Origin: an uncultured Bacteroidales bacterium
GTDB lineage: Bacteria; Bacteroidota; Bacteroidia; Bacteroidales; Muribaculaceae
Length of the DNA: 64,000 bases
Direction of reading: 5' to 3'
NCBI GenBank assembly: GCA_902793405.1
Contig: CADBDH010000001.1
Coordinates: forward strand, 1-64,000
Made by a program: the position numbers and the translations under genes. The notes below the pieces were generated by a model. The model ran no database searches. It had not been told where the DNA came from and saw only the letters and a list, made by a program, of their open reading frames with translations. This document shows, piece after piece, positions 1 through 64,000 of the stretch; the stretch's first letter is position 1; each line of letters starts with the position of its first letter.

Positions 1-114
1 CGGCGTAAGTAGAAGAACAAAAAATGCATTTGCCCAACCATAAGGAGGGCCCCATAAAAAGTGTTTTCCACTTTCCCAATTCTTACATTTCCGATAATAG
101 ATATACTTAAACAT
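1..114 (-). CDS. Small membrane protein, N-terminal part (runs off the left edge)
   Basis: An open frame of 38 codons begins with ATG at 114 and stays open to the window edge, so only the N-terminus is visible. It starts MFKYIYYRKC and turns hydrophobic at the end (WANAFFVLLL). A purine-rich AAAGGAG lies just upstream of the start, unusual for this phylum but shared with the two small membrane genes at 2308 and 2665. The upstream block with a GGCATAGTTTTTGCTGG-like sequence is also shared with those genes, so I read it as the third member of a cassette family. Function unknown. Confidence 0.45.
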   Translation of the reverse strand, partial: MFKYIYYRKCKNWESGKHFLWGPPYGWANAFFVLLLTP

Positions 115-630
115 TTTGTTCTCCTTTCGATGCATGCAAAGTTACACAATAATACTAGACCAGCAAAAACTATGCCATTGCCATTTTGCGATTTTGATAG
201 CCTTTCCTTTGTCTTTTGCCGTAGAGACCCCATCCGTTACCTTTGCGATAGAAAATTCACCAATCACTAACCACTCATCACTAATCTGAGCCAAAGGCGC
301 ATTAAAGAATATGTCAGTCACATTGAATACCCAACTCGAGGAGCTGATGTTTTCCTCGCAGATTATATTACTTGGCGGCGCCTTCGCCATCAGAGCAAGC
401 TCTATGGCGTTCGACTTGCTCAAGTTTTCCCGACCTCGACCTCACGACGAGCGACGACAACGAGGCCGTCGTGTCGATCGTCTCGGGCGGGGCCTACCCA
501 TCGCGGGTTGCTCAAAGCTTGCGACTCGACTCGCATCAAATCAAGACTGCCCGAATCTACTGCAACTTCAGCGTTAATGATTTAGTTGTATTTTTGTAGG
601 CTTTATCATCATCAATATTGAAACTTGATG
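115..630. other. Intergenic stretch without a convincing gene
   Basis: This stretch holds the shared leader block of the small membrane gene (about 115-190), a heptamer array (259-286) and a GC-rich patch (about 427-540). The short open frames over the patch match nothing I recognise and have no promoter, so I call no gene. Confidence 0.6.
259..286. repeat. Heptamer array, 4 units
   Basis: Four consecutive 7-bp units read ACCAATC, ACTAACC, ACTCATC, ACTAATC. The same period and CTAA core recur at 47961, 48033, 51813, 54307 and 54460, always between chromosomal genes. Confidence 0.75.
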
Positions 631-639
631 TATCTTTGC
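631..639 (+). promoter_or_regulatory. Bacteroidota -7 box upstream of the PstS-like gene
   Basis: TATCTTTGC matches the TAnnTTTGY -7 consensus and lies 24 bp before the ATG at 663. No good TTTG -33 element is seen at the normal spacing of about 20 bp. Confidence 0.5.
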
Positions 640-662
640 ACTGAACTAAAATACTTGTTGTC

Positions 663-1682
663 ATGAAGAAATACCTATTCATTTTATTATCCGTCTCTTG
701 TGCGATGTTGATGTCATGTGGCGGCGATGAACCCGCATCTCCTGACAATCCAGAGATTAACTGGTTTGACAGCATCCCGGCCGACAAAAAGATAATACCT
801 CCTGATGTGACACCGATAAGCGGGCTGAATTTAGAGACCTTCCCCATTATTGATGGCTCAGATTCCACCCAGCCCATTCGGGAATTACTTGCAGCAACAC
901 TCTTGGGTGGCTACCCTTGTATTTGGGGATATTGGCCTGGTGATGGTTCTAATAGGCTTGTAATGTACAGTCATCTTGATAAAGATGAGCAAATATTGCT
1001 ACGCTCTAAATTAAAGATGAACAACACCCATCCATCTTACAACAACCTAATTGATGGTACTGTGGATTTGATTATCTGTGCCCGCGAGAGTTCTGAGGAC
1101 GAGCAGAATTATGCTCTTGAGAAAGGTGTGACACTCATCGAGAAACCCATTGCCAACGACTCGTTTGCTTTCCTGCTCAATCGGGCTAACAGTGTTGAAA
1201 ACCTCACACACGAACAGGTGGTGGGCATCTATACTGGACAGATTACCAATTGGAAAGAAGTGGGTGGGGAAGACCAGCCCATCAAGGCCTTTACCCGTAA
1301 CCGCAATTCTGGAAGTCAGGAGAAGATGGAGAAACTCGTCATGCAGGGCACACCTATGGTTGACTTGCCCGAATTGCGGGGCGGCTCAATGATGTCTCCG
1401 TATTTGAGCCTTGAAACAGCCCCCTACGGCATCGCCTATTCTCCCTATTACTACTACCTTTATATGTCAGACTCAACCTCAAAAGTCAAGGCTATTTCCA
1501 TCAATGGCGTGCCACCCGCCAGTGAATATATCCGCAACAAGACCTACCCCTATGTCTCGGCTGTTGTGGCAGTGATACGCAGCGACACACCAGCTGACAG
1601 CTATGCCCGCAAGATTTTCGATTATCTAACGACGCCAGATGGCAAGAAAATCATTGAGGCCAGCGGCTATGTAGCCAATTAG
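663..1682 (+). CDS. PstS-like phosphate-binding lipoprotein
   Basis: This 339-residue protein starts with a lipoprotein signal peptide (MKKYLFILLS, lipobox LMSC, Cys at residue 19), so it should be anchored in a membrane facing the periplasm or outside. The remainder looks like the periplasmic-binding-protein-like domain of the PstS family: FAFLLNRANSVENLT, VVGIYTGQITNWKEVGG and FTRNRNSGSQEKME are typical of the phosphate-binding fold (the last resembles the R-x-x-x-SGT/SGS loop). No pstC, pstA, pstB or phoU gene is adjacent, so it is an orphan that may bind phosphate or another oxyanion for sensing or scavenging. Transcribed from the -7 box at 631. Confidence 0.75.
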   Translation: MKKYLFILLSVSCAMLMSCGGDEPASPDNPEINWFDSIPADKKIIPPDVTPISGLNLETFPIIDGSDSTQPIRELLAATLLGGYPCIWGYWPGDGSNRLVMYSHLDKDEQILLRSKLKMNNTHPSYNNLIDGTVDLIICARESSEDEQNYALEKGVTLIEKPIANDSFAFLLNRANSVENLTHEQVVGIYTGQITNWKEVGGEDQPIKAFTRNRNSGSQEKMEKLVMQGTPMVDLPELRGGSMMSPYLSLETAPYGIAYSPYYYYLYMSDSTSKVKAISINGVPPASEYIRNKTYPYVSAVVAVIRSDTPADSYARKIFDYLTTPDGKKIIEASGYVAN

Positions 1683-1709
1683 AAATACTCACAAACGCTC
1701 TCTTAGACA

Positions 1710-1949
1710 TTAGAACAGACTCCATAATTTTGCGGAAACTAAAACCGTGAGATTATGGAGATGTTCTTTTTTCTGCTCTTGACACCTGCGCCGTCTTGGA
1801 CGAATCACGCCGAGAGATTTGTCTGCGGCTATTTCCTGAAGTCTCTTCCTGTACCCAAGTACATCATCCTTCAGTTTGGCTATTGTCTGTTGTGCCGGCT
1901 GGCCATTGACGTATATGGTTGCCGTCGCTGTACTGTTGTAATTGCTCAT
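1710..1949 (-). pseudogene. Possible remnant of a phage tail tape-measure gene
   Basis: The frame starting at 1949 reads MSNYNSTATATIYVNGQPAQ and continues with a charged helix (KLKDDVLGYRKRLQEIAADK). This resembles the N-terminal start of tape-measure proteins in Bacteroidales prophages (a beta strand with a VNG turn, then a coiled coil). After about 50 residues it degenerates into a basic tail (RPRRRRCQEQKK) and stops at 79, whereas tape-measure proteins have many hundreds of residues. No other phage genes are nearby. I read it as a prophage relic; a small real protein is the alternative. Confidence 0.35.
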
Positions 1950-2023
1950 ATCTTAGTCACATTTATGTGACAAAGATAAAAGAGCACCACCAAAGCGCAA
2001 AAGACAGAAAAATTGTAGCTCGC

Positions 2024-2308
2024 CTATCTGAATCTTGAATAGTCTTCGTAATACTTTCTCCCTTTATTCACTTTTTTTGCTTCTTTACGTCTTTTCCTTT
2101 CCTTCCGTTCATAATAATAATCGCCTAATGGCTGGCATATATCTTTCATTGGATTAGACACCATGCGAATTATTTCGTCAAATATTTTCCTAACAAGCTT
2201 TAAAATCACCAAAAAGAGAACACAGGCCCATTTAAAAACAAATGGGAGCGCGAATATGACAATCAGCAAGATAATGATGTTACCATCAAATGGCCAATAG
2301 AAATACAT
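2024..2308 (-). CDS. Small membrane protein (cassette member)
   Basis: This 94-residue protein has two hydrophobic segments near its N-terminus (about 9-26 and 27-40) and a strongly basic, tyrosine-rich cytoplasmic-type tail (RKERKRRKEAKK). It starts MYFYWPFDGN. The ATG at 2308 is preceded by AGGAGGACAGAGAG, which is nearly identical to the leader of the gene at 2665, and the upstream block (GGCATGGTTTTTGC) is shared as well. No enzyme domain is visible. The family is not one I recognise; a small membrane effector or an immunity-like protein would be guesses. Confidence 0.55.
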   Translation of the reverse strand: MYFYWPFDGNIIILLIVIFALPFVFKWACVLFLVILKLVRKIFDEIIRMVSNPMKDICQPLGDYYYERKERKRRKEAKKVNKGRKYYEDYSRFR

Positions 2309-2470
2309 CTCTCTGTCCTCCTCTCTTCATTGAATTAGGCAGCAAAAACCATGCCATTAGCCTTGTTGAAAACATGTTATACAACATAGCGGGAAGCGGG
2401 TGCGGCTTTCGTCCTCACGACGGCCGCCGCTATATTCTTTAGTTTCGTTTCTGTCGTTTGAGCTAGCTGG

Positions 2471-2665
2471 TTATTTCTTGCTGTTTTCTTTTCTGCATTT
2501 CTCTATTATCGAAAGAAGCAGATAGATGGGTAGGGTAATTATAGCGAGAACGATGAGCAGAACTTGTGGGACATGTGCGCGTTTAAGGATGAAAACCAGC
2601 AGAGCCACCACAGCTACTATTGCCATGATGATTCCAAATTCAGGTGGCCAATTATACAAATACAT
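2471..2665 (-). CDS. Small membrane protein (cassette member)
   Basis: This 64-residue protein has two predicted membrane helices (about 11-27 and 34-54) and a short basic tail (EKCRKENSKK). It begins MYLYNWPPEF, similar to MYFYWPFDGN of the gene at 2308. The leader GAAGGAGGACAGAGAG before the ATG is almost the same in both genes, which supports this start and a common origin by duplication. Between the two genes lies a GC-rich spacer (about 2385-2470). Function unknown. Confidence 0.55.
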   Translation of the reverse strand: MYLYNWPPEFGIIMAIVAVVALLVFILKRAHVPQVLLIVLAIITLPIYLLLSIIEKCRKENSKK

Positions 2666-2933
2666 CTCTCTGTCCTCCTTTCTTCAATAATTTAGCTTGC
2701 AAAAACCATACCATTGGCCATCAGTTAAATATGTTATTCAACATATTGTTCTCTTCATACTATATTTTAGAGTTATTACCAGGCAATGGGAAACTCGCTT
2801 CGCTCGGTTCCCGTTGCCCAGTCGCCATTTAAAAGCATCACGTTTCGCAAAAAAACATCAAAAATGTGTACCAAAATTGCACACATTTAAAAAATGGTTA
2901 TCTTTGCAGGCGAAACCAATAATCAAAGAAACT

Positions 2934-3185
2934 ATGATAATCGTAACAGGTAGAGAGTTTCGCGCAAATCAAGCTAAGTACTTTGACTTCGCCAATCAAG
3001 GGGAGGATGTCATTATCAAGTCCCGTCGTGGGTCATTCCGTATTATTCCGGTGACCAATGAGGACGTTGTGTATAATGATGGCCGCGCTCTAAAGCAGGT
3101 ACAGGCAGGCGAAGTATATGAGATGAAAGAAGAAGAGTCTACGGAACAGTTCATCAATCGCATGCTTGAAGTCAGCGAGCAATAA
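2934..3185 (+). CDS. Phd/YefM-type antitoxin (orphan)
   Basis: This 83-residue protein starts MIIVTGREFRANQAKYFDFA and continues with GEDVIIKSRRGSFRIIPV, the layout of the Phd/YefM antitoxin family: an N-terminal DNA-binding and dimerisation fold and a C-terminal acidic helix (EEESTEQFINRMLEV) that would wrap a toxin. The same frame is open further upstream to 2697, but family alignment and the typical 'M-I-x-V-T-x-R-E/D-F-R' start favour 2934. No RelE/YoeB/Txe-type toxin with its own start codon follows; downstream the frame reads on for about 28 codons after the stop without an ATG. Confidence 0.7.
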   Translation: MIIVTGREFRANQAKYFDFANQGEDVIIKSRRGSFRIIPVTNEDVVYNDGRALKQVQAGEVYEMKEEESTEQFINRMLEVSEQ

Positions 3186-3245
3186 TCCAGCTTCAAGTAT
3201 AAGGTCATTGATTGTTCAAGTCCAGGTGATTTCCGTGTATGGTCT

Positions 3246-3890
3246 CTACGACAAGTGATTTATAATATCATTTAGCCATTTCAATCTTATATATTTTATT
3301 ACGGCAGAGACGAATGCCCACCCGCGATGGCGATGGGCCGTTCCGCTCCGTCTGCGTCCGCTCCGAATGACTGACTTATCGGCTGGAGAGTGCCTGTTCA
3401 AGCTCACTGGCCGCGCCGAGACCCCACACAGCCGGCTGCTGCGGTCATTGACGTTCCGCACTGCGCTTCGCTGCGTCATCGACAGTGCATCACCTGCGGT
3501 TCAAGGCGGTCTGCTGACGGCGGGTGCGGGTGCGCACCCGGCTCGCTGCACTGGTATCGGGTTCGTCCTTCGTCCTCAACCCGATCCTGACGTTACGCAA
3601 GCCCGATGCTCAATCGTAGATTGCCCCGCAACGCCGGCATCCCGCCTGGCACTCACGATAACTCCACTCATCTTGTGCCTCCACTTCATTCCCTCCGCGC
3701 CCCGCTGTTTTCGCTGCGCTCAGGGGTATCGGTGCTGTGAGCCTTGGACACACTCCAGCCTCTGTCGCCATTCTGCGCTACCTTGCCTGCGCTTCACCGC
3801 CCGTCGCCATCGCCTGAGCACAACATCAAGCCTGGAACAAGTTCAAGGCACGATGTTGTCGCATATAAAGCATCGGTATTGACGAGCATA
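3246..3890. other. GC-rich non-coding stretch
   Basis: No convincing gene is seen. Open frames on both strands here arise from high GC and have odd compositions (Cys- and Arg-rich, for example at 3367-3882). The stretch leads directly into the four-copy repeat family and may be part of it or a decayed insert. Confidence 0.5.
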
Positions 3891-3891
3891 A

Positions 3892-4180
3892 GCGCAACCG
3901 ATACTGCGTGTCGGATGCGCTCACGCACGTCATCATCATCACCGCACAATGACAAAATCGCCCTGCATATAGCGCTTTTTTGAAAGTGAGTTTGCAACAC
4001 GTTTCGCAGGGCAGTCGGGGGCTCCCAAGAGGGAAAGAATGGAAAATTTTCCCTTTTTCAACCCTTTAATTGGCTGATTATCAGCCAAAGTCACCTCTCG
4101 AGGTGCGGAAAATTTTCACTTTTAAGAAATGCTCGTCCTAAATTCTATATACTAACTTGCTGATATAGGTGTTTTTACGG
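3892..4180. repeat. Structured non-coding repeat, copy A
   Basis: Blocks in order: a hairpin at 3892-3920 (GCGCAACCGA against TCGGATGCGC, one mismatch), GCATATAGCGCTTTT at 3965, CGCAGGGCAGTCGGGGGCTC at 4005, a purine/pyrimidine inverted run around 4034-4056, an exact 9-bp palindrome TTGGCTGAT/ATCAGCCAA around 4070-4088, and CTTGCTGATATAGGTGTTTT at 4157. The same blocks recur in the same order three more times. Confidence 0.7.
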
Positions 4181-4386
4181 CACTCAAAAAATCATGAGTC
4201 AAATGTTAAAATTTCGGCTCATTTTTCTCACACGCTATCAGAGAAGCACGAAAGGTCACCTGTTTTGCCTTGGCATCAGAAACCAGACAGAAGAACAGAC
4301 CACCATTTGATATCACCAATCGTTAGTTCAATCTCACAGCATATCAAAATGGCGGTTTTCCTTAGTAACAGGGGCATATGTGCCAT

Positions 4387-4671
4387 CGAAACCGATACTT
4401 CGTGTCGGTTCATCGTCACACATGAGCGATTTTACCGCTCAATGGCTGGAACATCGCTCTGCATATAGCGCTTTTGTGGCCGATGGATTTTGGGCACGCT
4501 CCGCAGGGCGGTAGGGGGATCCCGAGAGGGATAGAAAGGGAAAAAATCCCTTTAAAACCCTTTAGATGACTGGATATCAGCTATTAGCAGATTTCAAAAT
4601 AGGAATTTTGGTGATTTTTCTAAAAACTCGCCTATAATTCCGTCTGCTAACTTGCTGATATAGGTGTTTTT
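4387..4671. repeat. Structured non-coding repeat, copy B
   Basis: Hairpin AACCGA/TCGGTT inside 4387-4415, GCATATAGCGCTTTT at 4461, CCGCAGGGCGGTAGGGGGAT at 4501, AAAGGG/CCCTTT run near 4536-4553, GGATATCAGC near 4572 and CTTGCTGATATAGGTGTTTT at 4651. It is the copy closest to copy A in the last block. Confidence 0.7.
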
Positions 4672-4760
4672 GAAGACTCTAAATTTCTGCACCTTTCTGC
4701 AACATCTTGCCCAACAAATAAAGGCATCTCAGAGCCATAGCGGAGCCTCTATGGATGAGT

Positions 4761-5031
4761 CGAAACCAATACTTCGTGTCGATTTCGCTCACGCACGTCG
4801 GCCTCAGTACCGCCCATCTCCATGCATATAGCGCTTTGATGAAGATACGATTTCGGAAGCGCTCCGTAGGGCAGATGGGGGGTACCAAGAGAGAGACCGG
4901 GACTACCGTCCCGTAACCCTGTAAATTGTTGATTATCAGCCCAAATTTTATTTGAATGCTGGACAACACGAAAAAAAAAGAAAAAATCGTCCGAAATTTT
5001 ATAAGTTAACTCGTTGATATAAGTATTTTTA
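4761..5031. repeat. Structured non-coding repeat, copy C
   Basis: Hairpin CGAAA/TTTCG inside 4761-4787, GCATATAGCGCTTT at 4824, CGCTCCGTAGGGCAGATGGG at 4860, a stem GACCGGGA/ACCGTCCC-like run near 4895-4912, GATTATCAGC at 4931 and the diverged last block TCGTTGATATAAGTATTTTT at 5011. This is the most diverged copy with all blocks. Confidence 0.65.
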
Positions 5032-5237
5032 CGACATCCATAAAAATGGCGTTTTTGGGCACTTCTCGGCCTTTGCTGGGTCTCTCTACCTTTTCTAAGA
5101 GTTTGCATTTATGATGTTGAAACAGCCGCCTGCAAAACATAACGCCGCGACCTCCGCCACTCCGAAGCGGCAGCGGTCGCATTGATAACATTGTTCGTTT
5201 GTACTACTTTAACACATCTCATAATTCCAGGGATGGT

Positions 5238-5430
5238 GTGGACGAAACCAGACAGTCGTTCGGATTCGTCCACGCATGTGAGCTTAATTACCGTACATTC
5301 GCCCTGCATATAGCGCTTTACATCAAGCGATTTTCAGAAGCGCTCCGCAGGGCGGTAGGGGGATCCTGAGAGGGAAACAAAGGGAAAAAAATCCCTTTTC
5401 AACCCTTTAATAATTGATAATCAAGCATTT
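5238..5430. repeat. Structured non-coding repeat, copy D (3' block missing)
   Basis: Exact 9-bp hairpin GTGGACGAA/TTCGTCCAC (5238-5246 with 5265-5273), GCATATAGCGCTTT at 5306, CGCTCCGCAGGGCGGTAGGG at 5341, AAAGGG/CCCTTT near 5380-5398 and GATAATCAAGC near 5416. The final CTTGCTGATATAGG block is not at the expected place, but a similar GCAGATATAGGT lies at about 5724, just before the island boundary. Confidence 0.65.
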
Positions 5431-5736
5431 GATTTTTTCAATCCTTTACAAATCGTAATTTCGCGTAATTTTGTAAATGTTTTCGTTTGAACGGCCCGAG
5501 AATTACACCTTAATTATACGGTAAAGAGAGAGAAGGGGAGGGTTGAATTCTTGTCCGTCAGAGCTTGTTATTCTTTTCTGGTATCTCGGCGCCATCTGTC
5601 GTGGAACTGCTCTCTGAAGACTTTGTCATTCCATTATCATGACATTGTTGTCATTGCTTTTTATCGTTTTGTTTTTATGACAACAGTATGACAACGGATT
5701 GGATTTTGGTTGTAGCCAATTAAGCAGATATAGGTT
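5431..5736. other. Intergenic stretch before the island
   Basis: No gene is seen. A TAATTTTGT box near 5466 fits the -7 consensus without a gene behind it. Short dyads occur near 5640-5700 (ATGACA/TGTCAT, and TATGACAAC twice). A GCAGATATAGGT sequence near 5724 resembles the last block of the non-coding repeats. Confidence 0.5.
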
Positions 5737-5783
5737 GTGGAGCATAGCGGACTCGAACCGCTTACCTCAACACTGCCAGTGTT
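5737..5783. other. attL: displaced 3' part of tRNA-Ala
   Basis: 47 bp identical to 41361-41407, covering the acceptor 3' strand, T-arm, variable loop and anticodon stem-loop of tRNA-Ala on the minus strand. The next bases (AAGAACCCC) do not continue the tRNA, so this is a fragment, as expected for the original 3' end left behind after integration. Confidence 0.85.
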
Positions 5784-5816
5784 AAGAACCCCACTGATAA
5801 CCAGCCAGTTATGCTT

Positions 5817-5838
5817 TTGGTAACCTACCTAAGTAACC
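5817..5838. other. Arm-type integrase sites, left end
   Basis: TTGGTAACC at 5817-5825 and a shorter GTAACC at 5833-5838. The same 9-mer occurs three times at 41162-41196 inside the other end, which is the layout of integrase arm sites. Confidence 0.55.
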
Positions 5839-6224
5839 TGCAAAAAGTGTAATTACCAGTAACAAAGGTACATTTTTTTTTGAAAATCGCTGAAAATAAT
5901 CCTCGCTTTTTCATCCTTATGGCGGAATCGTCTTGCGTAAAGAGAACGGGCTCGTCCCTATTGTGTGGAACGAGCCCGTATGGAAATGACCCCACTTTAT
6001 TATGCCCTATTCTCCGAGAGCAATTCTGCCTCCTTGAAAATGTACTTTCTTTCTCTTAACTTCTTATCCATTGATTTGACTCTTTTTATGAGTCAACTTA
6101 TTCCAGGCAAAGACAAAGAGTCGCATTCGACAAAAAAAAGGTCAAGGATGCGGAATCGGCAATTTTTTGGTAAAAATTTTTCTGGGATAACAGTTCGTCC
6201 AATAATGGGGCTTGTGATAGGGGG
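5839..6224. other. Non-coding left end of the island
   Basis: No gene is seen. A 10-bp exact inverted repeat (ACGGGCTCGT at 5946-5955, ACGAGCCCGT at 5970-5979) and a TGACTC/GAGTCA dyad near 6077-6097 are present. A minus-strand -7-like box (TACCTTTGT) lies at 5862-5870, pointing at the tRNA fragment. Confidence 0.55.
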
Positions 6225-6267
6225 AAGGAGGTTGGGGTTACAGAAAACCCCTCCATCCCCCCTCCTT
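6225..6267 (-). terminator. Hairpin after the comF-like gene
   Basis: AAGGAGG (6225-6231) pairs with CCTCCTT (6261-6267) and GGGGTT (6234-6239) with AACCCC (6246-6251). It begins 12 bp past the stop of the minus-strand gene. There is no clear U-run, so termination is likely but not certain. Confidence 0.5.
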
Positions 6268-6278
6268 AGGGATGGTGT

Positions 6279-6908
6279 CTAGGTGTGTGCTATGGCGAGG
6301 CTACACATTACCTCCGCGCCAGCCTGCTTAAAATGCTTAATTGCTTGATGCATAGTGTTTCCTGTATTTACCAGGTCGTCGATTATGATAATTTTCTTAC
6401 CGGCGAAGAATTTTTTATCAATGTTTATCGGCCTTGCTTTTCCTCTTCCTGCAAAATGCCTTGGCACGTTGTCTCCAACGGCTTTCACATGCTTGAATCC
6501 ATTTTTGCACCCAGTCTTGCCGGCGAGTGCTGCCATAAAGTTCTTCCACCTTTTAGCCGTTGACTTCTGATTGCTCGCTGGGATGCAGACCAATGTAATA
6601 TCGTCCACTTCGTCACCATACTCTCCGGTAATGATTGTGCAGAAAGCATCGACAACGATATCGAACACTTTTTGATAATTCTCATCGCTTACGTCCCCAT
6701 CTTTGAAGGCCCACAAAACTTCACGGGGTATCTCGCCATACTTTGTTTCATCATTCCCTTTTGCTTGACTTAAAGGGATATATCTAGCCAAGGCGACCAG
6801 AGGAACACTGTCAATTTCATAAATTAGGTCATGTTCCTTGTCCTCGCGCTGAATCTGTTCAACGGCCTCGTTTATTACCCAGCATACTATGCGTTGTAAT
6901 ATATTCAT
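6279..6908 (-). CDS. ComF-family phosphoribosyltransferase-like protein
   Basis: This 209-residue protein ends in a type I phosphoribosyltransferase core. The PRPP loop is KIIIIDDLVNTGNTMHQAIK (two acidic residues followed by T-G-x-T), and the preceding region carries CIPASNQKSTAKRWKNF and an R-rich flexible loop. ComF-like proteins act with DNA uptake in transformable bacteria, but mobile-element homologues are of unknown role. I start the gene at ATG 6908 (MNILQRIVCWV); the longer frame overlaps the upstream HNH gene and reads its coding sequence out of frame. The gap to the HNH gene is only 7 bp, so the two are probably cotranscribed from the far side. Confidence 0.65.
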   Translation of the reverse strand: MNILQRIVCWVINEAVEQIQREDKEHDLIYEIDSVPLVALARYIPLSQAKGNDETKYGEIPREVLWAFKDGDVSDENYQKVFDIVVDAFCTIITGEYGDEVDDITLVCIPASNQKSTAKRWKNFMAALAGKTGCKNGFKHVKAVGDNVPRHFAGRGKARPINIDKKFFAGKKIIIIDDLVNTGNTMHQAIKHFKQAGAEVMCSLAIAHT

Positions 6909-6915
6909 ACTCAAT

Positions 6916-7536
6916 CTATTTTTGTGTTTTTTGTTTATACGTACTTGAAAAAGTATCCCTAAAGCGCCAACCAAATCCTCTATGCGTGTAGTGCTTGCCT
7001 GTGCAGCACTCGGATATGCGTCTTTGGCTGAATCCATAGGCTCTTTCAGCGATGGTTGCTGATGGGAATTCACCGACTATCTGCCCAGTAACTGGATTGA
7101 ATGCTGTGACCGGCTTGCTGCGCTTCCTAAGGTACTCTGGACTCTTCTTTCGTCCTTTCAGCGCTTCACTAATCTTCTCATTCCGAGTTCCATAATTGTT
7201 GTTTTCCCGATGGGTAACCCACTGAAGATTGCATGCTCGGTTATCCTGCCTGCAATTGTTGATATGGTTAACACAAGGGCGATTACTTTCGTTGGGTACA
7301 AACGCAGTCGCCACAAGTCGGTGCACAGCAAAGGTATGCCTCCTGCCGGCATCATCCACGATATTGACGTGAAGGTACCCATTCTTGCTACGCCCGGGCT
7401 TCATCACACGCTGCCTGATGTGTAAAAGGCGTCCGTTGGATTGCTTTATAGTCCTCTCAAGTGACATGATGTTTCCTAGGGTTGATACCATGTAATACTG
7501 GAATCCGTTGATTGTAGTCCATTGTTCTTCAGCCAT
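6916..7536 (-). CDS. NUMOD4/HNH homing-type endonuclease
   Basis: This 206-residue protein has a NUMOD4 motif at the N-terminus (EEQWTTINGFQYYMVSTLGN), an HNH core (AVHRLVATAFVPN, then VNHINNCRQDNRACNLQWVT: H-N-H pattern with the N-L-W ending) and a C-terminal NUMOD1-type helix-turn-helix (FPSATIAERAYGF). Such proteins are free-standing phage and mobile-element nucleases. The start at 7536 (MAEEQWTT) fits the family better than the upstream ATG at 7563. It is divergent from the regulator of the large operon, with about 150 bp between them. Confidence 0.8.
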   Translation of the reverse strand: MAEEQWTTINGFQYYMVSTLGNIMSLERTIKQSNGRLLHIRQRVMKPGRSKNGYLHVNIVDDAGRRHTFAVHRLVATAFVPNESNRPCVNHINNCRQDNRACNLQWVTHRENNNYGTRNEKISEALKGRKKSPEYLRKRSKPVTAFNPVTGQIVGEFPSATIAERAYGFSQRRISECCTGKHYTHRGFGWRFRDTFSSTYKQKTQK

Positions 7537-7633
7537 TGATGTCTTTTTTCTAATAAATAGCATGAATAACAGAGAATGGTATTACTGAGGTAGATTATTT
7601 TGATTTGTCAAAAAAAACTTTGTTTTATATGTC

Positions 7634-7662
7634 AATTTGTGTAACAAATTTGCTAACTTTGT
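7634..7662 (+). promoter_or_regulatory. Promoter and dyad operator of the defence operon
   Basis: TAACTTTGT at 7654-7662 fits the -7 consensus. Directly before it lies a perfect 7-bp dyad, AATTTGT (7634-7640), GTA, ACAAATT (7644-7650), which also contains a TTTG. A repressor bound there would cover the promoter; the XRE protein encoded 26 bp downstream is the natural candidate. Confidence 0.5.
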
Positions 7663-7687
7663 TGCATCAAATGTAAACTTTAAAACC

Positions 7688-7909
7688 ATGTTTATGGAGA
7701 ACAGCACGCTTAACCGGATAAAAGGTGCACTCGCCGATAATCAAAAGAGCAGTAAATGGCTTGCCCAACAATTAGGAAAGTCCCCGACAACAGTGTCACG
7801 ATGGGCCTCTAACAAGGTTCAGCCATCTGTGGGGCAACTCTATGAAATAGCCGAGGTGTTGAATGTTGATGTCAGGACCTTGCTTGTGTCAAATCGCGTG
7901 GAGGTGTAA
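7688..7909 (+). CDS. XRE-family helix-turn-helix regulator
   Basis: This 73-residue protein is a single Cro/C1-type HTH domain: TLNRIKGALADNQKSSKWLA, then QQLGKSPTTVSRWASNKVQP as the helix-turn-helix, ending with IAEVLNVDVRTLL. It is the first gene of the long operon (36 bp before the SNF2 helicase). A dyad covering the promoter suggests autorepression. Similar small XRE proteins head DISARM, BREX and other defence loci, where they keep expression low until needed; that role here is inferred. Two in-frame ATGs (7688, 7694) are possible starts. Confidence 0.8.
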   Translation: MFMENSTLNRIKGALADNQKSSKWLAQQLGKSPTTVSRWASNKVQPSVGQLYEIAEVLNVDVRTLLVSNRVEV

Positions 7910-7945
7910 TTGCACCTGTTGTTCACTTTTAATATCAACTAAGAC

Positions 7946-10774
7946 ATGAGTATTAACTATTCTGCCGGGCAACGCATCTCGGTGCGTGGTGAGGAGTTTC
8001 TCATCACCAAAATTGAGCGTAATGCCATCAGCAATTCCTATATTCTATTTGCTAAGGGGCTATCAGAACTTGTCGCCAACCACAACTATGTATTTGACAC
8101 GTCGATAGACAAGAACATTGACATTGTCAATCCTGTCAATACAGAACTGGTCGTTGACGCTGACCCACAATGCCGCAACACGCGATTACTCATTGAAACA
8201 TCGCTTCGCAGCAATTCTTATTTCTCAAACAAAATCACCGTGGCCCAGCATGGCGCCTATGACCTTGCTCAGTATCAGATGGAGCCGACGCTGAAGGCCT
8301 TTGAGTTACCTCGTCCTCGTCTTCTCATTGCCGATGGCGTAGGACTTGGCAAGACCATCGAAGTCGGTATCTTTCTGTCCGAGATGATTCGCCGTGGCCG
8401 TGGCAAGCGTATCTTGGTATGTGCCCTCAAATCTATTTTGGCCCAGTTCCAGGAAGAAATTTGGAATCGCTTCTCCATTCCATTGGTCCGTTTGGATTCC
8501 TATGGTGTTGATAAGATTCGTTCAGAAATCCCCATGAACAAGAATCCGTTTGAATATTACGACAAGACCATCATTTCAGTTGATACGCTCAAGAATAACG
8601 GTAAGTTCCGTGGTTGGCTGGAGAAGACCTATTGGGATATCATTGTCATTGATGAGTGCCATACCGTCGCTAATGACTCTAGTCTACGTGGTGACCTGGC
8701 TCAGTTCTTAGCAGGACGGTGCGACAGCATGATTTTGACCTCAGCAACGCCTCACAATGGTACAGCCGAGTCCTTTGCTAACCTTATCAACATGCTGGAA
8801 CCGACTGCTATTCCCCGCAACGGTCAATATTCCAAGAAAGATGTCGAGCCTTACTACGTGCGTAGATTCAAGAAGGACATTGTAGACGATACAATTCGCA
8901 ATAACTTTCAGGAGAGACAAGTAGAGCCTATACGCTTCAAACTCAGCCCTTATGAAGAAGAATTTTTAGCAAAGCAGCAGGCCATAAAGTTCCGTTCTAT
9001 TGATGAAAAGAATGACAAGGAACGAAAAGACTTGTTATTCTCCATTTCGCTATTCAAGGGATTTCTTTCTTCTCCTCAGGCTGCACTTGAATCGGTCAAC
9101 AACCGCATAAAAAATAGCGAACAGAACACTGAGGAACTAATGGAACTACAGAAGATGCTCGCCAATATCATCAATGTTGATGCCGATAGCCGTTATGCTG
9201 CATTTAAAGCCAAACTCAAAAAGATATGGGACAACAACCGTAGGGAACGAATTGTGATTTTCACAGAGCGTGTAAAGACGATGGAATACTTGCAGGAAAG
9301 AATCATGAGAGAGTTCGGGTTGACTGATGAGCAGGTTGTTCTATTTAACGGTTCATTGACTGACACCGAGCAGGAAGAGATGGTAACGAACTTCAGCAAA
9401 GCCGATAGTAAGATTCGCGTCTTCATCAGCAGCGATAGCGGCAGTCAGGGTGTTAATCTGCACTACTTCTGCCACATCATGTTCAACTATGACATTCCCT
9501 GGTCTATTATCACTCTGCAACAGCGCAACGGCCGTATAGACCGATATGGGCAAAAGCAGCCACCAATCATTTATTATTTGCTGGCAGAAACTGGCAATGA
9601 CCCCAAGCAAGAAAAACTCCGAACCGATTTCACCATCGTTCAGAAACTTATGGATAAGGAGAAAGAAGTGCATGACACTTTAGGTGATGCCATGAGTGTA
9701 ATGAAACTTTACAGCGCAACTAAAGAAGAACATGCGGTGCAGGAAGTTTTGAAGAAAGGTGACCCGGGCTATTTTGAGGTATTGAGGAAACAACGCTTGG
9801 CACTGTTCAACTTCGATTTAGATGAGACAACACCTGTTGAGCACAGGGAAATCTACGAACCTCAATTGTCCCTTTATCATAACAATATGGATTTCTATGA
9901 TGAATTGTTCTCTAATCTTAAGTCAACCGGCAGCATCGGTGTGCATGATGTTGACATCAAGAGGGGTGATGTCACCTATGTTGAAGTCCAGAACACTCCT
10001 GAACTGAAAGATGTGCTCTACGATATGCCTCGGGAGGCCCAACCTCTTGACGGAACCTACTATTTGTGTGAGGACAAGGCTATGTTGAACCGTAGCATCG
10101 CGGAGTCTCGCAAGACTCAGGACAGCCGTTGGAGCAAATTCCAACCGCTATATGACCTTCATCCTATCATCCAGTACCTGTTCACAAAGTTCACCTCTGG
10201 TTTCGGCAAGAGCCAGGCGACGGTTGTTAAGAATGGCATGTTCCCCAAGGGTCAGTCTTACTATCTGTTCTATGGCAGCCAGTGTAATGGACTTGGACAA
10301 AGCCTAATTAGCAAATTCTTTGTGGTGCCCATCAATCAAGAAGGCGCCATGAATGAAACTCCTTTATCATTATCTGATTTCATGCAGAAATTCAAGATTG
10401 ACGAAACCTTCTACCGTGAAGAGGTCACAGAGGAGGAACTTGCCATCTTGAGGGAAAACCTTCCCATGGCTGTTGAAAGTGGACGTGAAACTTACCTTTA
10501 CGAAAAGCAAATCGAGAAGAGTATCGAAATGGAAAAACAACTCGATAAGTACAAGGAGCATCTCCAGCAGTGGGCTGAGACTTCAAGAGAGAGCCTCACT
10601 ATCCCATTTGAGGGCGATGCCGCCCAGGTGACCATAACTCGCCGCAACAGGGAGAAGAAACTTGAGGAAATCCAAACCATCCAGAACAAGAGCAGCCAGT
10701 TCTGCCAGGACATGTATACCCTGGACAAGGCTGACCCATATATGAAACTGCTTACCGTGTTCTTTAACTTCTAA
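7946..10774 (+). CDS. SNF2-family helicase, DrmD-like
   Basis: This 942-residue SF2 Snf2-type ATPase has Walker A DGVGLGKT (about 130-137), DECH box [10 protein letters not shown] (about 233-242), motif III SATPHNG (about 266) and motif [14 protein letters not shown] (about 525-536). A long C-terminal part follows, ending in a charged coiled coil ([21 protein letters not shown]). It is followed 11 bp later by the giant adenine methyltransferase; this helicase-methyltransferase pair is the hallmark of class 1 DISARM (drmD-drmMI). The expected role is DNA translocation or remodelling on incoming phage DNA. GC content is intermediate between the island's AT-rich genes and the chromosome. Confidence 0.85.
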
Positions 10775-10785
10775 TATCAATCGTC

Positions 10786-13700
10786 ATGGCAGAAAACGTA
10801 AAATATAGATTCATTCAAAATGTGGGCGAATATTTCCCCGCTGGTTACTTTGGCGAGGACTTCCTGGAGAAGGTCCAGAAGTGTGCCGGCCTGGATGCTG
10901 ATAGCATGAAGGCCCTGTCTTCCAAATATACACCGCTGCGTCGCGAATATGACGAGTACAAGAACTTTATCGTTAACGCTCATCCTCGTGTACAGGACGC
11001 TATCAAGGCTACCCATGATTTCAACACCCGCCTGCTTGAAATTTGGGGTTACGATACACGCGAGCCTTATAGCACTCCATATATCATCAATGATGACCAT
11101 GACCCTTACGACTATGTGCCAGTGCGCCATACGCTTTACCACAATGGCCAGGTGCGTATGCTTGTCATGGAGATGCAGCACCTTATCAAGGTGGATGAAA
11201 CAGAGCCTGCAGGCCTGTTTGAACAGCAATATGACGATGGCGGCATCGTCAAGCACCAGCGCTACACGGTATCGCAGTGGAACAAGGTCTTTCAATTTGA
11301 CCCCGAGCACTACAAGATATCACCGGCAGTCATCAACAAGGCCATCACTCAGATATTCCTCATGCCTGAGCAGCGCCGTCCTCATTTCATCTTGCTTATG
11401 GCAGGTAATGCCATCTTTTTGTTCGATGAGGAGAAGTGGGCTAGGGGAGGCTATTTGCTTTTCACCCTTGACGAGTTGTTCTCTCAGGCGAGCATCGTTG
11501 CTAACCGCAACTACTACGCCCTGTTCCACCTGCTGCTGAGCAAGGAGACGCTTGCCGGCGACAGCGAGACGGTGCTCATGGACACCATCATCGAGGAGAG
11601 TTACAAGAACGCCTACGAGGTCACCAAAGACCTCAAGGAAGGCGTTGTCAATGCAGTTGAGACTTTGGCCAATGAGGCGCTCTATTACAAACGCCATGTG
11701 GTGCATGAGCCTTTTGGCAAGAAGAACGATGAGACTGGCGAATATGATGAGACTGACGATGGCTTCGAGGCCGAAGTTCGCGACGACTGCATCACCATTG
11801 TCTACCGCTTGCTCTTTATCTTCTTCGCCGAGAGCCGTCAGGAACTCAACATCCTGCCCACCGACGACGAAATCTATAACAAGGGCTATTCCCTGGAGAT
11901 GCTGCGTGACCTGGAACAGGTCAGGCTCATCAGCGAGGAAACTCGCAATGGCTATTTCATTGACGACTCCATCCGCCAACTCTTCAGACTGCTGAGCGAT
12001 GGCTTTAATGCTAACCGTGACGATGGCCTTGACAAGCGTTTCAAGGTCCGCAAGATTGACTCGCCCTTGTTCAACGACAAGAAACTGCACCACTTGGGCG
12101 ACGTGAAAATCCGCAATATCAAGTGGCAGGAAATCATCAAGGCTTTGTCACTTAGCCACCGTGGCAGTAATGTGGGCCGCATCTCCTATGCCAACCTAGG
12201 CGTGAACCAATTGGGTAGTGTCTATGAGAGCCTGCTGGCTTACCGTGGTTTTTATACTGAAGAGGATTACATCGAGGTACATAAGGCCGGGGCACCAGAG
12301 GATGGAACTTATCTAGTTCCCTATAGCCGTATGGGCGACTTTGATTTCGATACTGAGGTGCTAAAGAACGATGACGGCACAGTTCATATTCTGAAACGTG
12401 GCACGTTTGTCTATCGTCTGAATGGACGTGACCGACAGAAATCGGCTTCCTACTACACGCCTGAGGTACTTACTCGCAGCACAGTAAAATACACGCTCAA
12501 GAACATCCTTGACGAGGTAGCAGCCGACAAGCGCAAAGCCACCGAACTACTCAACCTCAAAATTTTAGAGCCTGCCATGGGTGCTGCAGCCTTCCAGAAC
12601 GAAATCATCAACCAACTGGCAGAGGCTTATCTAGAACACCAACAAAGGCAATTGCGACAGAATGGACACGATTGGCGCATCCAACCGGACAAATACCGCA
12701 GCGAACTGCAAAAGGTGAAAGCCTTTATCGCTACCCATAACGTATATGGCGTCGACTTGAATCCCACTGCTATTGAACTGGGCAAACTGTCACTGTGGCT
12801 CAATGTGATTCACAAGGACATGGACACTCCCTTCTTCTCTAACCGCATTGCCCTGGGTAATGCCGTGATTGGAGCCTGGCTCAAGGTGTACAGCAAGGAT
12901 GAGGTTTATGTTATCAGGGATGGCAAGCGCGATATTCCCAACAAGTGGTGGGAAAAGGCCCCGCACAAGGTTTCGTTTAACAAGAACAGCGTGGCACGTA
13001 GCGTCAATGAGGTCTATCATTTCCTGTTGCCCGATGCTAACATGCTTGCTGTGCGCTCCATTACTGAGCAAAAGCGGCAGCATCCCCTGGAATTCAACAA
13101 GATGCGAGACCTCATCAGGGATTGGACCAAGCCCATTTACTTCAATGATTTCATCCGCTTGCAACGTATAAGTGGCATGATTGATGTCCTGCTCAAGGAA
13201 TACTTTACCTTCGTGAAAAGCATGGAGGAACTCACCGATGACCGCAAGCAGATTTGGGGCATCATCAAGGACAACAACCGCATTGCGTTTGACACCTACG
13301 ACGACAAGGAGCGTCTATTCAACACCCGCTATCGTCGCGATAACGCTTATTACAGGCTCAAACTGGTCATGGACTATTGGTGCTCACTGTGGTTCTGGGA
13401 GTATGATGAGGCAGCAGACCTACCCACCCGCGATGAATATTGGGACGACATCGAGGCCTTGCTCAACGTGAGTGATGACCAACTTGACAGTCGTACACGC
13501 CAGGCCATTGGCAAAGCAAAAATTGAAACTCCCTCACTCTTTGAGAGCGACACGCAGAGTGAAGAGGAGAGTGATATCATCCTCAAGAGTAAAGAAGAAA
13601 TCCTGCTTGGTGTCCGTGGCGACCACAACCTCTTTTCCGAGAGTTATCGCTTCAAGAATGTCAAGCGCTATGCCGACCGTTACCACTTCTTCCATCCCAT

Positions 13701-15723
13701 GTTAGAGTTTCTTGAAGTTTTCTGGCTCCGCGATGGCTTTGACATCATTTGTGGTAATCCACCTTGGATTAAACTTGAATTTGCAAGTCAAGGTATCATT
13801 GCAGAAAAATATCCAGAAGTAGAAATTCGGCGTATGGCCGCTCCACAGGTGAAAGAGGTGCGTGACCGCTTATTCAAAGCAATTCCTGCTCTTGAGCAAT
13901 CTTATAGAGAAGAGGAAACGGAGAATGCAGGTACGGTTGCGTTCTTAAACGCTTTTGCTAACTATCCATTGCTTAAAGGACAGCAGACCAACTTATATAA
14001 ATGCATTTTAGAAAATGGTTTGGGGATGATGAACACTATTGGTTATATGGGAGTACTTACACCTGAAACCATATACGATGACCCAAATGGTCAACCTCTC
14101 AGAAAAGAAATCTATAAACGCCTTCGTTACCATTTCCAGTATGAAAATGAATTAACTCTTTTTTCTGAAGTTCACCACAACAACAAATTTGGGGAAAACA
14201 TCTTTGGATGCGAACAAAATGTCATCGATTTTGAGAGCATTCACAACTTGTATCATCCAAACACTATTGATATATGTTTCGGGCACGATGGCCATGGTAC
14301 TTGTGGAGGCATTAAAACTGAAGAAGGCAAGTGGAACACTGTTGCTCATCGAGACCGCATAGTGAACTTCAGAGAAAAGGAGTTAAGGATACTCTCTGAT
14401 GCTTTTGAAGATGGAGCAGATTGGGAATCAGTAAAATTAACATCTATACACGCAAATAGTATAATAGATGTTTTGCAAACTTTTAGCAGATTTCCTCATC
14501 ATGTTAGCGACTTCGGAGCGAATATAACAGTAGATTTAGATGAGACTGGAGCAGTTAATTCTGGTGTTATCGCTAGAGAGACCTTTTATCCCACAATTGA
14601 AAATTATGAAATGGTTTATAATGGCCCTCAGATATATGTTGCAAATCCTAGTTATAAGACCCCGCGTGAAACCTGCAGGTTGAATTCAGATTATGATAAT
14701 ATCAATTTGGAACTTATTTCTGACAATTTCATTGCTCGTTCAAATTACAGACCCTTGATGTCTAAAGATAAATTTGTCTCTCTTATCAATGGTTTCGTCT
14801 ATCAAGACGAAAATGGGGATGAGGCTTATGACAACTGGATTGATTACTATAAGGTGGGATTTCGAAAAATGCTATCGATAAACGGAGAACGTTCGTTGAT
14901 ATGCGCGGTCTTGCCCCGCAAGACCGCGCATATCAACGGTGTTATCTCCGCTACTTTTCGCAGCGGAGATAACACCGTGGATATGGCTGCTCTCTGTGCA
15001 TCATTGCCAATGGATGCATACATGAAAATCATGGCGTCACAGAATCTGACATCAATCAGAATGTTAGGATTCCCTCTCGGTGTTGATGAGAAATATAACA
15101 ATGCATTACGTTCCCGTACTCTAATGCTGAATTGTATCACTAATTTCTATTCAGAATTATGGAAAGAAGTTTGGAGCGAATCATATAGACATGAGCAATG
15201 GAGCATAATTGATTCTAGGTTACATCCATTCGATACCTTGTCACAAAACTGGGACCATGAAACTCCTTTGCGCAACCATTTTGAAAGGCGTCAAGCACTG
15301 ATTGAAATCGATGTAATATCAGCCATGGCTCTTGGTTTGAACCTACATGAACTTGAGACCATCTATAACATATACTTCCCCGTGCTACAGCAAAACGAGA
15401 ACGATACATGGTATGATGCCGAAGGCAAAATCGTCTTTACTTGTTCCAAGGGCTTGACCGGTATAGGGCTTGACCGCAAGGGTAATGCCCGCCGTGGCAT
15501 TGTTGGCTGGGAAGACATCCGTGGCGAGGAAATAGTTGTTGACGGCAAGGTTATGGGCTATAAGGGCACCACACCCACCCATGTCCACACCATCGACCCC
15601 GCCAAGAGCGAACTCTACGGTGGTCAGCAACAAACCTTCGTCGCCCCCTACACCCGCTGCGACCGAATCGCCGACTACCGCCGCGCCTGGTCCCACTTCG
15701 ACAAAATCTTCAACAACCAATAA
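10786..15723 (+). CDS. Giant N6-adenine DNA methyltransferase, DrmMI-like
   Basis: This 1645-residue protein has a type IIG-like plan: an N-terminal helical domain (with HFILLMAGNAIFLFDEEKW near 205), SAM-binding motif I LEPAMGAAAF (about 594-603), catalytic motif IV CGNPPW (N at about 991) and a C-terminal specificity part. Motif IV NPPW indicates adenine-N6 methylation. The family motif ERSLICAVLPRKTAHING (about 1369-1386) is encoded by two back-to-back perfect hairpins. No clear PD-(D/E)XK nuclease is seen at the N-terminus, so it probably marks self DNA for the neighbouring helicases rather than cutting. Base composition changes sharply inside the gene: about half GC up to 13.74 kb, AT-rich from there to about 15.3 kb, GC-rich again to the stop, suggesting exchange of the specificity segment. 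Confidence 0.85.
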   Translation: MAENVKYRFIQNVGEYFPAGYFGEDFLEKVQKCAGLDADSMKALSSKYTPLRREYDEYKNFIVNAHPRVQDAIKATHDFNTRLLEIWGYDTREPYSTPYIINDDHDPYDYVPVRHTLYHNGQVRMLVMEMQHLIKVDETEPAGLFEQQYDDGGIVKHQRYTVSQWNKVFQFDPEHYKISPAVINKAITQIFLMPEQRRPHFILLMAGNAIFLFDEEKWARGGYLLFTLDELFSQASIVANRNYYALFHLLLSKETLAGDSETVLMDTIIEESYKNAYEVTKDLKEGVVNAVETLANEALYYKRHVVHEPFGKKNDETGEYDETDDGFEAEVRDDCITIVYRLLFIFFAESRQELNILPTDDEIYNKGYSLEMLRDLEQVRLISEETRNGYFIDDSIRQLFRLLSDGFNANRDDGLDKRFKVRKIDSPLFNDKKLHHLGDVKIRNIKWQEIIKALSLSHRGSNVGRISYANLGVNQLGSVYESLLAYRGFYTEEDYIEVHKAGAPEDGTYLVPYSRMGDFDFDTEVLKNDDGTVHILKRGTFVYRLNGRDRQKSASYYTPEVLTRSTVKYTLKNILDEVAADKRKATELLNLKILEPAMGAAAFQNEIINQLAEAYLEHQQRQLRQNGHDWRIQPDKYRSELQKVKAFIATHNVYGVDLNPTAIELGKLSLWLNVIHKDMDTPFFSNRIALGNAVIGAWLKVYSKDEVYVIRDGKRDIPNKWWEKAPHKVSFNKNSVARSVNEVYHFLLPDANMLAVRSITEQKRQHPLEFNKMRDLIRDWTKPIYFNDFIRLQRISGMIDVLLKEYFTFVKSMEELTDDRKQIWGIIKDNNRIAFDTYDDKERLFNTRYRRDNAYYRLKLVMDYWCSLWFWEYDEAADLPTRDEYWDDIEALLNVSDDQLDSRTRQAIGKAKIETPSLFESDTQSEEESDIILKSKEEILLGVRGDHNLFSESYRFKNVKRYADRYHFFHPMLEFLEVFWLRDGFDIICGNPPWIKLEFASQGIIAEKYPEVEIRRMAAPQVKEVRDRLFKAIPALEQSYREEETENAGTVAFLNAFANYPLLKGQQTNLYKCILENGLGMMNTIGYMGVLTPETIYDDPNGQPLRKEIYKRLRYHFQYENELTLFSEVHHNNKFGENIFGCEQNVIDFESIHNLYHPNTIDICFGHDGHGTCGGIKTEEGKWNTVAHRDRIVNFREKELRILSDAFEDGADWESVKLTSIHANSIIDVLQTFSRFPHHVSDFGANITVDLDETGAVNSGVIARETFYPTIENYEMVYNGPQIYVANPSYKTPRETCRLNSDYDNINLELISDNFIARSNYRPLMSKDKFVSLINGFVYQDENGDEAYDNWIDYYKVGFRKMLSINGERSLICAVLPRKTAHINGVISATFRSGDNTVDMAALCASLPMDAYMKIMASQNLTSIRMLGFPLGVDEKYNNALRSRTLMLNCITNFYSELWKEVWSESYRHEQWSIIDSRLHPFDTLSQNWDHETPLRNHFERRQALIEIDVISAMALGLNLHELETIYNIYFPVLQQNENDTWYDAEGKIVFTCSKGLTGIGLDRKGNARRGIVGWEDIRGEEIVVDGKVMGYKGTTPTHVHTIDPAKSELYGGQQQTFVAPYTRCDRIADYRRAWSHFDKIFNNQ
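14894..14978. repeat. Two adjacent perfect inverted repeats inside the methyltransferase gene
   Basis: First: 20-bp arms 14894-14913 and 14919-14938 with a 5-nt loop. Second: 17-bp arms 14936-14952 and 14962-14978 with a 9-nt loop; it shares three bases with the first. The arms are GC-richer than the surrounding AT-rich segment and the reading frame is uninterrupted. Confidence 0.95.
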
Positions 15724-15748
15724 AATAGGAAAATTAATATATAACTCT

Positions 15749-18700
15749 ATGGCTGTAATTAAAACTAAACAAGACCTAAGAAACGCAACCGATGAAGAAA
15801 TCACCAGTTTCTTCCAGAATGCACACTGTATCGGCTATTTTGATACCGATATACCTAAAGAAAATCAAGTTAGTTATTGTGGAAAACTGACCAACATAAC
15901 CATCAATGGGGAAGGCTCAAACTTATGCCCACCTTTCTTATATGTTCCTAAAAGTCTGAGTGCTTTTGCAACAGTAGGTTTGTGTGAGTTTAAATGCTCA
16001 TTGAACTTGAATCGGTTCCGTGGTGAACTACATCAATACCGATTGATGGTCTACAGAATCATGAGCGTCAAGATTAAAGATGTGAAATCTGTAAGTGATA
16101 AAAAAGAGGTTGAAGAAATGGACAATCTGAGGCTGCAGGATAAATTCTTTATCGGGCAGTTCTTCAAAAACAAGAATGGCAGTTATACTATTAAAGACAT
16201 CCGTCGTTCAAACTTTTCGAAACTAAATCTCCAAAATGGTAAGCAATTACCTCCACTGTTATTTGATGCTAAGGCCCTATCTTTTGAAGATGGCGTATAC
16301 TACAAATTCTCATGGATTCTTAAAGAAGTAAGAGACAATTTCACCTACCTGTTTGCTGTCGATATCAGCAAACCATTTGAAAGGTTAACGCCTCGTAGTC
16401 TGGTAGATATCTTAAATAAGAATAACAACAAGGCCGATGCAGATTCTGCTCAAAAGATAGACAGCATGCTGGACACACTGAGGAACCAGTTAACAGCAAG
16501 TGGCAAAGAGATTTTCATATACGAACTCCTTCAGAATGCGAATGATTATCCGATAAAAGATGCCAATGAGAATAACGAGAAGGTTGATGTTGAATTCCAT
16601 CTCACCAACGAATCACTCTTGTTCATGCATTCAGGTGCTGAGTTCAATGAGCGCAATGTGGCAGCCATCTGCAACATCAATGATAAGGAGAAGTCAGACA
16701 ACAAAGACACTATCGGCTATAAAGGCATCGGCTTTAAGACGGTGTTTCTATCTAATAACTTTGTCTATCTTCAAACTGGAAAATACTCCTTTTCGTTTGA
16801 CGAAGAGAAGACCAGAAGAAAGGTCAATCCAATGTGGCAGATAACACCGTTCTGGACTGAGTTCAAAGAATTGACCCCGGCAGAGAGGTACGTATTTACT
16901 AATGCTGATGATAAATTTAGGGTAAAGTTTTCTCTTCGTCCAAAATCAAAGGACACACTCCGAGGTCCAGGTCAGAGTTATAGGAAGATGTTCCAAGAGG
17001 TGTTTAAGAATGAACGAGTCATATTGTTTATTCCAAACCTCTCATCAGTAAAGATTTATCTTGAACCGTACGCTGAGCCTATTGAATGTCGCACTGACAA
17101 TGAGCATTGGCAAGTAAATCATTTTCAAGAACCTGTAGACGAAAAGATAACCGAGACTATCAATGAGGACATTGATAATCAGGAAAAAACAGGAGCACTC
17201 AAGATTCCGACAAAATACTATGATTTCAAACAGACCAAAGTGTCTTTTGCCTGTGCCGTTGAGGGTTCAGAACTGAAAGAGGTGAGTGACTCGTTGCTTT
17301 ACTGCTATCTACCAACAAAGGCCACGTGGGGTTTCAAGTTCCTCATGAACACCGATATGATTCCAACCGGCCCCCGAGATGACATAGAAATTGAATTCAC
17401 AGACCAGATAAATTTCAACGCCGAGATATCGGAGATAGCCGGCCGCAAGTTCTTCCAGTGGATAAAGGCCCTGTGTGAGTTGAAGAAGTATACCTACACA
17501 TCAATCTTTAGCCTTATCCCTAATTTCGCAACGAACATAAAGGAGCACGGCAAGTATAAAGAACTCATAGAGCGCTTTAAGGCAGGATTTGATGCTAAAA
17601 TCCGTACAGATGAACTCATCCCAATCGGACCCAACAAATACGCTAAAGTTGCAGACATCATTTTGGATGAAACCGGGTTGACTGCTTCTGGTATCATGAC
17701 TGACGAGGACTTCATCAGGATAACCGGCACCAATTGCTCCTTACCTGTCAAAATGCTTCGTGAAGATAAAGACTTCACAGCATTCCTGAAGCGATATTTA
17801 AAAGACTTGAGGTGCGATGGTAACGTATGGGGATTTGATGACCTTAAGACGTTATGTACTAAGGCAGAGTTTAAGGAATGGCTCTGCGTCCAGGAGAATA
17901 ACGACCGCTTCCTTGACTTCCTGTTGACGAAAGGTAAATTGACCGATTTCGCTCAGAAAGAAATCTTTATTTTAGAGGGGTCAACAGAACTCCGTTATGG
18001 AATGAACATATACTATGATGTTGATGCCTATCGTGATGACCTCAAAAACTTCAACCAATATCTGCCATGCCTGTCACTGGCAACACGACGTCATTTTAAA
18101 GATAATGAGAAATGGGACAAGGCAATAGCCAACCAATTTTGTGCCTTTAATTGTGCTAATGTTGTCGATAATCTCATGTTGTCGGCAGAAAATATTGCTG
18201 ATACAAAAAAGAGGCTAAAAGATAAAGACACATCCATTCACTTCTTCAAGTTTCTCGCCGAGAATGTCCCATTCAAAGAGCAATATTTGTCACTACCATT
18301 CATTAATGATAAGGGACAAGCGTCAAATGGTTTTAATGCTTATGACAAGGTGTTCTTTGATTCTGTCGCTCAGGAGGGCCATGCCGTGTGCGATGCCAAA
18401 TGGATGACCGGGATTAAAACTGAGTTCATATCATCAGACTACTTGCCGGTCACACAAAAGTATTTCACAGACAACTTTGGCGTTGTGACGTTCTCTCATG
18501 AGTTTGTTGCCACATACTTTGTTTTGCATAATCTGATAAAGGACTATCATAACACCATCGCAACGGCTATTGGTGAAGACCTTGAGACGAGCAAAGCATT
18601 TATTGCTTATTGTTATAAAAATAAGAGTTTGTACGGGGACAACTCGCTATGGGACTATGCCATTCATGTCAATAATATCAATGCCGAGGCGTCTTGGCAA

Positions 18701-21700
18701 TTAGGCAGTTTAAGTCATATTTATTTCGCTTCAAAGACTTACGACTCGCTCTCAATCAAGACATGGCTCAGTAATGACTGGATGTATGAACTTGACCCCA
18801 AGTATTTAGAGGGTCAAGAAAACTCAACTGAATTGAAGAACTTTATTGGAGCGTCATTTGGCATTCATGATATAACAGAACAGTCTTTCTTTACCGAGGT
18901 CGTTAAGGCGCATCTAGGTGGTATATTTGTGAATACTAATGCTAGTAATGATGCCGATGGTAAGAAAAACATTGATTTTGTAAAATATCTTGACGCCAAC
19001 TTCCTGTTAATTGAGAAAGAAAGCAGCAGTCTGTTTGAAGGCTTATTAGTTAGGACTAATGATAATGCCTGTGTCGCCGCAAATAGTAATAATCTGTATT
19101 GCTATGATAGCGAGTTGTTATCCATAACCCAAAAATCATGGTTCCCAAAGAATGTTGTAACTATTTGTAAAGCAGACTACGGCGAATCAAAGACTCTCAA
19201 AAAAATAGGTGTTAAAACCTATGTGTTTAGTACATTCTACGATGAAGTAATCATCAAGAATCTAGCAACTATTAATGCGAATATCAAAGACAAAAATACG
19301 AGTATAGCGTTCCATAATTTTATTATTGGCTATAAGAATCAATTGTCAGATGACCAAAAGAAAATGATGCAGGGTGCAAAAGTCTACTTATACGGACATA
19401 ATATTCCTGCAGAAAAATCAAGTGGTCATAATATTCTTAGTGAAAAAGCCAACGAACTCTTCGCAATCGGCCTTGTTGGTGCATCTAATTTGGATATTAT
19501 TGACCCAGATTATTTGACTGGTAATAATACCGACTACTGGGAAACGAACCTCAACAACACTAAATTTACTGCGTCACATTTCTTCACTTGGCTCAAGAAC
19601 CATATCACAGTCTTCAATACAACGATTCAAAACAAAGAAAAGAATTTACAGTTCTGGCGTTGGGCCATGGAGAATAAAACCAATAAACAATTGGCTACCG
19701 TGGGTGGATTGACTGTGCTGCTGAAGAATGGCAAAATGGGCTCCACGTCAGACTTGATTTATATGGCTGATGATTACCTGCAAGATACGAAGATTGAGAA
19801 ACTGATTATAAATTATAATCAGAACTCCTTATTCATAAGCCCAGAGTACATTCAGGATGGCGATGACTTAAACATCTGGAAAGAATTTTGGATATCAGCA
19901 GGCATTAAATATGAAATGGTTGATATCCTGGTCAGGACGGTCATGGATATCCTTGGAACTATAGATGACGAAGGCCTACCATCTCTAATAGCCGATAATA
20001 GAGATAGTCTAGATGACTATTACAAAGGCCAAAACACTACGCTAATCGCTAAACTTAAAAGTCTGAAGGTTAAAACCTCAGATGGGAAATTCCGCTCAAT
20101 CCTTGAAACCATTTATATCACATGCGAGGATAAAGAGCCGTTCTCGTTAATCAAACTTCCAAATATCATCACGATTGATGGCAATACTAAGGTGGGACGA
20201 CTTCTTAGAGACATACTCGCTGACGGCAAAATTGCGCCCATTTCCACGTTGCAACAATGGCGTCAAAAGAAGATTGACCATTACTTGTTCATGCAGAGCA
20301 CAAATGTGGAATCCATACGCGGCATTCATTATCAGTTCCTAAACGAACTGGCTGCTTTGAAGGGCCAGGAGAATAGCGGCTATGGTGATTTGAATAATAT
20401 CGAAAAAATCTTAATTCTCAATAGGGATGGTCAATTCTGTGCGGGCAATACGCTGACAAGTGGCTCCGCTTATCAGCCCTACTTTGACTTCGAGAAATGC
20501 GGTATCAACACGTTAGCCTACGTGAGCGACAGTTATGTTGAAAAGTGCTCAGAAAAGATAAACAGGCTATTCTACGACTTTCATGTCCATTATAATTTCC
20601 GAAAGGAAGATGTTGGTCTGCTCTCCCACCGAGAGTGTGCACTCTACTTCTGGAAAGAATACCTTCCTGGTAAAAATGCCTCTTTAATAATTAGGCAAAC
20701 TGCAGAAGAAAGTTTGCTTAATGATGTCGCATGCATACCCACTAAAGACAAAGTTTGCAAGCCTAGCGAGTTGTATTACGGAGAGGAAGTTGAAAAGTTC
20801 ATAAACAACATTGAAGAACCCGAGAACAAGTTCCCGTTAAAGAGCCTTCCGGATATCAAATTGTCCGACGGTACCACTATTTTTAAGAAACTACCGTTCA
20901 AGTCAACATTGGATTTCCTGGATGCCCTTTACGCCACTACTGCTAATCTCAACATCGGCAATGAACGCAGATGTACTTTGCTACAGTGGATGATAGCCTC
21001 GTATAAAACAGAATATGACGCGAAAATCAAAGAGTATCGAGATGCTGAGACGACACGTTGGCGCAATATCAACAATAAAGATGTCCAAATCAAGCAACTG
21101 TACGCACTAGAAAACGGCAATGCTACATTGGATGCGCTATTTGGCACGAATCCTAGAATCATTAATTGGAAACAGTTGCCAACTGCGCAGGATAAATTTA
21201 ATCAGGCCTGTCAGATTTTAGGTATAACTATAATCAGAGATAACGATGAAGATTTGACGACTCAAGCACAAAATAGTCTTCTTTATAGTGAGAGGAATAA
21301 CGACTTGCGTCTGTTTGCACTCGTCATCGCCGGCGTATCTGATGTGCAGAAATGGCAGGAACTATATAAACAGTATTGCAAGAAGTTGGAGCAATTAAAA
21401 CTCTATAAATGTGCGTCAATACTCATCAGGTATACTCAAGATAAAGAAATCAGCACCACGCTTGACAATTTCTATCATCCTAAAGATTCAAATGAATTCT
21501 ATTTTGTGAATTCATTGGATGATAAACTAGTTTATCAAGATTTCGTGAGCGCTTATAGGGTATATCTTGGAATTCCAGCGTCCATGGAGGACATCATGAA
21601 ATTCAAGATAATGGATAGCATCCGAAAGGCATATCAATATGTAAAAGAACGTAATGAATTAATGCTTGATGAGGCATTTAAAGAAGAACTGGTTCGCCTT

Positions 21701-22930
21701 TATCCTGCGGCTGCTGGTGAATTGCGCGGCAATAAGGTTGAAGAAGAAGAGGCTGGTGGCATCAATCGCCAAATTTTCACTACCATAGACACAAGTGATA
21801 GTGATAATCAGAATGCTGAAATAGAGCAAGAGGCAGAGGTCACATCAACTGCAGGACAAGAGCCAAATGTTGAGTCTGAAAACTCGACGGTGAAAGTGAG
21901 TGGAGATTCGCCTCAGCAATCGCCTTCTTCACATGTTGACATTGAACCTGGTGGTTCCCGTCATATAGACGACGCCAAGTTTGATGACGATATAATATCT
22001 ACGTCTGCAGACGAGCGTCAGCCACAGGCCGCCTCAACTAAGCCTTTCGGTGATTCCGATGCACAACTAACAGAAGAACCTGAGGACGAGTTTGAGTCTG
22101 AGAATCTGCCGGAGCAAGTTGAACCGGAAGAGACAGGAGATGATTCCGTCGGTGACGTAGATTTGTCTGAAGATGAACAGCCGCGACAGGCCTATGGGTC
22201 GACTCATGCGCCTGCATCAAGAAGACCGATGTCTAGTGGTGCTCCCTGTCGCACATACTCACCTGGAAAAGGTAGAGGTGGTTTCAGTGAGCCTGAATTC
22301 GACGAAGAGGCAGCGCAAGATTTCATTGAGAAGCACCAATATAAGGGTGCGACAAGAACTCTTGTGTCAAGAGAACCCGATGAGGGCGAAATCGCTGAAA
22401 TCAACGACCTTTTTGAGGACCCATTAACTCCTGAAGAGATTGTAACACAGCACTTCTTGATTAGATTGCGTCTGTACCAAAGACTTATTAATGACCAATA
22501 TATAACTGAAGGTACGAAAGACGATAAACGTGACTTTATTACTAATAAAAAGACGCGTTATCATCTTCTAAGTGGTAAATATATCTATCCATGCAGTGCA
22601 CTTGGAGGTATTATGTATATTTCACCTCAGATTTGGAATCTTGTCGAAGGCGGCGACACTATTGTTTATGCTTATGTAGACAATAAATCAGATGACTTCA
22701 TGAAGTTCGAAAGTACTGAAGACATCCTCAAATGGATTGATGAAGATTCTATAATCATTAAATTGATTGGTAAAGAAAAAGTTGATGTCGTGAGAGAATT
22801 GTATTCCGGTGCCCTAGATGGCGTTGCCGGCACAGCATATACGCTGATAAGAGTTCGAAACGGAAAGTATGACGCACTCTTTAATCCTATTAACTTACCA
22901 AAAGAAGAAAAAGAAGAAGATTATGAGTAA
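15749..22930 (+). CDS. 2393-residue GHKL (sacsin/NO VEIN-like) ATPase
   Basis: The N-terminal 250 residues are unassigned. A GHKL ATP-binding domain follows: N-box ELLQNANDYP (about 258-267) and G-box TIGYKGIGFKTVF (about 321-333), the signature of the sacsin/NO VEIN branch of Hsp90-like ATPases; the usual DxGxG is replaced by HSGAEF as in that branch. A long middle region has no recognised domain. Residues about 1998-2190 form a low-complexity acidic linker (many E, D, S), then a 200-residue folded C-terminus (YHLLSGKYIYPCSALGGIMY). I start at ATG 15749, 25 bp after the methyltransferase; an open frame further upstream overlaps that gene. The stop overlaps the next gene by 8 bp. GHKL proteins of this type occur in several defence loci; the role as ATP-driven clamp or sensor is inferred. 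Confidence 0.8.
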   Translation: MAVIKTKQDLRNATDEEITSFFQNAHCIGYFDTDIPKENQVSYCGKLTNITINGEGSNLCPPFLYVPKSLSAFATVGLCEFKCSLNLNRFRGELHQYRLMVYRIMSVKIKDVKSVSDKKEVEEMDNLRLQDKFFIGQFFKNKNGSYTIKDIRRSNFSKLNLQNGKQLPPLLFDAKALSFEDGVYYKFSWILKEVRDNFTYLFAVDISKPFERLTPRSLVDILNKNNNKADADSAQKIDSMLDTLRNQLTASGKEIFIYELLQNANDYPIKDANENNEKVDVEFHLTNESLLFMHSGAEFNERNVAAICNINDKEKSDNKDTIGYKGIGFKTVFLSNNFVYLQTGKYSFSFDEEKTRRKVNPMWQITPFWTEFKELTPAERYVFTNADDKFRVKFSLRPKSKDTLRGPGQSYRKMFQEVFKNERVILFIPNLSSVKIYLEPYAEPIECRTDNEHWQVNHFQEPVDEKITETINEDIDNQEKTGALKIPTKYYDFKQTKVSFACAVEGSELKEVSDSLLYCYLPTKATWGFKFLMNTDMIPTGPRDDIEIEFTDQINFNAEISEIAGRKFFQWIKALCELKKYTYTSIFSLIPNFATNIKEHGKYKELIERFKAGFDAKIRTDELIPIGPNKYAKVADIILDETGLTASGIMTDEDFIRITGTNCSLPVKMLREDKDFTAFLKRYLKDLRCDGNVWGFDDLKTLCTKAEFKEWLCVQENNDRFLDFLLTKGKLTDFAQKEIFILEGSTELRYGMNIYYDVDAYRDDLKNFNQYLPCLSLATRRHFKDNEKWDKAIANQFCAFNCANVVDNLMLSAENIADTKKRLKDKDTSIHFFKFLAENVPFKEQYLSLPFINDKGQASNGFNAYDKVFFDSVAQEGHAVCDAKWMTGIKTEFISSDYLPVTQKYFTDNFGVVTFSHEFVATYFVLHNLIKDYHNTIATAIGEDLETSKAFIAYCYKNKSLYGDNSLWDYAIHVNNINAEASWQLGSLSHIYFASKTYDSLSIKTWLSNDWMYELDPKYLEGQENSTELKNFIGASFGIHDITEQSFFTEVVKAHLGGIFVNTNASNDADGKKNIDFVKYLDANFLLIEKESSSLFEGLLVRTNDNACVAANSNNLYCYDSELLSITQKSWFPKNVVTICKADYGESKTLKKIGVKTYVFSTFYDEVIIKNLATINANIKDKNTSIAFHNFIIGYKNQLSDDQKKMMQGAKVYLYGHNIPAEKSSGHNILSEKANELFAIGLVGASNLDIIDPDYLTGNNTDYWETNLNNTKFTASHFFTWLKNHITVFNTTIQNKEKNLQFWRWAMENKTNKQLATVGGLTVLLKNGKMGSTSDLIYMADDYLQDTKIEKLIINYNQNSLFISPEYIQDGDDLNIWKEFWISAGIKYEMVDILVRTVMDILGTIDDEGLPSLIADNRDSLDDYYKGQNTTLIAKLKSLKVKTSDGKFRSILETIYITCEDKEPFSLIKLPNIITIDGNTKVGRLLRDILADGKIAPISTLQQWRQKKIDHYLFMQSTNVESIRGIHYQFLNELAALKGQENSGYGDLNNIEKILILNRDGQFCAGNTLTSGSAYQPYFDFEKCGINTLAYVSDSYVEKCSEKINRLFYDFHVHYNFRKEDVGLLSHRECALYFWKEYLPGKNASLIIRQTAEESLLNDVACIPTKDKVCKPSELYYGEEVEKFINNIEEPENKFPLKSLPDIKLSDGTTIFKKLPFKSTLDFLDALYATTANLNIGNERRCTLLQWMIASYKTEYDAKIKEYRDAETTRWRNINNKDVQIKQLYALENGNATLDALFGTNPRIINWKQLPTAQDKFNQACQILGITIIRDNDEDLTTQAQNSLLYSERNNDLRLFALVIAGVSDVQKWQELYKQYCKKLEQLKLYKCASILIRYTQDKEISTTLDNFYHPKDSNEFYFVNSLDDKLVYQDFVSAYRVYLGIPASMEDIMKFKIMDSIRKAYQYVKERNELMLDEAFKEELVRLYPAAAGELRGNKVEEEEAGGINRQIFTTIDTSDSDNQNAEIEQEAEVTSTAGQEPNVESENSTVKVSGDSPQQSPSSHVDIEPGGSRHIDDAKFDDDIISTSADERQPQAASTKPFGDSDAQLTEEPEDEFESENLPEQVEPEETGDDSVGDVDLSEDEQPRQAYGSTHAPASRRPMSSGAPCRTYSPGKGRGGFSEPEFDEEAAQDFIEKHQYKGATRTLVSREPDEGEIAEINDLFEDPLTPEEIVTQHFLIRLRLYQRLINDQYITEGTKDDKRDFITNKKTRYHLLSGKYIYPCSALGGIMYISPQIWNLVEGGDTIVYAYVDNKSDDFMKFESTEDILKWIDEDSIIIKLIGKEKVDVVRELYSGALDGVAGTAYTLIRVRNGKYDALFNPINLPKEEKEEDYE

Positions 22931-25004
22931 TCGAATTCAAGAATTCCAGAACTTCTTCAAGGACCAAATCAAAGAGTCTGAAGATGAGGTTAAGGCGATG
23001 ATGAAAAGCCCCATACGCCAACTCATTCAGAGTGAGACGGTGTATATGGGTTATGTTGACCACGTTGACCTCAAGCGTGCCCATGTGGTAATTCGATTTC
23101 CCAAAAATCAAGTACCAAGATTAAAGGTGCCCGTGTCAATCGTAGCGGTTAAGACGTCTGCATTTAATGCATTTGGACAGAATATTGACGAATGGACTTG
23201 TCCGTTTATAGATTTCCTCAATCATGGTGATTTTCACTCTGATTATTCTGACTTATTGCCATTGTATTATCTAAAAAGAAATGACCCATACAATGATTAT
23301 ATTGGCTGCACAAGACTGAATTCTTATCTGTTTAACTTGTTCAGAAAACAATGTGCAAAAGGTCATCACTTACGCGTGCTTGTATTTTCACCACTGCCTC
23401 CTTTGGATTATTTGAGGAATCTCATTAACTTCTTAGATAATTTCGGTGGTATACCTGAACAAACAGTAGAGCCTAAGATGGATTACGATGAGTGGCGCCC
23501 CGAAGAACTGTCCTACAACCCAAATAACGAGGGCGCCATCGCAGAACGGATAATGCGTTTTTTAGATGCTGAAAACTGTTGTGTCGTCCAAGGTCCCCCG
23601 GGCTCTGGTAAGAGTTATACAATTGCACAAATCATTAGCACTTATTTGAATGAAGGCAAAACTGTTTGTGCAACAACCATGGCCAACAAGGGTATTATTG
23701 AATTGATAAAGCAAAAACCCCTTACGCCATTTCGAGAACAAGGCAGAATCACAAAATCAAACTTAACTGCCGATGAAGAAAAGTCGGTTCCGGGAGTCAA
23801 ATTGTTTGATAATGTGTTTGCTGTGCCTAAAGGCGAGTTACTCTGTTGCACAAATTATGTCCTCTCGTTTGCCTATAGCGCAAAAGACGTAACTAAGGAC
23901 ATGCTACCGTCATTTGACTTGGTGGTAATAGAGGAGGCTTCTCAGGCATTCTTGGCTACAATATTAGCATTTAAACAACTGGGCAAGCATTGTTTGATTG
24001 TTGGCGACCCGATGCAGTTATCACCTATTGTTAAAAAAGAGACCAAGAGCATTTATAAAAGTTGGAATATCACACCTCAAGTTGAAGGACTAAGGTCATT
24101 CGTTTTAGGAACAGACGTTAAATCCTTTAAAATCACGACCACTTTCCGCCTGACCCCGGCAAGTGCGCGACTTACAAGTGCCTTTTATAGAAATAACTTT
24201 AGGTCGGTCCAGAAAGAAAGAGTTGATTTCTCGAAGTGCTATTCCCAATTCTTTCCTGCAGAAGGCGGTGTCTTATATTATTATACACATGATACAAGGA
24301 ATGGTATATTGACAGATTCGGCTCTTCGCGTTATTGATGAGATACTGGGACAAATTGAATACAATTATCCCAATAATTCGGTTGCGGTAGTTACGCCATT
24401 CATTAAATCTGCTCAACAACTGCAGAAGCACATTCTTCCCGATACAAAGATTAAAGACATTACCGTTGAGACTGTTGACCGAATTCAGGGTATGACTGTT
24501 GACTATGCCATCTTCTACATACCGGGTCGTTTCCCTGGGTTTGCTCTTGACGAGAGACGCTTCAACGTGGCAACCAGTCGCTCAATGAGCACAACAGTTA
24601 TTGTATCTGATATGCCTATAACGAGAATCCCATTTATACCTCCCACCGTGTCCATGTTTTTACACGGCATAGTGGAAGTCAATCAAGATGATGAGAGTTA
24701 TATTGGGTCGCAAGATTTCATCAACATGCAGAAGATGCAGAAACATCAAAACATTCTGCTCTTGTACCCTGGTGTTGAGGAAATCGTTGAAGAGTTATTG
24801 CAAAATGGCATTCCTGTCAGTGAAGACGGCGAAGTTGAGATAACAGATGAGCAGGGTATTGTAGTTGCAACTGCGGACTTGTTACTCAAAGAATATAAAC
24901 TCGCGATTAATCCAGTTGATGAAACGTCCAGAAGGAACTTTATGAAGTATGGTTATAAGACGGTATCATCTGAAGAGTTTGATATAAAAATGTTGAAATC
25001 ATAA
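22923..25004 (+). CDS. Upf1-like SF1 helicase
   Basis: This 693-residue SF1B-type helicase (AAA_11/AAA_12 family) has Walker A GPPGSGKSY (about 224-232), Walker B VVIEEASQA (about 335), motif III VGDPMQLSPI, motif V VDRIQGMTVDYAIF and motif VI ERRFNVATSRS. Its start codon overlaps the end of the GHKL gene (ATGAGTAA), so translation is probably coupled and the two products may act together. The last 80 residues (613-692) form a domain not normally found in Upf1-like helicases, and it is shared with the C-terminus of the next protein. A purine-rich stretch (AAAGAAGAAAAAGAAGAAG) just before the ATG may help initiation. Confidence 0.85.
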   Translation: MSNRIQEFQNFFKDQIKESEDEVKAMMKSPIRQLIQSETVYMGYVDHVDLKRAHVVIRFPKNQVPRLKVPVSIVAVKTSAFNAFGQNIDEWTCPFIDFLNHGDFHSDYSDLLPLYYLKRNDPYNDYIGCTRLNSYLFNLFRKQCAKGHHLRVLVFSPLPPLDYLRNLINFLDNFGGIPEQTVEPKMDYDEWRPEELSYNPNNEGAIAERIMRFLDAENCCVVQGPPGSGKSYTIAQIISTYLNEGKTVCATTMANKGIIELIKQKPLTPFREQGRITKSNLTADEEKSVPGVKLFDNVFAVPKGELLCCTNYVLSFAYSAKDVTKDMLPSFDLVVIEEASQAFLATILAFKQLGKHCLIVGDPMQLSPIVKKETKSIYKSWNITPQVEGLRSFVLGTDVKSFKITTTFRLTPASARLTSAFYRNNFRSVQKERVDFSKCYSQFFPAEGGVLYYYTHDTRNGILTDSALRVIDEILGQIEYNYPNNSVAVVTPFIKSAQQLQKHILPDTKIKDITVETVDRIQGMTVDYAIFYIPGRFPGFALDERRFNVATSRSMSTTVIVSDMPITRIPFIPPTVSMFLHGIVEVNQDDESYIGSQDFINMQKMQKHQNILLLYPGVEEIVEELLQNGIPVSEDGEVEITDEQGIVVATADLLLKEYKLAINPVDETSRRNFMKYGYKTVSSEEFDIKMLKS

Positions 25005-25011
25005 TAAGTTT

Positions 25012-28000
25012 ATGTTACCACTACAGCAAGCATACGAGGTAAAGGAATCAGTCTTGGAGTACATCAAGGCAACATTCCGGTTCAAGGACAAAGACGTCTA
25101 CGATGAGTTCTATCGTTTCATTGAGAACAAGAACAATGGACTCTTTAAAGGTCCCTATGTTTCCCTCAAGACACCCTTTGTCAAGGCAACAAAGGAGGAG
25201 ATGGAGCATATTCCTCTTGACATCGTGCCAAAATTCACACCGCACCGACACCAGTTACAGGCGTTCGAGAAACTGACGACTCATGGCAATCATAATCCCG
25301 AACCTACACTGCTCACTACTGGTACAGGTTCAGGTAAAACTGAGTGCTTTCTGTATCCAGTTCTTGACTACTGCTATCAATGTAATAAGGACGGGATACG
25401 CAAGGGAGTTAAAGTGCTCATCATGTATCCCATGAACGCCCTGGCAACCGACCAAGCCAAACGTATTGCAGAGACAATCTGGAACGACCCGCGACTTCGG
25501 GGTAAAGTTACAGCAGGTCTCTTCATTGGAGAAGGGGAGAATCCCCAGAATTACTCCACAGTAATGGGACCGGATAAAGTGATAGAGAATAGGGCCACGA
25601 TTGTTGATACTGCTCCAGACATCTTGCTCACGAACTTCAAGATGCTTGACTATGGTCTCATGCAGCAAAAATATATGCCATTGTGGACCGGTAACATCAA
25701 CAGTGACGACCCTGCATTGCGTTTCATCATTCTTGATGAGTTACACACCTATGATGGCGCTCAGGGAACAGATGTAGCCAACCTTATCAGACGTCTAAAA
25801 CTCAAACTTGACCTTCCTGCCAACCGCTTATGCCCTGTGGGTACTAGTGCGACTATTGGTAATGGAGTAGACAGCAAAAAGGACCTGTGCGCATATGCCA
25901 GTGACGTGTTTGGGGAATTTTTCCAAGAGCATGATGTCATAGAAGAGCATCGCGTTGCAGTGGATGACCTTTTCAGTGGAACTTTAACTCCCGAGTTGCC
26001 AAGTGGAGAGCAGTTGTCCAAGTGTGAATTTGGCGACGATGACAATGTGGCCTCATACCTGAAACGAATTCGCGAGATATGGCTCCCAGAATTCGGTGAT
26101 TCGCCACAAGAAATAGCATCTGGACTTAATCAGTTGCTTATTACTCGCGATTTATTACATGTCACCGCTCCACATATCATCACAGTTGACAGACTAAGTA
26201 GAGAGTTGGCCAAAGAGAATGCAGCATTCAAGGAATTGTCGCCTGAACTTCGAGTTCTTGCTATCGAGTCCATATTAGCGCTTGTCGCTCAAGCGAAAGA
26301 TGAGTTTGGATTCCCTGTACTCTATCTACAAATACAATTATGGCAACGAGAACTTAGCGGTGTCTTGCGATATGTACAAGAGAAACCTGAATTCACATGG
26401 CGTGATAAACTGTCAAACGATGGTAGGGTAGCATTACCCATGTACTTTTGCCGTGACTGTGGTGCCAGTGGCTGGCTTTCAAAAAGATTGCAAACTGACA
26501 ATCATTTTAGCGCGAATATCAGCGACATCAATGTGGCATTCATCCAAGAACATGACAAAGATGTATGCCTGCTTAACTTAGATACACCGAGGCACGAACC
26601 AATTGAAGAATATCTTGGCACTGATAACGATAACGCAAGCATGTTCATCCATACACGTGACTTGAGCGATGCCAACCATGATGATGTCGACGCGCTTAAA
26701 ATTAGGATGTGCCGTAAACTCACAAAGCCCAAACAAGGACAAAAGCAGAAGTTTATGAGCAACTGCCCGGAATGTAATTCAGATTCGCTGACGATGGTCG
26801 GTGGGCGAACCTCAACATTGTCATCGGTCGCCATCAGCCAAGTCATGTCAAGCGACTTTGATAGTAGTGATGACTCCAAACGAAAGATTCTGACATTCAC
26901 CAACAGCGTCCAAGATGCTGCCCATCAGGCTGGATTCTACGAGGCCAGAACATTCCGCTTCCTTTTCCGCCAATCCATCCAACAATATCTTAAGACCCAA
27001 TCTCAGCCGATTTCATTAGCAGAACTTCAAGCCGGCTTTAAGAAGTACTGGAAAGAACAACTGCCCAATGATGAATACTACTATAAGTTATTACCATCAG
27101 ATATTGCTGCAAGAATTGACCTGGACAAGAACTATCGTGACAGTTCAGGCCACACCTTCATAGATAGTTTCAAGAAGGAATTCGACCTTCGAATGGATTG
27201 GGAGATATGCTCAGAATTTGGTCTTAGGGCTCTTATTGGACGCACCCTTGAAAAGACTGGTACATCCGGTACGTTCTTCTCTCGAGAGATGCTAGAGGGG
27301 ATATTCGATAACATGAAATACTGGCTCATTAACAATAATCTTGAGTTTATTACCAGTGATGCATTTTGCCATTTCTTGAATGGTCTATTGCATCGTATGA
27401 GGACCCGTGGCGGCATCAACCATCCTTACCTAGACAAATTTAGGGCGGAAAAACTTAAACCATACGAGTTGAATTGGAACTTCAGCAATGAACACTTCTT
27501 AAATAAGAAGTTTAACAGTTCTGTGCGCTATCCCAAATTAGTCGCCACAAATGCGGAAAACAGCCTTGAAATTGTCGATGTGACTAAGGTCGCGCGTAAT
27601 GCAAACTGGTTCTACACCTACTGCAGAATGTGCTTTGAGCCTCTTAGGAATATTGGAGACACAGACTTATATCCACTTGTAGTGAACGATTTCTATATTG
27701 AATTGTTCAACGTGCTCTACAGGGCAAACGTTGTTTCTTGTAAACGTTCCCGTACTGGGGTTGAGACTTATGCCATAAGACCTGAAGCAATTATGGTTGA
27801 GCCTAAGGTGAAACACATCAAGTGCGACCATTGCCAGTCAATTCAGTATGTAGCGGCTAGCGACCAACTAACACCAGGGACCCACTGTATTGAATACAAG
27901 TGTCTTGATGGCAAGTACAGTGAAATCGTTACACCTGAGTTCAACTACTACCTAGCCGTATATAACCGAAAGAAATCACCTCGTATCTATGCTAGTGAGC

Positions 28001-31000
28001 ACAATGGTCTCCTTGAACGCCAGGAACGAGAAGAAGTTGAACGGTCTTTCAAGGAACATCCTAACTTTAATTCTGTCAATGCATTGAGCGCGACATCAAC
28101 ACTTGAGATGGGTATTGACATTGGTGACCTTAATGTGATGGGCAATACGAGCATTCCTCCTAAGCCCAGCAACTTTCTCCAACGCGTTGGCCGTGCTGGT
28201 CGTAAGAGTGGCAGCGCGCTAGTTCTGAACTACGCCCATAGTGATGCTCGCCATGACATGTTCTATTACGATGAGCCACTGGAAATGATGGAAGGCGAAG
28301 TTCAAACACCGGGATGCTTTCTGGAGGCAAAAGATATCCTTCGCAGGCATTTCTATGCCTACTGTATTGACTCATGGACAAGTGCTAACAGCGCACATAA
28401 ATTGCCAGACCAAATCCGGACATTGAATCTCACCGAGGCTTCCCTTGTTGATGAGAATTTCTTCATCAATAGAATCGCTACCTATATAAAGAACAACAAA
28501 GAATGGCTGATGGGGAGATTTAGAAAGAAGTATCCACCAAAAACTTTACCCGTTCTTGACGCGTTATTCGAAACTATAGAGAACGGTAACTTCTTCCTGA
28601 CCATTGAGCAGGAATTCAAAAAACTCGCTGACCATCTTCAGATGCTTCGTGATGAAAGGGCAGAACTTGAACAACAAAAATCTAGGCTTCAACCAAATGA
28701 CATTGCCCTTGAGGATATAAAAGAACGAATTAAGGGAGTCAATGTGCAACTAGGTCTTTTGCTCAAGCAATTAGTCATCGAGTATATGACGAACGCTGGA
28801 TTATTGCCTAATTACGCTTTTCCTGAGACTGGAGTAAAACTAGAAGCAAGCATTTATACACCAAAAGCCCGTGGTGATTTGGCTCAAAACAGTATCGAGC
28901 CTAAAGCCATTGAGATTGTTAGACCAGCATCTCAAGGAATCAGGGAATTGGCCCCAGGAAACTTCTTCTACACTCATAAGAGTCGCCTGCCAATATCTGG
29001 CATAAGCACATTTGGCTGGAACGACTCTGTGCAAAAGTTTCGTTATTGCTCTAACTGCGACTGCATAGCAGACGAAACAATGCCCGAGTTCAATGAGAAT
29101 GTATGTCCAAAGTGTGGTGATATGAGTTGGGGAGCCAATAAACACCAATACATGAAGTTTCTTTCGTCTCGAAGCAATCCGAGTCGAGAGGAAACTGCAC
29201 TAGAGGATAACAGCGATGAACGTGAAATGGAACGCTTCCATGTCATGAAACACTTTAATTTCCATAATAGTGGAAATGTTGTGTCTTATGGTCTGAAAGA
29301 TGTGGGCTTTGGTATTGAGTTCTGTAAAGACGTAGAGATAGTCGAAGTCAATTATGGTCGTCAGGATATCTATCAACAACGTACTCAAGTAAATCGAGAC
29401 ATTAACATCCCTGCAAACGGCTTTATAGTCTGCCGGTCATGCGGAAAGGTTATTTTGGATAATCCCAATACGGTTAAACAAGAAGATTTACATTACAAAT
29501 ACTGCAAACATAAAGATGTTCCATATCCTCCTGGACCCGATGAGAAGAACATATTCGAGGAACTATACCTCTATCGCCGCCTGAACACTGAGTCAATAAA
29601 GGTGCTGCTCCCTGTTCAGTTTGTTGACACGCAGTCAAGCATGCAATTATTCAAGGCGGGGATTGAGTTGGGAATGCGTCACTATTATAAAAGTAGCCCC
29701 GACCATATCAGAATCGATACTTACCAGGAGTACAACGAGGCAACACAGAATTTTGATAACTATCTCGTTATCTATGACTCTATCCCTGGTGGTACCGGTT
29801 ACTTGGCAAAACTATATAACACGTCAGAGTTCTCTGAGTTGATAAAACTCGCATACAAGCACATTCGCGACTGCAAATGCCAAAATGAAGGTAAGGATGG
29901 CTGTTATCATTGCATCCTAACTTACGGTAACCAAATGGGAAAGGAGCAAATTAGCAGAAGCAAAGCGGAACTCCTCTTCGAGAAAATCGTTGAAAGATTG
30001 GACCAGTGGGAGACCATCCCGGGTAGCATCGGAACAATTACGCAGAGCGGTGTAATTGAGGATTCAGAACTCGAATTGAAATTCATTAGCATTATTAAAC
30101 AGATGGCAGCCACGAAGGGGTGGCATTTTGAGAAGGTCATTGATGTCGACCATTACTTCTATGAACTTTTCATAAAAGACGATAACCTTGAATGCAAGTA
30201 CAGCATTCGTCCGCAGTACAGGTTAGGTAGTCGAGATGGAATTAATGCTTACACCATTTCCGATTTCCAATTCATTTGTAACTACGCTAGAACTGGTGAT
30301 TCAGAAATAGATGTATCAACAGTTCCACAATGGGCGGTTTACCTTGACGGTTATCGTTATCATGCGTTTGGAGAGAACATACGGCTATACGACGATTTCA
30401 AGAAACGGGAAGCAATCCGGCACAAAACGGGTACACCAATGTTCACTTGGACATTAACCTGGAAAGATTTGTCCTTGACCGAACCTGATTCTGACGGAAA
30501 ACTTGGGACTGACGAGTTATACCTTCAAAGCATCGGTGAACTTGAACAGTTATACAATAATGATATTCATAAATGCCGAAACTCACTTGAACGTTTCATA
30601 TACGTGTTGATGCATCCCAAGATGACGAATGTCAAGAATGACATCTACAACTACATGATGTGTCATTTATTCCCACAACAACACCGCTACATTTGTTCAT
30701 ATGATGATATTGAAGATGCATTGGAGAATAATGCGACAGATAATCTATTCTCTCAAATCGCACAAGATGACTTAGCGCAAGGTCATTTCTTCGCGCGTAC
30801 TGATTTGCCTCCAATTATCACTGCACTAATGGTGGGAAGTTCATCGTGGTGTGCAGTAGATTTTTTTGCTGAATCTTACCAGGATGATACTGTGTTGAAT
30901 TCTGCATTGGACGTAAGCATGAGGTGTATATTGAAATTGAAGCAAGGACTTCAATCTGTTGACCAACTAGAATGGGAGAAATTCTGGCGCTTGTATAATC

Positions 31001-31308
31001 TCTTGCAGTTCTTCAACCATACGGATTCACAAACACAAGAGACCATCAATTATGACGAGATTATGATGTTCTTCCCTGGCTTAGAAGACATCGTAAAACA
31101 ACTGCTAGACAACGGAATTGACTTCGACCATGACGGCGGGTTCTGCTTGGAAGATGAAGATGGCGTAATGCTAGCAGAGGCCGACCTCGGATTCGCCGAT
31201 AAAAAGATTGTCATTAATCCCATCGACACCGATAGTCGGAATGCATTCATTGGCGCTGGATATACAATCGTGTCTCCAGAAGATTTTAATATTGAACTAG
31301 TTAAATAA
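25012..31308 (+). CDS. DEAD-box helicase with DUF1998 (DrmA-DrmB or DruE-like)
   Basis: This 2098-residue SF2 helicase has Walker A TGTGSGKT (103-110), DEAH-type box ILDELHTYDGAQGTD (about 241-255) and motif VI QRVGRAGR (about 1054-1061). A 600-800-residue insert between the two RecA lobes contains Cys pairs (CRDCG, CPEC). Zinc-type CxxC pairs follow at CSNC, CPKC and CRSC, then a DUF1998 ending in CKCQNEGKDGCYHC (about 1622-1635). Next comes a segment with VYLDGYRYHAFGENIRLYDD (about 1779-1798), which resembles PD-(D/E)XK-like domains of such helicases, and the final 80 residues match the end of the preceding helicase. In DISARM these functions are split between DrmA and DrmB; in Druantia DruE they are fused. 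Likely the main DNA-processing motor of the system. It starts 7 bp after the previous gene. Confidence 0.85.
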   Translation: MLPLQQAYEVKESVLEYIKATFRFKDKDVYDEFYRFIENKNNGLFKGPYVSLKTPFVKATKEEMEHIPLDIVPKFTPHRHQLQAFEKLTTHGNHNPEPTLLTTGTGSGKTECFLYPVLDYCYQCNKDGIRKGVKVLIMYPMNALATDQAKRIAETIWNDPRLRGKVTAGLFIGEGENPQNYSTVMGPDKVIENRATIVDTAPDILLTNFKMLDYGLMQQKYMPLWTGNINSDDPALRFIILDELHTYDGAQGTDVANLIRRLKLKLDLPANRLCPVGTSATIGNGVDSKKDLCAYASDVFGEFFQEHDVIEEHRVAVDDLFSGTLTPELPSGEQLSKCEFGDDDNVASYLKRIREIWLPEFGDSPQEIASGLNQLLITRDLLHVTAPHIITVDRLSRELAKENAAFKELSPELRVLAIESILALVAQAKDEFGFPVLYLQIQLWQRELSGVLRYVQEKPEFTWRDKLSNDGRVALPMYFCRDCGASGWLSKRLQTDNHFSANISDINVAFIQEHDKDVCLLNLDTPRHEPIEEYLGTDNDNASMFIHTRDLSDANHDDVDALKIRMCRKLTKPKQGQKQKFMSNCPECNSDSLTMVGGRTSTLSSVAISQVMSSDFDSSDDSKRKILTFTNSVQDAAHQAGFYEARTFRFLFRQSIQQYLKTQSQPISLAELQAGFKKYWKEQLPNDEYYYKLLPSDIAARIDLDKNYRDSSGHTFIDSFKKEFDLRMDWEICSEFGLRALIGRTLEKTGTSGTFFSREMLEGIFDNMKYWLINNNLEFITSDAFCHFLNGLLHRMRTRGGINHPYLDKFRAEKLKPYELNWNFSNEHFLNKKFNSSVRYPKLVATNAENSLEIVDVTKVARNANWFYTYCRMCFEPLRNIGDTDLYPLVVNDFYIELFNVLYRANVVSCKRSRTGVETYAIRPEAIMVEPKVKHIKCDHCQSIQYVAASDQLTPGTHCIEYKCLDGKYSEIVTPEFNYYLAVYNRKKSPRIYASEHNGLLERQEREEVERSFKEHPNFNSVNALSATSTLEMGIDIGDLNVMGNTSIPPKPSNFLQRVGRAGRKSGSALVLNYAHSDARHDMFYYDEPLEMMEGEVQTPGCFLEAKDILRRHFYAYCIDSWTSANSAHKLPDQIRTLNLTEASLVDENFFINRIATYIKNNKEWLMGRFRKKYPPKTLPVLDALFETIENGNFFLTIEQEFKKLADHLQMLRDERAELEQQKSRLQPNDIALEDIKERIKGVNVQLGLLLKQLVIEYMTNAGLLPNYAFPETGVKLEASIYTPKARGDLAQNSIEPKAIEIVRPASQGIRELAPGNFFYTHKSRLPISGISTFGWNDSVQKFRYCSNCDCIADETMPEFNENVCPKCGDMSWGANKHQYMKFLSSRSNPSREETALEDNSDEREMERFHVMKHFNFHNSGNVVSYGLKDVGFGIEFCKDVEIVEVNYGRQDIYQQRTQVNRDINIPANGFIVCRSCGKVILDNPNTVKQEDLHYKYCKHKDVPYPPGPDEKNIFEELYLYRRLNTESIKVLLPVQFVDTQSSMQLFKAGIELGMRHYYKSSPDHIRIDTYQEYNEATQNFDNYLVIYDSIPGGTGYLAKLYNTSEFSELIKLAYKHIRDCKCQNEGKDGCYHCILTYGNQMGKEQISRSKAELLFEKIVERLDQWETIPGSIGTITQSGVIEDSELELKFISIIKQMAATKGWHFEKVIDVDHYFYELFIKDDNLECKYSIRPQYRLGSRDGINAYTISDFQFICNYARTGDSEIDVSTVPQWAVYLDGYRYHAFGENIRLYDDFKKREAIRHKTGTPMFTWTLTWKDLSLTEPDSDGKLGTDELYLQSIGELEQLYNNDIHKCRNSLERFIYVLMHPKMTNVKNDIYNYMMCHLFPQQHRYICSYDDIEDALENNATDNLFSQIAQDDLAQGHFFARTDLPPIITALMVGSSSWCAVDFFAESYQDDTVLNSALDVSMRCILKLKQGLQSVDQLEWEKFWRLYNLLQFFNHTDSQTQETINYDEIMMFFPGLEDIVKQLLDNGIDFDHDGGFCLEDEDGVMLAEADLGFADKKIVINPIDTDSRNAFIGAGYTIVSPEDFNIELVK

Positions 31309-31321
31309 AAACATAGACATT

Positions 31322-33424
31322 ATGAGACTTTTCTTATCCGACACATTTGTCACAAAATTGCTGCAACTACCAAAAGGCACTCAGCAAAAAGTGCTCAGTT
31401 TTCATCGAAAATTCAGGAGTGACTCCACATCATCTGGTATTCATCTAGAGCCCTTGCATGCGTCAAATTTGCTCAGCGCTCGTGTGGATGGGGCGTATCG
31501 TGTTATTATAGGACGCATTGAAGGGGAAACCTACAACTTGCTTTACGTTGACAAGCATGATGACGCTTACGAATGGGCTAGCAGACGTCGTTTCGCTTGG
31601 AACAAACATCTTCAGACGTGTCAGTTGATTCCCGTTATCGAGAGTGCTTCTTCCGATGCAGAACAACAACATCAAGAGCCTGAACCGTCTTCGACACAAA
31701 CGTCGTACTTTTCTAATATTAGCAATGAACAATTGCTTAAGATTGGAGTACCAGCAGAACTGATAAGTAAAGTACGCTCGTTAAAAGACTTAAATGACCT
31801 TGATAAGGTGGAAAAGTTGCTCCCACAGGAGGCATTCGAGAATTTGTTCGCGCTCTTTGATGATGGCGATATTAACGAGATTATAGCATCCATCGAAGAG
31901 GGCCTCGCAGGCGCAGGTAAAGATGAATTGCTTAGCAATAATAACCAACGTCATTTTATTGAGTTGACCGATGATGAGACATTGCAAGAGATTCTAGAAA
32001 AGGACATGGAAACCTGGCAATTGTTCTTGCATCCATCGCAGCGCAAATTGGTAGACGCTCGCTATAAAGGCACCGTAAAAGTTAGTGGCAGCGCCGGCAC
32101 TGGCAAAACCATTGCAGCCATCCACCGCTTGAAGTATTTGTGTAACACGCCATACACCAAAGTGCTTTTCACAACGTACACTAATACCCTGCGAGTTCAC
32201 TTGGAGCCACTTATCAATAAATTGGAGATACCACGTGAGCGGTATGTACTTAATAATATAGATAAGGTCCTTTCTGAAATTGTTACAAGATATGGATTAA
32301 TGCCTTTTGGTTATGAGGTCCTTGACTATCAAGGTAACGACAAATCTCAGCAATTATGGCGAGAACTCCTTGAGGCAGAAAACATTGATTTTGACGAGAA
32401 GTTCCTCTATGATGAATACATTCAGGTCATCGTGTATAATAATATACATGATATGAAGGCTTACATGCGGCAAGCCAGAACAGGACGCACCAAGGCTATC
32501 TCCAGGAAGCAGAGGCTTCAAGTGTGGCAACTGGTTGAAAAATACGAGGCTATGAAGCAAGAAAGGAAGGTCGTTGATAGGCTTGAGTTATTCAATATCG
32601 CAGCGAACTACCTAAAAGAGCATGAGGAACACCCGTATACCAATGTGATAGCAGATGAATTCCAAGATTTCAGCAATCCTGAGTTGCGATTCTTGAGGGC
32701 TCTTGTTGCAGAAGGAGAGAATGACTTATTCTTAACCGGCGACCCATTCCAGAGAATCTATACCGGTCAAAAGATTAAATTCAGTGCTGTAGGTATTAAC
32801 GTTCGAGGAAATCGTTCAAGAAAACTAAAGGTTAATTATCGTACGACTGAAGAAATCAAGAAAGCCGCTGTTGCTGTTGTCAAAGGAATCAAATACGATG
32901 ATATGGACGGAGGAGAAGAAAAGTTGAATGGATACGTATCACTAATTCATGGCAATCGCCCAGTCTATGAGTTTGTCAATAACGGCAACGAAGAGGTGGA
33001 TAGGGTAGTGGGCTGGATTAACGAATGTCTTGAAGGAGGAATACAGGAACAAGAAATCTGTGTAGCGGCCCGTTCAATGAACTTCATGAAAGCATTTCAA
33101 GGCACTCTTCACCGTGAAGGTATGAAATACCAGAATATAAAGGCGAGCGGTAAGGCAGAAGGCGACAAGGACGGCATATCACTGTGTACGTTCCATTCGC
33201 TGAAGGGACTGGAGTTCAGAGTGATTATCCTCATGGGGGTAAACGAGAGGAACGTGCCGTCTAAGGCTACCGCTGACTACCCATTCATCAATATGGATGT
33301 AGTTGAGCAGAAGGAGTATTTAGCAAGCATCCGTTCGTTGTTATATGTGGCAATTACCCGCGCCCGTCAACTTGTATTCATTGTTGGTTATGGGCAGCCA
33401 TGCCAATTACTGAATTCAATCTAG
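31322..33424 (+). CDS. UvrD-like SF1 helicase with RelE-fold N-terminus
   Basis: Residues 1-95 of 700 look like a RelE/ParE-fold module (MRLFLSDTFVTKLLQLPKGT, then VDGAYRVIIGRIEGETYNLL, VDKHDDAYEWASRR). A UvrD-type motor follows: Walker A VSGSAGTGKT (about 251-260), DEFQD box (about 445), FLTGDPFQRIY, motif V TFHSLKGLEFRVI and motif VI SLLYVAITRARQ (about 670-681). Such RelE-UvrD fusions are known as stand-alone helicases in bacteria; the RelE-like part probably binds nucleic acid or a partner instead of acting as a toxin, because the usual RelE catalytic residues cannot be assigned here. It starts 13 bp after the DUF1998 helicase and belongs to the same operon. Confidence 0.8.
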   Translation: MRLFLSDTFVTKLLQLPKGTQQKVLSFHRKFRSDSTSSGIHLEPLHASNLLSARVDGAYRVIIGRIEGETYNLLYVDKHDDAYEWASRRRFAWNKHLQTCQLIPVIESASSDAEQQHQEPEPSSTQTSYFSNISNEQLLKIGVPAELISKVRSLKDLNDLDKVEKLLPQEAFENLFALFDDGDINEIIASIEEGLAGAGKDELLSNNNQRHFIELTDDETLQEILEKDMETWQLFLHPSQRKLVDARYKGTVKVSGSAGTGKTIAAIHRLKYLCNTPYTKVLFTTYTNTLRVHLEPLINKLEIPRERYVLNNIDKVLSEIVTRYGLMPFGYEVLDYQGNDKSQQLWRELLEAENIDFDEKFLYDEYIQVIVYNNIHDMKAYMRQARTGRTKAISRKQRLQVWQLVEKYEAMKQERKVVDRLELFNIAANYLKEHEEHPYTNVIADEFQDFSNPELRFLRALVAEGENDLFLTGDPFQRIYTGQKIKFSAVGINVRGNRSRKLKVNYRTTEEIKKAAVAVVKGIKYDDMDGGEEKLNGYVSLIHGNRPVYEFVNNGNEEVDRVVGWINECLEGGIQEQEICVAARSMNFMKAFQGTLHREGMKYQNIKASGKAEGDKDGISLCTFHSLKGLEFRVIILMGVNERNVPSKATADYPFINMDVVEQKEYLASIRSLLYVAITRARQLVFIVGYGQPCQLLNSI

Positions 33425-33480
33425 ATAGGAATTGTTAAATAATTGATTCAAAGATATTGGAATAATAATTAAGCAATCGT

Positions 33481-34278
33481 ATGTTCACGAAAATAAGAAA
33501 TGGCGAGCCTGTGGTCTTCACTCATCAATGTAAAGAGGAAGACAGGGGAAGGCAAATGACAAGAGAGGAACTGAGGGAATTCCTTGTGAGAGTTCTTTTC
33601 GAGTGTTTTAAGGAGACGGGTAGCAACGTGGAATTGTGGGACCGAGAATCCAGTAAATCTTCATATACTCCCATCCCTGATATGATGAAGCACGACACGC
33701 TGGGACCGAATTCCTTTAGCACCGAATATGTTGTGCTGTGTTCTGAAGAAGAGAAGAATGATTGTGACATTGCCGCAATGGAACAACATTTCCTGGATAC
33801 CGGTGTGATAAGCAAAATAATCGTCGGCAACGTCTGGTGTCTAGATACAAATGGTATAGGTGAAATATGTGGTGGAGATTATGTCATTAAGTTTTATTCT
33901 CATTCAATCATCCCAAATCAGCCCAATACTCCACACACAACAGTGCTGAGCCAAAAAGAACTCGCCGAAAAAGTCGCCACCGCATGGATGAACTTAAATG
34001 CGGATATACTGGAGCCATATCTCATCAGCAGTTTTCACTACAACAGTGCTTGGGTGTTTGAAGATATTGCAAGCAGATACGAGTACATGTTTTATCTGCG
34101 AGGAAAATTTGTAACTCTTCGCCGAAACAATGTCCGGCTCGGAATACAATTAGGTAAGAATTCTGCTACGGGTAATTTTGCAGTCATCTTGACCCAGGGT
34201 AATGTCCACTCCATATTAACAGTCGACACTTATGACGGTTGGATAACGAGCATCCGGATGGACGAGTTCGTACCTTAA
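33481..34278 (+). CDS. Protein with C-terminal NTF2-like domain
   Basis: This 265-residue protein has an N-terminal part of about 150 residues that I do not recognise (MFTKIRNGEPVVFTHQCKEE; a helix EELREFLVRVLFECFKETG). Its C-terminal 110 residues resemble an NTF2-like (SnoaL-type) cone fold: AWMNLNADILEPYLISSFHY, SAWVFEDIASRYEYMFYLRG, then antiparallel strands to ILTVDTYDGWITSIRMDEF. NTF2-like domains bind small ligands or act as dimerisation modules. The gap to the preceding gene is 56 bp, the longest in the operon; no promoter is evident in it. The role in the defence system is unknown; the position between UvrD and PLD genes suggests an accessory or ligand-sensing function. Confidence 0.6.
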   Translation: MFTKIRNGEPVVFTHQCKEEDRGRQMTREELREFLVRVLFECFKETGSNVELWDRESSKSSYTPIPDMMKHDTLGPNSFSTEYVVLCSEEEKNDCDIAAMEQHFLDTGVISKIIVGNVWCLDTNGIGEICGGDYVIKFYSHSIIPNQPNTPHTTVLSQKELAEKVATAWMNLNADILEPYLISSFHYNSAWVFEDIASRYEYMFYLRGKFVTLRRNNVRLGIQLGKNSATGNFAVILTQGNVHSILTVDTYDGWITSIRMDEFVP

Positions 34279-34294
34279 ACCATATTGAGCAACT

Positions 34295-35389
34295 ATGATG
34301 AAAACAGAAATAATTGATAAAAACATAGGCGAACGACTCACGGCTGCGTTTGAATCCGCCATTGATGTTTCTGTGGCTGTTGCAATGGTGGGCGATAAAG
34401 GATATGAACTCCTCCGTAAATATGCTAATAAAAAGAGAATAAGAATTGTTACCGGCATTAACCTGCCAACACCATACAATGTGCTTAGCCAACTGAGGAC
34501 GAAATTTGGCGATAACGCTCGTGTGTTCAAGAATTCCTTTTTCCATCCAAAGGTATATCTCTTTACCATGGCCGACGGTTCTCATCAATGTTTTGTTGGG
34601 TCTAGCAATTTTACCGACGGTGGCCTTCAGAACAATGTTGAACTGTCAGTGTGCCTAAATGATGACAAAACATACAGGCAGTTATCGGATTGGTTTGAGA
34701 AAATCTATTCAGACTCAATTAAGATAACTGATAGACTTCTCGAAGAGTATAAGATATCTAGTGAACATTTTATCAAAGAAAAAAGGAAATTCGAGAAGGG
34801 GTCAAAAGATGTATTGCGTCGGGCGGCATTCGTATTTGACCAAAAGCGTTTCAAAGATGAACTTGTAGCATTCCGACAAAGTCCTTATTACAACGAACAC
34901 TTAGAATCGAGAAAACGGACTGTCTCCGAGATAAGGAAGGCTCTTGACATGAGGCATGGTTTCAATAAGATAGACTTGAAAGCGTTTCTTGCCATCAAAG
35001 AACTGGGTCATATAATACCCATGTATGTTGATGACTTGAACAAGGCTGTTAAGAACGGGCGATTTGCGCGATTGTGCAGGATGTTATGCGACAACAAACT
35101 TAGCATCAGTGAGAGATACGATGCAGCCATGAATAAATACAAAGTAAAAGGATGCGGCCGAAACATCGTTACCAAGATTCTCGTCGCGCATGATTCAAGT
35201 AAATACTTCCTTTGGAATGCACCGTCAGAAGAGTATCTTAAATATGTTGAGGTCTCGTTCGAACGCGGAAGTAGCGAAGGGATGAAATACGAGTCGCTAT
35301 GCCTAGAGTTAAAAAAACTGTGTCAAGAGGCAGGGATTGATGACTTTGCTGTGCTGGATTATTTCATGTGGGAAGAATCAAACGATTGA
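34295..35389 (+). CDS. Phospholipase D-family protein, DrmC-like
   Basis: This 364-residue protein has one PLD/nuclease active-site half: FFHPKVYLF (H and K of HxK at about 84-86), then CFVGSSNFTDGGLQNNVELS (about 100-119), matching the HxK...GSxNFT pattern. A single HKD motif implies a dimer, as in Nuc-type nucleases. The C-terminal half is helical and basic (KRFKDELVAFRQ, LEEYKISSEHFIKEKRKFEKG) and unassigned. DISARM drmC encodes a PLD-domain protein, so this completes the class 1 gene set. It is the last gene of the operon, 16 bp after the NTF2-like gene. Confidence 0.75.
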   Translation: MMKTEIIDKNIGERLTAAFESAIDVSVAVAMVGDKGYELLRKYANKKRIRIVTGINLPTPYNVLSQLRTKFGDNARVFKNSFFHPKVYLFTMADGSHQCFVGSSNFTDGGLQNNVELSVCLNDDKTYRQLSDWFEKIYSDSIKITDRLLEEYKISSEHFIKEKRKFEKGSKDVLRRAAFVFDQKRFKDELVAFRQSPYYNEHLESRKRTVSEIRKALDMRHGFNKIDLKAFLAIKELGHIIPMYVDDLNKAVKNGRFARLCRMLCDNKLSISERYDAAMNKYKVKGCGRNIVTKILVAHDSSKYFLWNAPSEEYLKYVEVSFERGSSEGMKYESLCLELKKLCQEAGIDDFAVLDYFMWEESND

Positions 35390-35513
35390 TTATCCATAAT
35401 TATTCTTTTTAATGATTTGTTATGGGATGAACTGATTAATTGTTCGGTATCTCAGAACTTAAAAAAGAGTCGGGGGGGCAATGGTTTCCCTCCAGTCTTT
35501 TTCCACAGAATTC

Positions 35514-35547
35514 TTTTGGAATTGACAATAATATTCTCTATCTTTGC
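35514..35547 (+). promoter_or_regulatory. Promoter of the beta-barrel gene
   Basis: TTTG at 35515-35518 and TATCTTTGC at 35539-35547 are separated by 20 bp, a good Bacteroidota housekeeping promoter. The implied transcription start near 35554 excludes start codons before 35573. Confidence 0.75.
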
Positions 35548-35572
35548 AGTGATGTATAACTTAAAAACTATT

Positions 35573-36106
35573 ATGAAAAAGAAAACATTACTTCTACTGA
35601 GTTTACTCCTCGCCTTCTGCATGAATGCACAAACATGGAATGCTAACGAGAATGGTCTGAAAACAGGTCTACGCACGATGGGCAACTTCGGCTACTTTTT
35701 TGGTCACGCCCTCGAATTTGGAGGGACGGTTGGCTATCAATTCAACCCCTATATCTTTGTCGGCGGAAGTGCAAGTTACATGTATGACATCGAGACTAAT
35801 GGCTTTTCAAGTAACACCTGGGCAGTGCCAATTTGCGCAGACTTCCGTGTGGACTGTAAAAATAGGCAATTTACACCGTTCTTAGGTGTCAAGGTCGGAT
35901 ATTCAGTAACTGGAAATGTCTTTGACAGAATGATAACCTCTGCGGAGATAGGTGTCAGGTACCACATAAAAAATAGGTTAGCAGTTAACCTGGGCCTAGC
36001 CGTACTTTATGGAGATGCATGGAGCGACAGCGAGTACGATGATGAAGATGGTTTACATGAATGGGAAGTAGGCGCCTTCGGTCTAAGAATGGGCTTCGAG
36101 TTTTAG
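35573..36106 (+). CDS. Outer-membrane beta-barrel protein
   Basis: This 177-residue protein has a signal peptide (MKKKTLLLLSLLLAFCMNAQ). The mature part alternates strands and turns: YFFGHALEFGGTVGYQFNPY, FVGGSASYMYDIE, FTPFLGVKVGYSVTG, ITSAEIGVRYHIKN, ending in GAFGLRMGFEF with a terminal phenylalanine typical of outer-membrane barrels. It has its own promoter. It is cargo of the island beyond the defence operon; a surface role is possible, but nothing links it to the operon. Base composition is like the rest of the island. Confidence 0.7.
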   Translation: MKKKTLLLLSLLLAFCMNAQTWNANENGLKTGLRTMGNFGYFFGHALEFGGTVGYQFNPYIFVGGSASYMYDIETNGFSSNTWAVPICADFRVDCKNRQFTPFLGVKVGYSVTGNVFDRMITSAEIGVRYHIKNRLAVNLGLAVLYGDAWSDSEYDDEDGLHEWEVGAFGLRMGFEF

Positions 36107-36129
36107 TTCCCTTTCTTCAGCCATTTGAT

Positions 36130-36759
36130 TCACAAGCCGAATTCGGCCTTGACGCGCTGGACTGTGCTGACTGATACGTCACACAGTTTGGCGGTACGTC
36201 TGATACTCGTCCCACGACGCAACTCGCGAGTTACATTCTTATATTCTTCGGCCTTATCATCTCGGCTCTTGACGGAACCAGGCTTGCGACCAAGTTTTCC
36301 GCCGTTCTCAATGTAACGGGCCCTACCGCTGTTCAATCGATACTGAATGTTCTCTCGTTCCAGTTGAGCACAGGTGCCTAAAACGCTGATGAGGATGGCT
36401 AGGAGTGGATTGGGCTTACCGTCCGGCAGGAAAATTGCCAGGTTCTCCTTCTGAAAGAAAATATTGAGGCCGTTATCCTTGCAGCGCTTAACATTCTCCA
36501 GGACCTCGAATACATTACGGCCTAGGCGGCTTAGTTCACTAATGAGCACGATACTGACACCGTGTGCGATAGCGTAATCTAAACACTCGCACAGAATTGG
36601 GCGTTCCTCATTAGCCTTTGCTCCGCTGATGTGTTCCTCGAATATGCGTACAATCTTGATGTCGTTTCGATTGGCATAATCATTGAGGTCCGAAACCTGG
36701 CGGGCCGTGCTCTGGCGGTCTGACGTGCTGCTTACTCGTGCGTAGATTACTCCTGTCAT
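36130..36759 (-). CDS. Serine recombinase (resolvase/invertase family)
   Basis: This 209-residue protein has the catalytic N-terminal domain of small serine recombinases (MTGVIYARVSSTSDRQS, nucleophile Ser about residue 10; later VLISELSRLGRNVFEVL) and a C-terminal helix-turn-helix (GTSIRRTAKLCDVSVSTVQRVKAEFGL). The motif GRKPGSVKS joins the two parts. The start at 36759 follows from family alignment and the promoter at 36785-36817; an upstream ATG at 36825 would lie before that promoter. The cluster of TGAATACA repeats directly upstream is a likely binding or res site. It may resolve or invert part of the island, or be the relic of a separate transposon. Confidence 0.85.
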   Translation of the reverse strand: MTGVIYARVSSTSDRQSTARQVSDLNDYANRNDIKIVRIFEEHISGAKANEERPILCECLDYAIAHGVSIVLISELSRLGRNVFEVLENVKRCKDNGLNIFFQKENLAIFLPDGKPNPLLAILISVLGTCAQLERENIQYRLNSGRARYIENGGKLGRKPGSVKSRDDKAEEYKNVTRELRRGTSIRRTAKLCDVSVSTVQRVKAEFGL

Positions 36760-36784
36760 ATCTTCATCTGTATTGGTTTGCACT

Positions 36785-36817
36785 GCAAAGGTACAATATC
36801 TCCCTGATGTATGCAAA
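36785..36817 (-). promoter_or_regulatory. Promoter of the serine recombinase gene
   Basis: On the minus strand TTTG (36814-36817) and TACCTTTGC (36785-36793) are spaced 20 bp apart, matching the -33/-7 consensus. The -7 box ends 25 bp before the ATG at 36759. Confidence 0.75.
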
Positions 36818-36834
36818 TAAATCAAAGGTTTTTA

Positions 36835-36904
36835 TGAATACAATTTTGAGGTGTATTCATTGGTTCGGTGTGATTTATTTGAATACAGTTCAAGTCTGAA
36901 TACA
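36835..36904. repeat. Four TGAATACA boxes (res-like or operator cluster)
   Basis: TGAATACA at 36835, its exact inverse at 36852-36859, and TGAATACA at 36880 and 36897. They form two 25-bp pairs, each with starts 17 bp apart, just upstream of the recombinase promoter. Confidence 0.7.
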
Positions 36905-37144
36905 CATGCGGTCGCATTGTCATCCAATGGCAATGCCACGTTAGTGAGTTGACTAAAAATGCCAATTAGACAGGGGTAACTCCTTGAAAATAAAGATGTA
37001 ACCCTATTTTTATGGCTACATCTTGTGACCGACGCATCGACCGCTAAACAGTATTTTTCAGCACCATTATATATGGCAAGAGTAGTTGTATTTAACTGAA
37101 ATATAAACTGTTACAATACATTTTTAGGGCACCAAAAAGTGTCG

Positions 37145-37348
37145 TCATAACGTGTCAGTTTCCTGCGCCCGACGCAGGTTCTCTAGACGAAGTTTATTTG
37201 CCTTGGCAATCTGCCTCAAAATGCAGTGTCGACACCGCTGACTACGAGAAATCTTCTCTTTTGACTCAACTGTATGGTGGTGCTGCCAAAATGGATTCTT
37301 CTCTCCACGATGGTCACGAGTTCTCGTGCTGCCACTATTTTTTCCCAT
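37145..37348 (-). CDS. Small protein with NUMOD3-like motif
   Basis: This 67-residue frame includes GEKNPFWQHHHTVESKEKIS, which fits the NUMOD3 DNA-binding motif of homing endonucleases (G-x-x-N-P-F-W/F, H, E-x-K-x-K-I-S). No GIY-YIG or HNH catalytic part is attached. It could be a small DNA-binding protein common to Bacteroidales mobile elements or the remainder of a homing endonuclease. The C-terminus is basic (RLENLRRAQE). No promoter was identified with confidence. Confidence 0.45.
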   Translation of the reverse strand: MGKNSGSTRTRDHRGEKNPFWQHHHTVESKEKISRSQRCRHCILRQIAKANKLRLENLRRAQETDTL

Positions 37349-37611
37349 ATTTCTTAATTACTTTTTTGATGTTATTTCTATTTATAAATAAATATAGGAC
37401 TAACATCAAAATCAAATGAAAAAGGTCATTTTTTCTACCTGAGATGGCTTCCGATTTGGGAAAAAAATGTATATTTGTCCATGAGTGTTTTGCCGGATGA
37501 GTTGCCATAAACGACAACGGCGCACACCTTCAGTCATCTCGGCCAGCCCATAGGTGTGCAATAAGGTCGGTTTGCCCTAATAATCAATGGCACACCGGCC
37601 ATGCAAACACA
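37349..37611. other. Gap before the primase-like gene
   Basis: AT-rich, no convincing gene. A TATATTTGT box at 37470-37478 fits the -7 consensus and could drive the plus-strand primase-like gene, though no TTTG lies at normal -33 spacing. Confidence 0.4.
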
Positions 37612-39348
37612 TTGAATATTGTGGAGCATTTCACTTTGACTATCTCGAAAAGGAGGTATCTGAACAAGCCTACGGACCAGCAGGCAAAGACTGCCCGGTA
37701 CCGCAGGCAACAACTTACATTAAATGACATTGCGGCGCTCATACGGAAGGGATATACCCTTTCGGCCAACTTTGTGGATGGAGGCGCAGAGATTGGACAG
37801 AAGCAGCGCACCTACAGCAATTTTGAGAGTACCTGCTTCGTCGCATTCGACATGGACGGCGATTTTTCGTCTACCCTGGAGGAGGTCGTGGACAGCCTGA
37901 CGCTTACGCCGACATTGGCCTACTCGACATTCTCACATCAACAAGCCGGCATCGGTAACCGCTATCGGCTGTTGTACATCATTAACGGCGGGATTCACAG
38001 TATCGAGGAGTACCGACGAATTTACGACGGAATATGTTTTGATAATAATTTTCAATTAAAGGATAATTGTGGGAGGTGTTGTGTTCAGGCGGCTTTCGGT
38101 AGCCGCAGTGACTGCGAATTGATTTGTACGGGGAAATTGTATGACGTGTCGGAGTTCTCAACATCGGACGTGGGCATCTACGGCGAAAAGTATCATTCAG
38201 ATTATATAACAGAGAGAGGGGGGAAAAATAATATAGATTCTGAAAGATACTTTTCTGATGAGGATTTCCGTAACGATTTTGAGCAGATGGATTATGAAGG
38301 ACTGCTGATGAAATACCGGGAACAGTACTGTTACTTCGACCACACACCACTACCAGAAGTCGATGATGAAACGCCTTACATCCTATTGCCAGACAATTAT
38401 GTCGAGATTAAGAGGCGCTACTGGTACGAGCCCGTGTTTAACTATGAGGGCGAGCAAATTGCCACCTATCAGATGATACGCCGAGTGCGATATGGCGAGA
38501 ACAGAAGGAAGAAATTATTCATCTGTGCGTTGCTGCGACGCGTCATGCTGCCTGAAGTCCGATTCGAGCACCTGCTTTACAACATGGTATACGAACTGTT
38601 CCATCACATCGATAACACCGAAGCGGTCATCACGAGACAGGACCTGTTGCAGACGACATGCTCTGCGTATAACGCAGAGATATACCCGGCACTTTTGAGC
38701 CGCTACGAAACGACAAAGAAATTCATCGTCAACAAGTCCTATTGCATTACTCATCATTGTAATGTTTATGTAGCAAGGAATAGGGCTGTCAAGATGATAA
38801 ATCATCAGCGCATTGCTGAGTTCTTCAACCCGGACTTGAAGGACAAGGAGAACCTTGCTATATTACATGAACTCGGTATCGACATTAGCATAGCAACGTT
38901 GAAGCGGTTCCGCAGGGACCACGGCTACGTTAAGAACAAGAAGCACAAGAAGGCGCATACGACACCGGCGGTTGATGAGCGCCTGGCTACTGTAGATGCT
39001 GAGCACACGTTACCGGTTCCCAATGTTGTTTCGGCATCGGCGATACCTGCGATTCAGACCGTCCGGACTCCAGACCTGGGCCTAGTTCCAGATGCTAAGC
39101 ATGCGGAAGAGGAATCTTCTGCTTCCTGCGAAACAAAAACTGAAATTTCACCATGGATGGAAGTTGAGGCAGCAATGATACTTGAGACGTCATTGGAGGA
39201 CAACAGTCCTGAGAACCCAGACGACCTGACAAAGAGGGAACGCTACGTGATTTTCAGGAACTTTGCAAAACGGTGCCGTAGATTCATCTGTCAGGATTTC
39301 CCACTTGAATTGTGCCAGGAAATCTTTGAGCGGCGCTGCGGCGCATAA
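37612..39348 (+). CDS. Primase/replication-like protein of a mobile element
   Basis: This 578-residue protein has an N-terminal domain with FVAFDMDGD and, later, LAYSTFSHQQAGIGNRYRLL. This is the arrangement of archaeo-eukaryotic primase-like folds (paired acidic residues in hhDxD, then strands with S/T and R). The middle is helical with GENRRKKLFICALLRRVM. Near 420-440 a replication-protein-like helix-turn-helix (ISIATLKRFRRDHGYVKNK) appears, then a low-complexity tail. Proteins of this plan are common near integrases in Bacteroidales islands and may start replication of the excised circle. The catalytic assignment is an inference from motifs only. Confidence 0.5.
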   Translation: MNIVEHFTLTISKRRYLNKPTDQQAKTARYRRQQLTLNDIAALIRKGYTLSANFVDGGAEIGQKQRTYSNFESTCFVAFDMDGDFSSTLEEVVDSLTLTPTLAYSTFSHQQAGIGNRYRLLYIINGGIHSIEEYRRIYDGICFDNNFQLKDNCGRCCVQAAFGSRSDCELICTGKLYDVSEFSTSDVGIYGEKYHSDYITERGGKNNIDSERYFSDEDFRNDFEQMDYEGLLMKYREQYCYFDHTPLPEVDDETPYILLPDNYVEIKRRYWYEPVFNYEGEQIATYQMIRRVRYGENRRKKLFICALLRRVMLPEVRFEHLLYNMVYELFHHIDNTEAVITRQDLLQTTCSAYNAEIYPALLSRYETTKKFIVNKSYCITHHCNVYVARNRAVKMINHQRIAEFFNPDLKDKENLAILHELGIDISIATLKRFRRDHGYVKNKKHKKAHTTPAVDERLATVDAEHTLPVPNVVSASAIPAIQTVRTPDLGLVPDAKHAEEESSASCETKTEISPWMEVEAAMILETSLEDNSPENPDDLTKRERYVIFRNFAKRCRRFICQDFPLELCQEIFERRCGA

Positions 39349-39429
39349 ACAACGACTAAGGGCGGTCCTCATGGACTGCCCCTGTCTTTTTCATTAACAA
39401 TAGTCTACCCATTTAAACGGGGATACGGG

Positions 39430-41160
39430 CTAAATGTCAAGGAAACTCAGTTTCACTTGCTTCATGTGGTCGGTTGCATGCAGAGAAAAGATTTTTCCGC
39501 AATAGTCGTAATCGTTACATGACCGAGTATACTCCTCGTCTGACACCGTGCCCTCAATACGCATCTGCTCAAGACAGTCGAGCATCCACTGAATTGAGTC
39601 AGGTAAGCAATTCGCGTCTCTTTCCTCTTCTTTGGCCTCTTCGATGATGTCGTCATATTTGGAGTATTTTTCAATAAGATTCCTTTGTTGTTCCTCGGTT
39701 TCCTTCAGTTCTTTATTCTCTCCTTCAAGCGCTACAACTCGGTTGACGAGATAATTACTTACCTTGTCATTGGCGTGTTCGTCGTGTAACGGCATAAACT
39801 GCAAGCGTTCATTCTCTGGAGTTCTCCGATACACATCAAATGCATACGAGTCTTTTGCCTTGTTGTACAATTCCACGATGTCAGTACTATTATGTCCTGA
39901 GAACATCTTTATTTTTTCCTTTGTCCATCCCCGAAGATAGAGCAATGTGATGAACGTACGTCGCGCTGTATGAGTGCTGATTTTTTTCCATCTCGGGACT
40001 CTGGATTCTTGTGGTTTATCACCGGCCGACTGGTATACTGTTATCTCTTCTCCCGTAATTCCAGCGTTTTTTGCTATTATCTTAATACGCTTGTTGATGA
40101 CGTCCTTAGTAGCCGTCTCATTCTTTGCCACTGATGGTATAAGGTAGTTGTACTTCTTGACAAGTATCTCCTGTGCTAGGGTGAAGACGAAACTAACGTT
40201 AACCTTTGTTCTCGTCTTCTTGGTTAGTAGTTGAATTCTTTCAACTCCCTGAAAGGACTGAAGATTATCATCCAATCGGACCGTATCAGAGATTCGTTGG
40301 CCCGTAACACATTCCAGAATAAAAATGTCTTTAATCGCTTCGTCCCTTTCATTATCACAATGGTAGTTATAGAGTTTCGTGACTTCGAAATCGTGTAATG
40401 CTATCTTGTCATCCGGTTTATTGGCCCGAAGGTATTCACACTCAATATCCGCTATCTGTGTTTTGGTTAGGATATGGTGATTCTTGGCGTACCCGCCAAT
40501 AATAATCTTGACATGCTTTAGGATGTCATTAATGCGACCTGCTTGCATTTTCTCCCCGTTTTTCTTCCGGTGATTTTCGACCATCCAATCCCGGAAATCA
40601 GTCAAATAGTCCGTGCACAGTTCATGCAAGTCACTGCTCAATGCCTTATCAGGGTTTTCCTTGATGTACCGTTGATAGACTTTAAGGCTTCTGTTGTAGT
40701 TCGTTCTCGTGGCATCTGTTACACGGTCATGGTTCATGCCTCTTAGATAGGCTGAGAGTTCTGCTGTTATACTTAATGTTTTTGTGTTTTTCTTCTTCAT
40801 TTTCTGTAAATTAATAAATGAGTGTAACACATATTTAAAATCTTCATCTGGATTGTCACTGATATAGTTGATAAACTTGTCAAAGCGCTCTAGGACGTCA
40901 TTAATCACCGTGTTGACAATCCTGTTATTCCGGTTGTCCTGGGTCGTCAGGATATCGCTGACAAACGCTCGCTGCATTGTTCTGTTCCAATGAGCAGGAA
41001 TAACTCGGACACCGGTAGGATAATTGTACCTTACCCCGTAGAACACCACCCTGAAGTACAATGGCGTTGGCTTTTCGGTCTTACTTGACCGCAGATAGAA
41101 GTATCGTCTCGCAGTCTGGAAGAAACACTGCTGGTTTAGTGGTGTTGCGTCGTAACCCAT
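39430..41160 (-). CDS. Tyrosine recombinase (island integrase)
   Basis: This 576-residue site-specific recombinase has an N-terminal arm-binding domain (LRSSKTEKPTPLYFRVVFYG), a SAM-like core-binding domain (about 130-240) and a catalytic domain with R in TGQRISD (about 287), HTARR (about 392-396), SGH and Y in VELYNKA (about 430). About 145 residues follow the catalytic Tyr, including a coiled coil (GENKELKETEEQQRNLIEKY), longer than usual for this family. The gene lies just inside the right end of the island, pointing away from the tRNA, with arm-type sites directly upstream of its start. Expected reaction: integration and excision at the 3' end of tRNA-Ala. Confidence 0.9.
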   Translation of the reverse strand: MGYDATPLNQQCFFQTARRYFYLRSSKTEKPTPLYFRVVFYGVRYNYPTGVRVIPAHWNRTMQRAFVSDILTTQDNRNNRIVNTVINDVLERFDKFINYISDNPDEDFKYVLHSFINLQKMKKKNTKTLSITAELSAYLRGMNHDRVTDATRTNYNRSLKVYQRYIKENPDKALSSDLHELCTDYLTDFRDWMVENHRKKNGEKMQAGRINDILKHVKIIIGGYAKNHHILTKTQIADIECEYLRANKPDDKIALHDFEVTKLYNYHCDNERDEAIKDIFILECVTGQRISDTVRLDDNLQSFQGVERIQLLTKKTRTKVNVSFVFTLAQEILVKKYNYLIPSVAKNETATKDVINKRIKIIAKNAGITGEEITVYQSAGDKPQESRVPRWKKISTHTARRTFITLLYLRGWTKEKIKMFSGHNSTDIVELYNKAKDSYAFDVYRRTPENERLQFMPLHDEHANDKVSNYLVNRVVALEGENKELKETEEQQRNLIEKYSKYDDIIEEAKEEERDANCLPDSIQWMLDCLEQMRIEGTVSDEEYTRSCNDYDYCGKIFSLHATDHMKQVKLSFLDI

Positions 41161-41161
41161 T

Positions 41162-41196
41162 TTGGTAACCTAGATTGGTAACCCAGATTGGTAACC
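41162..41196. other. Arm-type integrase sites, right end (3 x TTGGTAACC)
   Basis: TTGGTAACC at 41162, 41175 and 41188, exact 13-bp period, immediately upstream of the integrase start codon. The same 9-mer lies at 5817 in the left end. They probably serve integrase binding and may also control the integrase gene. Confidence 0.7.
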
Positions 41197-41322
41197 TGGG
41201 CCGGTTTAATATCAAATTGTTAATACCCCGGTAATCACCAATTTGTGTTTCTTTAGGAAGGTATGCTCTCTTATGGAGTGACTGTAATCTCCTTAAAATG
41301 AGCAGATTGCAGTAAACAAAAA

Positions 41323-41350
41323 GAAGGCTAGACGTAACTGTCTGGCCTTC
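41323..41350 (-). terminator. Intrinsic terminator of tRNA-Ala, supplied by the island
   Basis: An 11-bp stem (GAAGGC 41323-41328 with GCCTTC 41345-41350, AGAC with GTCT, one T-G pair) is followed on the minus strand by a T-rich run (41314-41322). It lies 11 bp inside the island, downstream of the tRNA 3' end. Confidence 0.8.
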
Positions 41351-41360
41351 AGCGAGATTC

Positions 41361-41407
41361 GTGGAGCATAGCGGACTCGAACCGCTTACCTCAACACTGC
41401 CAGTGTT
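41361..41407. other. attR: 47-bp direct repeat overlapping tRNA-Ala
   Basis: Identical to 5737-5783. Here the sequence continues into the rest of a complete tRNA, so the island's copy has restored the gene after integration. Confidence 0.85.
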
Positions 41408-41434
41408 GCGCTCTACCAGATGAGCTAATGCCCC
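41362..41434 (-). tRNA. tRNA-Ala (anticodon GGC)
   Basis: Reads GGGGCAT at the 5' end and ATGCTCC plus discriminator A at the 3' end, with one G-U pair. The D-stem is AGCTC/GAGC, the anticodon loop CTGGCAG with anticodon GGC, and the T-arm AGCGG-TTCGAGT-CCGCT. CCA is not encoded. It is the integration target of the island. Confidence 0.95.
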
Positions 41435-41445
41435 GATTTGCGGTT

Positions 41446-41477
41446 GCAAAGTTAATACCATTTTTTGAACTGGCAAA
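41446..41477 (-). promoter_or_regulatory. Promoter of tRNA-Ala
   Basis: On the minus strand TTTG (41474-41477) and TAACTTTGC (41446-41454) are 19 bp apart. The -7 box ends 12 bp before the tRNA 5' end. Confidence 0.75.
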
Positions 41478-41601
41478 TTTTTGGGAGAAAAAAATCAAAA
41501 TTGATGGAAAAACCGCGCTGGAATGGGTGAAAAGTGGGTAAAAAATGCATTTGGTGGCAGCAATTTGCTATGGATAGTGCATTTTTTTTATGCTACGGGG
41601 C

Positions 41602-41631
41602 TTGGTTTTAGAAAATTGTTTGTAATTTTGC
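41602..41631 (+). promoter_or_regulatory. Promoter of the coiled-coil/zapA genes
   Basis: TAATTTTGC at 41623-41631 matches the -7 consensus; a TTGG at 41602-41605 is a weak -33 element with 17-bp spacing. The first ATG follows at 41647. Confidence 0.6.
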
Positions 41632-41646
41632 AGAAAATTGGTAACC

Positions 41647-41943
41647 ATGCCCTCAATGGAGTTAAAAGATAAGTTACAGAGTATTGCTCGCAAGATGGAA
41701 ACCTTGCGTCAGCGTTACCTTGCGCTCCAGAGGGAGAAGAAGGAACAGGAACGCACGATAGAGCGTCAGGAACTCGAGATAGCCAAGCTGGAGAAGGAAT
41801 TGAACCAGCTGAAAATTGACAATGAGTTCCTGCGTGTGGCACGTTCGATTCCAAGCAACCCCGAAGTGATTGCCCGCTACAAGGGTCAGGTTGCCAAGAT
41901 GGTGCGGGACATTGACCGGTGCATCAAACAATTGAACGCTTGA
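41647..41943 (+). CDS. Small coiled-coil protein preceding ZapA
   Basis: This 98-residue protein is almost entirely one coiled coil (LQSIARKMETLRQRYLALQR, then KEQERTIERQELEIAKLEKE). Genes of this type stand directly before zapA in Bacteroidales and are thought to act with ZapA in cell division; no enzyme domain is present. The start at ATG 41647 fits the promoter; an upstream TTG at 41638 and an ATG at 41656 are alternatives. The gap to zapA is 19 bp. Confidence 0.75.
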   Translation: MPSMELKDKLQSIARKMETLRQRYLALQREKKEQERTIERQELEIAKLEKELNQLKIDNEFLRVARSIPSNPEVIARYKGQVAKMVRDIDRCIKQLNA

Positions 41944-41962
41944 CACGAGACTCTCTACCGTT

Positions 41963-42259
41963 ATGGCCGACAATAATAAAGTGAAAATATGGATACAACT
42001 CGCCGACGCGGCTAATCCGATTGCTTTGAGTATCAATCCCGAAGAAGAGGAGAATTACCGTAAGGCCGAGGAACTTGTCAACACGCTCTGGAAGAAGTGG
42101 ATGAACCGCTTCAACGGCACTTCAGAGGACGTGCTTGGCAGGGTGGCTTTCCAGTTTGCGCGCCTCTATCTTGAGGCATACGGTGAAAACCGACAGGTCA
42201 ATGACTTCCTGACTGATATGGACAAACAACTCGCCGCTCTGATTCAGGGCGGGGAGTGA
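41963..42259 (+). CDS. zapA: Cell division protein ZapA
   Basis: This 98-residue protein has the ZapA fold: an N-terminal beta strand segment (KVKIWIQLADAANPIALSIN), then EEENYRKAEELVNTLWKKWM and a long C-terminal helix (VLGRVAFQFARLYLEAYGEN). ZapA binds FtsZ at the division site and bundles its filaments. It is followed by a structured 200-nt gap and rny. Together with the coiled-coil gene it forms a conserved Bacteroidales block. Confidence 0.8.
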   Translation: MADNNKVKIWIQLADAANPIALSINPEEEENYRKAEELVNTLWKKWMNRFNGTSEDVLGRVAFQFARLYLEAYGENRQVNDFLTDMDKQLAALIQGGE

Positions 42260-42261
42260 CG

Positions 42262-42450
42262 ATTGCGAGACGCTGACCCCGGTATCGGGGCTCGTCGTAA
42301 CCGTGCGCTGGGGTGACCCGCAAGCGGTATCGCGATAAATGACTGTTTTAAAGAGAATTAGGTTCCTGCACCACTTTAGGAATGATGCGCTAATACCGCT
42401 GTAAACCAGCGGATTGTGCATTGTGTACTTGAGTGGCGCTTTGTTTAATA
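42262..42450 (+). ncRNA. Candidate 6S-like RNA between zapA and rny
   Basis: The gap folds into a long arm: CGCTGG (42306-42311) with CCAGCG (42406-42411), an interior loop, then AGCGGTAT (42323-42330) with ATACCGCT (42393-42400), and an apical TTCCT/AGGAA hairpin (42363-42382). A separate CCCCG/CGGGG hairpin lies at about 42277-42290. A long helix with a central loop next to zapA is the layout of 6S RNA (ssrS) in other phyla. The ends are estimates. Confidence 0.45.
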
Positions 42451-42465
42451 TTTTATCACTATATA

Positions 42466-44007
42466 ATGAATATAATAGTAACTGTGATTGTAGCCATCCT
42501 GGCGATGGCAATTGGCTGTGCTCTAGCGCTGTACTTGTCCAAGAAGAACGCTAAGTCACAAGCCAACGAGATTATCGAGAAAGCCCGTCTTGAAGCCGAG
42601 GTGCTCAAGAACAAGGAGGTGCTGAAAGGTAAGGAAATCGGTATGTCCATCAAGAGTGACGCCGAGAAAGAGGCTAATGCACGCTTGACCAAGGTGCAGA
42701 CCAGCGAGGCAAAACTCAAGCAGCGCGAGATGACGCTCAACCAGCAACAGGGCGAGCTCAAGCGCCGCAGCAATGAGCTGGACACCATCAAGGTGAATGT
42801 GGACAACCAGGCTGTCATGCTCGAGGAGCGCAAGAAGGAGGTTGACAAGATGGAAAAGAGCGTGCGCGACACGTTGGAGCACGTGAGCGGACTGTCGGCC
42901 GAGGAGGCTAAGGAGAAACTCATCGAGTCGCTCAAGGACGAAGCCAAGACCAATGCCGCAAGCTATATCAACGACATCATGGACGATGCCAAGATGACCG
43001 CCAACAAGGAGGCCAAGCGCATCATCATAGAGACCATCCAGCGAGTAGCCACCGAGACCGCTGTTGAGAACGCGGTAACGGTTTTCCATATCGACAATGA
43101 CGAGATCAAGGGACGTATCATCGGCCGTGAGGGACGCAACATCCGTGCCCTCGAGGCTGCCACTGGCGTCGAAATCGTTGTCGATGATACCCCCGAGGCC
43201 ATCGTGCTGTCGGGCTTTGACCCCGTCCGTCGTGAGATTGCCCGTCTGGCCCTGCACCAGTTGGTGAGCGATGGCCGTATCCATCCCGCCCGCATCGAGG
43301 AGGTTGTCGCCAAGGTGCGTCGCCAGGTCGAGGAGGAAGTGATCGAGACCGGTAAGCGCACGGCTATCGATATGGGTATCCATGGCCTGCATCCCGAGCT
43401 CATCCGCTTGATTGGCAAGATGAAATACCGTTCCAGCTATGGTCAGAATCTGCTGCAGCACTCGCGTGAGACCGCTAACCTGTGTGCCATCATGGCAAGT
43501 GAGCTGGGCCTGAACCCCAAGAAGGCCCGCCGTGCAGGTCTGCTGCATGACATCGGCAAGGTGCCCGACGATGAGCCCGAGCTGCCGCATGCACAGCTGG
43601 GTATGAAGTTGGCCGAGAAATATAAGGAGAAGGCCGACATCTGCAATGCCATCGGTGCCCACCACGACGAGGAGGAGGCCACCAGCCTCTATGCACCCAT
43701 CGTGCAGGTTTGTGATGCCATCAGTGGCGCCCGTCCCGGTGCCCGTCGCGAAATCGTCGAGGCCTACATCAAGCGCCTCAATGATCTGGAACGCCTGGCA
43801 TTGTCCTATCCCGGTGTTGTCAAGACCTACGCCATCCAGGCCGGTCGCGAGCTGCGTGTGATTGTGGGAGCCGATAAGATTTCGGACGAAGAGACCGAAA
43901 AACTCTCTAACGAAATCGCACAAAAGATTCAGGACGAGATGACCTATCCCGGCCAGGTGCGCATCACCGTCATTCGCGAGACGCGCGCTGTGAGCTACGC
44001 TAAATAA
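42466..44007 (+). CDS. rny: Ribonuclease Y
   Basis: This 513-residue membrane-anchored endoribonuclease has an N-terminal transmembrane helix ([20 protein letters not shown]), a long coiled coil, a KH domain ([20 protein letters not shown], about 220-240) and an HD domain ([12 protein letters not shown], about 360). RNase Y initiates mRNA decay at the inner membrane. The start at 42466 follows the structured gap; upstream codons in frame are not plausible. The PSP1/RicT-like gene follows 17 bp later, in keeping with the known RicT-RNase Y partnership in Bacillus. Confidence 0.95.
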
Positions 44008-44024
44008 CGATTGCGCGTACCACA

Positions 44025-45464
44025 ATGGACGAGAACAAGAACACTCAAGTGAATCTGCCTGAAAGCACCGACGCTTGTGCCAAGTGTGACGGTGGTGCCT
44101 GCAGCTGCCCGTCCGATATCGGGCGCTGCAACCTCACCAGCACCAACTGGCTTGACGATGTGCCCGACAATGATTTCGACATTGTCGAGGTGCTCTTCAA
44201 GAACACGCGCCGTGGCTTCTACCGCAACAGCGCCCACATCCCGCTCAAGCAGGGTGACTGGGTAGCTGTCGAGGCCAACCCCGGTCATGACATCGGCCGC
44301 GTGGGCCTCACAGGCCGTCTGGTCAAGAACCAGATGAAGCGTGTGAACCTGCGCAAGGATGCCGAGATCCTGCGCGTCTTCCGCAAGGCCAAACCTGCCG
44401 ACATGGAGCGTTACGAGCAAGCCAAGGCTCGTGAGGAGGACACCATGATACGCTCTCGCAAAATTGCTGTTGACCTGGGTCTGAAAATGAAAATCGGCGA
44501 CGTCGAGTATCAGGGCGACGGTAACAAGGCGATCTTCTACTACATTGCCGACGAGCGTGTGGACTTCCGCCAGCTCATCAAGGTGCTGGCCGACGTCTTC
44601 AAGATTCGTGTCGAGATGAAACAGATTGGCGCCCGTCAGGAGGCTGGCCGCATTGGCGGCATCGGTCCCTGTGGAAGGCCGCTCTGTTGTGCGACGTGGA
44701 TGTCAAGTTTTGTGTCGGTTGCCACTAGTGCGGCCCGATTCCAGGACATCTCGTTGAATCCGCAGAATCTTGCCGGACAATGCGCCAAGCTCAAGTGCTG
44801 CATCAATTTCGAGGTCAATACCTATGTCGAGGCCATCCGTCAACTCCCTGCCAAGGATGTCCATCTCGAGACCAAAGATGCTACCTACTACTACTTCAAG
44901 GCCGATGCCCTCAAGCGTGAAATCATCTATTCGACCGAGCGCAATGCGCCTGTCAATACGGTGACCCTTACCGCGGCCCAGGCCTTCGAGATCATCGCAT
45001 TGAACAAGAACGGCGTCAAGCCCGACAGCCTCAAACCCGAGGATGACGGCAAGAAGAGCGCTTCTCCCTTTGGCGACCTGCTCAACCAGGATGCCATCAA
45101 CCGCTTTGACAAAAAGAAAAAGAAAAAGAAGAAGAAAAGCGGCGAGAAGCCTGCAGGGCCCAAGAGTGATAAGCCTGCCGGCCCCAAGGCCGAGAAGCCC
45201 GCGGCTGACGATAATGTGAATGCCAAGGGTGGCGGCAATAATGGCGGTGGTAACAATAATGGCGGAGGTGGTAACGATCGCCGCCCGCCCCGTCAAGGCA
45301 AACCCAAGCGATTCCAACAGGAAGGACAGCAACCCGAGGGAGAGCGCCCGCCCCGCAAGGATAAGCCGCAGCGCATGGAGAAGAAAACCTTCAGGCCCCG
45401 CAAACCCAAGGATGCTGGAGCTCCCGACAACGGCAATGGCAAGCAAAAGCCAAATAAGGAATAG
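44025..45464 (+). CDS. PSP1-domain protein, RicT (YaaT)-like
   Basis: This 479-residue protein has an N-terminal Cys-rich tip (CAKCDGGACSCP) and a PSP1 domain with GRIGGIGPCGRPLCCATWMS and QNLAGQCAKLKCCINFE. These Cys pairs bind an iron-sulfur cluster in the RicT family of Bacillus. The C-terminal 130 residues are a low-complexity basic tail (FDKKKKKKKKKSGEKPAGPK, then glycine/asparagine repeats), a Bacteroidota feature that may bind RNA. The gene lies downstream of rny; a role with RNase Y is inferred from Bacillus. Confidence 0.85.
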   Translation: MDENKNTQVNLPESTDACAKCDGGACSCPSDIGRCNLTSTNWLDDVPDNDFDIVEVLFKNTRRGFYRNSAHIPLKQGDWVAVEANPGHDIGRVGLTGRLVKNQMKRVNLRKDAEILRVFRKAKPADMERYEQAKAREEDTMIRSRKIAVDLGLKMKIGDVEYQGDGNKAIFYYIADERVDFRQLIKVLADVFKIRVEMKQIGARQEAGRIGGIGPCGRPLCCATWMSSFVSVATSAARFQDISLNPQNLAGQCAKLKCCINFEVNTYVEAIRQLPAKDVHLETKDATYYYFKADALKREIIYSTERNAPVNTVTLTAAQAFEIIALNKNGVKPDSLKPEDDGKKSASPFGDLLNQDAINRFDKKKKKKKKKSGEKPAGPKSDKPAGPKAEKPAADDNVNAKGGGNNGGGNNNGGGGNDRRPPRQGKPKRFQQEGQQPEGERPPRKDKPQRMEKKTFRPRKPKDAGAPDNGNGKQKPNKE

Positions 45465-45957
45465 ACGCCAAGGCCGTTACGCGATGGCACAAGCGGTGGC
45501 AATGACAATCGTCATTGCCGCCGCCATGCTTGTCATGGGTTCATGCGATCGCAAACCCGTTATGGCCCATTCGGCTTTTATCCATCTGCCCAACGGCGGC
45601 TGGCAGCGCACGATGCCCCTGTCGTTTCGCCCCGCGTATGACGATTCGGCTGCACGCTACGACGTCACGCTCACCGTTCGTCACGACAACAGCTACCGTT
45701 ACAGCAATCTGTCGCTGGTGGTGGATGTTATCGCCGCCGACTCGACCGTTAGCCGCAAGAGGGTGAACATGGCCCTGGCCGACGGTTATGGCAACTGGAC
45801 GGGTGGGGGATTCGGCACCTTGTATCAGGTCACCGAGCCCGTTGCACTCGGTGTTTCGCCCGTTGATGCCCGCAGTGTGGTGGTGTGGCAGGCCATGAAC
45901 GGTTGCGACACCTTGCGCGGCCTGGCCGATGTGGGCATCATCACCAAACCCCTTTAG
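45436..45957 (+). CDS. gldH: Gliding-motility-type lipoprotein GldH
   Basis: This 173-residue lipoprotein (lipobox VMGSC) has a GldH core: HSAFIHLPNGGWQRTMPLSF, then strands such as YRYSNLSLVVDVIAAD and LADGYGNWTGGGFGTLYQVT. GldH proteins occur in non-gliding Bacteroidales too, where their role is unclear. I prefer the start at 45436 because it gives a positively charged n-region (SKSQIRNRRQGR) before the hydrophobic segment; it overlaps the RicT-like gene by 29 bp. The start at 45484 would avoid the overlap but leaves no basic residues. Confidence 0.75.
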   Translation: MASKSQIRNRRQGRYAMAQAVAMTIVIAAAMLVMGSCDRKPVMAHSAFIHLPNGGWQRTMPLSFRPAYDDSAARYDVTLTVRHDNSYRYSNLSLVVDVIAADSTVSRKRVNMALADGYGNWTGGGFGTLYQVTEPVALGVSPVDARSVVVWQAMNGCDTLRGLADVGIITKPL

Positions 45958-46015
45958 TTTCATGGGGGGCTATAGTGGTCTGCCGATGATGAAAGTCGTA
46001 AAAACTGGCAACTAA

Positions 46016-46048
46016 TTTGGTCAGTTCGTTAAAAACACTTAATTTTGC
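46016..46048 (+). promoter_or_regulatory. Promoter of the GtrA gene
   Basis: TTTG at 46016-46019 and TAATTTTGC at 46040-46048 with 20-bp spacing match the consensus. The ATG follows at 46117, leaving a leader of about 60 nt. Confidence 0.75.
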
Positions 46049-46116
46049 CACGCAAAACAATCTTTCAGAGCCTTCGCACCATTGTTTAACCTTTGCGCGA
46101 AAGCCATAATTGAAGA

Positions 46117-46590
46117 ATGAAGATAGATAAGGCCGAGGCCCGCGAGACGGGCATACAACTGCTCAAGTATGGAGTGATAGGCATCCTGAACACGCTTATC
46201 ACCCTCGTCACATTCTATCTGCTCAACACCAGACTGGGCCTGTCTTACGGTATCTCTAACGTCACGGGTTACGTTCTGGGTGTTATCAACAGCTTCTTAT
46301 GGAACCGTAATTGGGTCTTCAAGACCAAGAAGGACTTCAAGCGCGAGCTCGTCCTGTTCGTCTGCGGTTTTCTCATCTGTCTGGCATTGCAGTTGTGCGT
46401 CAGCTGGATTTTGCTCGAAGGCCTCGGTTGGAAGAACCTGCCCGATGATGTCATCCCGTTCTTCCCCATGGCGAAGGCTGGCCAAAACATCGTCATGATT
46501 CTTGCGATGGTCGTTTACACCCTGGCCAACTACGCCTACAACCGTTTCGTCACTTTCCGTGTCGATCCCAACGACGCCACAGACAAGTAA
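46117..46590 (+). CDS. GtrA-family membrane protein
   Basis: This 157-residue protein has four predicted transmembrane helices (GVIGILNTLITLVTFYLLNT; ISNVTGYVLGVINSFLWNRN; ELVLFVCGFLICLALQLCVS; AGQNIVMILAMVVYTLANYA) and the typical NSFLWNRNWVFK and YNRFVTFR motifs. GtrA proteins are thought to flip or transfer polyprenyl-linked sugars for surface glycans. It has its own promoter and converges with umuC. Confidence 0.85.
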   Translation: MKIDKAEARETGIQLLKYGVIGILNTLITLVTFYLLNTRLGLSYGISNVTGYVLGVINSFLWNRNWVFKTKKDFKRELVLFVCGFLICLALQLCVSWILLEGLGWKNLPDDVIPFFPMAKAGQNIVMILAMVVYTLANYAYNRFVTFRVDPNDATDK

Positions 46591-46681
46591 TCAATCCTTT
46601 TGGGTTTTATATTATGATTGGGGGTCAGTAACCAATGCTGATTCCTGATTCTTTTTTATATCATGACGCGAGGCATGGTCA

Positions 46682-47944
46682 CTAATGTATCATGCCGGTG
46701 AAGAAGTGCAGGGTTTGGCTCTGGTTATTGAAATGGTTCTGATTAGGAGCCCATTCGCCTCGCTGGAGGCCTGGAGCCAGTTTCACCGAACGTGATCCGT
46801 ACATGTTGTTGATGCTGTCGATGCTGGTCATCAGACGGCGCAGTTTGCCGTGGTCTTCGGGGTCGAATACGTTGAGTTGGATGCCTCCGCCATGCTGGAT
46901 GTCAAGTGCCATGACACCCGCTTTGCGGTACCCGAAGCCGTCGCGCCAGATCTTGTTGAAGGCATTAAGGGCCTGGCGCACGATGGTCATGGTGTCGTTG
47001 GCTGGCGTGTCGAGTTGCAGCTGGCAGGAGTTGGAGTAGAATGGCAAATCCTCGCGAAAGTGGTCACCCCTGATGTAGGTCATGATGCTGCCGGCCACAC
47101 TGCTCTCGTCGCGCAGCTGGCGGGCCGTCCGCTCGGCAAAGCTGACGATGGCGTCGGCAATCGCATCGCGGTCGGTCAGCACTTTGCCAAAGGTGCGCGA
47201 CGTCATGATCGTCTTGTGGGCAATGGTCACGGGATTGGCAATCTGGCAGTCATGGCCCATGAGTTCGCGTTGGGTGCGCTCCAGCGTCACCGAGTATTGC
47301 GAACGCACCAGTGACGGCGGCATTTTCACGAAATCGGCGGCTGTCTTGATGCCCTTGGCCTGCAGCGATGCCGCCAGGCGTCGCCCAATGCCCCACACGT
47401 CCTCGATGGGGGTACGGCGCAGAATGATGTCGATGGCTTCGGGCCGCACCAGCCAATAGACGCCGTCGGTAATGCGGCGGTCGCGCTTGGCGATGTGGTT
47501 GGCGATCTTGGCCAGGGTGCGCGACGGTGCGAATCCCACACTCACGGGAATACCCACATATTGTTTGATTCGTTTCACGACATCGGCCATTACACGATGG
47601 CTGGTTTCCACATCCTCGTGCGGCAACTTGAAGAAGGCTTCGTCCACCGAGTAGATTTGCAGGTTATCCACCTCTTTTCCCATGATTTCCATCACGCGGT
47701 CTGACAGGTCACGATACAGGATGTGGCGTGCCGACAGCTGGATGACCTGGCGCGGGTCGGTATGTTCCTTGATTTTAAAGGCGGGGCAGCCCATGGGGAT
47801 GCCGGCGGCCTTGGCCTCGTTGCTGCGGGCAATGACGCAACCGTCGTTGTTGGAAAGCACAACAACTGTCTTCCCGTTGAGTCGGGGATCAAACACCCGC
47901 TCACAGGACACAAAGAAGTTATTGCAGTCAACCAGGCCGTACAT
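46682..47944 (-). CDS. umuC: Y-family DNA polymerase, UmuC-type
   Basis: This 420-residue translesion polymerase starts MYGLVDCNNFFVSCERVFDP (first catalytic Asp in DCNNFF) and has the second acidic motif IYSVDEAFFKL. Later it has DVWGIGRRLAASLQAKGI, the helix-hairpin-helix, and a little-finger domain, ending in the UmuC-specific tail (DSINNMYGSRSVKLAPGLQR). No umuD is adjacent. The upstream region holds two arrays of 7-bp repeats. It is the last gene of a minus-strand run. Confidence 0.9.
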   Translation of the reverse strand: MYGLVDCNNFFVSCERVFDPRLNGKTVVVLSNNDGCVIARSNEAKAAGIPMGCPAFKIKEHTDPRQVIQLSARHILYRDLSDRVMEIMGKEVDNLQIYSVDEAFFKLPHEDVETSHRVMADVVKRIKQYVGIPVSVGFAPSRTLAKIANHIAKRDRRITDGVYWLVRPEAIDIILRRTPIEDVWGIGRRLAASLQAKGIKTAADFVKMPPSLVRSQYSVTLERTQRELMGHDCQIANPVTIAHKTIMTSRTFGKVLTDRDAIADAIVSFAERTARQLRDESSVAGSIMTYIRGDHFREDLPFYSNSCQLQLDTPANDTMTIVRQALNAFNKIWRDGFGYRKAGVMALDIQHGGGIQLNVFDPEDHGKLRRLMTSIDSINNMYGSRSVKLAPGLQRGEWAPNQNHFNNQSQTLHFFTGMIH

Positions 47945-47960
47945 ACTCGCTGCGCTCGTA

Positions 47961-48016
47961 GTTTAGAGTTTAGAGTTTAAAGTTTAAAGTTTAAAGTTTA
48001 AAGTTTAAAGTTTAAA
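47961..48016. repeat. Heptamer array, 8 units (GTTTARA)
   Basis: Two GTTTAGA then six GTTTAAA units. On the other strand these read TCTAAAC and TTTAAAC, the same family as the array at 54307. It lies just upstream of umuC. Confidence 0.9.
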
Positions 48017-48032
48017 GAAGCATCCGCCACCA

Positions 48033-48075
48033 CCTAACGCCTAAAGCCTAATGCCTAACACCTAAAGCCTAACGC

Positions 48076-48079
<4 letters not shown>
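48033..48079. repeat. Heptamer array, about 7 units (CCTAAxG)
   Basis: CCTAACG, CCTAAAG, CCTAATG, CCTAACA, CCTAAAG, CCTAACG, CCTAAT(T). It reaches the stop codon of the ABC-F gene. Confidence 0.9.
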
Positions 48080-49941
<1,862 letters not shown>

Positions 49942-49987
49942 GGGTATTGATGTTCTGTGTGCCGTGGCTTTGCCGCGGCAATTATGA

Positions 49988-51286
49988 TCAGCTAAAGAAG
50001 CACTTCATCACCTTGATCATGTTCACATGGTCATCGCACGAGCCAGTCTCACGCACCGAGTGCATCGCCAGCACGGGATTGCCCACGTCAACGCCCTCGA
50101 TGTCGAGTTGGCCGGTCAGGATGTTGCCCAGCGTCGAGCCGCCGGCCACGTCGCTGTGGTTCACAAAGTACTGGAACGGGGCACCGGCTTTCTCGCACAG
50201 GCTCTTGAAGATGGCTGCCGAGTGGGCGTCGCTCATGTATTTGCAGTTGGCGTTCACCTTGATGCACGGGCCGCCGCCCAGGGCAGGATGGTTGGTCGGG
50301 TCATATTTCTCGGCATAGTTGGGATGGAAGGCATGGGCATTGTCGGCCGACACCATGAACGAACGGTGGATGGCGCGCCCGAAGTCCTCAAAGTCGCCTC
50401 CCAGCGCCATGACGAGCCTGAGCAGCATGTTGCCCAGCACGGGCGAGTGGGCGCCTTGCTTGGTGCCGCTGCCGGTCTCCTCGTTGTCAAAGATGGCTGC
50501 TACCAGCGTGGCGTCTTTGTCCTTGGCCTCGGTGATGGCCGTGATGGCGGCATGCACCATGCTCAGGTCATCGAGACGGCCGGCCGAGATGAACTCGTTG
50601 TTCAGACCGAACAGGCTGGCCTTGCTCACGTCATATAGCATCAGGTCAAAGTCCAGGATGTCGGCGGCCTCGACCTGCAGCTCGTCGGCGACGAGGTTGA
50701 GCAGGGTATTGCGCCATTCCATGTCCTGGTTGATTTTGGCCAGGATGGGCAGCATGTCTTTCTGCTTCGACAGGTGGTTGCCCTCGTTGACGGCGCGGTT
50801 GAAGTGGATGGCCAGGTGCGAGATGCACATGAGCGGTCGGTCAATCTTGATGAGCTTGGTCACGGGGTGCAACGCGTCTTTGCCCTTGAGCAGCACGCGT
50901 CCTGCCAGTGACAGGGGACGGTCAAACCATGTATAAAGGATGGGGCCGCCATAGACCTCGGTGTTCAGGCGCAGGATGCCGCCGTCGCCGGGAATCTCGC
51001 TCGCCGGCTTGATGCGGAAGCAGGGCGAGTCGCTGTGTGCAGCGATAATCTTAAAGCCTGTGTCGGCAGGTTTTTTCTTACCCACCTGCACGGCAAAGAT
51101 GGCGCTGTCGTTCTTGGTGAAGAAGAACTTCTCGCCGGCCTTGGCAGTCATTTTGTCATCGATTTTCTTCTCCTTAAAGCCATTGGCAGTCAGGATTTTT
51201 TTCACGGTGTCCACAGCCAGGAAGTTGCAGGGACTGTTATCCAGGAACTCCAGCAGGGAGCTCACATAGTTGTTGGTCTTGCTCAT
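49988..51286 (-). CDS. M18-family aspartyl aminopeptidase
   Basis: This 432-residue cytoplasmic metallopeptidase has the M18 motifs: IIAAHSDSPCFRIKP (metal-binding His), SAGRLDDLSMVHA (bridging Asp), FDNEETGSGTKQGAHS (catalytic Glu pair), SADNAHAFHPNY and NHSDVAGGSTLGNI (last His). It removes N-terminal acidic residues from peptides. The gene starts 21 bp after the DUF5063 gene. Confidence 0.9.
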   Translation of the reverse strand: MSKTNNYVSSLLEFLDNSPCNFLAVDTVKKILTANGFKEKKIDDKMTAKAGEKFFFTKNDSAIFAVQVGKKKPADTGFKIIAAHSDSPCFRIKPASEIPGDGGILRLNTEVYGGPILYTWFDRPLSLAGRVLLKGKDALHPVTKLIKIDRPLMCISHLAIHFNRAVNEGNHLSKQKDMLPILAKINQDMEWRNTLLNLVADELQVEAADILDFDLMLYDVSKASLFGLNNEFISAGRLDDLSMVHAAITAITEAKDKDATLVAAIFDNEETGSGTKQGAHSPVLGNMLLRLVMALGGDFEDFGRAIHRSFMVSADNAHAFHPNYAEKYDPTNHPALGGGPCIKVNANCKYMSDAHSAAIFKSLCEKAGAPFQYFVNHSDVAGGSTLGNILTGQLDIEGVDVGNPVLAMHSVRETGSCDDHVNMIKVMKCFFS

Positions 51287-51307
51287 AATATTTTGATTGT
51301 TTGTTGG

Positions 51308-51808
51308 TTATATTCCGTAGTAGATGGCATTCAGGGCCCTGAGGACGTTGCACAAGGTCTGTCCCCAGTAGTTGATGAAGTTGATTTTGCACTGGCACAG
51401 CATCTCGTGCTGCGTCTCGGTGAGCGCATCTTGAATCGAGTGTATCAGGTTGAAGAACTCCTGGTACAGGTCGGCAAGGTTCTCCGACACCGATGCCGAG
51501 ATGGGCGTGTCGCTGTATTTCATGTCCTCGAGGAAAACCTCCAGGTAGATGTCTTCCTCGGCCATGACCTGAGCCACGCGGCCGCGCACCAGGTCATACA
51601 CGTCCTCGTCCAGTGCCGAGTCGATGAATTCCTCGCTGTAGTTGTCGTCCTCGATGTCGTTGACGGTGATGTACAGGCGGGGCAGCAGTTTCAGCATCTG
51701 GGCCACAAACTGGTCACGCGACTCACTTTCGTCGGCGCGCTCCATCGTGTGGCAATATTCGTTGGCAAGGGCGATAAACGCCAGCTCATTCGGTGTCAGT
51801 TTATCCAT
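51308..51808 (-). CDS. DUF5063-type hypothetical protein
   Basis: This 166-residue acidic, helical protein (MDKLTPNELAFIALANEYCH, then MLKLLPRLYITVNDIEDDNY, MAEEDIYLEVFLEDMKYSDT) matches the conserved family next to nadD in Bacteroidales that is annotated as DUF5063. No catalytic motif is visible. I start it at ATG 51808; a GTG six bases upstream is less likely. Heptamer repeats lie directly upstream, up to the nadD stop. Confidence 0.7.
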   Translation of the reverse strand: MDKLTPNELAFIALANEYCHTMERADESESRDQFVAQMLKLLPRLYITVNDIEDDNYSEEFIDSALDEDVYDLVRGRVAQVMAEEDIYLEVFLEDMKYSDTPISASVSENLADLYQEFFNLIHSIQDALTETQHEMLCQCKINFINYWGQTLCNVLRALNAIYYGI

Positions 51809-51812
51809 TCTC

Positions 51813-51854
51813 ACTAATCACTAACCTCTAATCGCTAATCACTAATCACTAATC
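51813..51854. repeat. Heptamer array, 6 units (ACTAATC)
   Basis: ACTAATC, ACTAACC, TCTAATC, GCTAATC, ACTAATC, ACTAATC. It fills the gap between the DUF5063 gene and nadD and runs 13 bp into the nadD 3' end. Confidence 0.95.
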
Positions 51855-52435
51855 TGAAACCTATAAAGTCCTTTTCGTTCAATATAGCTTAAAACCTCAT
51901 CGGGCACGTAGTAACGTGCGCTCAGCCCCTTGGCAAGCCGCTCGCGCACCATGGTCGACGACAATTCGATGATGGGTGCATCGACCAGTGTCACATGGTC
52001 GCGCAACTCCTCGGGAATCACGACGTCATAGCCCAGGCGGGGATACACCAGCAGGTGGTATTTGGCCAGGATTTCCTCGCTGTTGCGCCAGCGGTCAAAG
52101 ATGACCCAGTTGTCGGCTCCTGTGACCAGATAAAACTCGTCGTCGGGGAACTTGGCTTGCAGGGCGTTCAGCGTGTCGATGGTATAGGACGGCTTGGGCA
52201 TGGTGAACTCAAACGCCGATGTCTCGACATTATCCAGGTTGTGGGACACCATCTCCACCATGCGCAGGCGGTCGGTATCGGCCACCTGCCGCTCATGACC
52301 TACCTTTAACGGGTTGACAGGCGATACCATCAGCCACAGGCGGTCCACAGCACCGCTCGTGATGATGTGGTGAGCGATGATGGCATGTCCACTGTGAATC
52401 GGATTAAAAGACCCGCCAAAAATCCCGATTTTCAT
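51842..52435 (-). CDS. nadD: Nicotinate-nucleotide adenylyltransferase
   Basis: This 197-residue enzyme couples ATP and nicotinate mononucleotide to deaminated NAD. Its nucleotidyltransferase motifs are IGIFGGSFNPIHSGHAIIA (H-x-G-H at the N-terminus) and ELSSTMVRERLAKGLSARY (the ISSTxIR motif). The FVITGADNW-like stretch (VTGADNWVIFDRW) is present. The last four codons are encoded by the heptamer array, so repeat slippage would change the C-terminus. Confidence 0.93.
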   Translation of the reverse strand: MKIGIFGGSFNPIHSGHAIIAHHIITSGAVDRLWLMVSPVNPLKVGHERQVADTDRLRMVEMVSHNLDNVETSAFEFTMPKPSYTIDTLNALQAKFPDDEFYLVTGADNWVIFDRWRNSEEILAKYHLLVYPRLGYDVVIPEELRDHVTLVDAPIIELSSTMVRERLAKGLSARYYVPDEVLSYIERKGLYRFQISD

Positions 52436-52450
52436 CTCGATAGAACCTGT

Positions 52451-53302
52451 TTAGTCAAATTTCTTGCGGCGGAAGACAAAGTTGCGGCCCAGATACTTGT
52501 CGCGAACGGTCGGGTTCACGGCCAGTTCTTCGCTGGTGCCCTGGAACAGGATCTTGCCCTCAAACAGCAGGTAGGCCCTGTCGGTGATGCTCAGCGTCTC
52601 GGGTGCATTGTGGTCGGTAATCAGGATGCCGATGTTCTTGCTCTTCAGGCTATAGACGATGCTCTGGATGTCCTCCACGGCAATGGGGTCCACACCGGCA
52701 AAGGGCTCATCCAGCATGATGAAGTGCGGGTTGATGGCCAGGCCGCGGGCAATCTCGGTGCGGCGACGCTCGCCACCTGACAGTCGGTTACCCAGGTTCT
52801 TGCGCACCTTCTGCAGGTGGAACTCGCCGATGAGCTGCTCCAGCCGGTCCTTCTGCTCGGCGGGAGTGAGGTCGGTCATCTCGAGCACGGTGCGGATGTT
52901 GTCCTCAACGCTCAGGGTGCGGAACACCGATGCCTCCTGCGGCAGGTAACCCACGCCCAGCTGGGCGCGACGGTAAACCGGCAGGGTAGTGATGTCCACA
53001 TCGTTCAGGAACACGCGTCCCTCGTTGGGGGTGACAAGGCCAGTGGTCATATAGAAGGTCGTCGTCTTGCCGGCACCATTGGGTCCCAGCAGTCCCACGA
53101 TTTCGCCTTGATGCACATTGATCGACACATGGTTGACCACGGTGCGTTGGCGGTATTTCTTCACCAGGTTGTCGGTGCTGAGCACAAGCGTGCCCTCGTC
53201 GCCCGACGCCTTTAGGCGGGCCACGGTAGCTTTGTCACTGGGCTTGACAGCGGTCTTGCCCTCGTCCTGGAGCGGCTTGTTGTGTTGCCAGGGCAGTTTC
53301 AT
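52451..53302 (-). CDS. lptB: Lipopolysaccharide export ATPase LptB
   Basis: This 283-residue ABC ATPase has Walker [22 protein letters not shown]-loop [20 protein letters not shown], signature [15 protein letters not shown] and Walker [21 protein letters not shown]. It powers LPS transport through LptFGC. An N-terminal extension of about 40 residues ([20 protein letters not shown]) is not in the Escherichia coli enzyme. It overlaps the udk gene by 4 bp (ATGA), implying coupled translation. Confidence 0.93.
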
Positions 53303-53922
53303 TTTTTCTTGTTCGTGGTCAGGCGGCCCTTGATATAGTCGGTAATCAGGTTGATAGCCACCTCGTTGTTGCCGCCCTCGGGGATGATAATGTTGGCAAA
53401 TTTCTTCGTCGGCTCGATGTGTAGCTGGTGCATGGGCTTCAGGACACGCTGGTAGCGGTCGATCACGGCCTGGGCAGTGCGGCCACGCTCAATGCAGTCG
53501 CGCGAGATGACGCGAATCAGACGGTCGTCGCCGTCGGCATCGACAAACACCTTGATGTCCATCATTTTCCTCAGGCGGGCGTCGCTCAGCGCCATGATGC
53601 CCTCGATGAGCACCACGTCGTGCGGGCCCATGGGAACAGTCTCCTTCTGGCGTGAGCAGGTCAGGTAGCTATAGGTCGGCATCTCGATCGACTCACCGCG
53701 CTTGAGCATCTTCACGTGCTCCAGCAGCAGGTTCCAGTCAAAGGCGGCAGGCTCGTCAAAGTTGATGTTCTGACGCTCTTCGGGGGGCACATGGCTCGAG
53801 TCCTTGTAATAGGAATCTTGAGAAATCACGCCCACCTCGCCCTCGGGAAGACGTTCCATGATTTTGCGCACCACAGTGGTTTTACCTGAGCCGGTTCCGC
53901 CGGCAATTCCGATGATAATCAT
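53299..53922 (-). CDS. udk: Uridine kinase
   Basis: This 207-residue pyrimidine-salvage kinase has Walker [43 protein letters not shown] and the family motif [20 protein letters not shown]. It phosphorylates uridine and cytidine. First gene of the minus-strand run, directly behind the promoter at 53988-54020. Confidence 0.93.
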
Positions 53923-53987
53923 AACATTAACTTGTTTTAGAGGTCATACTTCAAAATCAATCGTGCCCTTTGGCACAATTCCAACAG

Positions 53988-54020
53988 GCAAAGATAATAC
54001 AAGGCGGACACAGTGGCAAA
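53988..54020 (-). promoter_or_regulatory. Promoter of the udk-lptB-nadD run
   Basis: On the minus strand TTTG (54017-54020) and TATCTTTGC (53988-53996) are 20 bp apart, a full match to the Bacteroidota consensus. A GTGCC/GGCAC hairpin lies in the leader at about 53963-53976. Confidence 0.8.
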
Positions 54021-54118
54021 CAAAAAATGCTTTTTTTCTTTTTTTTCGCGAGAACACGTGTGACTTTTCAGTCACTCACCCTCACGCTAAGTCGCAAAGC
54101 CGCTATGATTTTTTAGTT

Positions 54119-54187
54119 GTCGGCCAATTATTACTGCCTGCGAATTTTTTTTGTCGGCGAATTTTTTTTCTGTCGGCGAATTATACG
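54119..54187. repeat. Short tandem repeat, period about 19 bp
   Basis: Three or four degenerate units of GTCGGCGAATTTTTTTT (starts near 54119, 54134, 54153, 54172). No gene is seen here. Confidence 0.7.
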
Positions 54188-54306
54188 AATTAAACTAATT
54201 GCATCCGCATTCTTTTTTCTGCCCGCTGATTATCACAGATTATTTTTAACTAGCTTAGCGTTAATCCGCGTAATCCGCGTTAAAATCTTGACCAATGCGC
54301 AAGCTC

Positions 54307-54334
54307 CCTAAACACTAAACCCTAAACTCTAAAC
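54307..54334. repeat. Heptamer array, 4 units (xCTAAAC)
   Basis: CCTAAAC, ACTAAAC, CCTAAAC, TCTAAAC; 34 bp upstream of the dyad before the dnaK promoter. Confidence 0.9.
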
Positions 54335-54367
54335 TGCGAGTGCAACTCGCATAATACTGACAGATTT

Positions 54368-54384
54368 GCTGACAATGTGTCAGC
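54368..54384. promoter_or_regulatory. Dyad upstream of the dnaK promoter
   Basis: GCTGACA (54368-54374), ATG, TGTCAGC (54378-54384): a perfect 7-bp inverted repeat 10 bp upstream of the -24 element; a candidate activator or repressor site. Confidence 0.6.
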
Positions 54385-54394
54385 CTGCCACTTT

Positions 54395-54410
54395 TGGCAC
54401 ACCGTTTGCA
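54395..54410 (+). promoter_or_regulatory. Sigma-54-type promoter of dnaK
   Basis: TGGCAC, 5 bp, TTGCA gives GG at 54396-54397 and GC at 54408-54409 with exactly 10 bp between, a full match to the -24/-12 consensus of RpoN. The implied start near 54421 leaves a leader of about 125 nt. Confidence 0.7.
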
Positions 54411-54459
54411 GATGAGGAGATAGATTTTAGGCCTTAGCAGGTGTGTGATGGCGGAAGCC

Positions 54460-54494
54460 AACTAAAAACTAAGGACTAGAAACTAGAAACTAAA
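54460..54494. repeat. Heptamer array, 5 units (AACTARA)
   Basis: AACTAAA, AACTAAG, GACTAGA, AACTAGA, AACTAAA; lies in the dnaK 5' leader. Confidence 0.9.
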
Positions 54495-54546
54495 ACTGAA
54501 TTAACAACATTAAAAACATATAAAAGAAAGAAAGAGAGATTTAATT

Positions 54547-56475
54547 ATGGGTAAGATTATTGGTATCGATTTAGGAACAACTAACTCGTGTGTTTCGGTT
54601 CTGGAAGGCTCCAAGCCTGTTGTGATTCCCAACAGCGAAGGCCGCAACACGACGCCTTCGGTAGTTGCTTTCAAGGATGGTGGCGAGCGCATCGTGGGTG
54701 ACCCCGCTAAGCGTCAGGCCATCATGAACCCCACGGGTACCGTATTTTCTATCAAACGTTTCATGGGCGAGCAGTTTGACCATGTCCTGAAGGATGTGGA
54801 GCGCATGCCCTACAAGGTGGTGAACAACGGCAGCAACCAGCCTCGCGTTGAGATTGACGGCCGCCAGTACACCCCGCAAGAGATTTCGGCTATGATTCTC
54901 CAGAAGATGAAGAAGACTGCCGAGGATTACCTGGGCACTACTGTTGACGAGGCTGTCATCACCGTGCCTGCCTACTTCAACGACGCTCAGCGCAAGGCCA
55001 CCAAGGAAGCCGGTGAGGTTGCCGGCCTGAAGGTGCAGCGCATCGTGAACGAGCCCACAGCAGCCGCATTGGCCTATGGTCTGGACAAGGACAACAGCGA
55101 CAAGCGCATTGCCGTGTTTGACCTGGGTGGCGGTACATTCGATATTTCTATCCTTGAACTTGGTGACGGCGTGTTTGAGGTTAAGGCCACCAATGGTGAC
55201 ACCCACCTGGGCGGCGACGACTTCGACCAGCGCATCATCACCTGGCTTGCCGAGGAGTTCCAGCAGGAGAACGGTATGGACCTGCGCAAGGATCCCATGG
55301 CCCTGCAGCGCCTGAAAGAGGCTGCCGAGAAGGCCAAGATCGAGCTCTCAAGCTCGACCAGCACCGAGATCAACCTGCCTTATATCACCCAGCTCGACGG
55401 TATGCCCAAGCACTTGGTAAAGACCCTGTCGCGTGCTAAGTTTGAGCAGCTGTGCGATGACCTGATTCAAAGCACCATCGAACCCTGCCGCAAGGCTCTG
55501 GCCGATGCCGGTCTGAACACCAGCGACATCAACGAGGTCATCCTCGTGGGCGGTTCGACCCGTATCCCCGCCGTTCAGCAGGTAGTGGAGAAGTTCTTCG
55601 GCAAGGCTCCGTCCAAGGGTGTTAACCCCGACGAGGTTGTGGCTGTGGGTGCCGCCATCCAGGGCGGTGTGCTCACCGGCGACGTCAAGGACGTGCTGCT
55701 GCTCGACGTGGTTCCCCTGAGTGTGGGTATCGAGACGCTGGGTGGCGTGATGACCAAGCTCATCGAGGCCAACACCACGATTCCCGCCCGTCGCAGCCAA
55801 GTCTTCTCGACTGCTGCCGACAATCAGCCCGAGGTAGAGATCCACGTGCTGCAGGGCGAGCGTCCCATGGCTAAAGACTGCAAGACGCTGGGCCGCTTCC
55901 ACTTGGATGGCATCGCTCCCGCTCCCCGCGGTATCCCGCAGATCGAGGTGACCTTTGAGGTGGATGCCAACGGTATCATGAACGTCAGCGCCAAGGATAA
56001 GGCTACCGGCAAGGAGCAGAGCATCCGCATCGAGGCCTCGAGCGGCCTGAGCGACGCCGAAATCCAGCGCATGAAGGATGAGGCTGCTGCCAACGCTGCC
56101 GCCGATGCCGCCGAGAAGGAGCGCATCGACAAGATCAACGGCGCCGACGCCCTCATCTTCCAAACCGAGAAGGTGCTCAAGGACAGTGGCGACAAGCTGC
56201 CCGCCGACATCAAGGGCCAGATCGAGGGTGCCCTGGGCAAACTCAAGGAGGCTCACAAGAGTCAGGACCTCGCTGCCATCGACACGGCTACTGCCGAACT
56301 GAACTCCCTGTTCGAGAAGATGTATCAGCAGGCCGGTGGCGCACAAGGCGGACCTCAAGGCGCTGGCTTCGATCCCAACAACATGGGCGGTTTCCAGGGT
56401 GGTCCCCAGCAGGGCGGCAACCCGGGCCAGGGCGGCGACAACGTCGAGGACACGACCTACGAAGAAGTGAAGTAA
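54547..56475 (+). CDS. dnaK: Chaperone DnaK (Hsp70)
   Basis: This 642-residue Hsp70 has the full set of motifs: [17 protein letters not shown] (N-terminal phosphate loop), [54 protein letters not shown], the linker region [13 protein letters not shown], and a C-terminal tail with G/Q repeats ending EDTTYEEVK. It refolds client proteins with DnaJ and GrpE, which are not adjacent. No CIRCE element is seen upstream; control is probably through the sigma-54-type promoter. A strong hairpin follows the gene. Confidence 0.97.
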
Positions 56476-56498
56476 TTTAATATGGGTTAATAATTGCT

Positions 56499-56533
56499 AG
56501 ATGGCGTGGAGCAGAGATTGCTCCGCGCCATCT
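56499..56533 (+). terminator. Hairpin after dnaK
   Basis: AGATGGCG/CGCCATCT and GGAGCA/TGCTCC stems separated by a T-G opposition, with a 5-nt loop. No U-run follows, so it may stabilise or terminate the transcript. Confidence 0.65.
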
Positions 56534-56664
56534 GTCATTGCGGCACTATAATGCTGCTCTATTTAGCTGGTGATTTGCCTGTCAAAAGGCGGGGTAGATT
56601 AATCGATTGCATTGTTTGCATAAGAATATTGAAGAAAACTGAATGAAATTTGAGGAATTATTTG

Positions 56665-56673
56665 TACCTTTGT
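56665..56673 (+). promoter_or_regulatory. -7 box of the glycogen synthase gene
   Basis: TACCTTTGT fits TAnnTTTGY, 31 bp before the ATG. The nearest TTTG (56649) is closer than usual. Confidence 0.55.
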
Positions 56674-56704
56674 GCCCTAATTGTCAATGTTTAACTACTA
56701 AGTA

Positions 56705-58384
56705 ATGTTGGACTTACTGTTTGAAACCAGTTGGGAGGTCTGTAACAAGGTCGGCGGCATCTATGCTGTTCTTTCGACCAAAGCCAAGACCCTCCATCAC
56801 CGATATAAAGATAACCTGATCTTCATCGGACCAGACCTCTGGACCGAGGATAACCCGTCTCCGACCTTTGTCGAGACACGCACCCCGCTTGCCGCATGGC
56901 TGCGCAAGGCGAAGCTGCCCGAAGGCATGCGGGTGAGGGTAGGGCGCTGGGATATTCCCGGCAAACCCATTGCGGTGCTTGTGACTTTCGGGTCGCTCTA
57001 CACCTACAAGGATGCCCTGTATGCCGAGATGTGGAACCGCTACCGTGTGGATTCCCTTCACGGCTATGGGGATTATGACGAGTCGTGCATGTTTGCCTAT
57101 GCAGCTGCGATTGTCATCGAGAGCATTGTCAAGTGGAAAAACAATCCCGAATTGAAGGTCGTAGCCCATTTCGATGAGTGGACCACGGGCATGGGACTGC
57201 TCTACGTCAAGACCCATCTGCCGCAGGTGGCCACGGTCTTTACCACCCATGCCACGAGCATCGGCCGCAGCATCTGCGGCAACGGCAAGCCGCTGTATGA
57301 CTATATGCAGGGTTATAACGGAGACCAGATGGCAACCGAACTCAACATGCAGTCCAAACACTCGCTGGAAAAGGCCGCAGCACACGCTGCCGATGCCTTT
57401 ACCACAGTGAGCGATGTCACTGCACGGGAGTGCCGCCAGCTGCTGGAGCGTTATCCCATGGTGACGCCAAACGGCTTTGAGCAGAACTATGTGCCCAAGG
57501 GTGCCAAGTTTAACGCCACGCGGACTGCTGCCCGCCAGCGCATGTTGCAGGTGGCAGCCTGTCTCACGGGTCAGCATTATGCCGACGACACGCTGATTGT
57601 CGCTACCTCGGGCCGCCTTGAGATGCGCAACAAGGGTATCGATGTCTATCTGGATGCCGTTTCGTCGTTGCGCAATTCACTCAAATTCGTTTCGAGCATG
57701 GATCGCAAGGTGGTAGCACTGGTACTTGTGCCCGCCTGGATGAAGTCGCCTCGTCCCGACCTGATGGAGAACCTCCGTACCAACAAGCCTGGCCGCCTGT
57801 TTGACCCGGTAATAACCCATTACCTCCACAATCAGGACAGCGACCCCATCTATAACCGCATCAATGCGCTGGGCTTCCACAACGATCCTCAGGACAAGGT
57901 CACCGTCATCGACGTGCCTTGCTACTTGAACGGTAACGACGGCATCTTCAATATGTCCTATTATGACCTGTTGGCTGGCCTGGATGCCGCGGTATTCCCT
58001 TCCTACTATGAGCCTTGGGGCTACACGCCGCTGGAGAGTGCCGCCTTTGGCGTTCCCACCATTACCACCGACCTGGCTGGTTTTGGCCAGTGGGTGCTTG
58101 ACCGCTTTGGTGATGACTCCGACCGCTACGGCGTGAAGGTGCTTCACCGTACCGACAGCAACTACGATGAGACCTTCAGGGCTATCGCGATGAGCATGAT
58201 GAACCTGTATGTGATGAGCGACAAGGACAACCGCGCTATCCGCAATGCCAACCGAACAACCAGCAAGGCCGCCTCGTGGGACAATTTCATCGCCTGCTAT
58301 GACGAGGCTTACAGTCATGCCCTGGACAAGGCAGCCCAACGCATGAATAACAGAATCAGTAACAAAACTAACAAGACATCATAA
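56705..58384 (+). CDS. Glycogen synthase, GT3 (eukaryote-like) family
   Basis: This 559-residue glycosyltransferase starts LLFETSWEVCNKVGGIYAVL, the conserved start of GT3 glycogen synthases, with TVFTTHATSIGRSICGNG and the C-terminal PSYYEPWGYTPLESAAFGVP (E-x7-E catalytic pair) and TTDLAGFGQWV. It extends alpha-1,4-glucan from UDP- or ADP-glucose in the cytoplasm. It is shorter than the animal enzymes because regulatory phosphorylation tails are absent. The phosphorylase gene follows 15 bp later, so synthesis and breakdown enzymes share one transcript. Confidence 0.9.
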   Translation: MLDLLFETSWEVCNKVGGIYAVLSTKAKTLHHRYKDNLIFIGPDLWTEDNPSPTFVETRTPLAAWLRKAKLPEGMRVRVGRWDIPGKPIAVLVTFGSLYTYKDALYAEMWNRYRVDSLHGYGDYDESCMFAYAAAIVIESIVKWKNNPELKVVAHFDEWTTGMGLLYVKTHLPQVATVFTTHATSIGRSICGNGKPLYDYMQGYNGDQMATELNMQSKHSLEKAAAHAADAFTTVSDVTARECRQLLERYPMVTPNGFEQNYVPKGAKFNATRTAARQRMLQVAACLTGQHYADDTLIVATSGRLEMRNKGIDVYLDAVSSLRNSLKFVSSMDRKVVALVLVPAWMKSPRPDLMENLRTNKPGRLFDPVITHYLHNQDSDPIYNRINALGFHNDPQDKVTVIDVPCYLNGNDGIFNMSYYDLLAGLDAAVFPSYYEPWGYTPLESAAFGVPTITTDLAGFGQWVLDRFGDDSDRYGVKVLHRTDSNYDETFRAIAMSMMNLYVMSDKDNRAIRNANRTTSKAASWDNFIACYDEAYSHALDKAAQRMNNRISNKTNKTS

Positions 58385-58399
58385 CTAAAAGATTTAATT

Positions 58400-60952
58400 A
58401 TGAAATTTCAAGCAAGCAACAGCAATGACCCTCAGTGGAGGAGCATCACTGTGAAATCGGAGCTTCCCGGCAAGCTCAACAAACTCAACGAACTGTCACG
58501 CAACCTGTGGTGGGCATGGAACACCGAGGGCAAGACCCTGTTCCATGACATCGACCGTGACACATGGCGTGCCACCAGCGAGAACCCCGTGAAGACGCTC
58601 CAGCGTCTCTCTAACGAGAAGATCGCCGCTATCCAGGCCGATTCGGCTATGATGGCCCGCATCGACAGCACCTATGAGCTCTATAAGGAATACATGAAGA
58701 AGCCCTTGCGCAAGGACATCCCCTCGATTGCTTACTTCAGCATGGAGTACGGCCTGTGCAACGCCATCAAGATCTACTCGGGTGGCTTGGGCATCCTGGC
58801 CGGTGACTATGTCAAGGAGGCCAGCGACCGCTGCGTGAACATGACCGCTGTGGGCTTCCTGTACCGCTACGGCTATTTCACCCAGACCCTCTCGATGGAC
58901 GGTCAGCAGATTGCCAACTACGAGGCACAGAACTTCGACCAGCTGCCCATCGAGCCCGTGCTCGACAAGAACGGCCAGCAGCTGGTACACGAGGTGCCTT
59001 ACCCCGGCCGCACCATCTATGCCAACGTATGGCAGGCCAACGTGGGTCGTGTCAAGCTCTTCCTGCTCGACACCGACATCGACCTCAACAGCGAGTATGA
59101 CCGCGAAATCACCCACAAGCTCTATGGTGGCGACTGGGAGAACCGCATCAAGCAGGAATACCTGCTGGGCATTGGCGGCGTGCTGCTGCTCAAGCGTCTG
59201 GGCATCAAGGCCGATATCTACCACTGCAACGAGGGTCATGCCGCACTGCTCAACCTGCAGCGTCTGGTGGACTATGTGCAGGAAGACGGCCTGAACTTTA
59301 ACGAGGCCCTTGAGGTGGTTCGCGCCACTTCGCTCTATACCGTTCACACTCCCGTGCCTGCCGGTCACGACTACTTCGACGAGGAACTGTTCGGCAAGTA
59401 CATGGGCGGTTATCCCGAGCGCCTGGGCATCTCGTGGCAGGAGCTCATGGACATGGGCCGCGAGAACCCCGGCAGCAACGAGCGCTTCTGCATGAGCACC
59501 TTCGCCTTGAACACCACCCAGGAGAGCAACGGCGTGAGCTGGCTCCACGGCGAGGTGTCCAAGAAGATGTTTGCCCCCCTGTGGAAGGGCTATGCTCCTG
59601 AGGAGTCTCACGTTGGCTACGTCACCAATGGCGTACACATGCCCACCTGGGCTGCCAGCGAGTGGAAGGTCTTCTACAGGAAAGTGCTGGGCGAGGACTT
59701 CCTCGAGCATCAGGAGCTTGAATCGTCATGGGCTCCCCTCATGAATGTGCCTGACGAGGAAATCTGGAAGATGCGCATGATGCTGAAGCAGAAGTTTATC
59801 CGCTTCGTTAAGCGCGACTTCAAGGAGAACTGGCTCAAGAACCAGGGCGATCCCACCCGCATCGCCAACATCGTCGACAAGATCAATCCCGATGCACTGC
59901 TCATCGGTTTTGCCCGCCGTTTTGCCACCTACAAGCGCGCCCACCTCATCTTCAACGATCTGGACCGCCTGAAGAAGATTGTCAACGACGAGCGCTATCC
60001 CGTGCAGTTCATCTTCGCCGGTAAGGCTCACCCCGCCGACGGAGCCGGCCAGGGCCTGATCAAGCGCATCATCGAAATCAGCAAGATGCCCGAGTTCCTG
60101 GGCAAGATCATCTTCCTCGAGAACTACGACATGACGCTGTCCAAGCGACTCATCACCGGTGTTGACGTGTGGTTGAACACCCCGACGCGTCCTCTCGAGG
60201 CTTCGGGTACATCGGGCGAGAAGGCCGAGATGAACGGTCTGCTCAACTTCTCGGTGCTCGACGGCTGGTGGTATGAGGGTTACCGCGAGGGTGCCGGCTG
60301 GGCATTGACCAGCAAGCGCACCTACACCGATCAGTCACAGCAGGATAGGCTCGACTCGGCCACCATCTACTCGATGCTCGAGAACGAGATCATCCCCCTC
60401 TACTTTGCCAAGAACAGCAAGGGCTATTCGCCCGAGTGGATACAGTACATCAAGAACTCGATGGTGCACATCGCCCCCAACTACACCATGTCACGCATGA
60501 TGCGCGACTACTTCGACAAGTTCTACAGGCCCCAGGCTAAGCGTGCCAGCCAGCTCATGGCTAAGGATTACGCCATGGCCCGTGAGATTGTGAAGTGGAA
60601 AGAGAAAGTGGCTGCCCGTTGGGATGACGTGGCACTCGTGGGCGACATCATGGGCAACCGTGAGGCCATCGCCAGCGGCTCGGCCGACATCGATGTGACC
60701 ATGCGCCTCGACACTGCAGGCCTGGGCGACGACGTCAAGCTCGAACTCGTGGTGTACAAGGAGGAGGACGGTCAGACCACGTTCTACCGCAAGGCCTTGT
60801 TCGACGTTGTGGCACGCGATGGTGACATCTTCACCTACAACTGCAAGGTTCCCTTCCATGAAAACGGCATCTTCCGCTATGCTTATCGTGCCTATCCCTG
60901 GAACGACCTGCTACCGCACCGTCAGGACTTCGCTTACCTCAAGTGGTTCTAA
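58400..60952 (+). CDS. glgP: Alpha-glucan (glycogen) phosphorylase, GT35
   Basis: This 850-residue enzyme has an N-terminal DUF3417-type segment ([20 protein letters not shown]), [50 protein letters not shown] and the pyridoxal-phosphate site [20 protein letters not shown] (Lys in the G-T-S-G-x-K motif). It releases glucose-1-phosphate from glycogen. This short-form phosphorylase is the kind that Bacteroidales pair with GT3 synthases. A good intrinsic terminator follows. Confidence 0.93.
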
Positions 60953-60975
60953 TTTGAGTTAGCTTCCAAAAACAT

Positions 60976-61016
60976 CAACCGGCCCGAGTTCTTCATGGAC
61001 TTGGGCTGGTTTTTTG
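60976..61016 (+). terminator. Intrinsic terminator of the glycogen genes
   Basis: ACCGGCCCGAGT pairs with ACTTGGGCTGGT (two G-U pairs) around an 8-nt loop, followed by six T. Confidence 0.85.
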
Positions 61017-61138
61017 CTTGAAATGGGTAAGTAAGGTCGAAAAACGGTGTTTTTTTCTTGTGATTTCCGATAATTTTGTATTTTTGCCAGTTAATATGGT
61101 TTATTAGGCTTTTACCGATAACCGTTAAGGTGTAACGC

Positions 61139-64000
61139 ATGTTTGGCAAAAAGGGAAATATCTTTTCCAAGTTCGCGGCCTGGATGGGTGGCGGCATCTT
61201 GGGCATGGTGGCGGCGCTGCCGTTTGCCATGTACATCCCTTGGGTCCAAAACAAGGTGGCCGACGCTGCTGCCGAGTATGCCAGCGAGAAGACCGGCATG
61301 GACATCAGCGTGGGTGACGTGAGGGTGAAATTCCCGCTCGACGTATCGGCTACCGATATCCAGGTCATTGACCAGAACGGCGACACCCTGTTCAAGGCCG
61401 ATGAGGTAAAGGGCAACGTGAAGCCCAAACCCCTGCTGGACAAGAAAGTAGAGGCAGAGAATGTCTCGCTCAAGGGTGCCAAAAGCCAAGTCAAGACCGA
61501 TGACGGCTCGATGGACCTGGATGTGGACGTGAAGGACGCCAATGTCGACAAAGCCAGGGTTGACCTGAACAACAACAAGGTGGACGTGGGCAATGCGGCC
61601 CTCAAGGGCGGCAAGGCCAAGATGAGTTACAAGCCCGAGAAGAAAAAACACGAGGACAAGGAACCCGGCAAACCTTGGAAGGTCAACGCCGACAAAGTTA
61701 CTGCCGACGATGTGGACTTCAAGATGGACATGAAGCCTACCGTCGATAACCTGGATGCCAAGGTGGGCCACGCCGAGGCCAAGAACGTAAAGGTCGATAC
61801 CGGCGAGCAGACGGTTGACGTGGATGAACTGGATGTCGAAAATGCTGATGTGAAATACGAGCATCCGAGCGAGAAGGACGCCAAGCAATACGCCAAGGAT
61901 CACCCGATGCCCAAGGATGCGGGCAAGAAAAAGGACAAGGGCGATGACAAGCCCTGGAAAGTCAAGGCCGGCAAGGTGAAGGTGAAAGACAGCAAGGGCA
62001 AGTACTCCCAGACGGGCAAGAAGCCCAACAAGCCCGGAACCACGCTTGACCCGGACAATATCGAGGTCGAGGATGTAAATGCCGAGGTCGAGAACTTTGA
62101 GTATGACGGCGAGAACATGAAGGTGCCCGTCAAGCACCTCTCGGGCAAGGAACGCAGCGGCTTGCAGGTCAAGGATGCCAGCGGTACCGTCGATAAGAAC
62201 AAGAACGGCCTGGACCTCAACAACATGAAGCTCAAGACCAAGGGTAGCGACATCAAGCTCGATGCCCACGTGGACCAGGATATGCTCGACGGCAAGCCTA
62301 ACGGCAAAGCCACCATCGACACCGACAGCAAAATCGACCTCAACGAGGTGGAGAAACTCGTGCCCGAGGCCCGCAAGGCCTTGAAGGACATACCTCACAA
62401 CAAACCCGTGAAAATCAAGGCTAAGGCCCGTGGCAATGAGAAGCGCTTGGACATCCATTCGCTCGATGCCGACGTGCCTGGCATTGGCCGTGTCAAGGGC
62501 AAGGGTACCATCTACAATCCCACCGACATGGACCGCATGAAGGCCGACCTCGATACCGAGGTGGACCTGCGTGACCCGAGCATTCTCAACAAGATGCTGG
62601 GTCTGAAGGACGTTAAACTGCCGCCGATGAAGATGAGCGGCAAGATCAATAAGGAAGGCTGCCGCTGGGTGGCACGCAACCTGCGCGTCTCGACAGGCGG
62701 CGGCACGATGCGTGGCGACGGTTATTATGACATCTGCAACGAGAACTATGACGTGGATGCCAGCTTCAACAACTTCCCCGTCAAGTCTTTCCTGCCAGAC
62801 TATGACGTGCGCAACCTCACGGCCAGCATCAATGCCCGCGGCCATGGCTTTGACTTCACCGACTGCGGTTCCACCTGGACCGACGCCACCGTCAATCTGG
62901 CCAGTGTGCGCTACAACGGCACCCACTATGGCAACATCAGGGCCCGTGGCAAGCTGCGCGGCGGCTATGCCGACGTGTATGCCTCCAGCGCCAACAAGGG
63001 ATGCGACTTTGATGCCAATGCCCACGGCACCATCTGCAACGATCACTACGTCTTCACTGCCGACGGCAATGTGCGTGACCTGGATCTGAACCGTCTGGGC
63101 GTGTATGACGGCGTGTGCAACGGCAAGACGCGACTGCATGCCGAGGGCGACATCAACCTGCGCACCCAGGAGTGGGATGCCGACCTCACGCTGCGTGACA
63201 TCGACTGGCAACTCGACAGTACCCTGCTCATTGCCGACGATGCCCATGCCGTGCTGCACAGCACCCCGTGGATAACCTGCATCACCGTCGAGAACGAGGA
63301 CAACTACGCTCACCTGAACGCTCCCAGCGGCATGATGCAGCTGGTCGATGATTTCGGTACTGCCGCCACCGAGTTCCAGCGCCAATACAAGGAGCGTTCG
63401 CTGGATGTGGAGCGCCTCAAGGAGTCGATGCCCCGCTTCGATCTGGATATGCACATGGGTACCGACGGTTTGGTTCAGCGCTATCTGCAGCAGCGTGAGA
63501 TTGACTTCCGTGACATCAGCTGCGAGGTGAGCCGCGACACGAGCATCTATATCGACGGCCGCGCCCACGGCATCAGCTATGGCGAGACCAACATCGATAC
63601 CCTCACCATCCATGCCAATGAGTTGAACAACAAATATCTGGCATTCAATGCCCACATGGGTAACCGACCGGGCACATGGGATGAGTTCGCCCAAGTGGAT
63701 ATCGAGGGCGGCTTGAAGGGTCCGGCACTGGACTTCATGCTCCACCAGCAGAACAACAAGCGCGAGACAGGCTACCGCCTGGGCTGCAACGCCCGTCTGA
63801 CCGACGATGAGGTGCGGATGCGACTCTTCGGTAAGGATCCCGTCATCGGCTACCGCCACTGGACTTTCAACGAGGACAACTATGTGAATGTGGATTACCG
63901 CACGCGCATGATTGATGCCAACCTGCAGTTGAGGAGTGACAGCAGCAGTGTCGAGCTGCTCACGACCCGATTGCCCGGAGACAGTACCGAGAATATCCAG
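61139..64000 (+). CDS. Large AsmA/TamB-like envelope protein (C-terminus outside the window)
   Basis: The first 954 residues are visible. An N-terminal membrane anchor (AAWMGGGILGMVAALPFAMYIP) is followed by long repetitive beta-rich sequence: many segments of the form 'V-x-A-x-x-V-x-V-D' in residues about 40-400 (ATDIQVIDQNGDTLFKADEV, KVTADDVDFKMDMKPTVDNL), then more regular strands such as LTASINARGHGFDFTDCGST. This is the plan of AsmA-like/TamB-type bridge proteins that span the periplasm and move lipids or assist outer-membrane protein insertion. Residues about 180-330 are unusually rich in Lys and Asp. A long open frame exists on the opposite strand but is a shadow. Confidence 0.75.
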   Translation, partial: MFGKKGNIFSKFAAWMGGGILGMVAALPFAMYIPWVQNKVADAAAEYASEKTGMDISVGDVRVKFPLDVSATDIQVIDQNGDTLFKADEVKGNVKPKPLLDKKVEAENVSLKGAKSQVKTDDGSMDLDVDVKDANVDKARVDLNNNKVDVGNAALKGGKAKMSYKPEKKKHEDKEPGKPWKVNADKVTADDVDFKMDMKPTVDNLDAKVGHAEAKNVKVDTGEQTVDVDELDVENADVKYEHPSEKDAKQYAKDHPMPKDAGKKKDKGDDKPWKVKAGKVKVKDSKGKYSQTGKKPNKPGTTLDPDNIEVEDVNAEVENFEYDGENMKVPVKHLSGKERSGLQVKDASGTVDKNKNGLDLNNMKLKTKGSDIKLDAHVDQDMLDGKPNGKATIDTDSKIDLNEVEKLVPEARKALKDIPHNKPVKIKAKARGNEKRLDIHSLDADVPGIGRVKGKGTIYNPTDMDRMKADLDTEVDLRDPSILNKMLGLKDVKLPPMKMSGKINKEGCRWVARNLRVSTGGGTMRGDGYYDICNENYDVDASFNNFPVKSFLPDYDVRNLTASINARGHGFDFTDCGSTWTDATVNLASVRYNGTHYGNIRARGKLRGGYADVYASSANKGCDFDANAHGTICNDHYVFTADGNVRDLDLNRLGVYDGVCNGKTRLHAEGDINLRTQEWDADLTLRDIDWQLDSTLLIADDAHAVLHSTPWITCITVENEDNYAHLNAPSGMMQLVDDFGTAATEFQRQYKERSLDVERLKESMPRFDLDMHMGTDGLVQRYLQQREIDFRDISCEVSRDTSIYIDGRAHGISYGETNIDTLTIHANELNNKYLAFNAHMGNRPGTWDEFAQVDIEGGLKGPALDFMLHQQNNKRETGYRLGCNARLTDDEVRMRLFGKDPVIGYRHWTFNEDNYVNVDYRTRMIDANLQLRSDSSSVELLTTRLPGDSTENIQ

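What the first reader, a model, noticed from the sequence alone, without database searches (positions are those of the whole stretch)
7634..35389. Nine-gene, 27.7-kb DISARM-related operon with three extra motor genes
Seen: XRE, SNF2 helicase, giant adenine methyltransferase, 2393-aa GHKL ATPase, Upf1-like helicase, 2098-aa DEAD/DUF1998 helicase, RelE-UvrD helicase, NTF2-like protein and PLD protein. All are on one strand with gaps of 36, 11, 25, -8, 7, 13, 56 and 16 bp. Known: DISARM has drmA (helicase), drmB (DUF1998), drmC (PLD), and class 1 adds drmD (SNF2) and drmMI (adenine methyltransferase). Inference: this is an expanded relative in which DrmA and DrmB functions are fused (as in Druantia DruE) and GHKL, SF1B and SF1A ATPases are added. 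I do not know a named system with exactly this gene set, but cannot exclude that it has been described.
Basis: partly seen in the sequence, partly recalled or inferred. Interest (0 to 1): 0.92.

Follow-up and report, generated by a model that had tools for sequence, protein, structure and literature searches.

The report
Anti-phage operon with swappable plug-in module
A bacterium of the class Bacteroidia carries a known four-gene virus-defence system (ARMADA Type II) into which a second two-gene defence-like module has been slotted, and that module's helicase ends in a copy of the host system's own tail, which suggests that different defence parts can be plugged into a shared machine.

Summary
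The nine genes are real, but the operon is not a new DISARM relative. Four of them (ArmA, ArmB, ArmC, ArmD) form a complete ARMADA Type II system (Bell et al. 2025 preprint), 30-36% identical to E. coli ArmA-D over most of their lengths. RelE-UvrD is core ArmD, not an extra. The extras are a GHKL ATPase and a UPF1-like SF1 helicase between armB and armC, an XRE regulator, and an unconserved end pair ('NTF2-like', PLD).

Two findings are absent from the papers I could search. (1) The armB-armC junction is an insertion slot: occupied in 21 of 43 loci, against 1 of 33 for armA-armB and 1 of 70 for armC-armD. Cargo includes GmrSD, Septu, Schlafen, Mokosh and Zorya parts. (2) The GHKL-helicase pair also occurs outside ARMADA, where the helicase usually ends in a PIN nuclease (7 of 9). 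No ARMADA-embedded copy has PIN (0 of 5), and 3 of 5 end instead in a copy of ArmC's C-terminal domain.

Best reading: a guest sensor-motor module that gave up its nuclease and docks on ARMADA. Docking is inferred, not shown. The operon is cargo of a 35.7-kb element in tRNA-Ala.

The parts
7694..7909 (+). XRE-family regulator (71 aa)
   Evidence: HTH_3 E 4e-9; small XRE-like genes also precede ArmA in G444, G129 and Prevotella ihumii
7946..10774 (+). ArmA: BrxHII/RapA-like SNF2 helicase (942 aa)
   Evidence: 34% over 960 columns to E. coli ArmA
10786..15723 (+). ArmB: PglX-like adenine methyltransferase (1645 aa), NPPW at 991
   Evidence: 36% over 1499 columns to E. coli ArmB; best PADLOC model is type IIG restriction-methylase PDLC03614, 1386 bits
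15749..22930 (+). Guest 1: GHKL/sacsin-type ATPase (2393 aa), Tiamat TmtA-like N-terminal part, C-terminal adaptor of about 190 aa (residues 2196-2388)
22923..25004 (+). Guest 2: UPF1/SEN1-like SF1 helicase (693 aa)
   Evidence: AAA_11/AAA_12, SEN1 and UPF1 structures
24738..24995 (+). ArmC-like C-terminal domain of the SF1 helicase (residues 606-691)
   Evidence: residues 603-692 are 41% identical to ArmC residues 2009-2098, E 1e-18; HMM of 14 ArmC tails E 3e-29; AlphaFold pLDDT 94
25012..31308 (+). ArmC: YprA-like helicase with MZB/DUF1998 and C-terminal nuclease-like region (2098 aa)
31036..31305 (+). ArmC C-terminal domain (residues 2009-2098), the parent family of the SF1 tail
31322..33424 (+). 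ArmD: RelE-UvrD (GajB-like) helicase (700 aa)
   Evidence: 35% to E. coli ArmD over residues 2-697
33481..34278 (+).
   Evidence: no family hit; matches in 12 of 397 family genomes, own included, most of them partial; none in the 80 ArmC loci
34295..35389 (+). PLD/NgoFVII-type nuclease (364 aa), accessory cargo
   Evidence: RE_NgoFVII E 2e-11; none in the 80 ArmC loci
5737..5783 (.). attL: perfect 47-bp copy of the tRNA-Ala 3' end
41361..41407 (.). attR, inside tRNA-Ala (GGC) 41361-41434
39430..41160 (-). Tyrosine recombinase (integrase) of the carrier element, named by eye from its sequence

Best explanation
This is a complete ARMADA Type II system (ArmA-ArmB-ArmC-ArmD) carrying a guest module, GHKL ATPase + UPF1-like helicase, in a preferred insertion slot between armB and armC, the whole being cargo of an integrative element in tRNA-Ala.

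Proposed working: ARMADA marks self DNA with ArmB and attacks unmarked phage DNA with the ArmA/ArmC/ArmD motors and the ArmC nuclease. The GHKL protein acts as an additional sensor-switch and hands its signal, through its C-terminal adaptor, to the SF1 helicase. Outside ARMADA that helicase usually carries its own PIN nuclease. Here it carries a copy of ArmC's C-terminal domain instead, so it is proposed to dock where ArmC's tail docks and to use ARMADA's nuclease.

Status of the steps. Shown by sequence: core identity, slot, cassette exchange at that slot, absence of PIN and presence of the ArmC-type tail, shared GHKL adaptor. From the preprint: ArmA-D protect E. coli together. Inferred: self-marking by ArmB, docking, sensing, and division of labour.
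For: Core: ArmA-D match E. coli ARMADA II proteins (538, 856, 747, 406 bits), while E. coli DruE III matches ArmC only in three separate stretches of 115, 76 and 40 bits; same order and similar sizes as E. coli plasmid and chromosome loci.

Slot: gaps of 300 bp or more at armB-armC in 21 of 43 loci, armA-armB 1 of 33, armC-armD 1 of 70 (Fisher p 6e-6 and 5e-10, rows related); the 46 non-overlapping slot ORFs of 100 aa or more are all co-directional with the operon; at least 13 changes of state on the ArmC tree. G444 and G695 (ArmC 84% identical) share DNA up to the armB stop and again from 4 bp before armC, yet hold 12.9 kb and 4.5 kb of different cargo.

Guest: ArmB-...-GHKL-SF1-ArmC-ArmD in G444 and, with another GHKL body, G558; also in Bacteroidetes MAG L021 and, across a contig break, G001. 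Tail: 3 of 5 ARMADA-embedded SF1 helicases, 0 of 9 elsewhere; PIN: 0 of 5 against 7 of 9. Of 10,691 ORFs in the loci then held, 64 match the tail HMM: 56 score as ArmC and the other 8 are copies of these same three SF1 genes. The GHKL C-terminal adaptor is detected in all five embedded pairs, G558 included.
Against: No functional or binding data exist for the guest. Two of five embedded SF1 helicases (L021, G001) have neither PIN nor tail. G723 has no PIN and no tail and shows no ARMADA on its 15-kb contig, yet its helicase groups with the tail-bearing clade (95/98). The tail counts are small and the rows related. The G444 tail is closer to its own ArmC tail (59%) than to the other SF1 tails (48, 54%), so a single old capture is not certain, and it has a premature in-frame stop about 23 residues before its end. 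The tail's fold was not matched in the PDB (best E 2.0); that it is one of the preprint's 'inactivated Vsr' domains is my inference. In E. coli the slot is empty in the rows shown, so a guest is not needed for ARMADA. Ten of 80 loci have about 10 kb upstream of ArmC but no detectable ArmB: a longer slot, or a different layout that I did not resolve.
Confidence: 0.6

Rival explanations
1. Hitch-hiker: the GHKL-helicase pair is an independent defence system that merely shares the ARMADA operon and its promoter; the ArmC-like tail came by recombination with the adjacent gene and has no docking role.
For: The pair occurs without ArmA-C in the stretches fetched from G475, G452, G616, G617, G723, G770 and G267 and beside or within BREX genes (G683; fusion in G607, with G667 alike). 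Slot cargo is varied and includes genes of unrelated systems. Two of five embedded copies lack the tail. The G444 tail is most like ArmC tails, 59% to its own and 61% to that of G570.
Against: Tail present and PIN absent in three of three family loci whose helicases are only 39-55% identical to the window's, so the arrangement has been kept over long divergence. For the window and G558 the SF1 tails are closer to each other (47%) than to their own ArmC tails (42, 37%), which speaks against recent local copying there.
Confidence: 0.25
2. Decoy/guard: the SF1 tail is bait. Phage proteins that inhibit ARMADA by binding ArmC's C-terminal domain also bind the SF1 tail and so trigger the GHKL-helicase module as a second line of defence, as PARIS answers Ocr.
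For: The tail is predicted to fold well (pLDDT 94) and copies a C-terminal domain of ArmC. BREX loci are reported to recruit backup effectors, PARIS-like ones among them, that answer inhibitors (PMC12839542, section 35).
Against: No anti-ARMADA protein came up in my reading (none was searched for); the embedded helicase lacks the PIN nuclease that a stand-alone backup would be expected to need.
Confidence: 0.12
3. One obligate nine-gene system: all nine genes form a single new DISARM-class machine.
For: Tight spacing and one strand.
Against: The core works as four genes in E. coli (preprint); relatives have an empty slot (Prevotella ihumii 136 bp, G570) or other cargo (G695); the 265-aa and PLD genes were not found in the 80 ArmC loci.
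Confidence: 0.03

Closest known systems
ARMADA Type II (Bell et al. 2025 preprint, PMC12458937)
   Same: ArmA, ArmB, ArmC, ArmD in the same order, similar sizes and long-range similarity; carried on an element in a tRNA gene, as described there for E. coli
   Different: armB and armC are separated by 9.3 kb holding GHKL and SF1 genes; XRE before and two genes after; the preprint speaks of strict gene order and its main text has no GHKL, sacsin, UPF1 or NTF2
DISARM class 1
   Same: SNF2 helicase, adenine methylase, YprA-family helicase, and a PLD gene in the operon
   Different: DrmB region fused to the helicase; DrmD and DrmC scores below curated cut-offs
Druantia (DruE)
   Same: large YprA-family helicase with MZB in one chain
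   Different: only three local stretches (115, 76, 40 bits) to E. coli DruE III against 747 bits to E. coli ArmC
Tiamat (TmtA) and Mokosh (MkoA)
   Same: GHKL N-terminal part resembles TmtA (290 bits); SF1 helicase core resembles MkoA (91 bits)
   Different: GHKL match is partial (three stretches, best 220-777 of 2393) and the gene is paired with a helicase; no kinase or NERD match in the SF1 helicase and no MkoB among the hits
Backup effectors embedded in BREX (PMC12839542; BrxU, PMC8565348, the latter seen only as a listing with the start of its abstract)
   Same: defence genes, including GmrSD, OLD and Schlafen types, lying inside a methylase-type defence operon
   Different: described for BREX; no GHKL in the main text of PMC12839542; no capture of a host-system domain in the passages I read

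Membership tests
ARMADA Type II | BrxHII/RapA-like helicase, PglX-like methylase, YprA-like helicase, RelE-GajB-like helicase in this order | tested here: met
   RelE part by similarity to E. coli ArmD only
ARMADA Type II | Long-range relatedness of all four proteins to E. coli ARMADA II | tested here: met
   34, 36, 30 and 35% identity, E 3e-135 or lower; ArmC residues 1821-2098 and ArmB residues 1-198 lie outside the aligned stretch
ARMADA Type II | armA-armB-armC contiguous ('strict gene order' in the preprint) | tested here: not met
   9288 bp between armB and armC; but 21 of 43 loci also break this adjacency, so order is kept and adjacency is not
ARMADA Type II | Active Vsr-type nuclease at the C-terminus of ArmC | tested here: inconclusive
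   Invariant D1779, G1780, H1784, D1795, R1799 in seven aligned ArmC are compatible; the AlphaFold model of the region (pLDDT 71) had no Foldseek match below E 0.3
ARMADA Type II | Anti-phage activity | not testable with these tools
   no experiment
DISARM | Separate DrmA and DrmB | tested here: not met
   DEAD, Helicase_C and MZB lie in one 2098-aa chain
DISARM | DrmD and DrmC above curated cut-offs | tested here: not met
   329.7 against 610; 29.4 against 133
Druantia | DruE as closest relative of the YprA helicase | tested here: not met
   115 + 76 + 40 bits to one DruE (type III) against 747 to ArmC; no ARMADA-named model appeared among the PADLOC hits shown, hence its DruE labels
Tiamat | TmtA along the whole protein | tested here: not met
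   three stretches, the best matching residues 220-777 of 2393 to 8-537 of 1302
Mokosh | MkoA with kinase or NERD part plus MkoB | tested here: not met
   helicase core only; no MkoB among the hits of the neighbours

The most novel reading that the evidence does not exclude
ARMADA Type II is a modular immune chassis. Guest defence modules are plugged into one fixed slot after the PglX-type methylase gene, and some guests become physically wired in by exchanging their own effector (PIN nuclease) for a copy of the host system's ArmC tail, so that new phage sensors share one DNA-destroying machine. The GHKL + UPF1-like helicase-PIN pair is itself an unnamed stand-alone defence system that also embeds in BREX.
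Probability: 0.4. Interest if true: 0.85.

Novelty: new variant of a known kind. Interest (0 to 1): 0.68.

Why it matters
Defence systems are usually catalogued as fixed gene sets. Here one set has a defined slot through which parts of other systems pass, and a guest carries a domain of its host. That gives a directly testable route by which separate immune systems could become one complex, and it warns that tools which name systems by gene lists can mislabel such loci: the best PADLOC models call ArmB a type IIG enzyme and ArmC DruE. It also names a candidate new two-gene system (GHKL + UPF1-like helicase-PIN) for phage tests.

Tried and rejected
Rejected: (a) DISARM or Druantia membership. 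(b) The 265-aa and PLD genes as system parts: no tblastn hit at E 1e-3 in the 80 ArmC loci (51 of 70 loci with ArmD have 2 kb or more after it); the 265-aa protein matches 12 of 397 family genomes, own included, most of them partially (larger stretches of two of them read, no ARMADA there); PLD has no plasmid match at E 1e-8. (c) That the tail is a general tag of slot cargo: among the ORFs examined only the three SF1 helicases carry it besides ArmC. (d) Phage carriage: single-protein queries in viral contigs gave no pattern match for SF1B and no relative of the 265-aa protein; such queries find close relatives only. (e) Variation inside E. coli: 519 of 5426 genomes have a match to the junction query; 60 spread rows were shown, 59 of them with an uninterrupted junction and one a 2% match to another gene; the other 459 records were not inspected.

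Led nowhere: Foldseek for the tail and for the ArmC C-terminus; phmmer of GHKL against the PDB; paper searches for GHKL-helicase systems; a needless second collection of a finished ticket.

37 of 80 show no same-strand ArmB upstream and are left out of the armB-armC count: 27 have under 6 kb of sequence there, and 10 have about 10 kb and still no ArmB. Slots over 10 kb would be missed. The G001 pair is inferred across a contig break. For several 'outside ARMADA' pairs (G770a, G617, G452, G723) the contig ends close by on one side; what is shown is that no ArmC follows the helicase and no ArmA-C was detected in the stretch (G475 has a weak 78-bit ArmD-like helicase). Only part of the slot proteins were scanned against family libraries: the G695 pair, the PtuB-position gene of G444 and the G667 neighbours were not. 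The G617 helicase is in two ORFs. Some slot ORFs in GC-rich loci (for example L086, L089) may be spurious. The PIN HMM was built from three rows that had already matched Pfam PIN_4. In one search a length filter could have hidden long non-ArmC proteins with the tail; one search repeated it without the filter and found none.
Full report
OBSERVATION. The family calls are sound, except that 'NTF2-like' for the 265-aa protein has no family support and RelE rests on similarity to E. coli ArmD.

CORE IDENTITY. Bell et al. (bioRxiv preprint of September 2025, PMC12458937; I read the Abstract, Introduction, the results sections on new classes, anti-phage activity, domain architecture, nucleases and additional domains, the start of the co-occurrence section, the MGE section, the Conclusions and the figure legends) define ARMADA Type II as ArmA (BrxHII-like helicase), ArmB (PglX-like methylase), ArmC (YprA-like helicase) and ArmD (RelE-GajB-like helicase), all four needed in E. 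coli, acting without cell suicide. The window proteins match E. coli ArmA-D from a chromosomal Zorya-Druantia-ARMADA array at 34, 36, 30 and 35% identity (538, 856, 747, 406 bits). Against DruE III of the same array ArmC gives three stretches of 115, 76 and 40 bits. Sizes agree: 942/952, 1645/1644, 2098/2113, 700/704. An E. coli plasmid has the four genes back to back. DISARM models stay below curated cut-offs. So the operon is ARMADA Type II with additions. No ARMADA-named model appeared among the PADLOC hits shown, which explains the DrmD, type IIG and DruE labels.

THE SLOT. Using HMMs for the four proteins on the 80 loci, a space of at least 300 bp was found between armB and armC in 21 of 43 loci with both genes, between armA and armB in 1 of 33 and between armC and armD in 1 of 70 (Fisher p 6e-6 and 5e-10; rows are related, so these are descriptive). 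The other 37 loci show no same-strand ArmB: 27 have under 6 kb of sequence upstream of ArmC, 10 have about 10 kb. The 46 non-overlapping ORFs of at least 100 aa chosen in the 21 slots are all co-directional with the operon. On a FastTree of ArmC with 52 scored tips, 27 occupied, at least 13 changes of state are needed; shuffled labels need 17.5 on average, and 12 of 500 shuffles were as low, so occupancy is labile but not random. In Bacteroidota 11 of 13 scored loci are occupied (G001 across a contig break), elsewhere 16 of 39. Cargo identified by family search: SLFN_AlbA_2 (L022, L034), GmrSD (L039, L042, G558; an Orf5/SspE-like DUF262-type pair in G129), MkoB beside a NERD-kinase-helicase gene (L069), Zorya II ZorA/ZorB (L054), AbiEi plus an OLD-type ATPase (L065), a protein kinase (L048), Hsp70-like (L046), a DEAD/ResIII helicase (L038), Septu PtuA and an OLD-like ATPase (G444), and sacsin/GHKL proteins (L021, L024, L036, G558; also L023, where ArmB is not in view).

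The cleanest case is G444 against G695, with ArmC 84% identical. DNA similarity (74-75%) runs to the end of armB, stops, and resumes 4 bp before armC. Between them lie PtuA + 211-aa gene + OLD-like + GHKL + SF1 (12.9 kb) in one, and a two-gene pair (4.5 kb) in the other that looks like the GmrSD pair of G558 but was not scanned itself. Prevotella ihumii (136 bp) and G570 (about 100-165 bp, depending on the ArmC start) are empty. In E. coli 59 of the 60 rows shown, out of 519 matching genomes, have an unbroken junction; the remaining row is an off-target 2% match.

THE GUEST. GHKL homologues at E 1e-10 were found in 4 of 395 class genomes and 14 of 397 family genomes, own genome included; several matches cover only the N-terminal part. 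Contexts: in ARMADA next to an SF1 helicase in the window, G444, G558, L021 and, across a contig break, G001; with an SF1 helicase and no ArmA-C in the stretch in G475, G452, G616, G617, G723, G770 (two pairs) and G267; after BrxC and PglXI genes in G683; fused to the helicase (2718-2754 aa) in G721 and G734, and as a fusion between PglX and PglZ of a BREX locus in G607 and, by matching neighbours, G667; with no helicase beside it in G415 and G359.

The helicase C-terminus differs with context. Seven of nine unfused non-ARMADA helicases end in a PIN domain: Pfam PIN_4 at E 1e-20 to 1e-22 for G452, G267 and G770a, and an HMM built from those three for G475, G616, G683 and the second ORF of G617 (E 2e-66 or lower). 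G723 and the second G770 pair lack it. None of five ARMADA-embedded helicases has PIN. Three (window, G558, G444) end in a domain found otherwise only at the end of ArmC: HMM of 14 ArmC tails, E 3e-29, 7e-29 and 3e-22; in the window 41% identity over 90 residues to its own ArmC. The other two (L021, G001) end soon after the helicase. Of 10,691 ORFs (loci overlap) 64 match the tail HMM: 56 score as ArmC, and 8 are copies of these three genes. The window and G558 SF1 tails are closer to each other (47%) than to their own ArmC tails (42 and 37%), which fits an old capture; the G444 tail does not follow this (59% to its own ArmC, 61% to the ArmC of G570, 48 and 54% to the other SF1 tails), so a second or renewed capture there is possible. 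In the helicase tree the tail-bearing rows form a clade with G723 (95/98), so G723 may have lost the tail or its system left ARMADA (long branches, 14 rows). No significance test was run on these small, related samples.

The last 190 residues of GHKL are shared by the SF1-paired GHKLs of the window's kind, by L021 (E 8e-12), by G001 (E 4e-7) and by G558 (E 4e-20), whose body is of another lineage in the GHKL tree (long branch). They were not detected at E below 0.1 in G267, L023, L036, the second G770 pair, G415, G359 or the fusions. A different body with a kept C-terminus next to SF1B suggests that this is the GHKL-SF1 contact.

STRUCTURE. AlphaFold2 gives the tail pLDDT 94 with order H-H-E-E-E-H-E-H. 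The preprint says that inactivated EEP and Vsr nuclease domains often follow the active one in Type II ArmC; that this tail is such a Vsr is my inference. The three-strand, helix, strand core is compatible (recalled), but Foldseek found nothing better than E 2.0. The 439-residue ArmC C-terminus modelled poorly (pLDDT 71) with no match below E 0.3. The invariant DG...H...D...R residues of ArmC suggest an active nuclease but were not tested.

MECHANISM. Steps shown by sequence: complete ARMADA core; guest in a recurrent slot; guest helicase without PIN and with an ArmC-type tail; shared GHKL adaptor. Taken from the preprint: ArmA-D protect together and non-abortively in E. coli. Inferred: GHKL as nucleotide-driven switch or sensor (from the family), relay to SF1B, docking of SF1B through its tail on ArmC or ArmC's partner, use of ARMADA's nuclease. 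My estimates: core identity 0.97; slot real and general 0.93; tail functional rather than incidental 0.7; docking on ARMADA 0.55; sensing role of GHKL 0.5. The decoy reading of the tail is kept as a rival because it predicts the same anatomy.

CARRIER. A perfect 47-bp repeat of the tRNA-Ala 3' end at 5737-5783 and 41361-41407 and a tyrosine recombinase beside the tRNA (named by eye) mark a 35.7-kb integrative element; the operon is 78% of it. G+C is 0.40-0.47 in most of the element against 0.55-0.57 beyond 44 kb, but also 0.46 in the first 4 kb of the window, so it does not mark the left border. The preprint reports tRNA-targeting elements with 16-20-nt repeats for E. coli ARMADA.

NOVELTY. 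In the searched library (PubMed Central open-licence papers to August 2026), my searches for ARMADA returned the preprint and, with a single occurrence of the phrase 'antiviral defense array', PMC13192584 (listing only) (also 6, 74, which list further papers with the bare word or with other search terms). The preprint's main text speaks of strict gene order and has no GHKL, sacsin, UPF1 or NTF2; its supplementary tables were not available to me. Backup effectors embedded in BREX are described (Rakesh and Krishnan 2026, PMC12839542; outline, passages and the first part of section 35 read), so nesting as such is known; GHKL is not in that main text. GHKL-helicase defence systems were not found. 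Subscription papers and preprints outside the library could hold either finding. I therefore file it as a new variant of a known kind.

Noticed in passing
window 5737-41407: Integrative element in tRNA-Ala (GGC): perfect 47-bp direct repeats at its ends, tyrosine recombinase 39430-41160 (-), serine recombinase-like gene 36130-36825 (-), primase/VirE-like gene 37612-39348 (+) (names by eye). The own genome has no other long copy of the att sequence; the next match is 20 bases.
   Followed up: partly
L135/L136 (G607), L137/L138 (G667): GHKL and SF1 helicase fused in one 2750-aa protein lying between PglX and PglZ of a BREX locus, that is, again downstream of the PglX-type methylase (G607 scanned; G667 by matching neighbours).
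   Followed up: partly
L122 (G444 helicase gene): The ArmC-like tail of this SF1 helicase carries a premature in-frame stop about 23 residues before its end: decay, sequencing error or a shortened tail.
   Followed up: no
L061 9865-10000 and L157 (G570) armB-armC junction: The empty junctions contain short repeats: near-tandem TCCGACCAG-like units in Prevotella ihumii, three GAACACGCGTGTTC palindromes in G570. Possibly marks of how the slot is entered.
   Followed up: no
L154 4335-5601 (G558): The 3' end of armB looks interrupted by a 337-aa ORF, with the last armB residues as a separate piece.
   Followed up: no
L027, L035, L051, L087, L090, L092, L096, L097, L100, L023: Ten ArmC loci with about 10 kb upstream and no ArmB detected there: longer slots, split armB or another layout.
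   Followed up: no
L012 15001-31674 (Cylindrospermopsis plasmid): ARMADA-like genes annotated in the order YprA-type helicase, UvrD helicase, SNF2-type helicase, methylase (C-D-A-B by size and product name; not scanned).
   Followed up: no
L187 8321-10714 (G484): A relative of the window's 265-aa protein forms the N-terminus of a 797-aa protein, near a DUF262/GmrSD-looking gene (by eye): a possible further defence family.
   Followed up: partly
window 6279-7563 (-): HNH/NUMOD4-like homing endonuclease ORF overlapping a phosphoribosyltransferase-like ORF at the left end of the element (names by eye).
   Followed up: no
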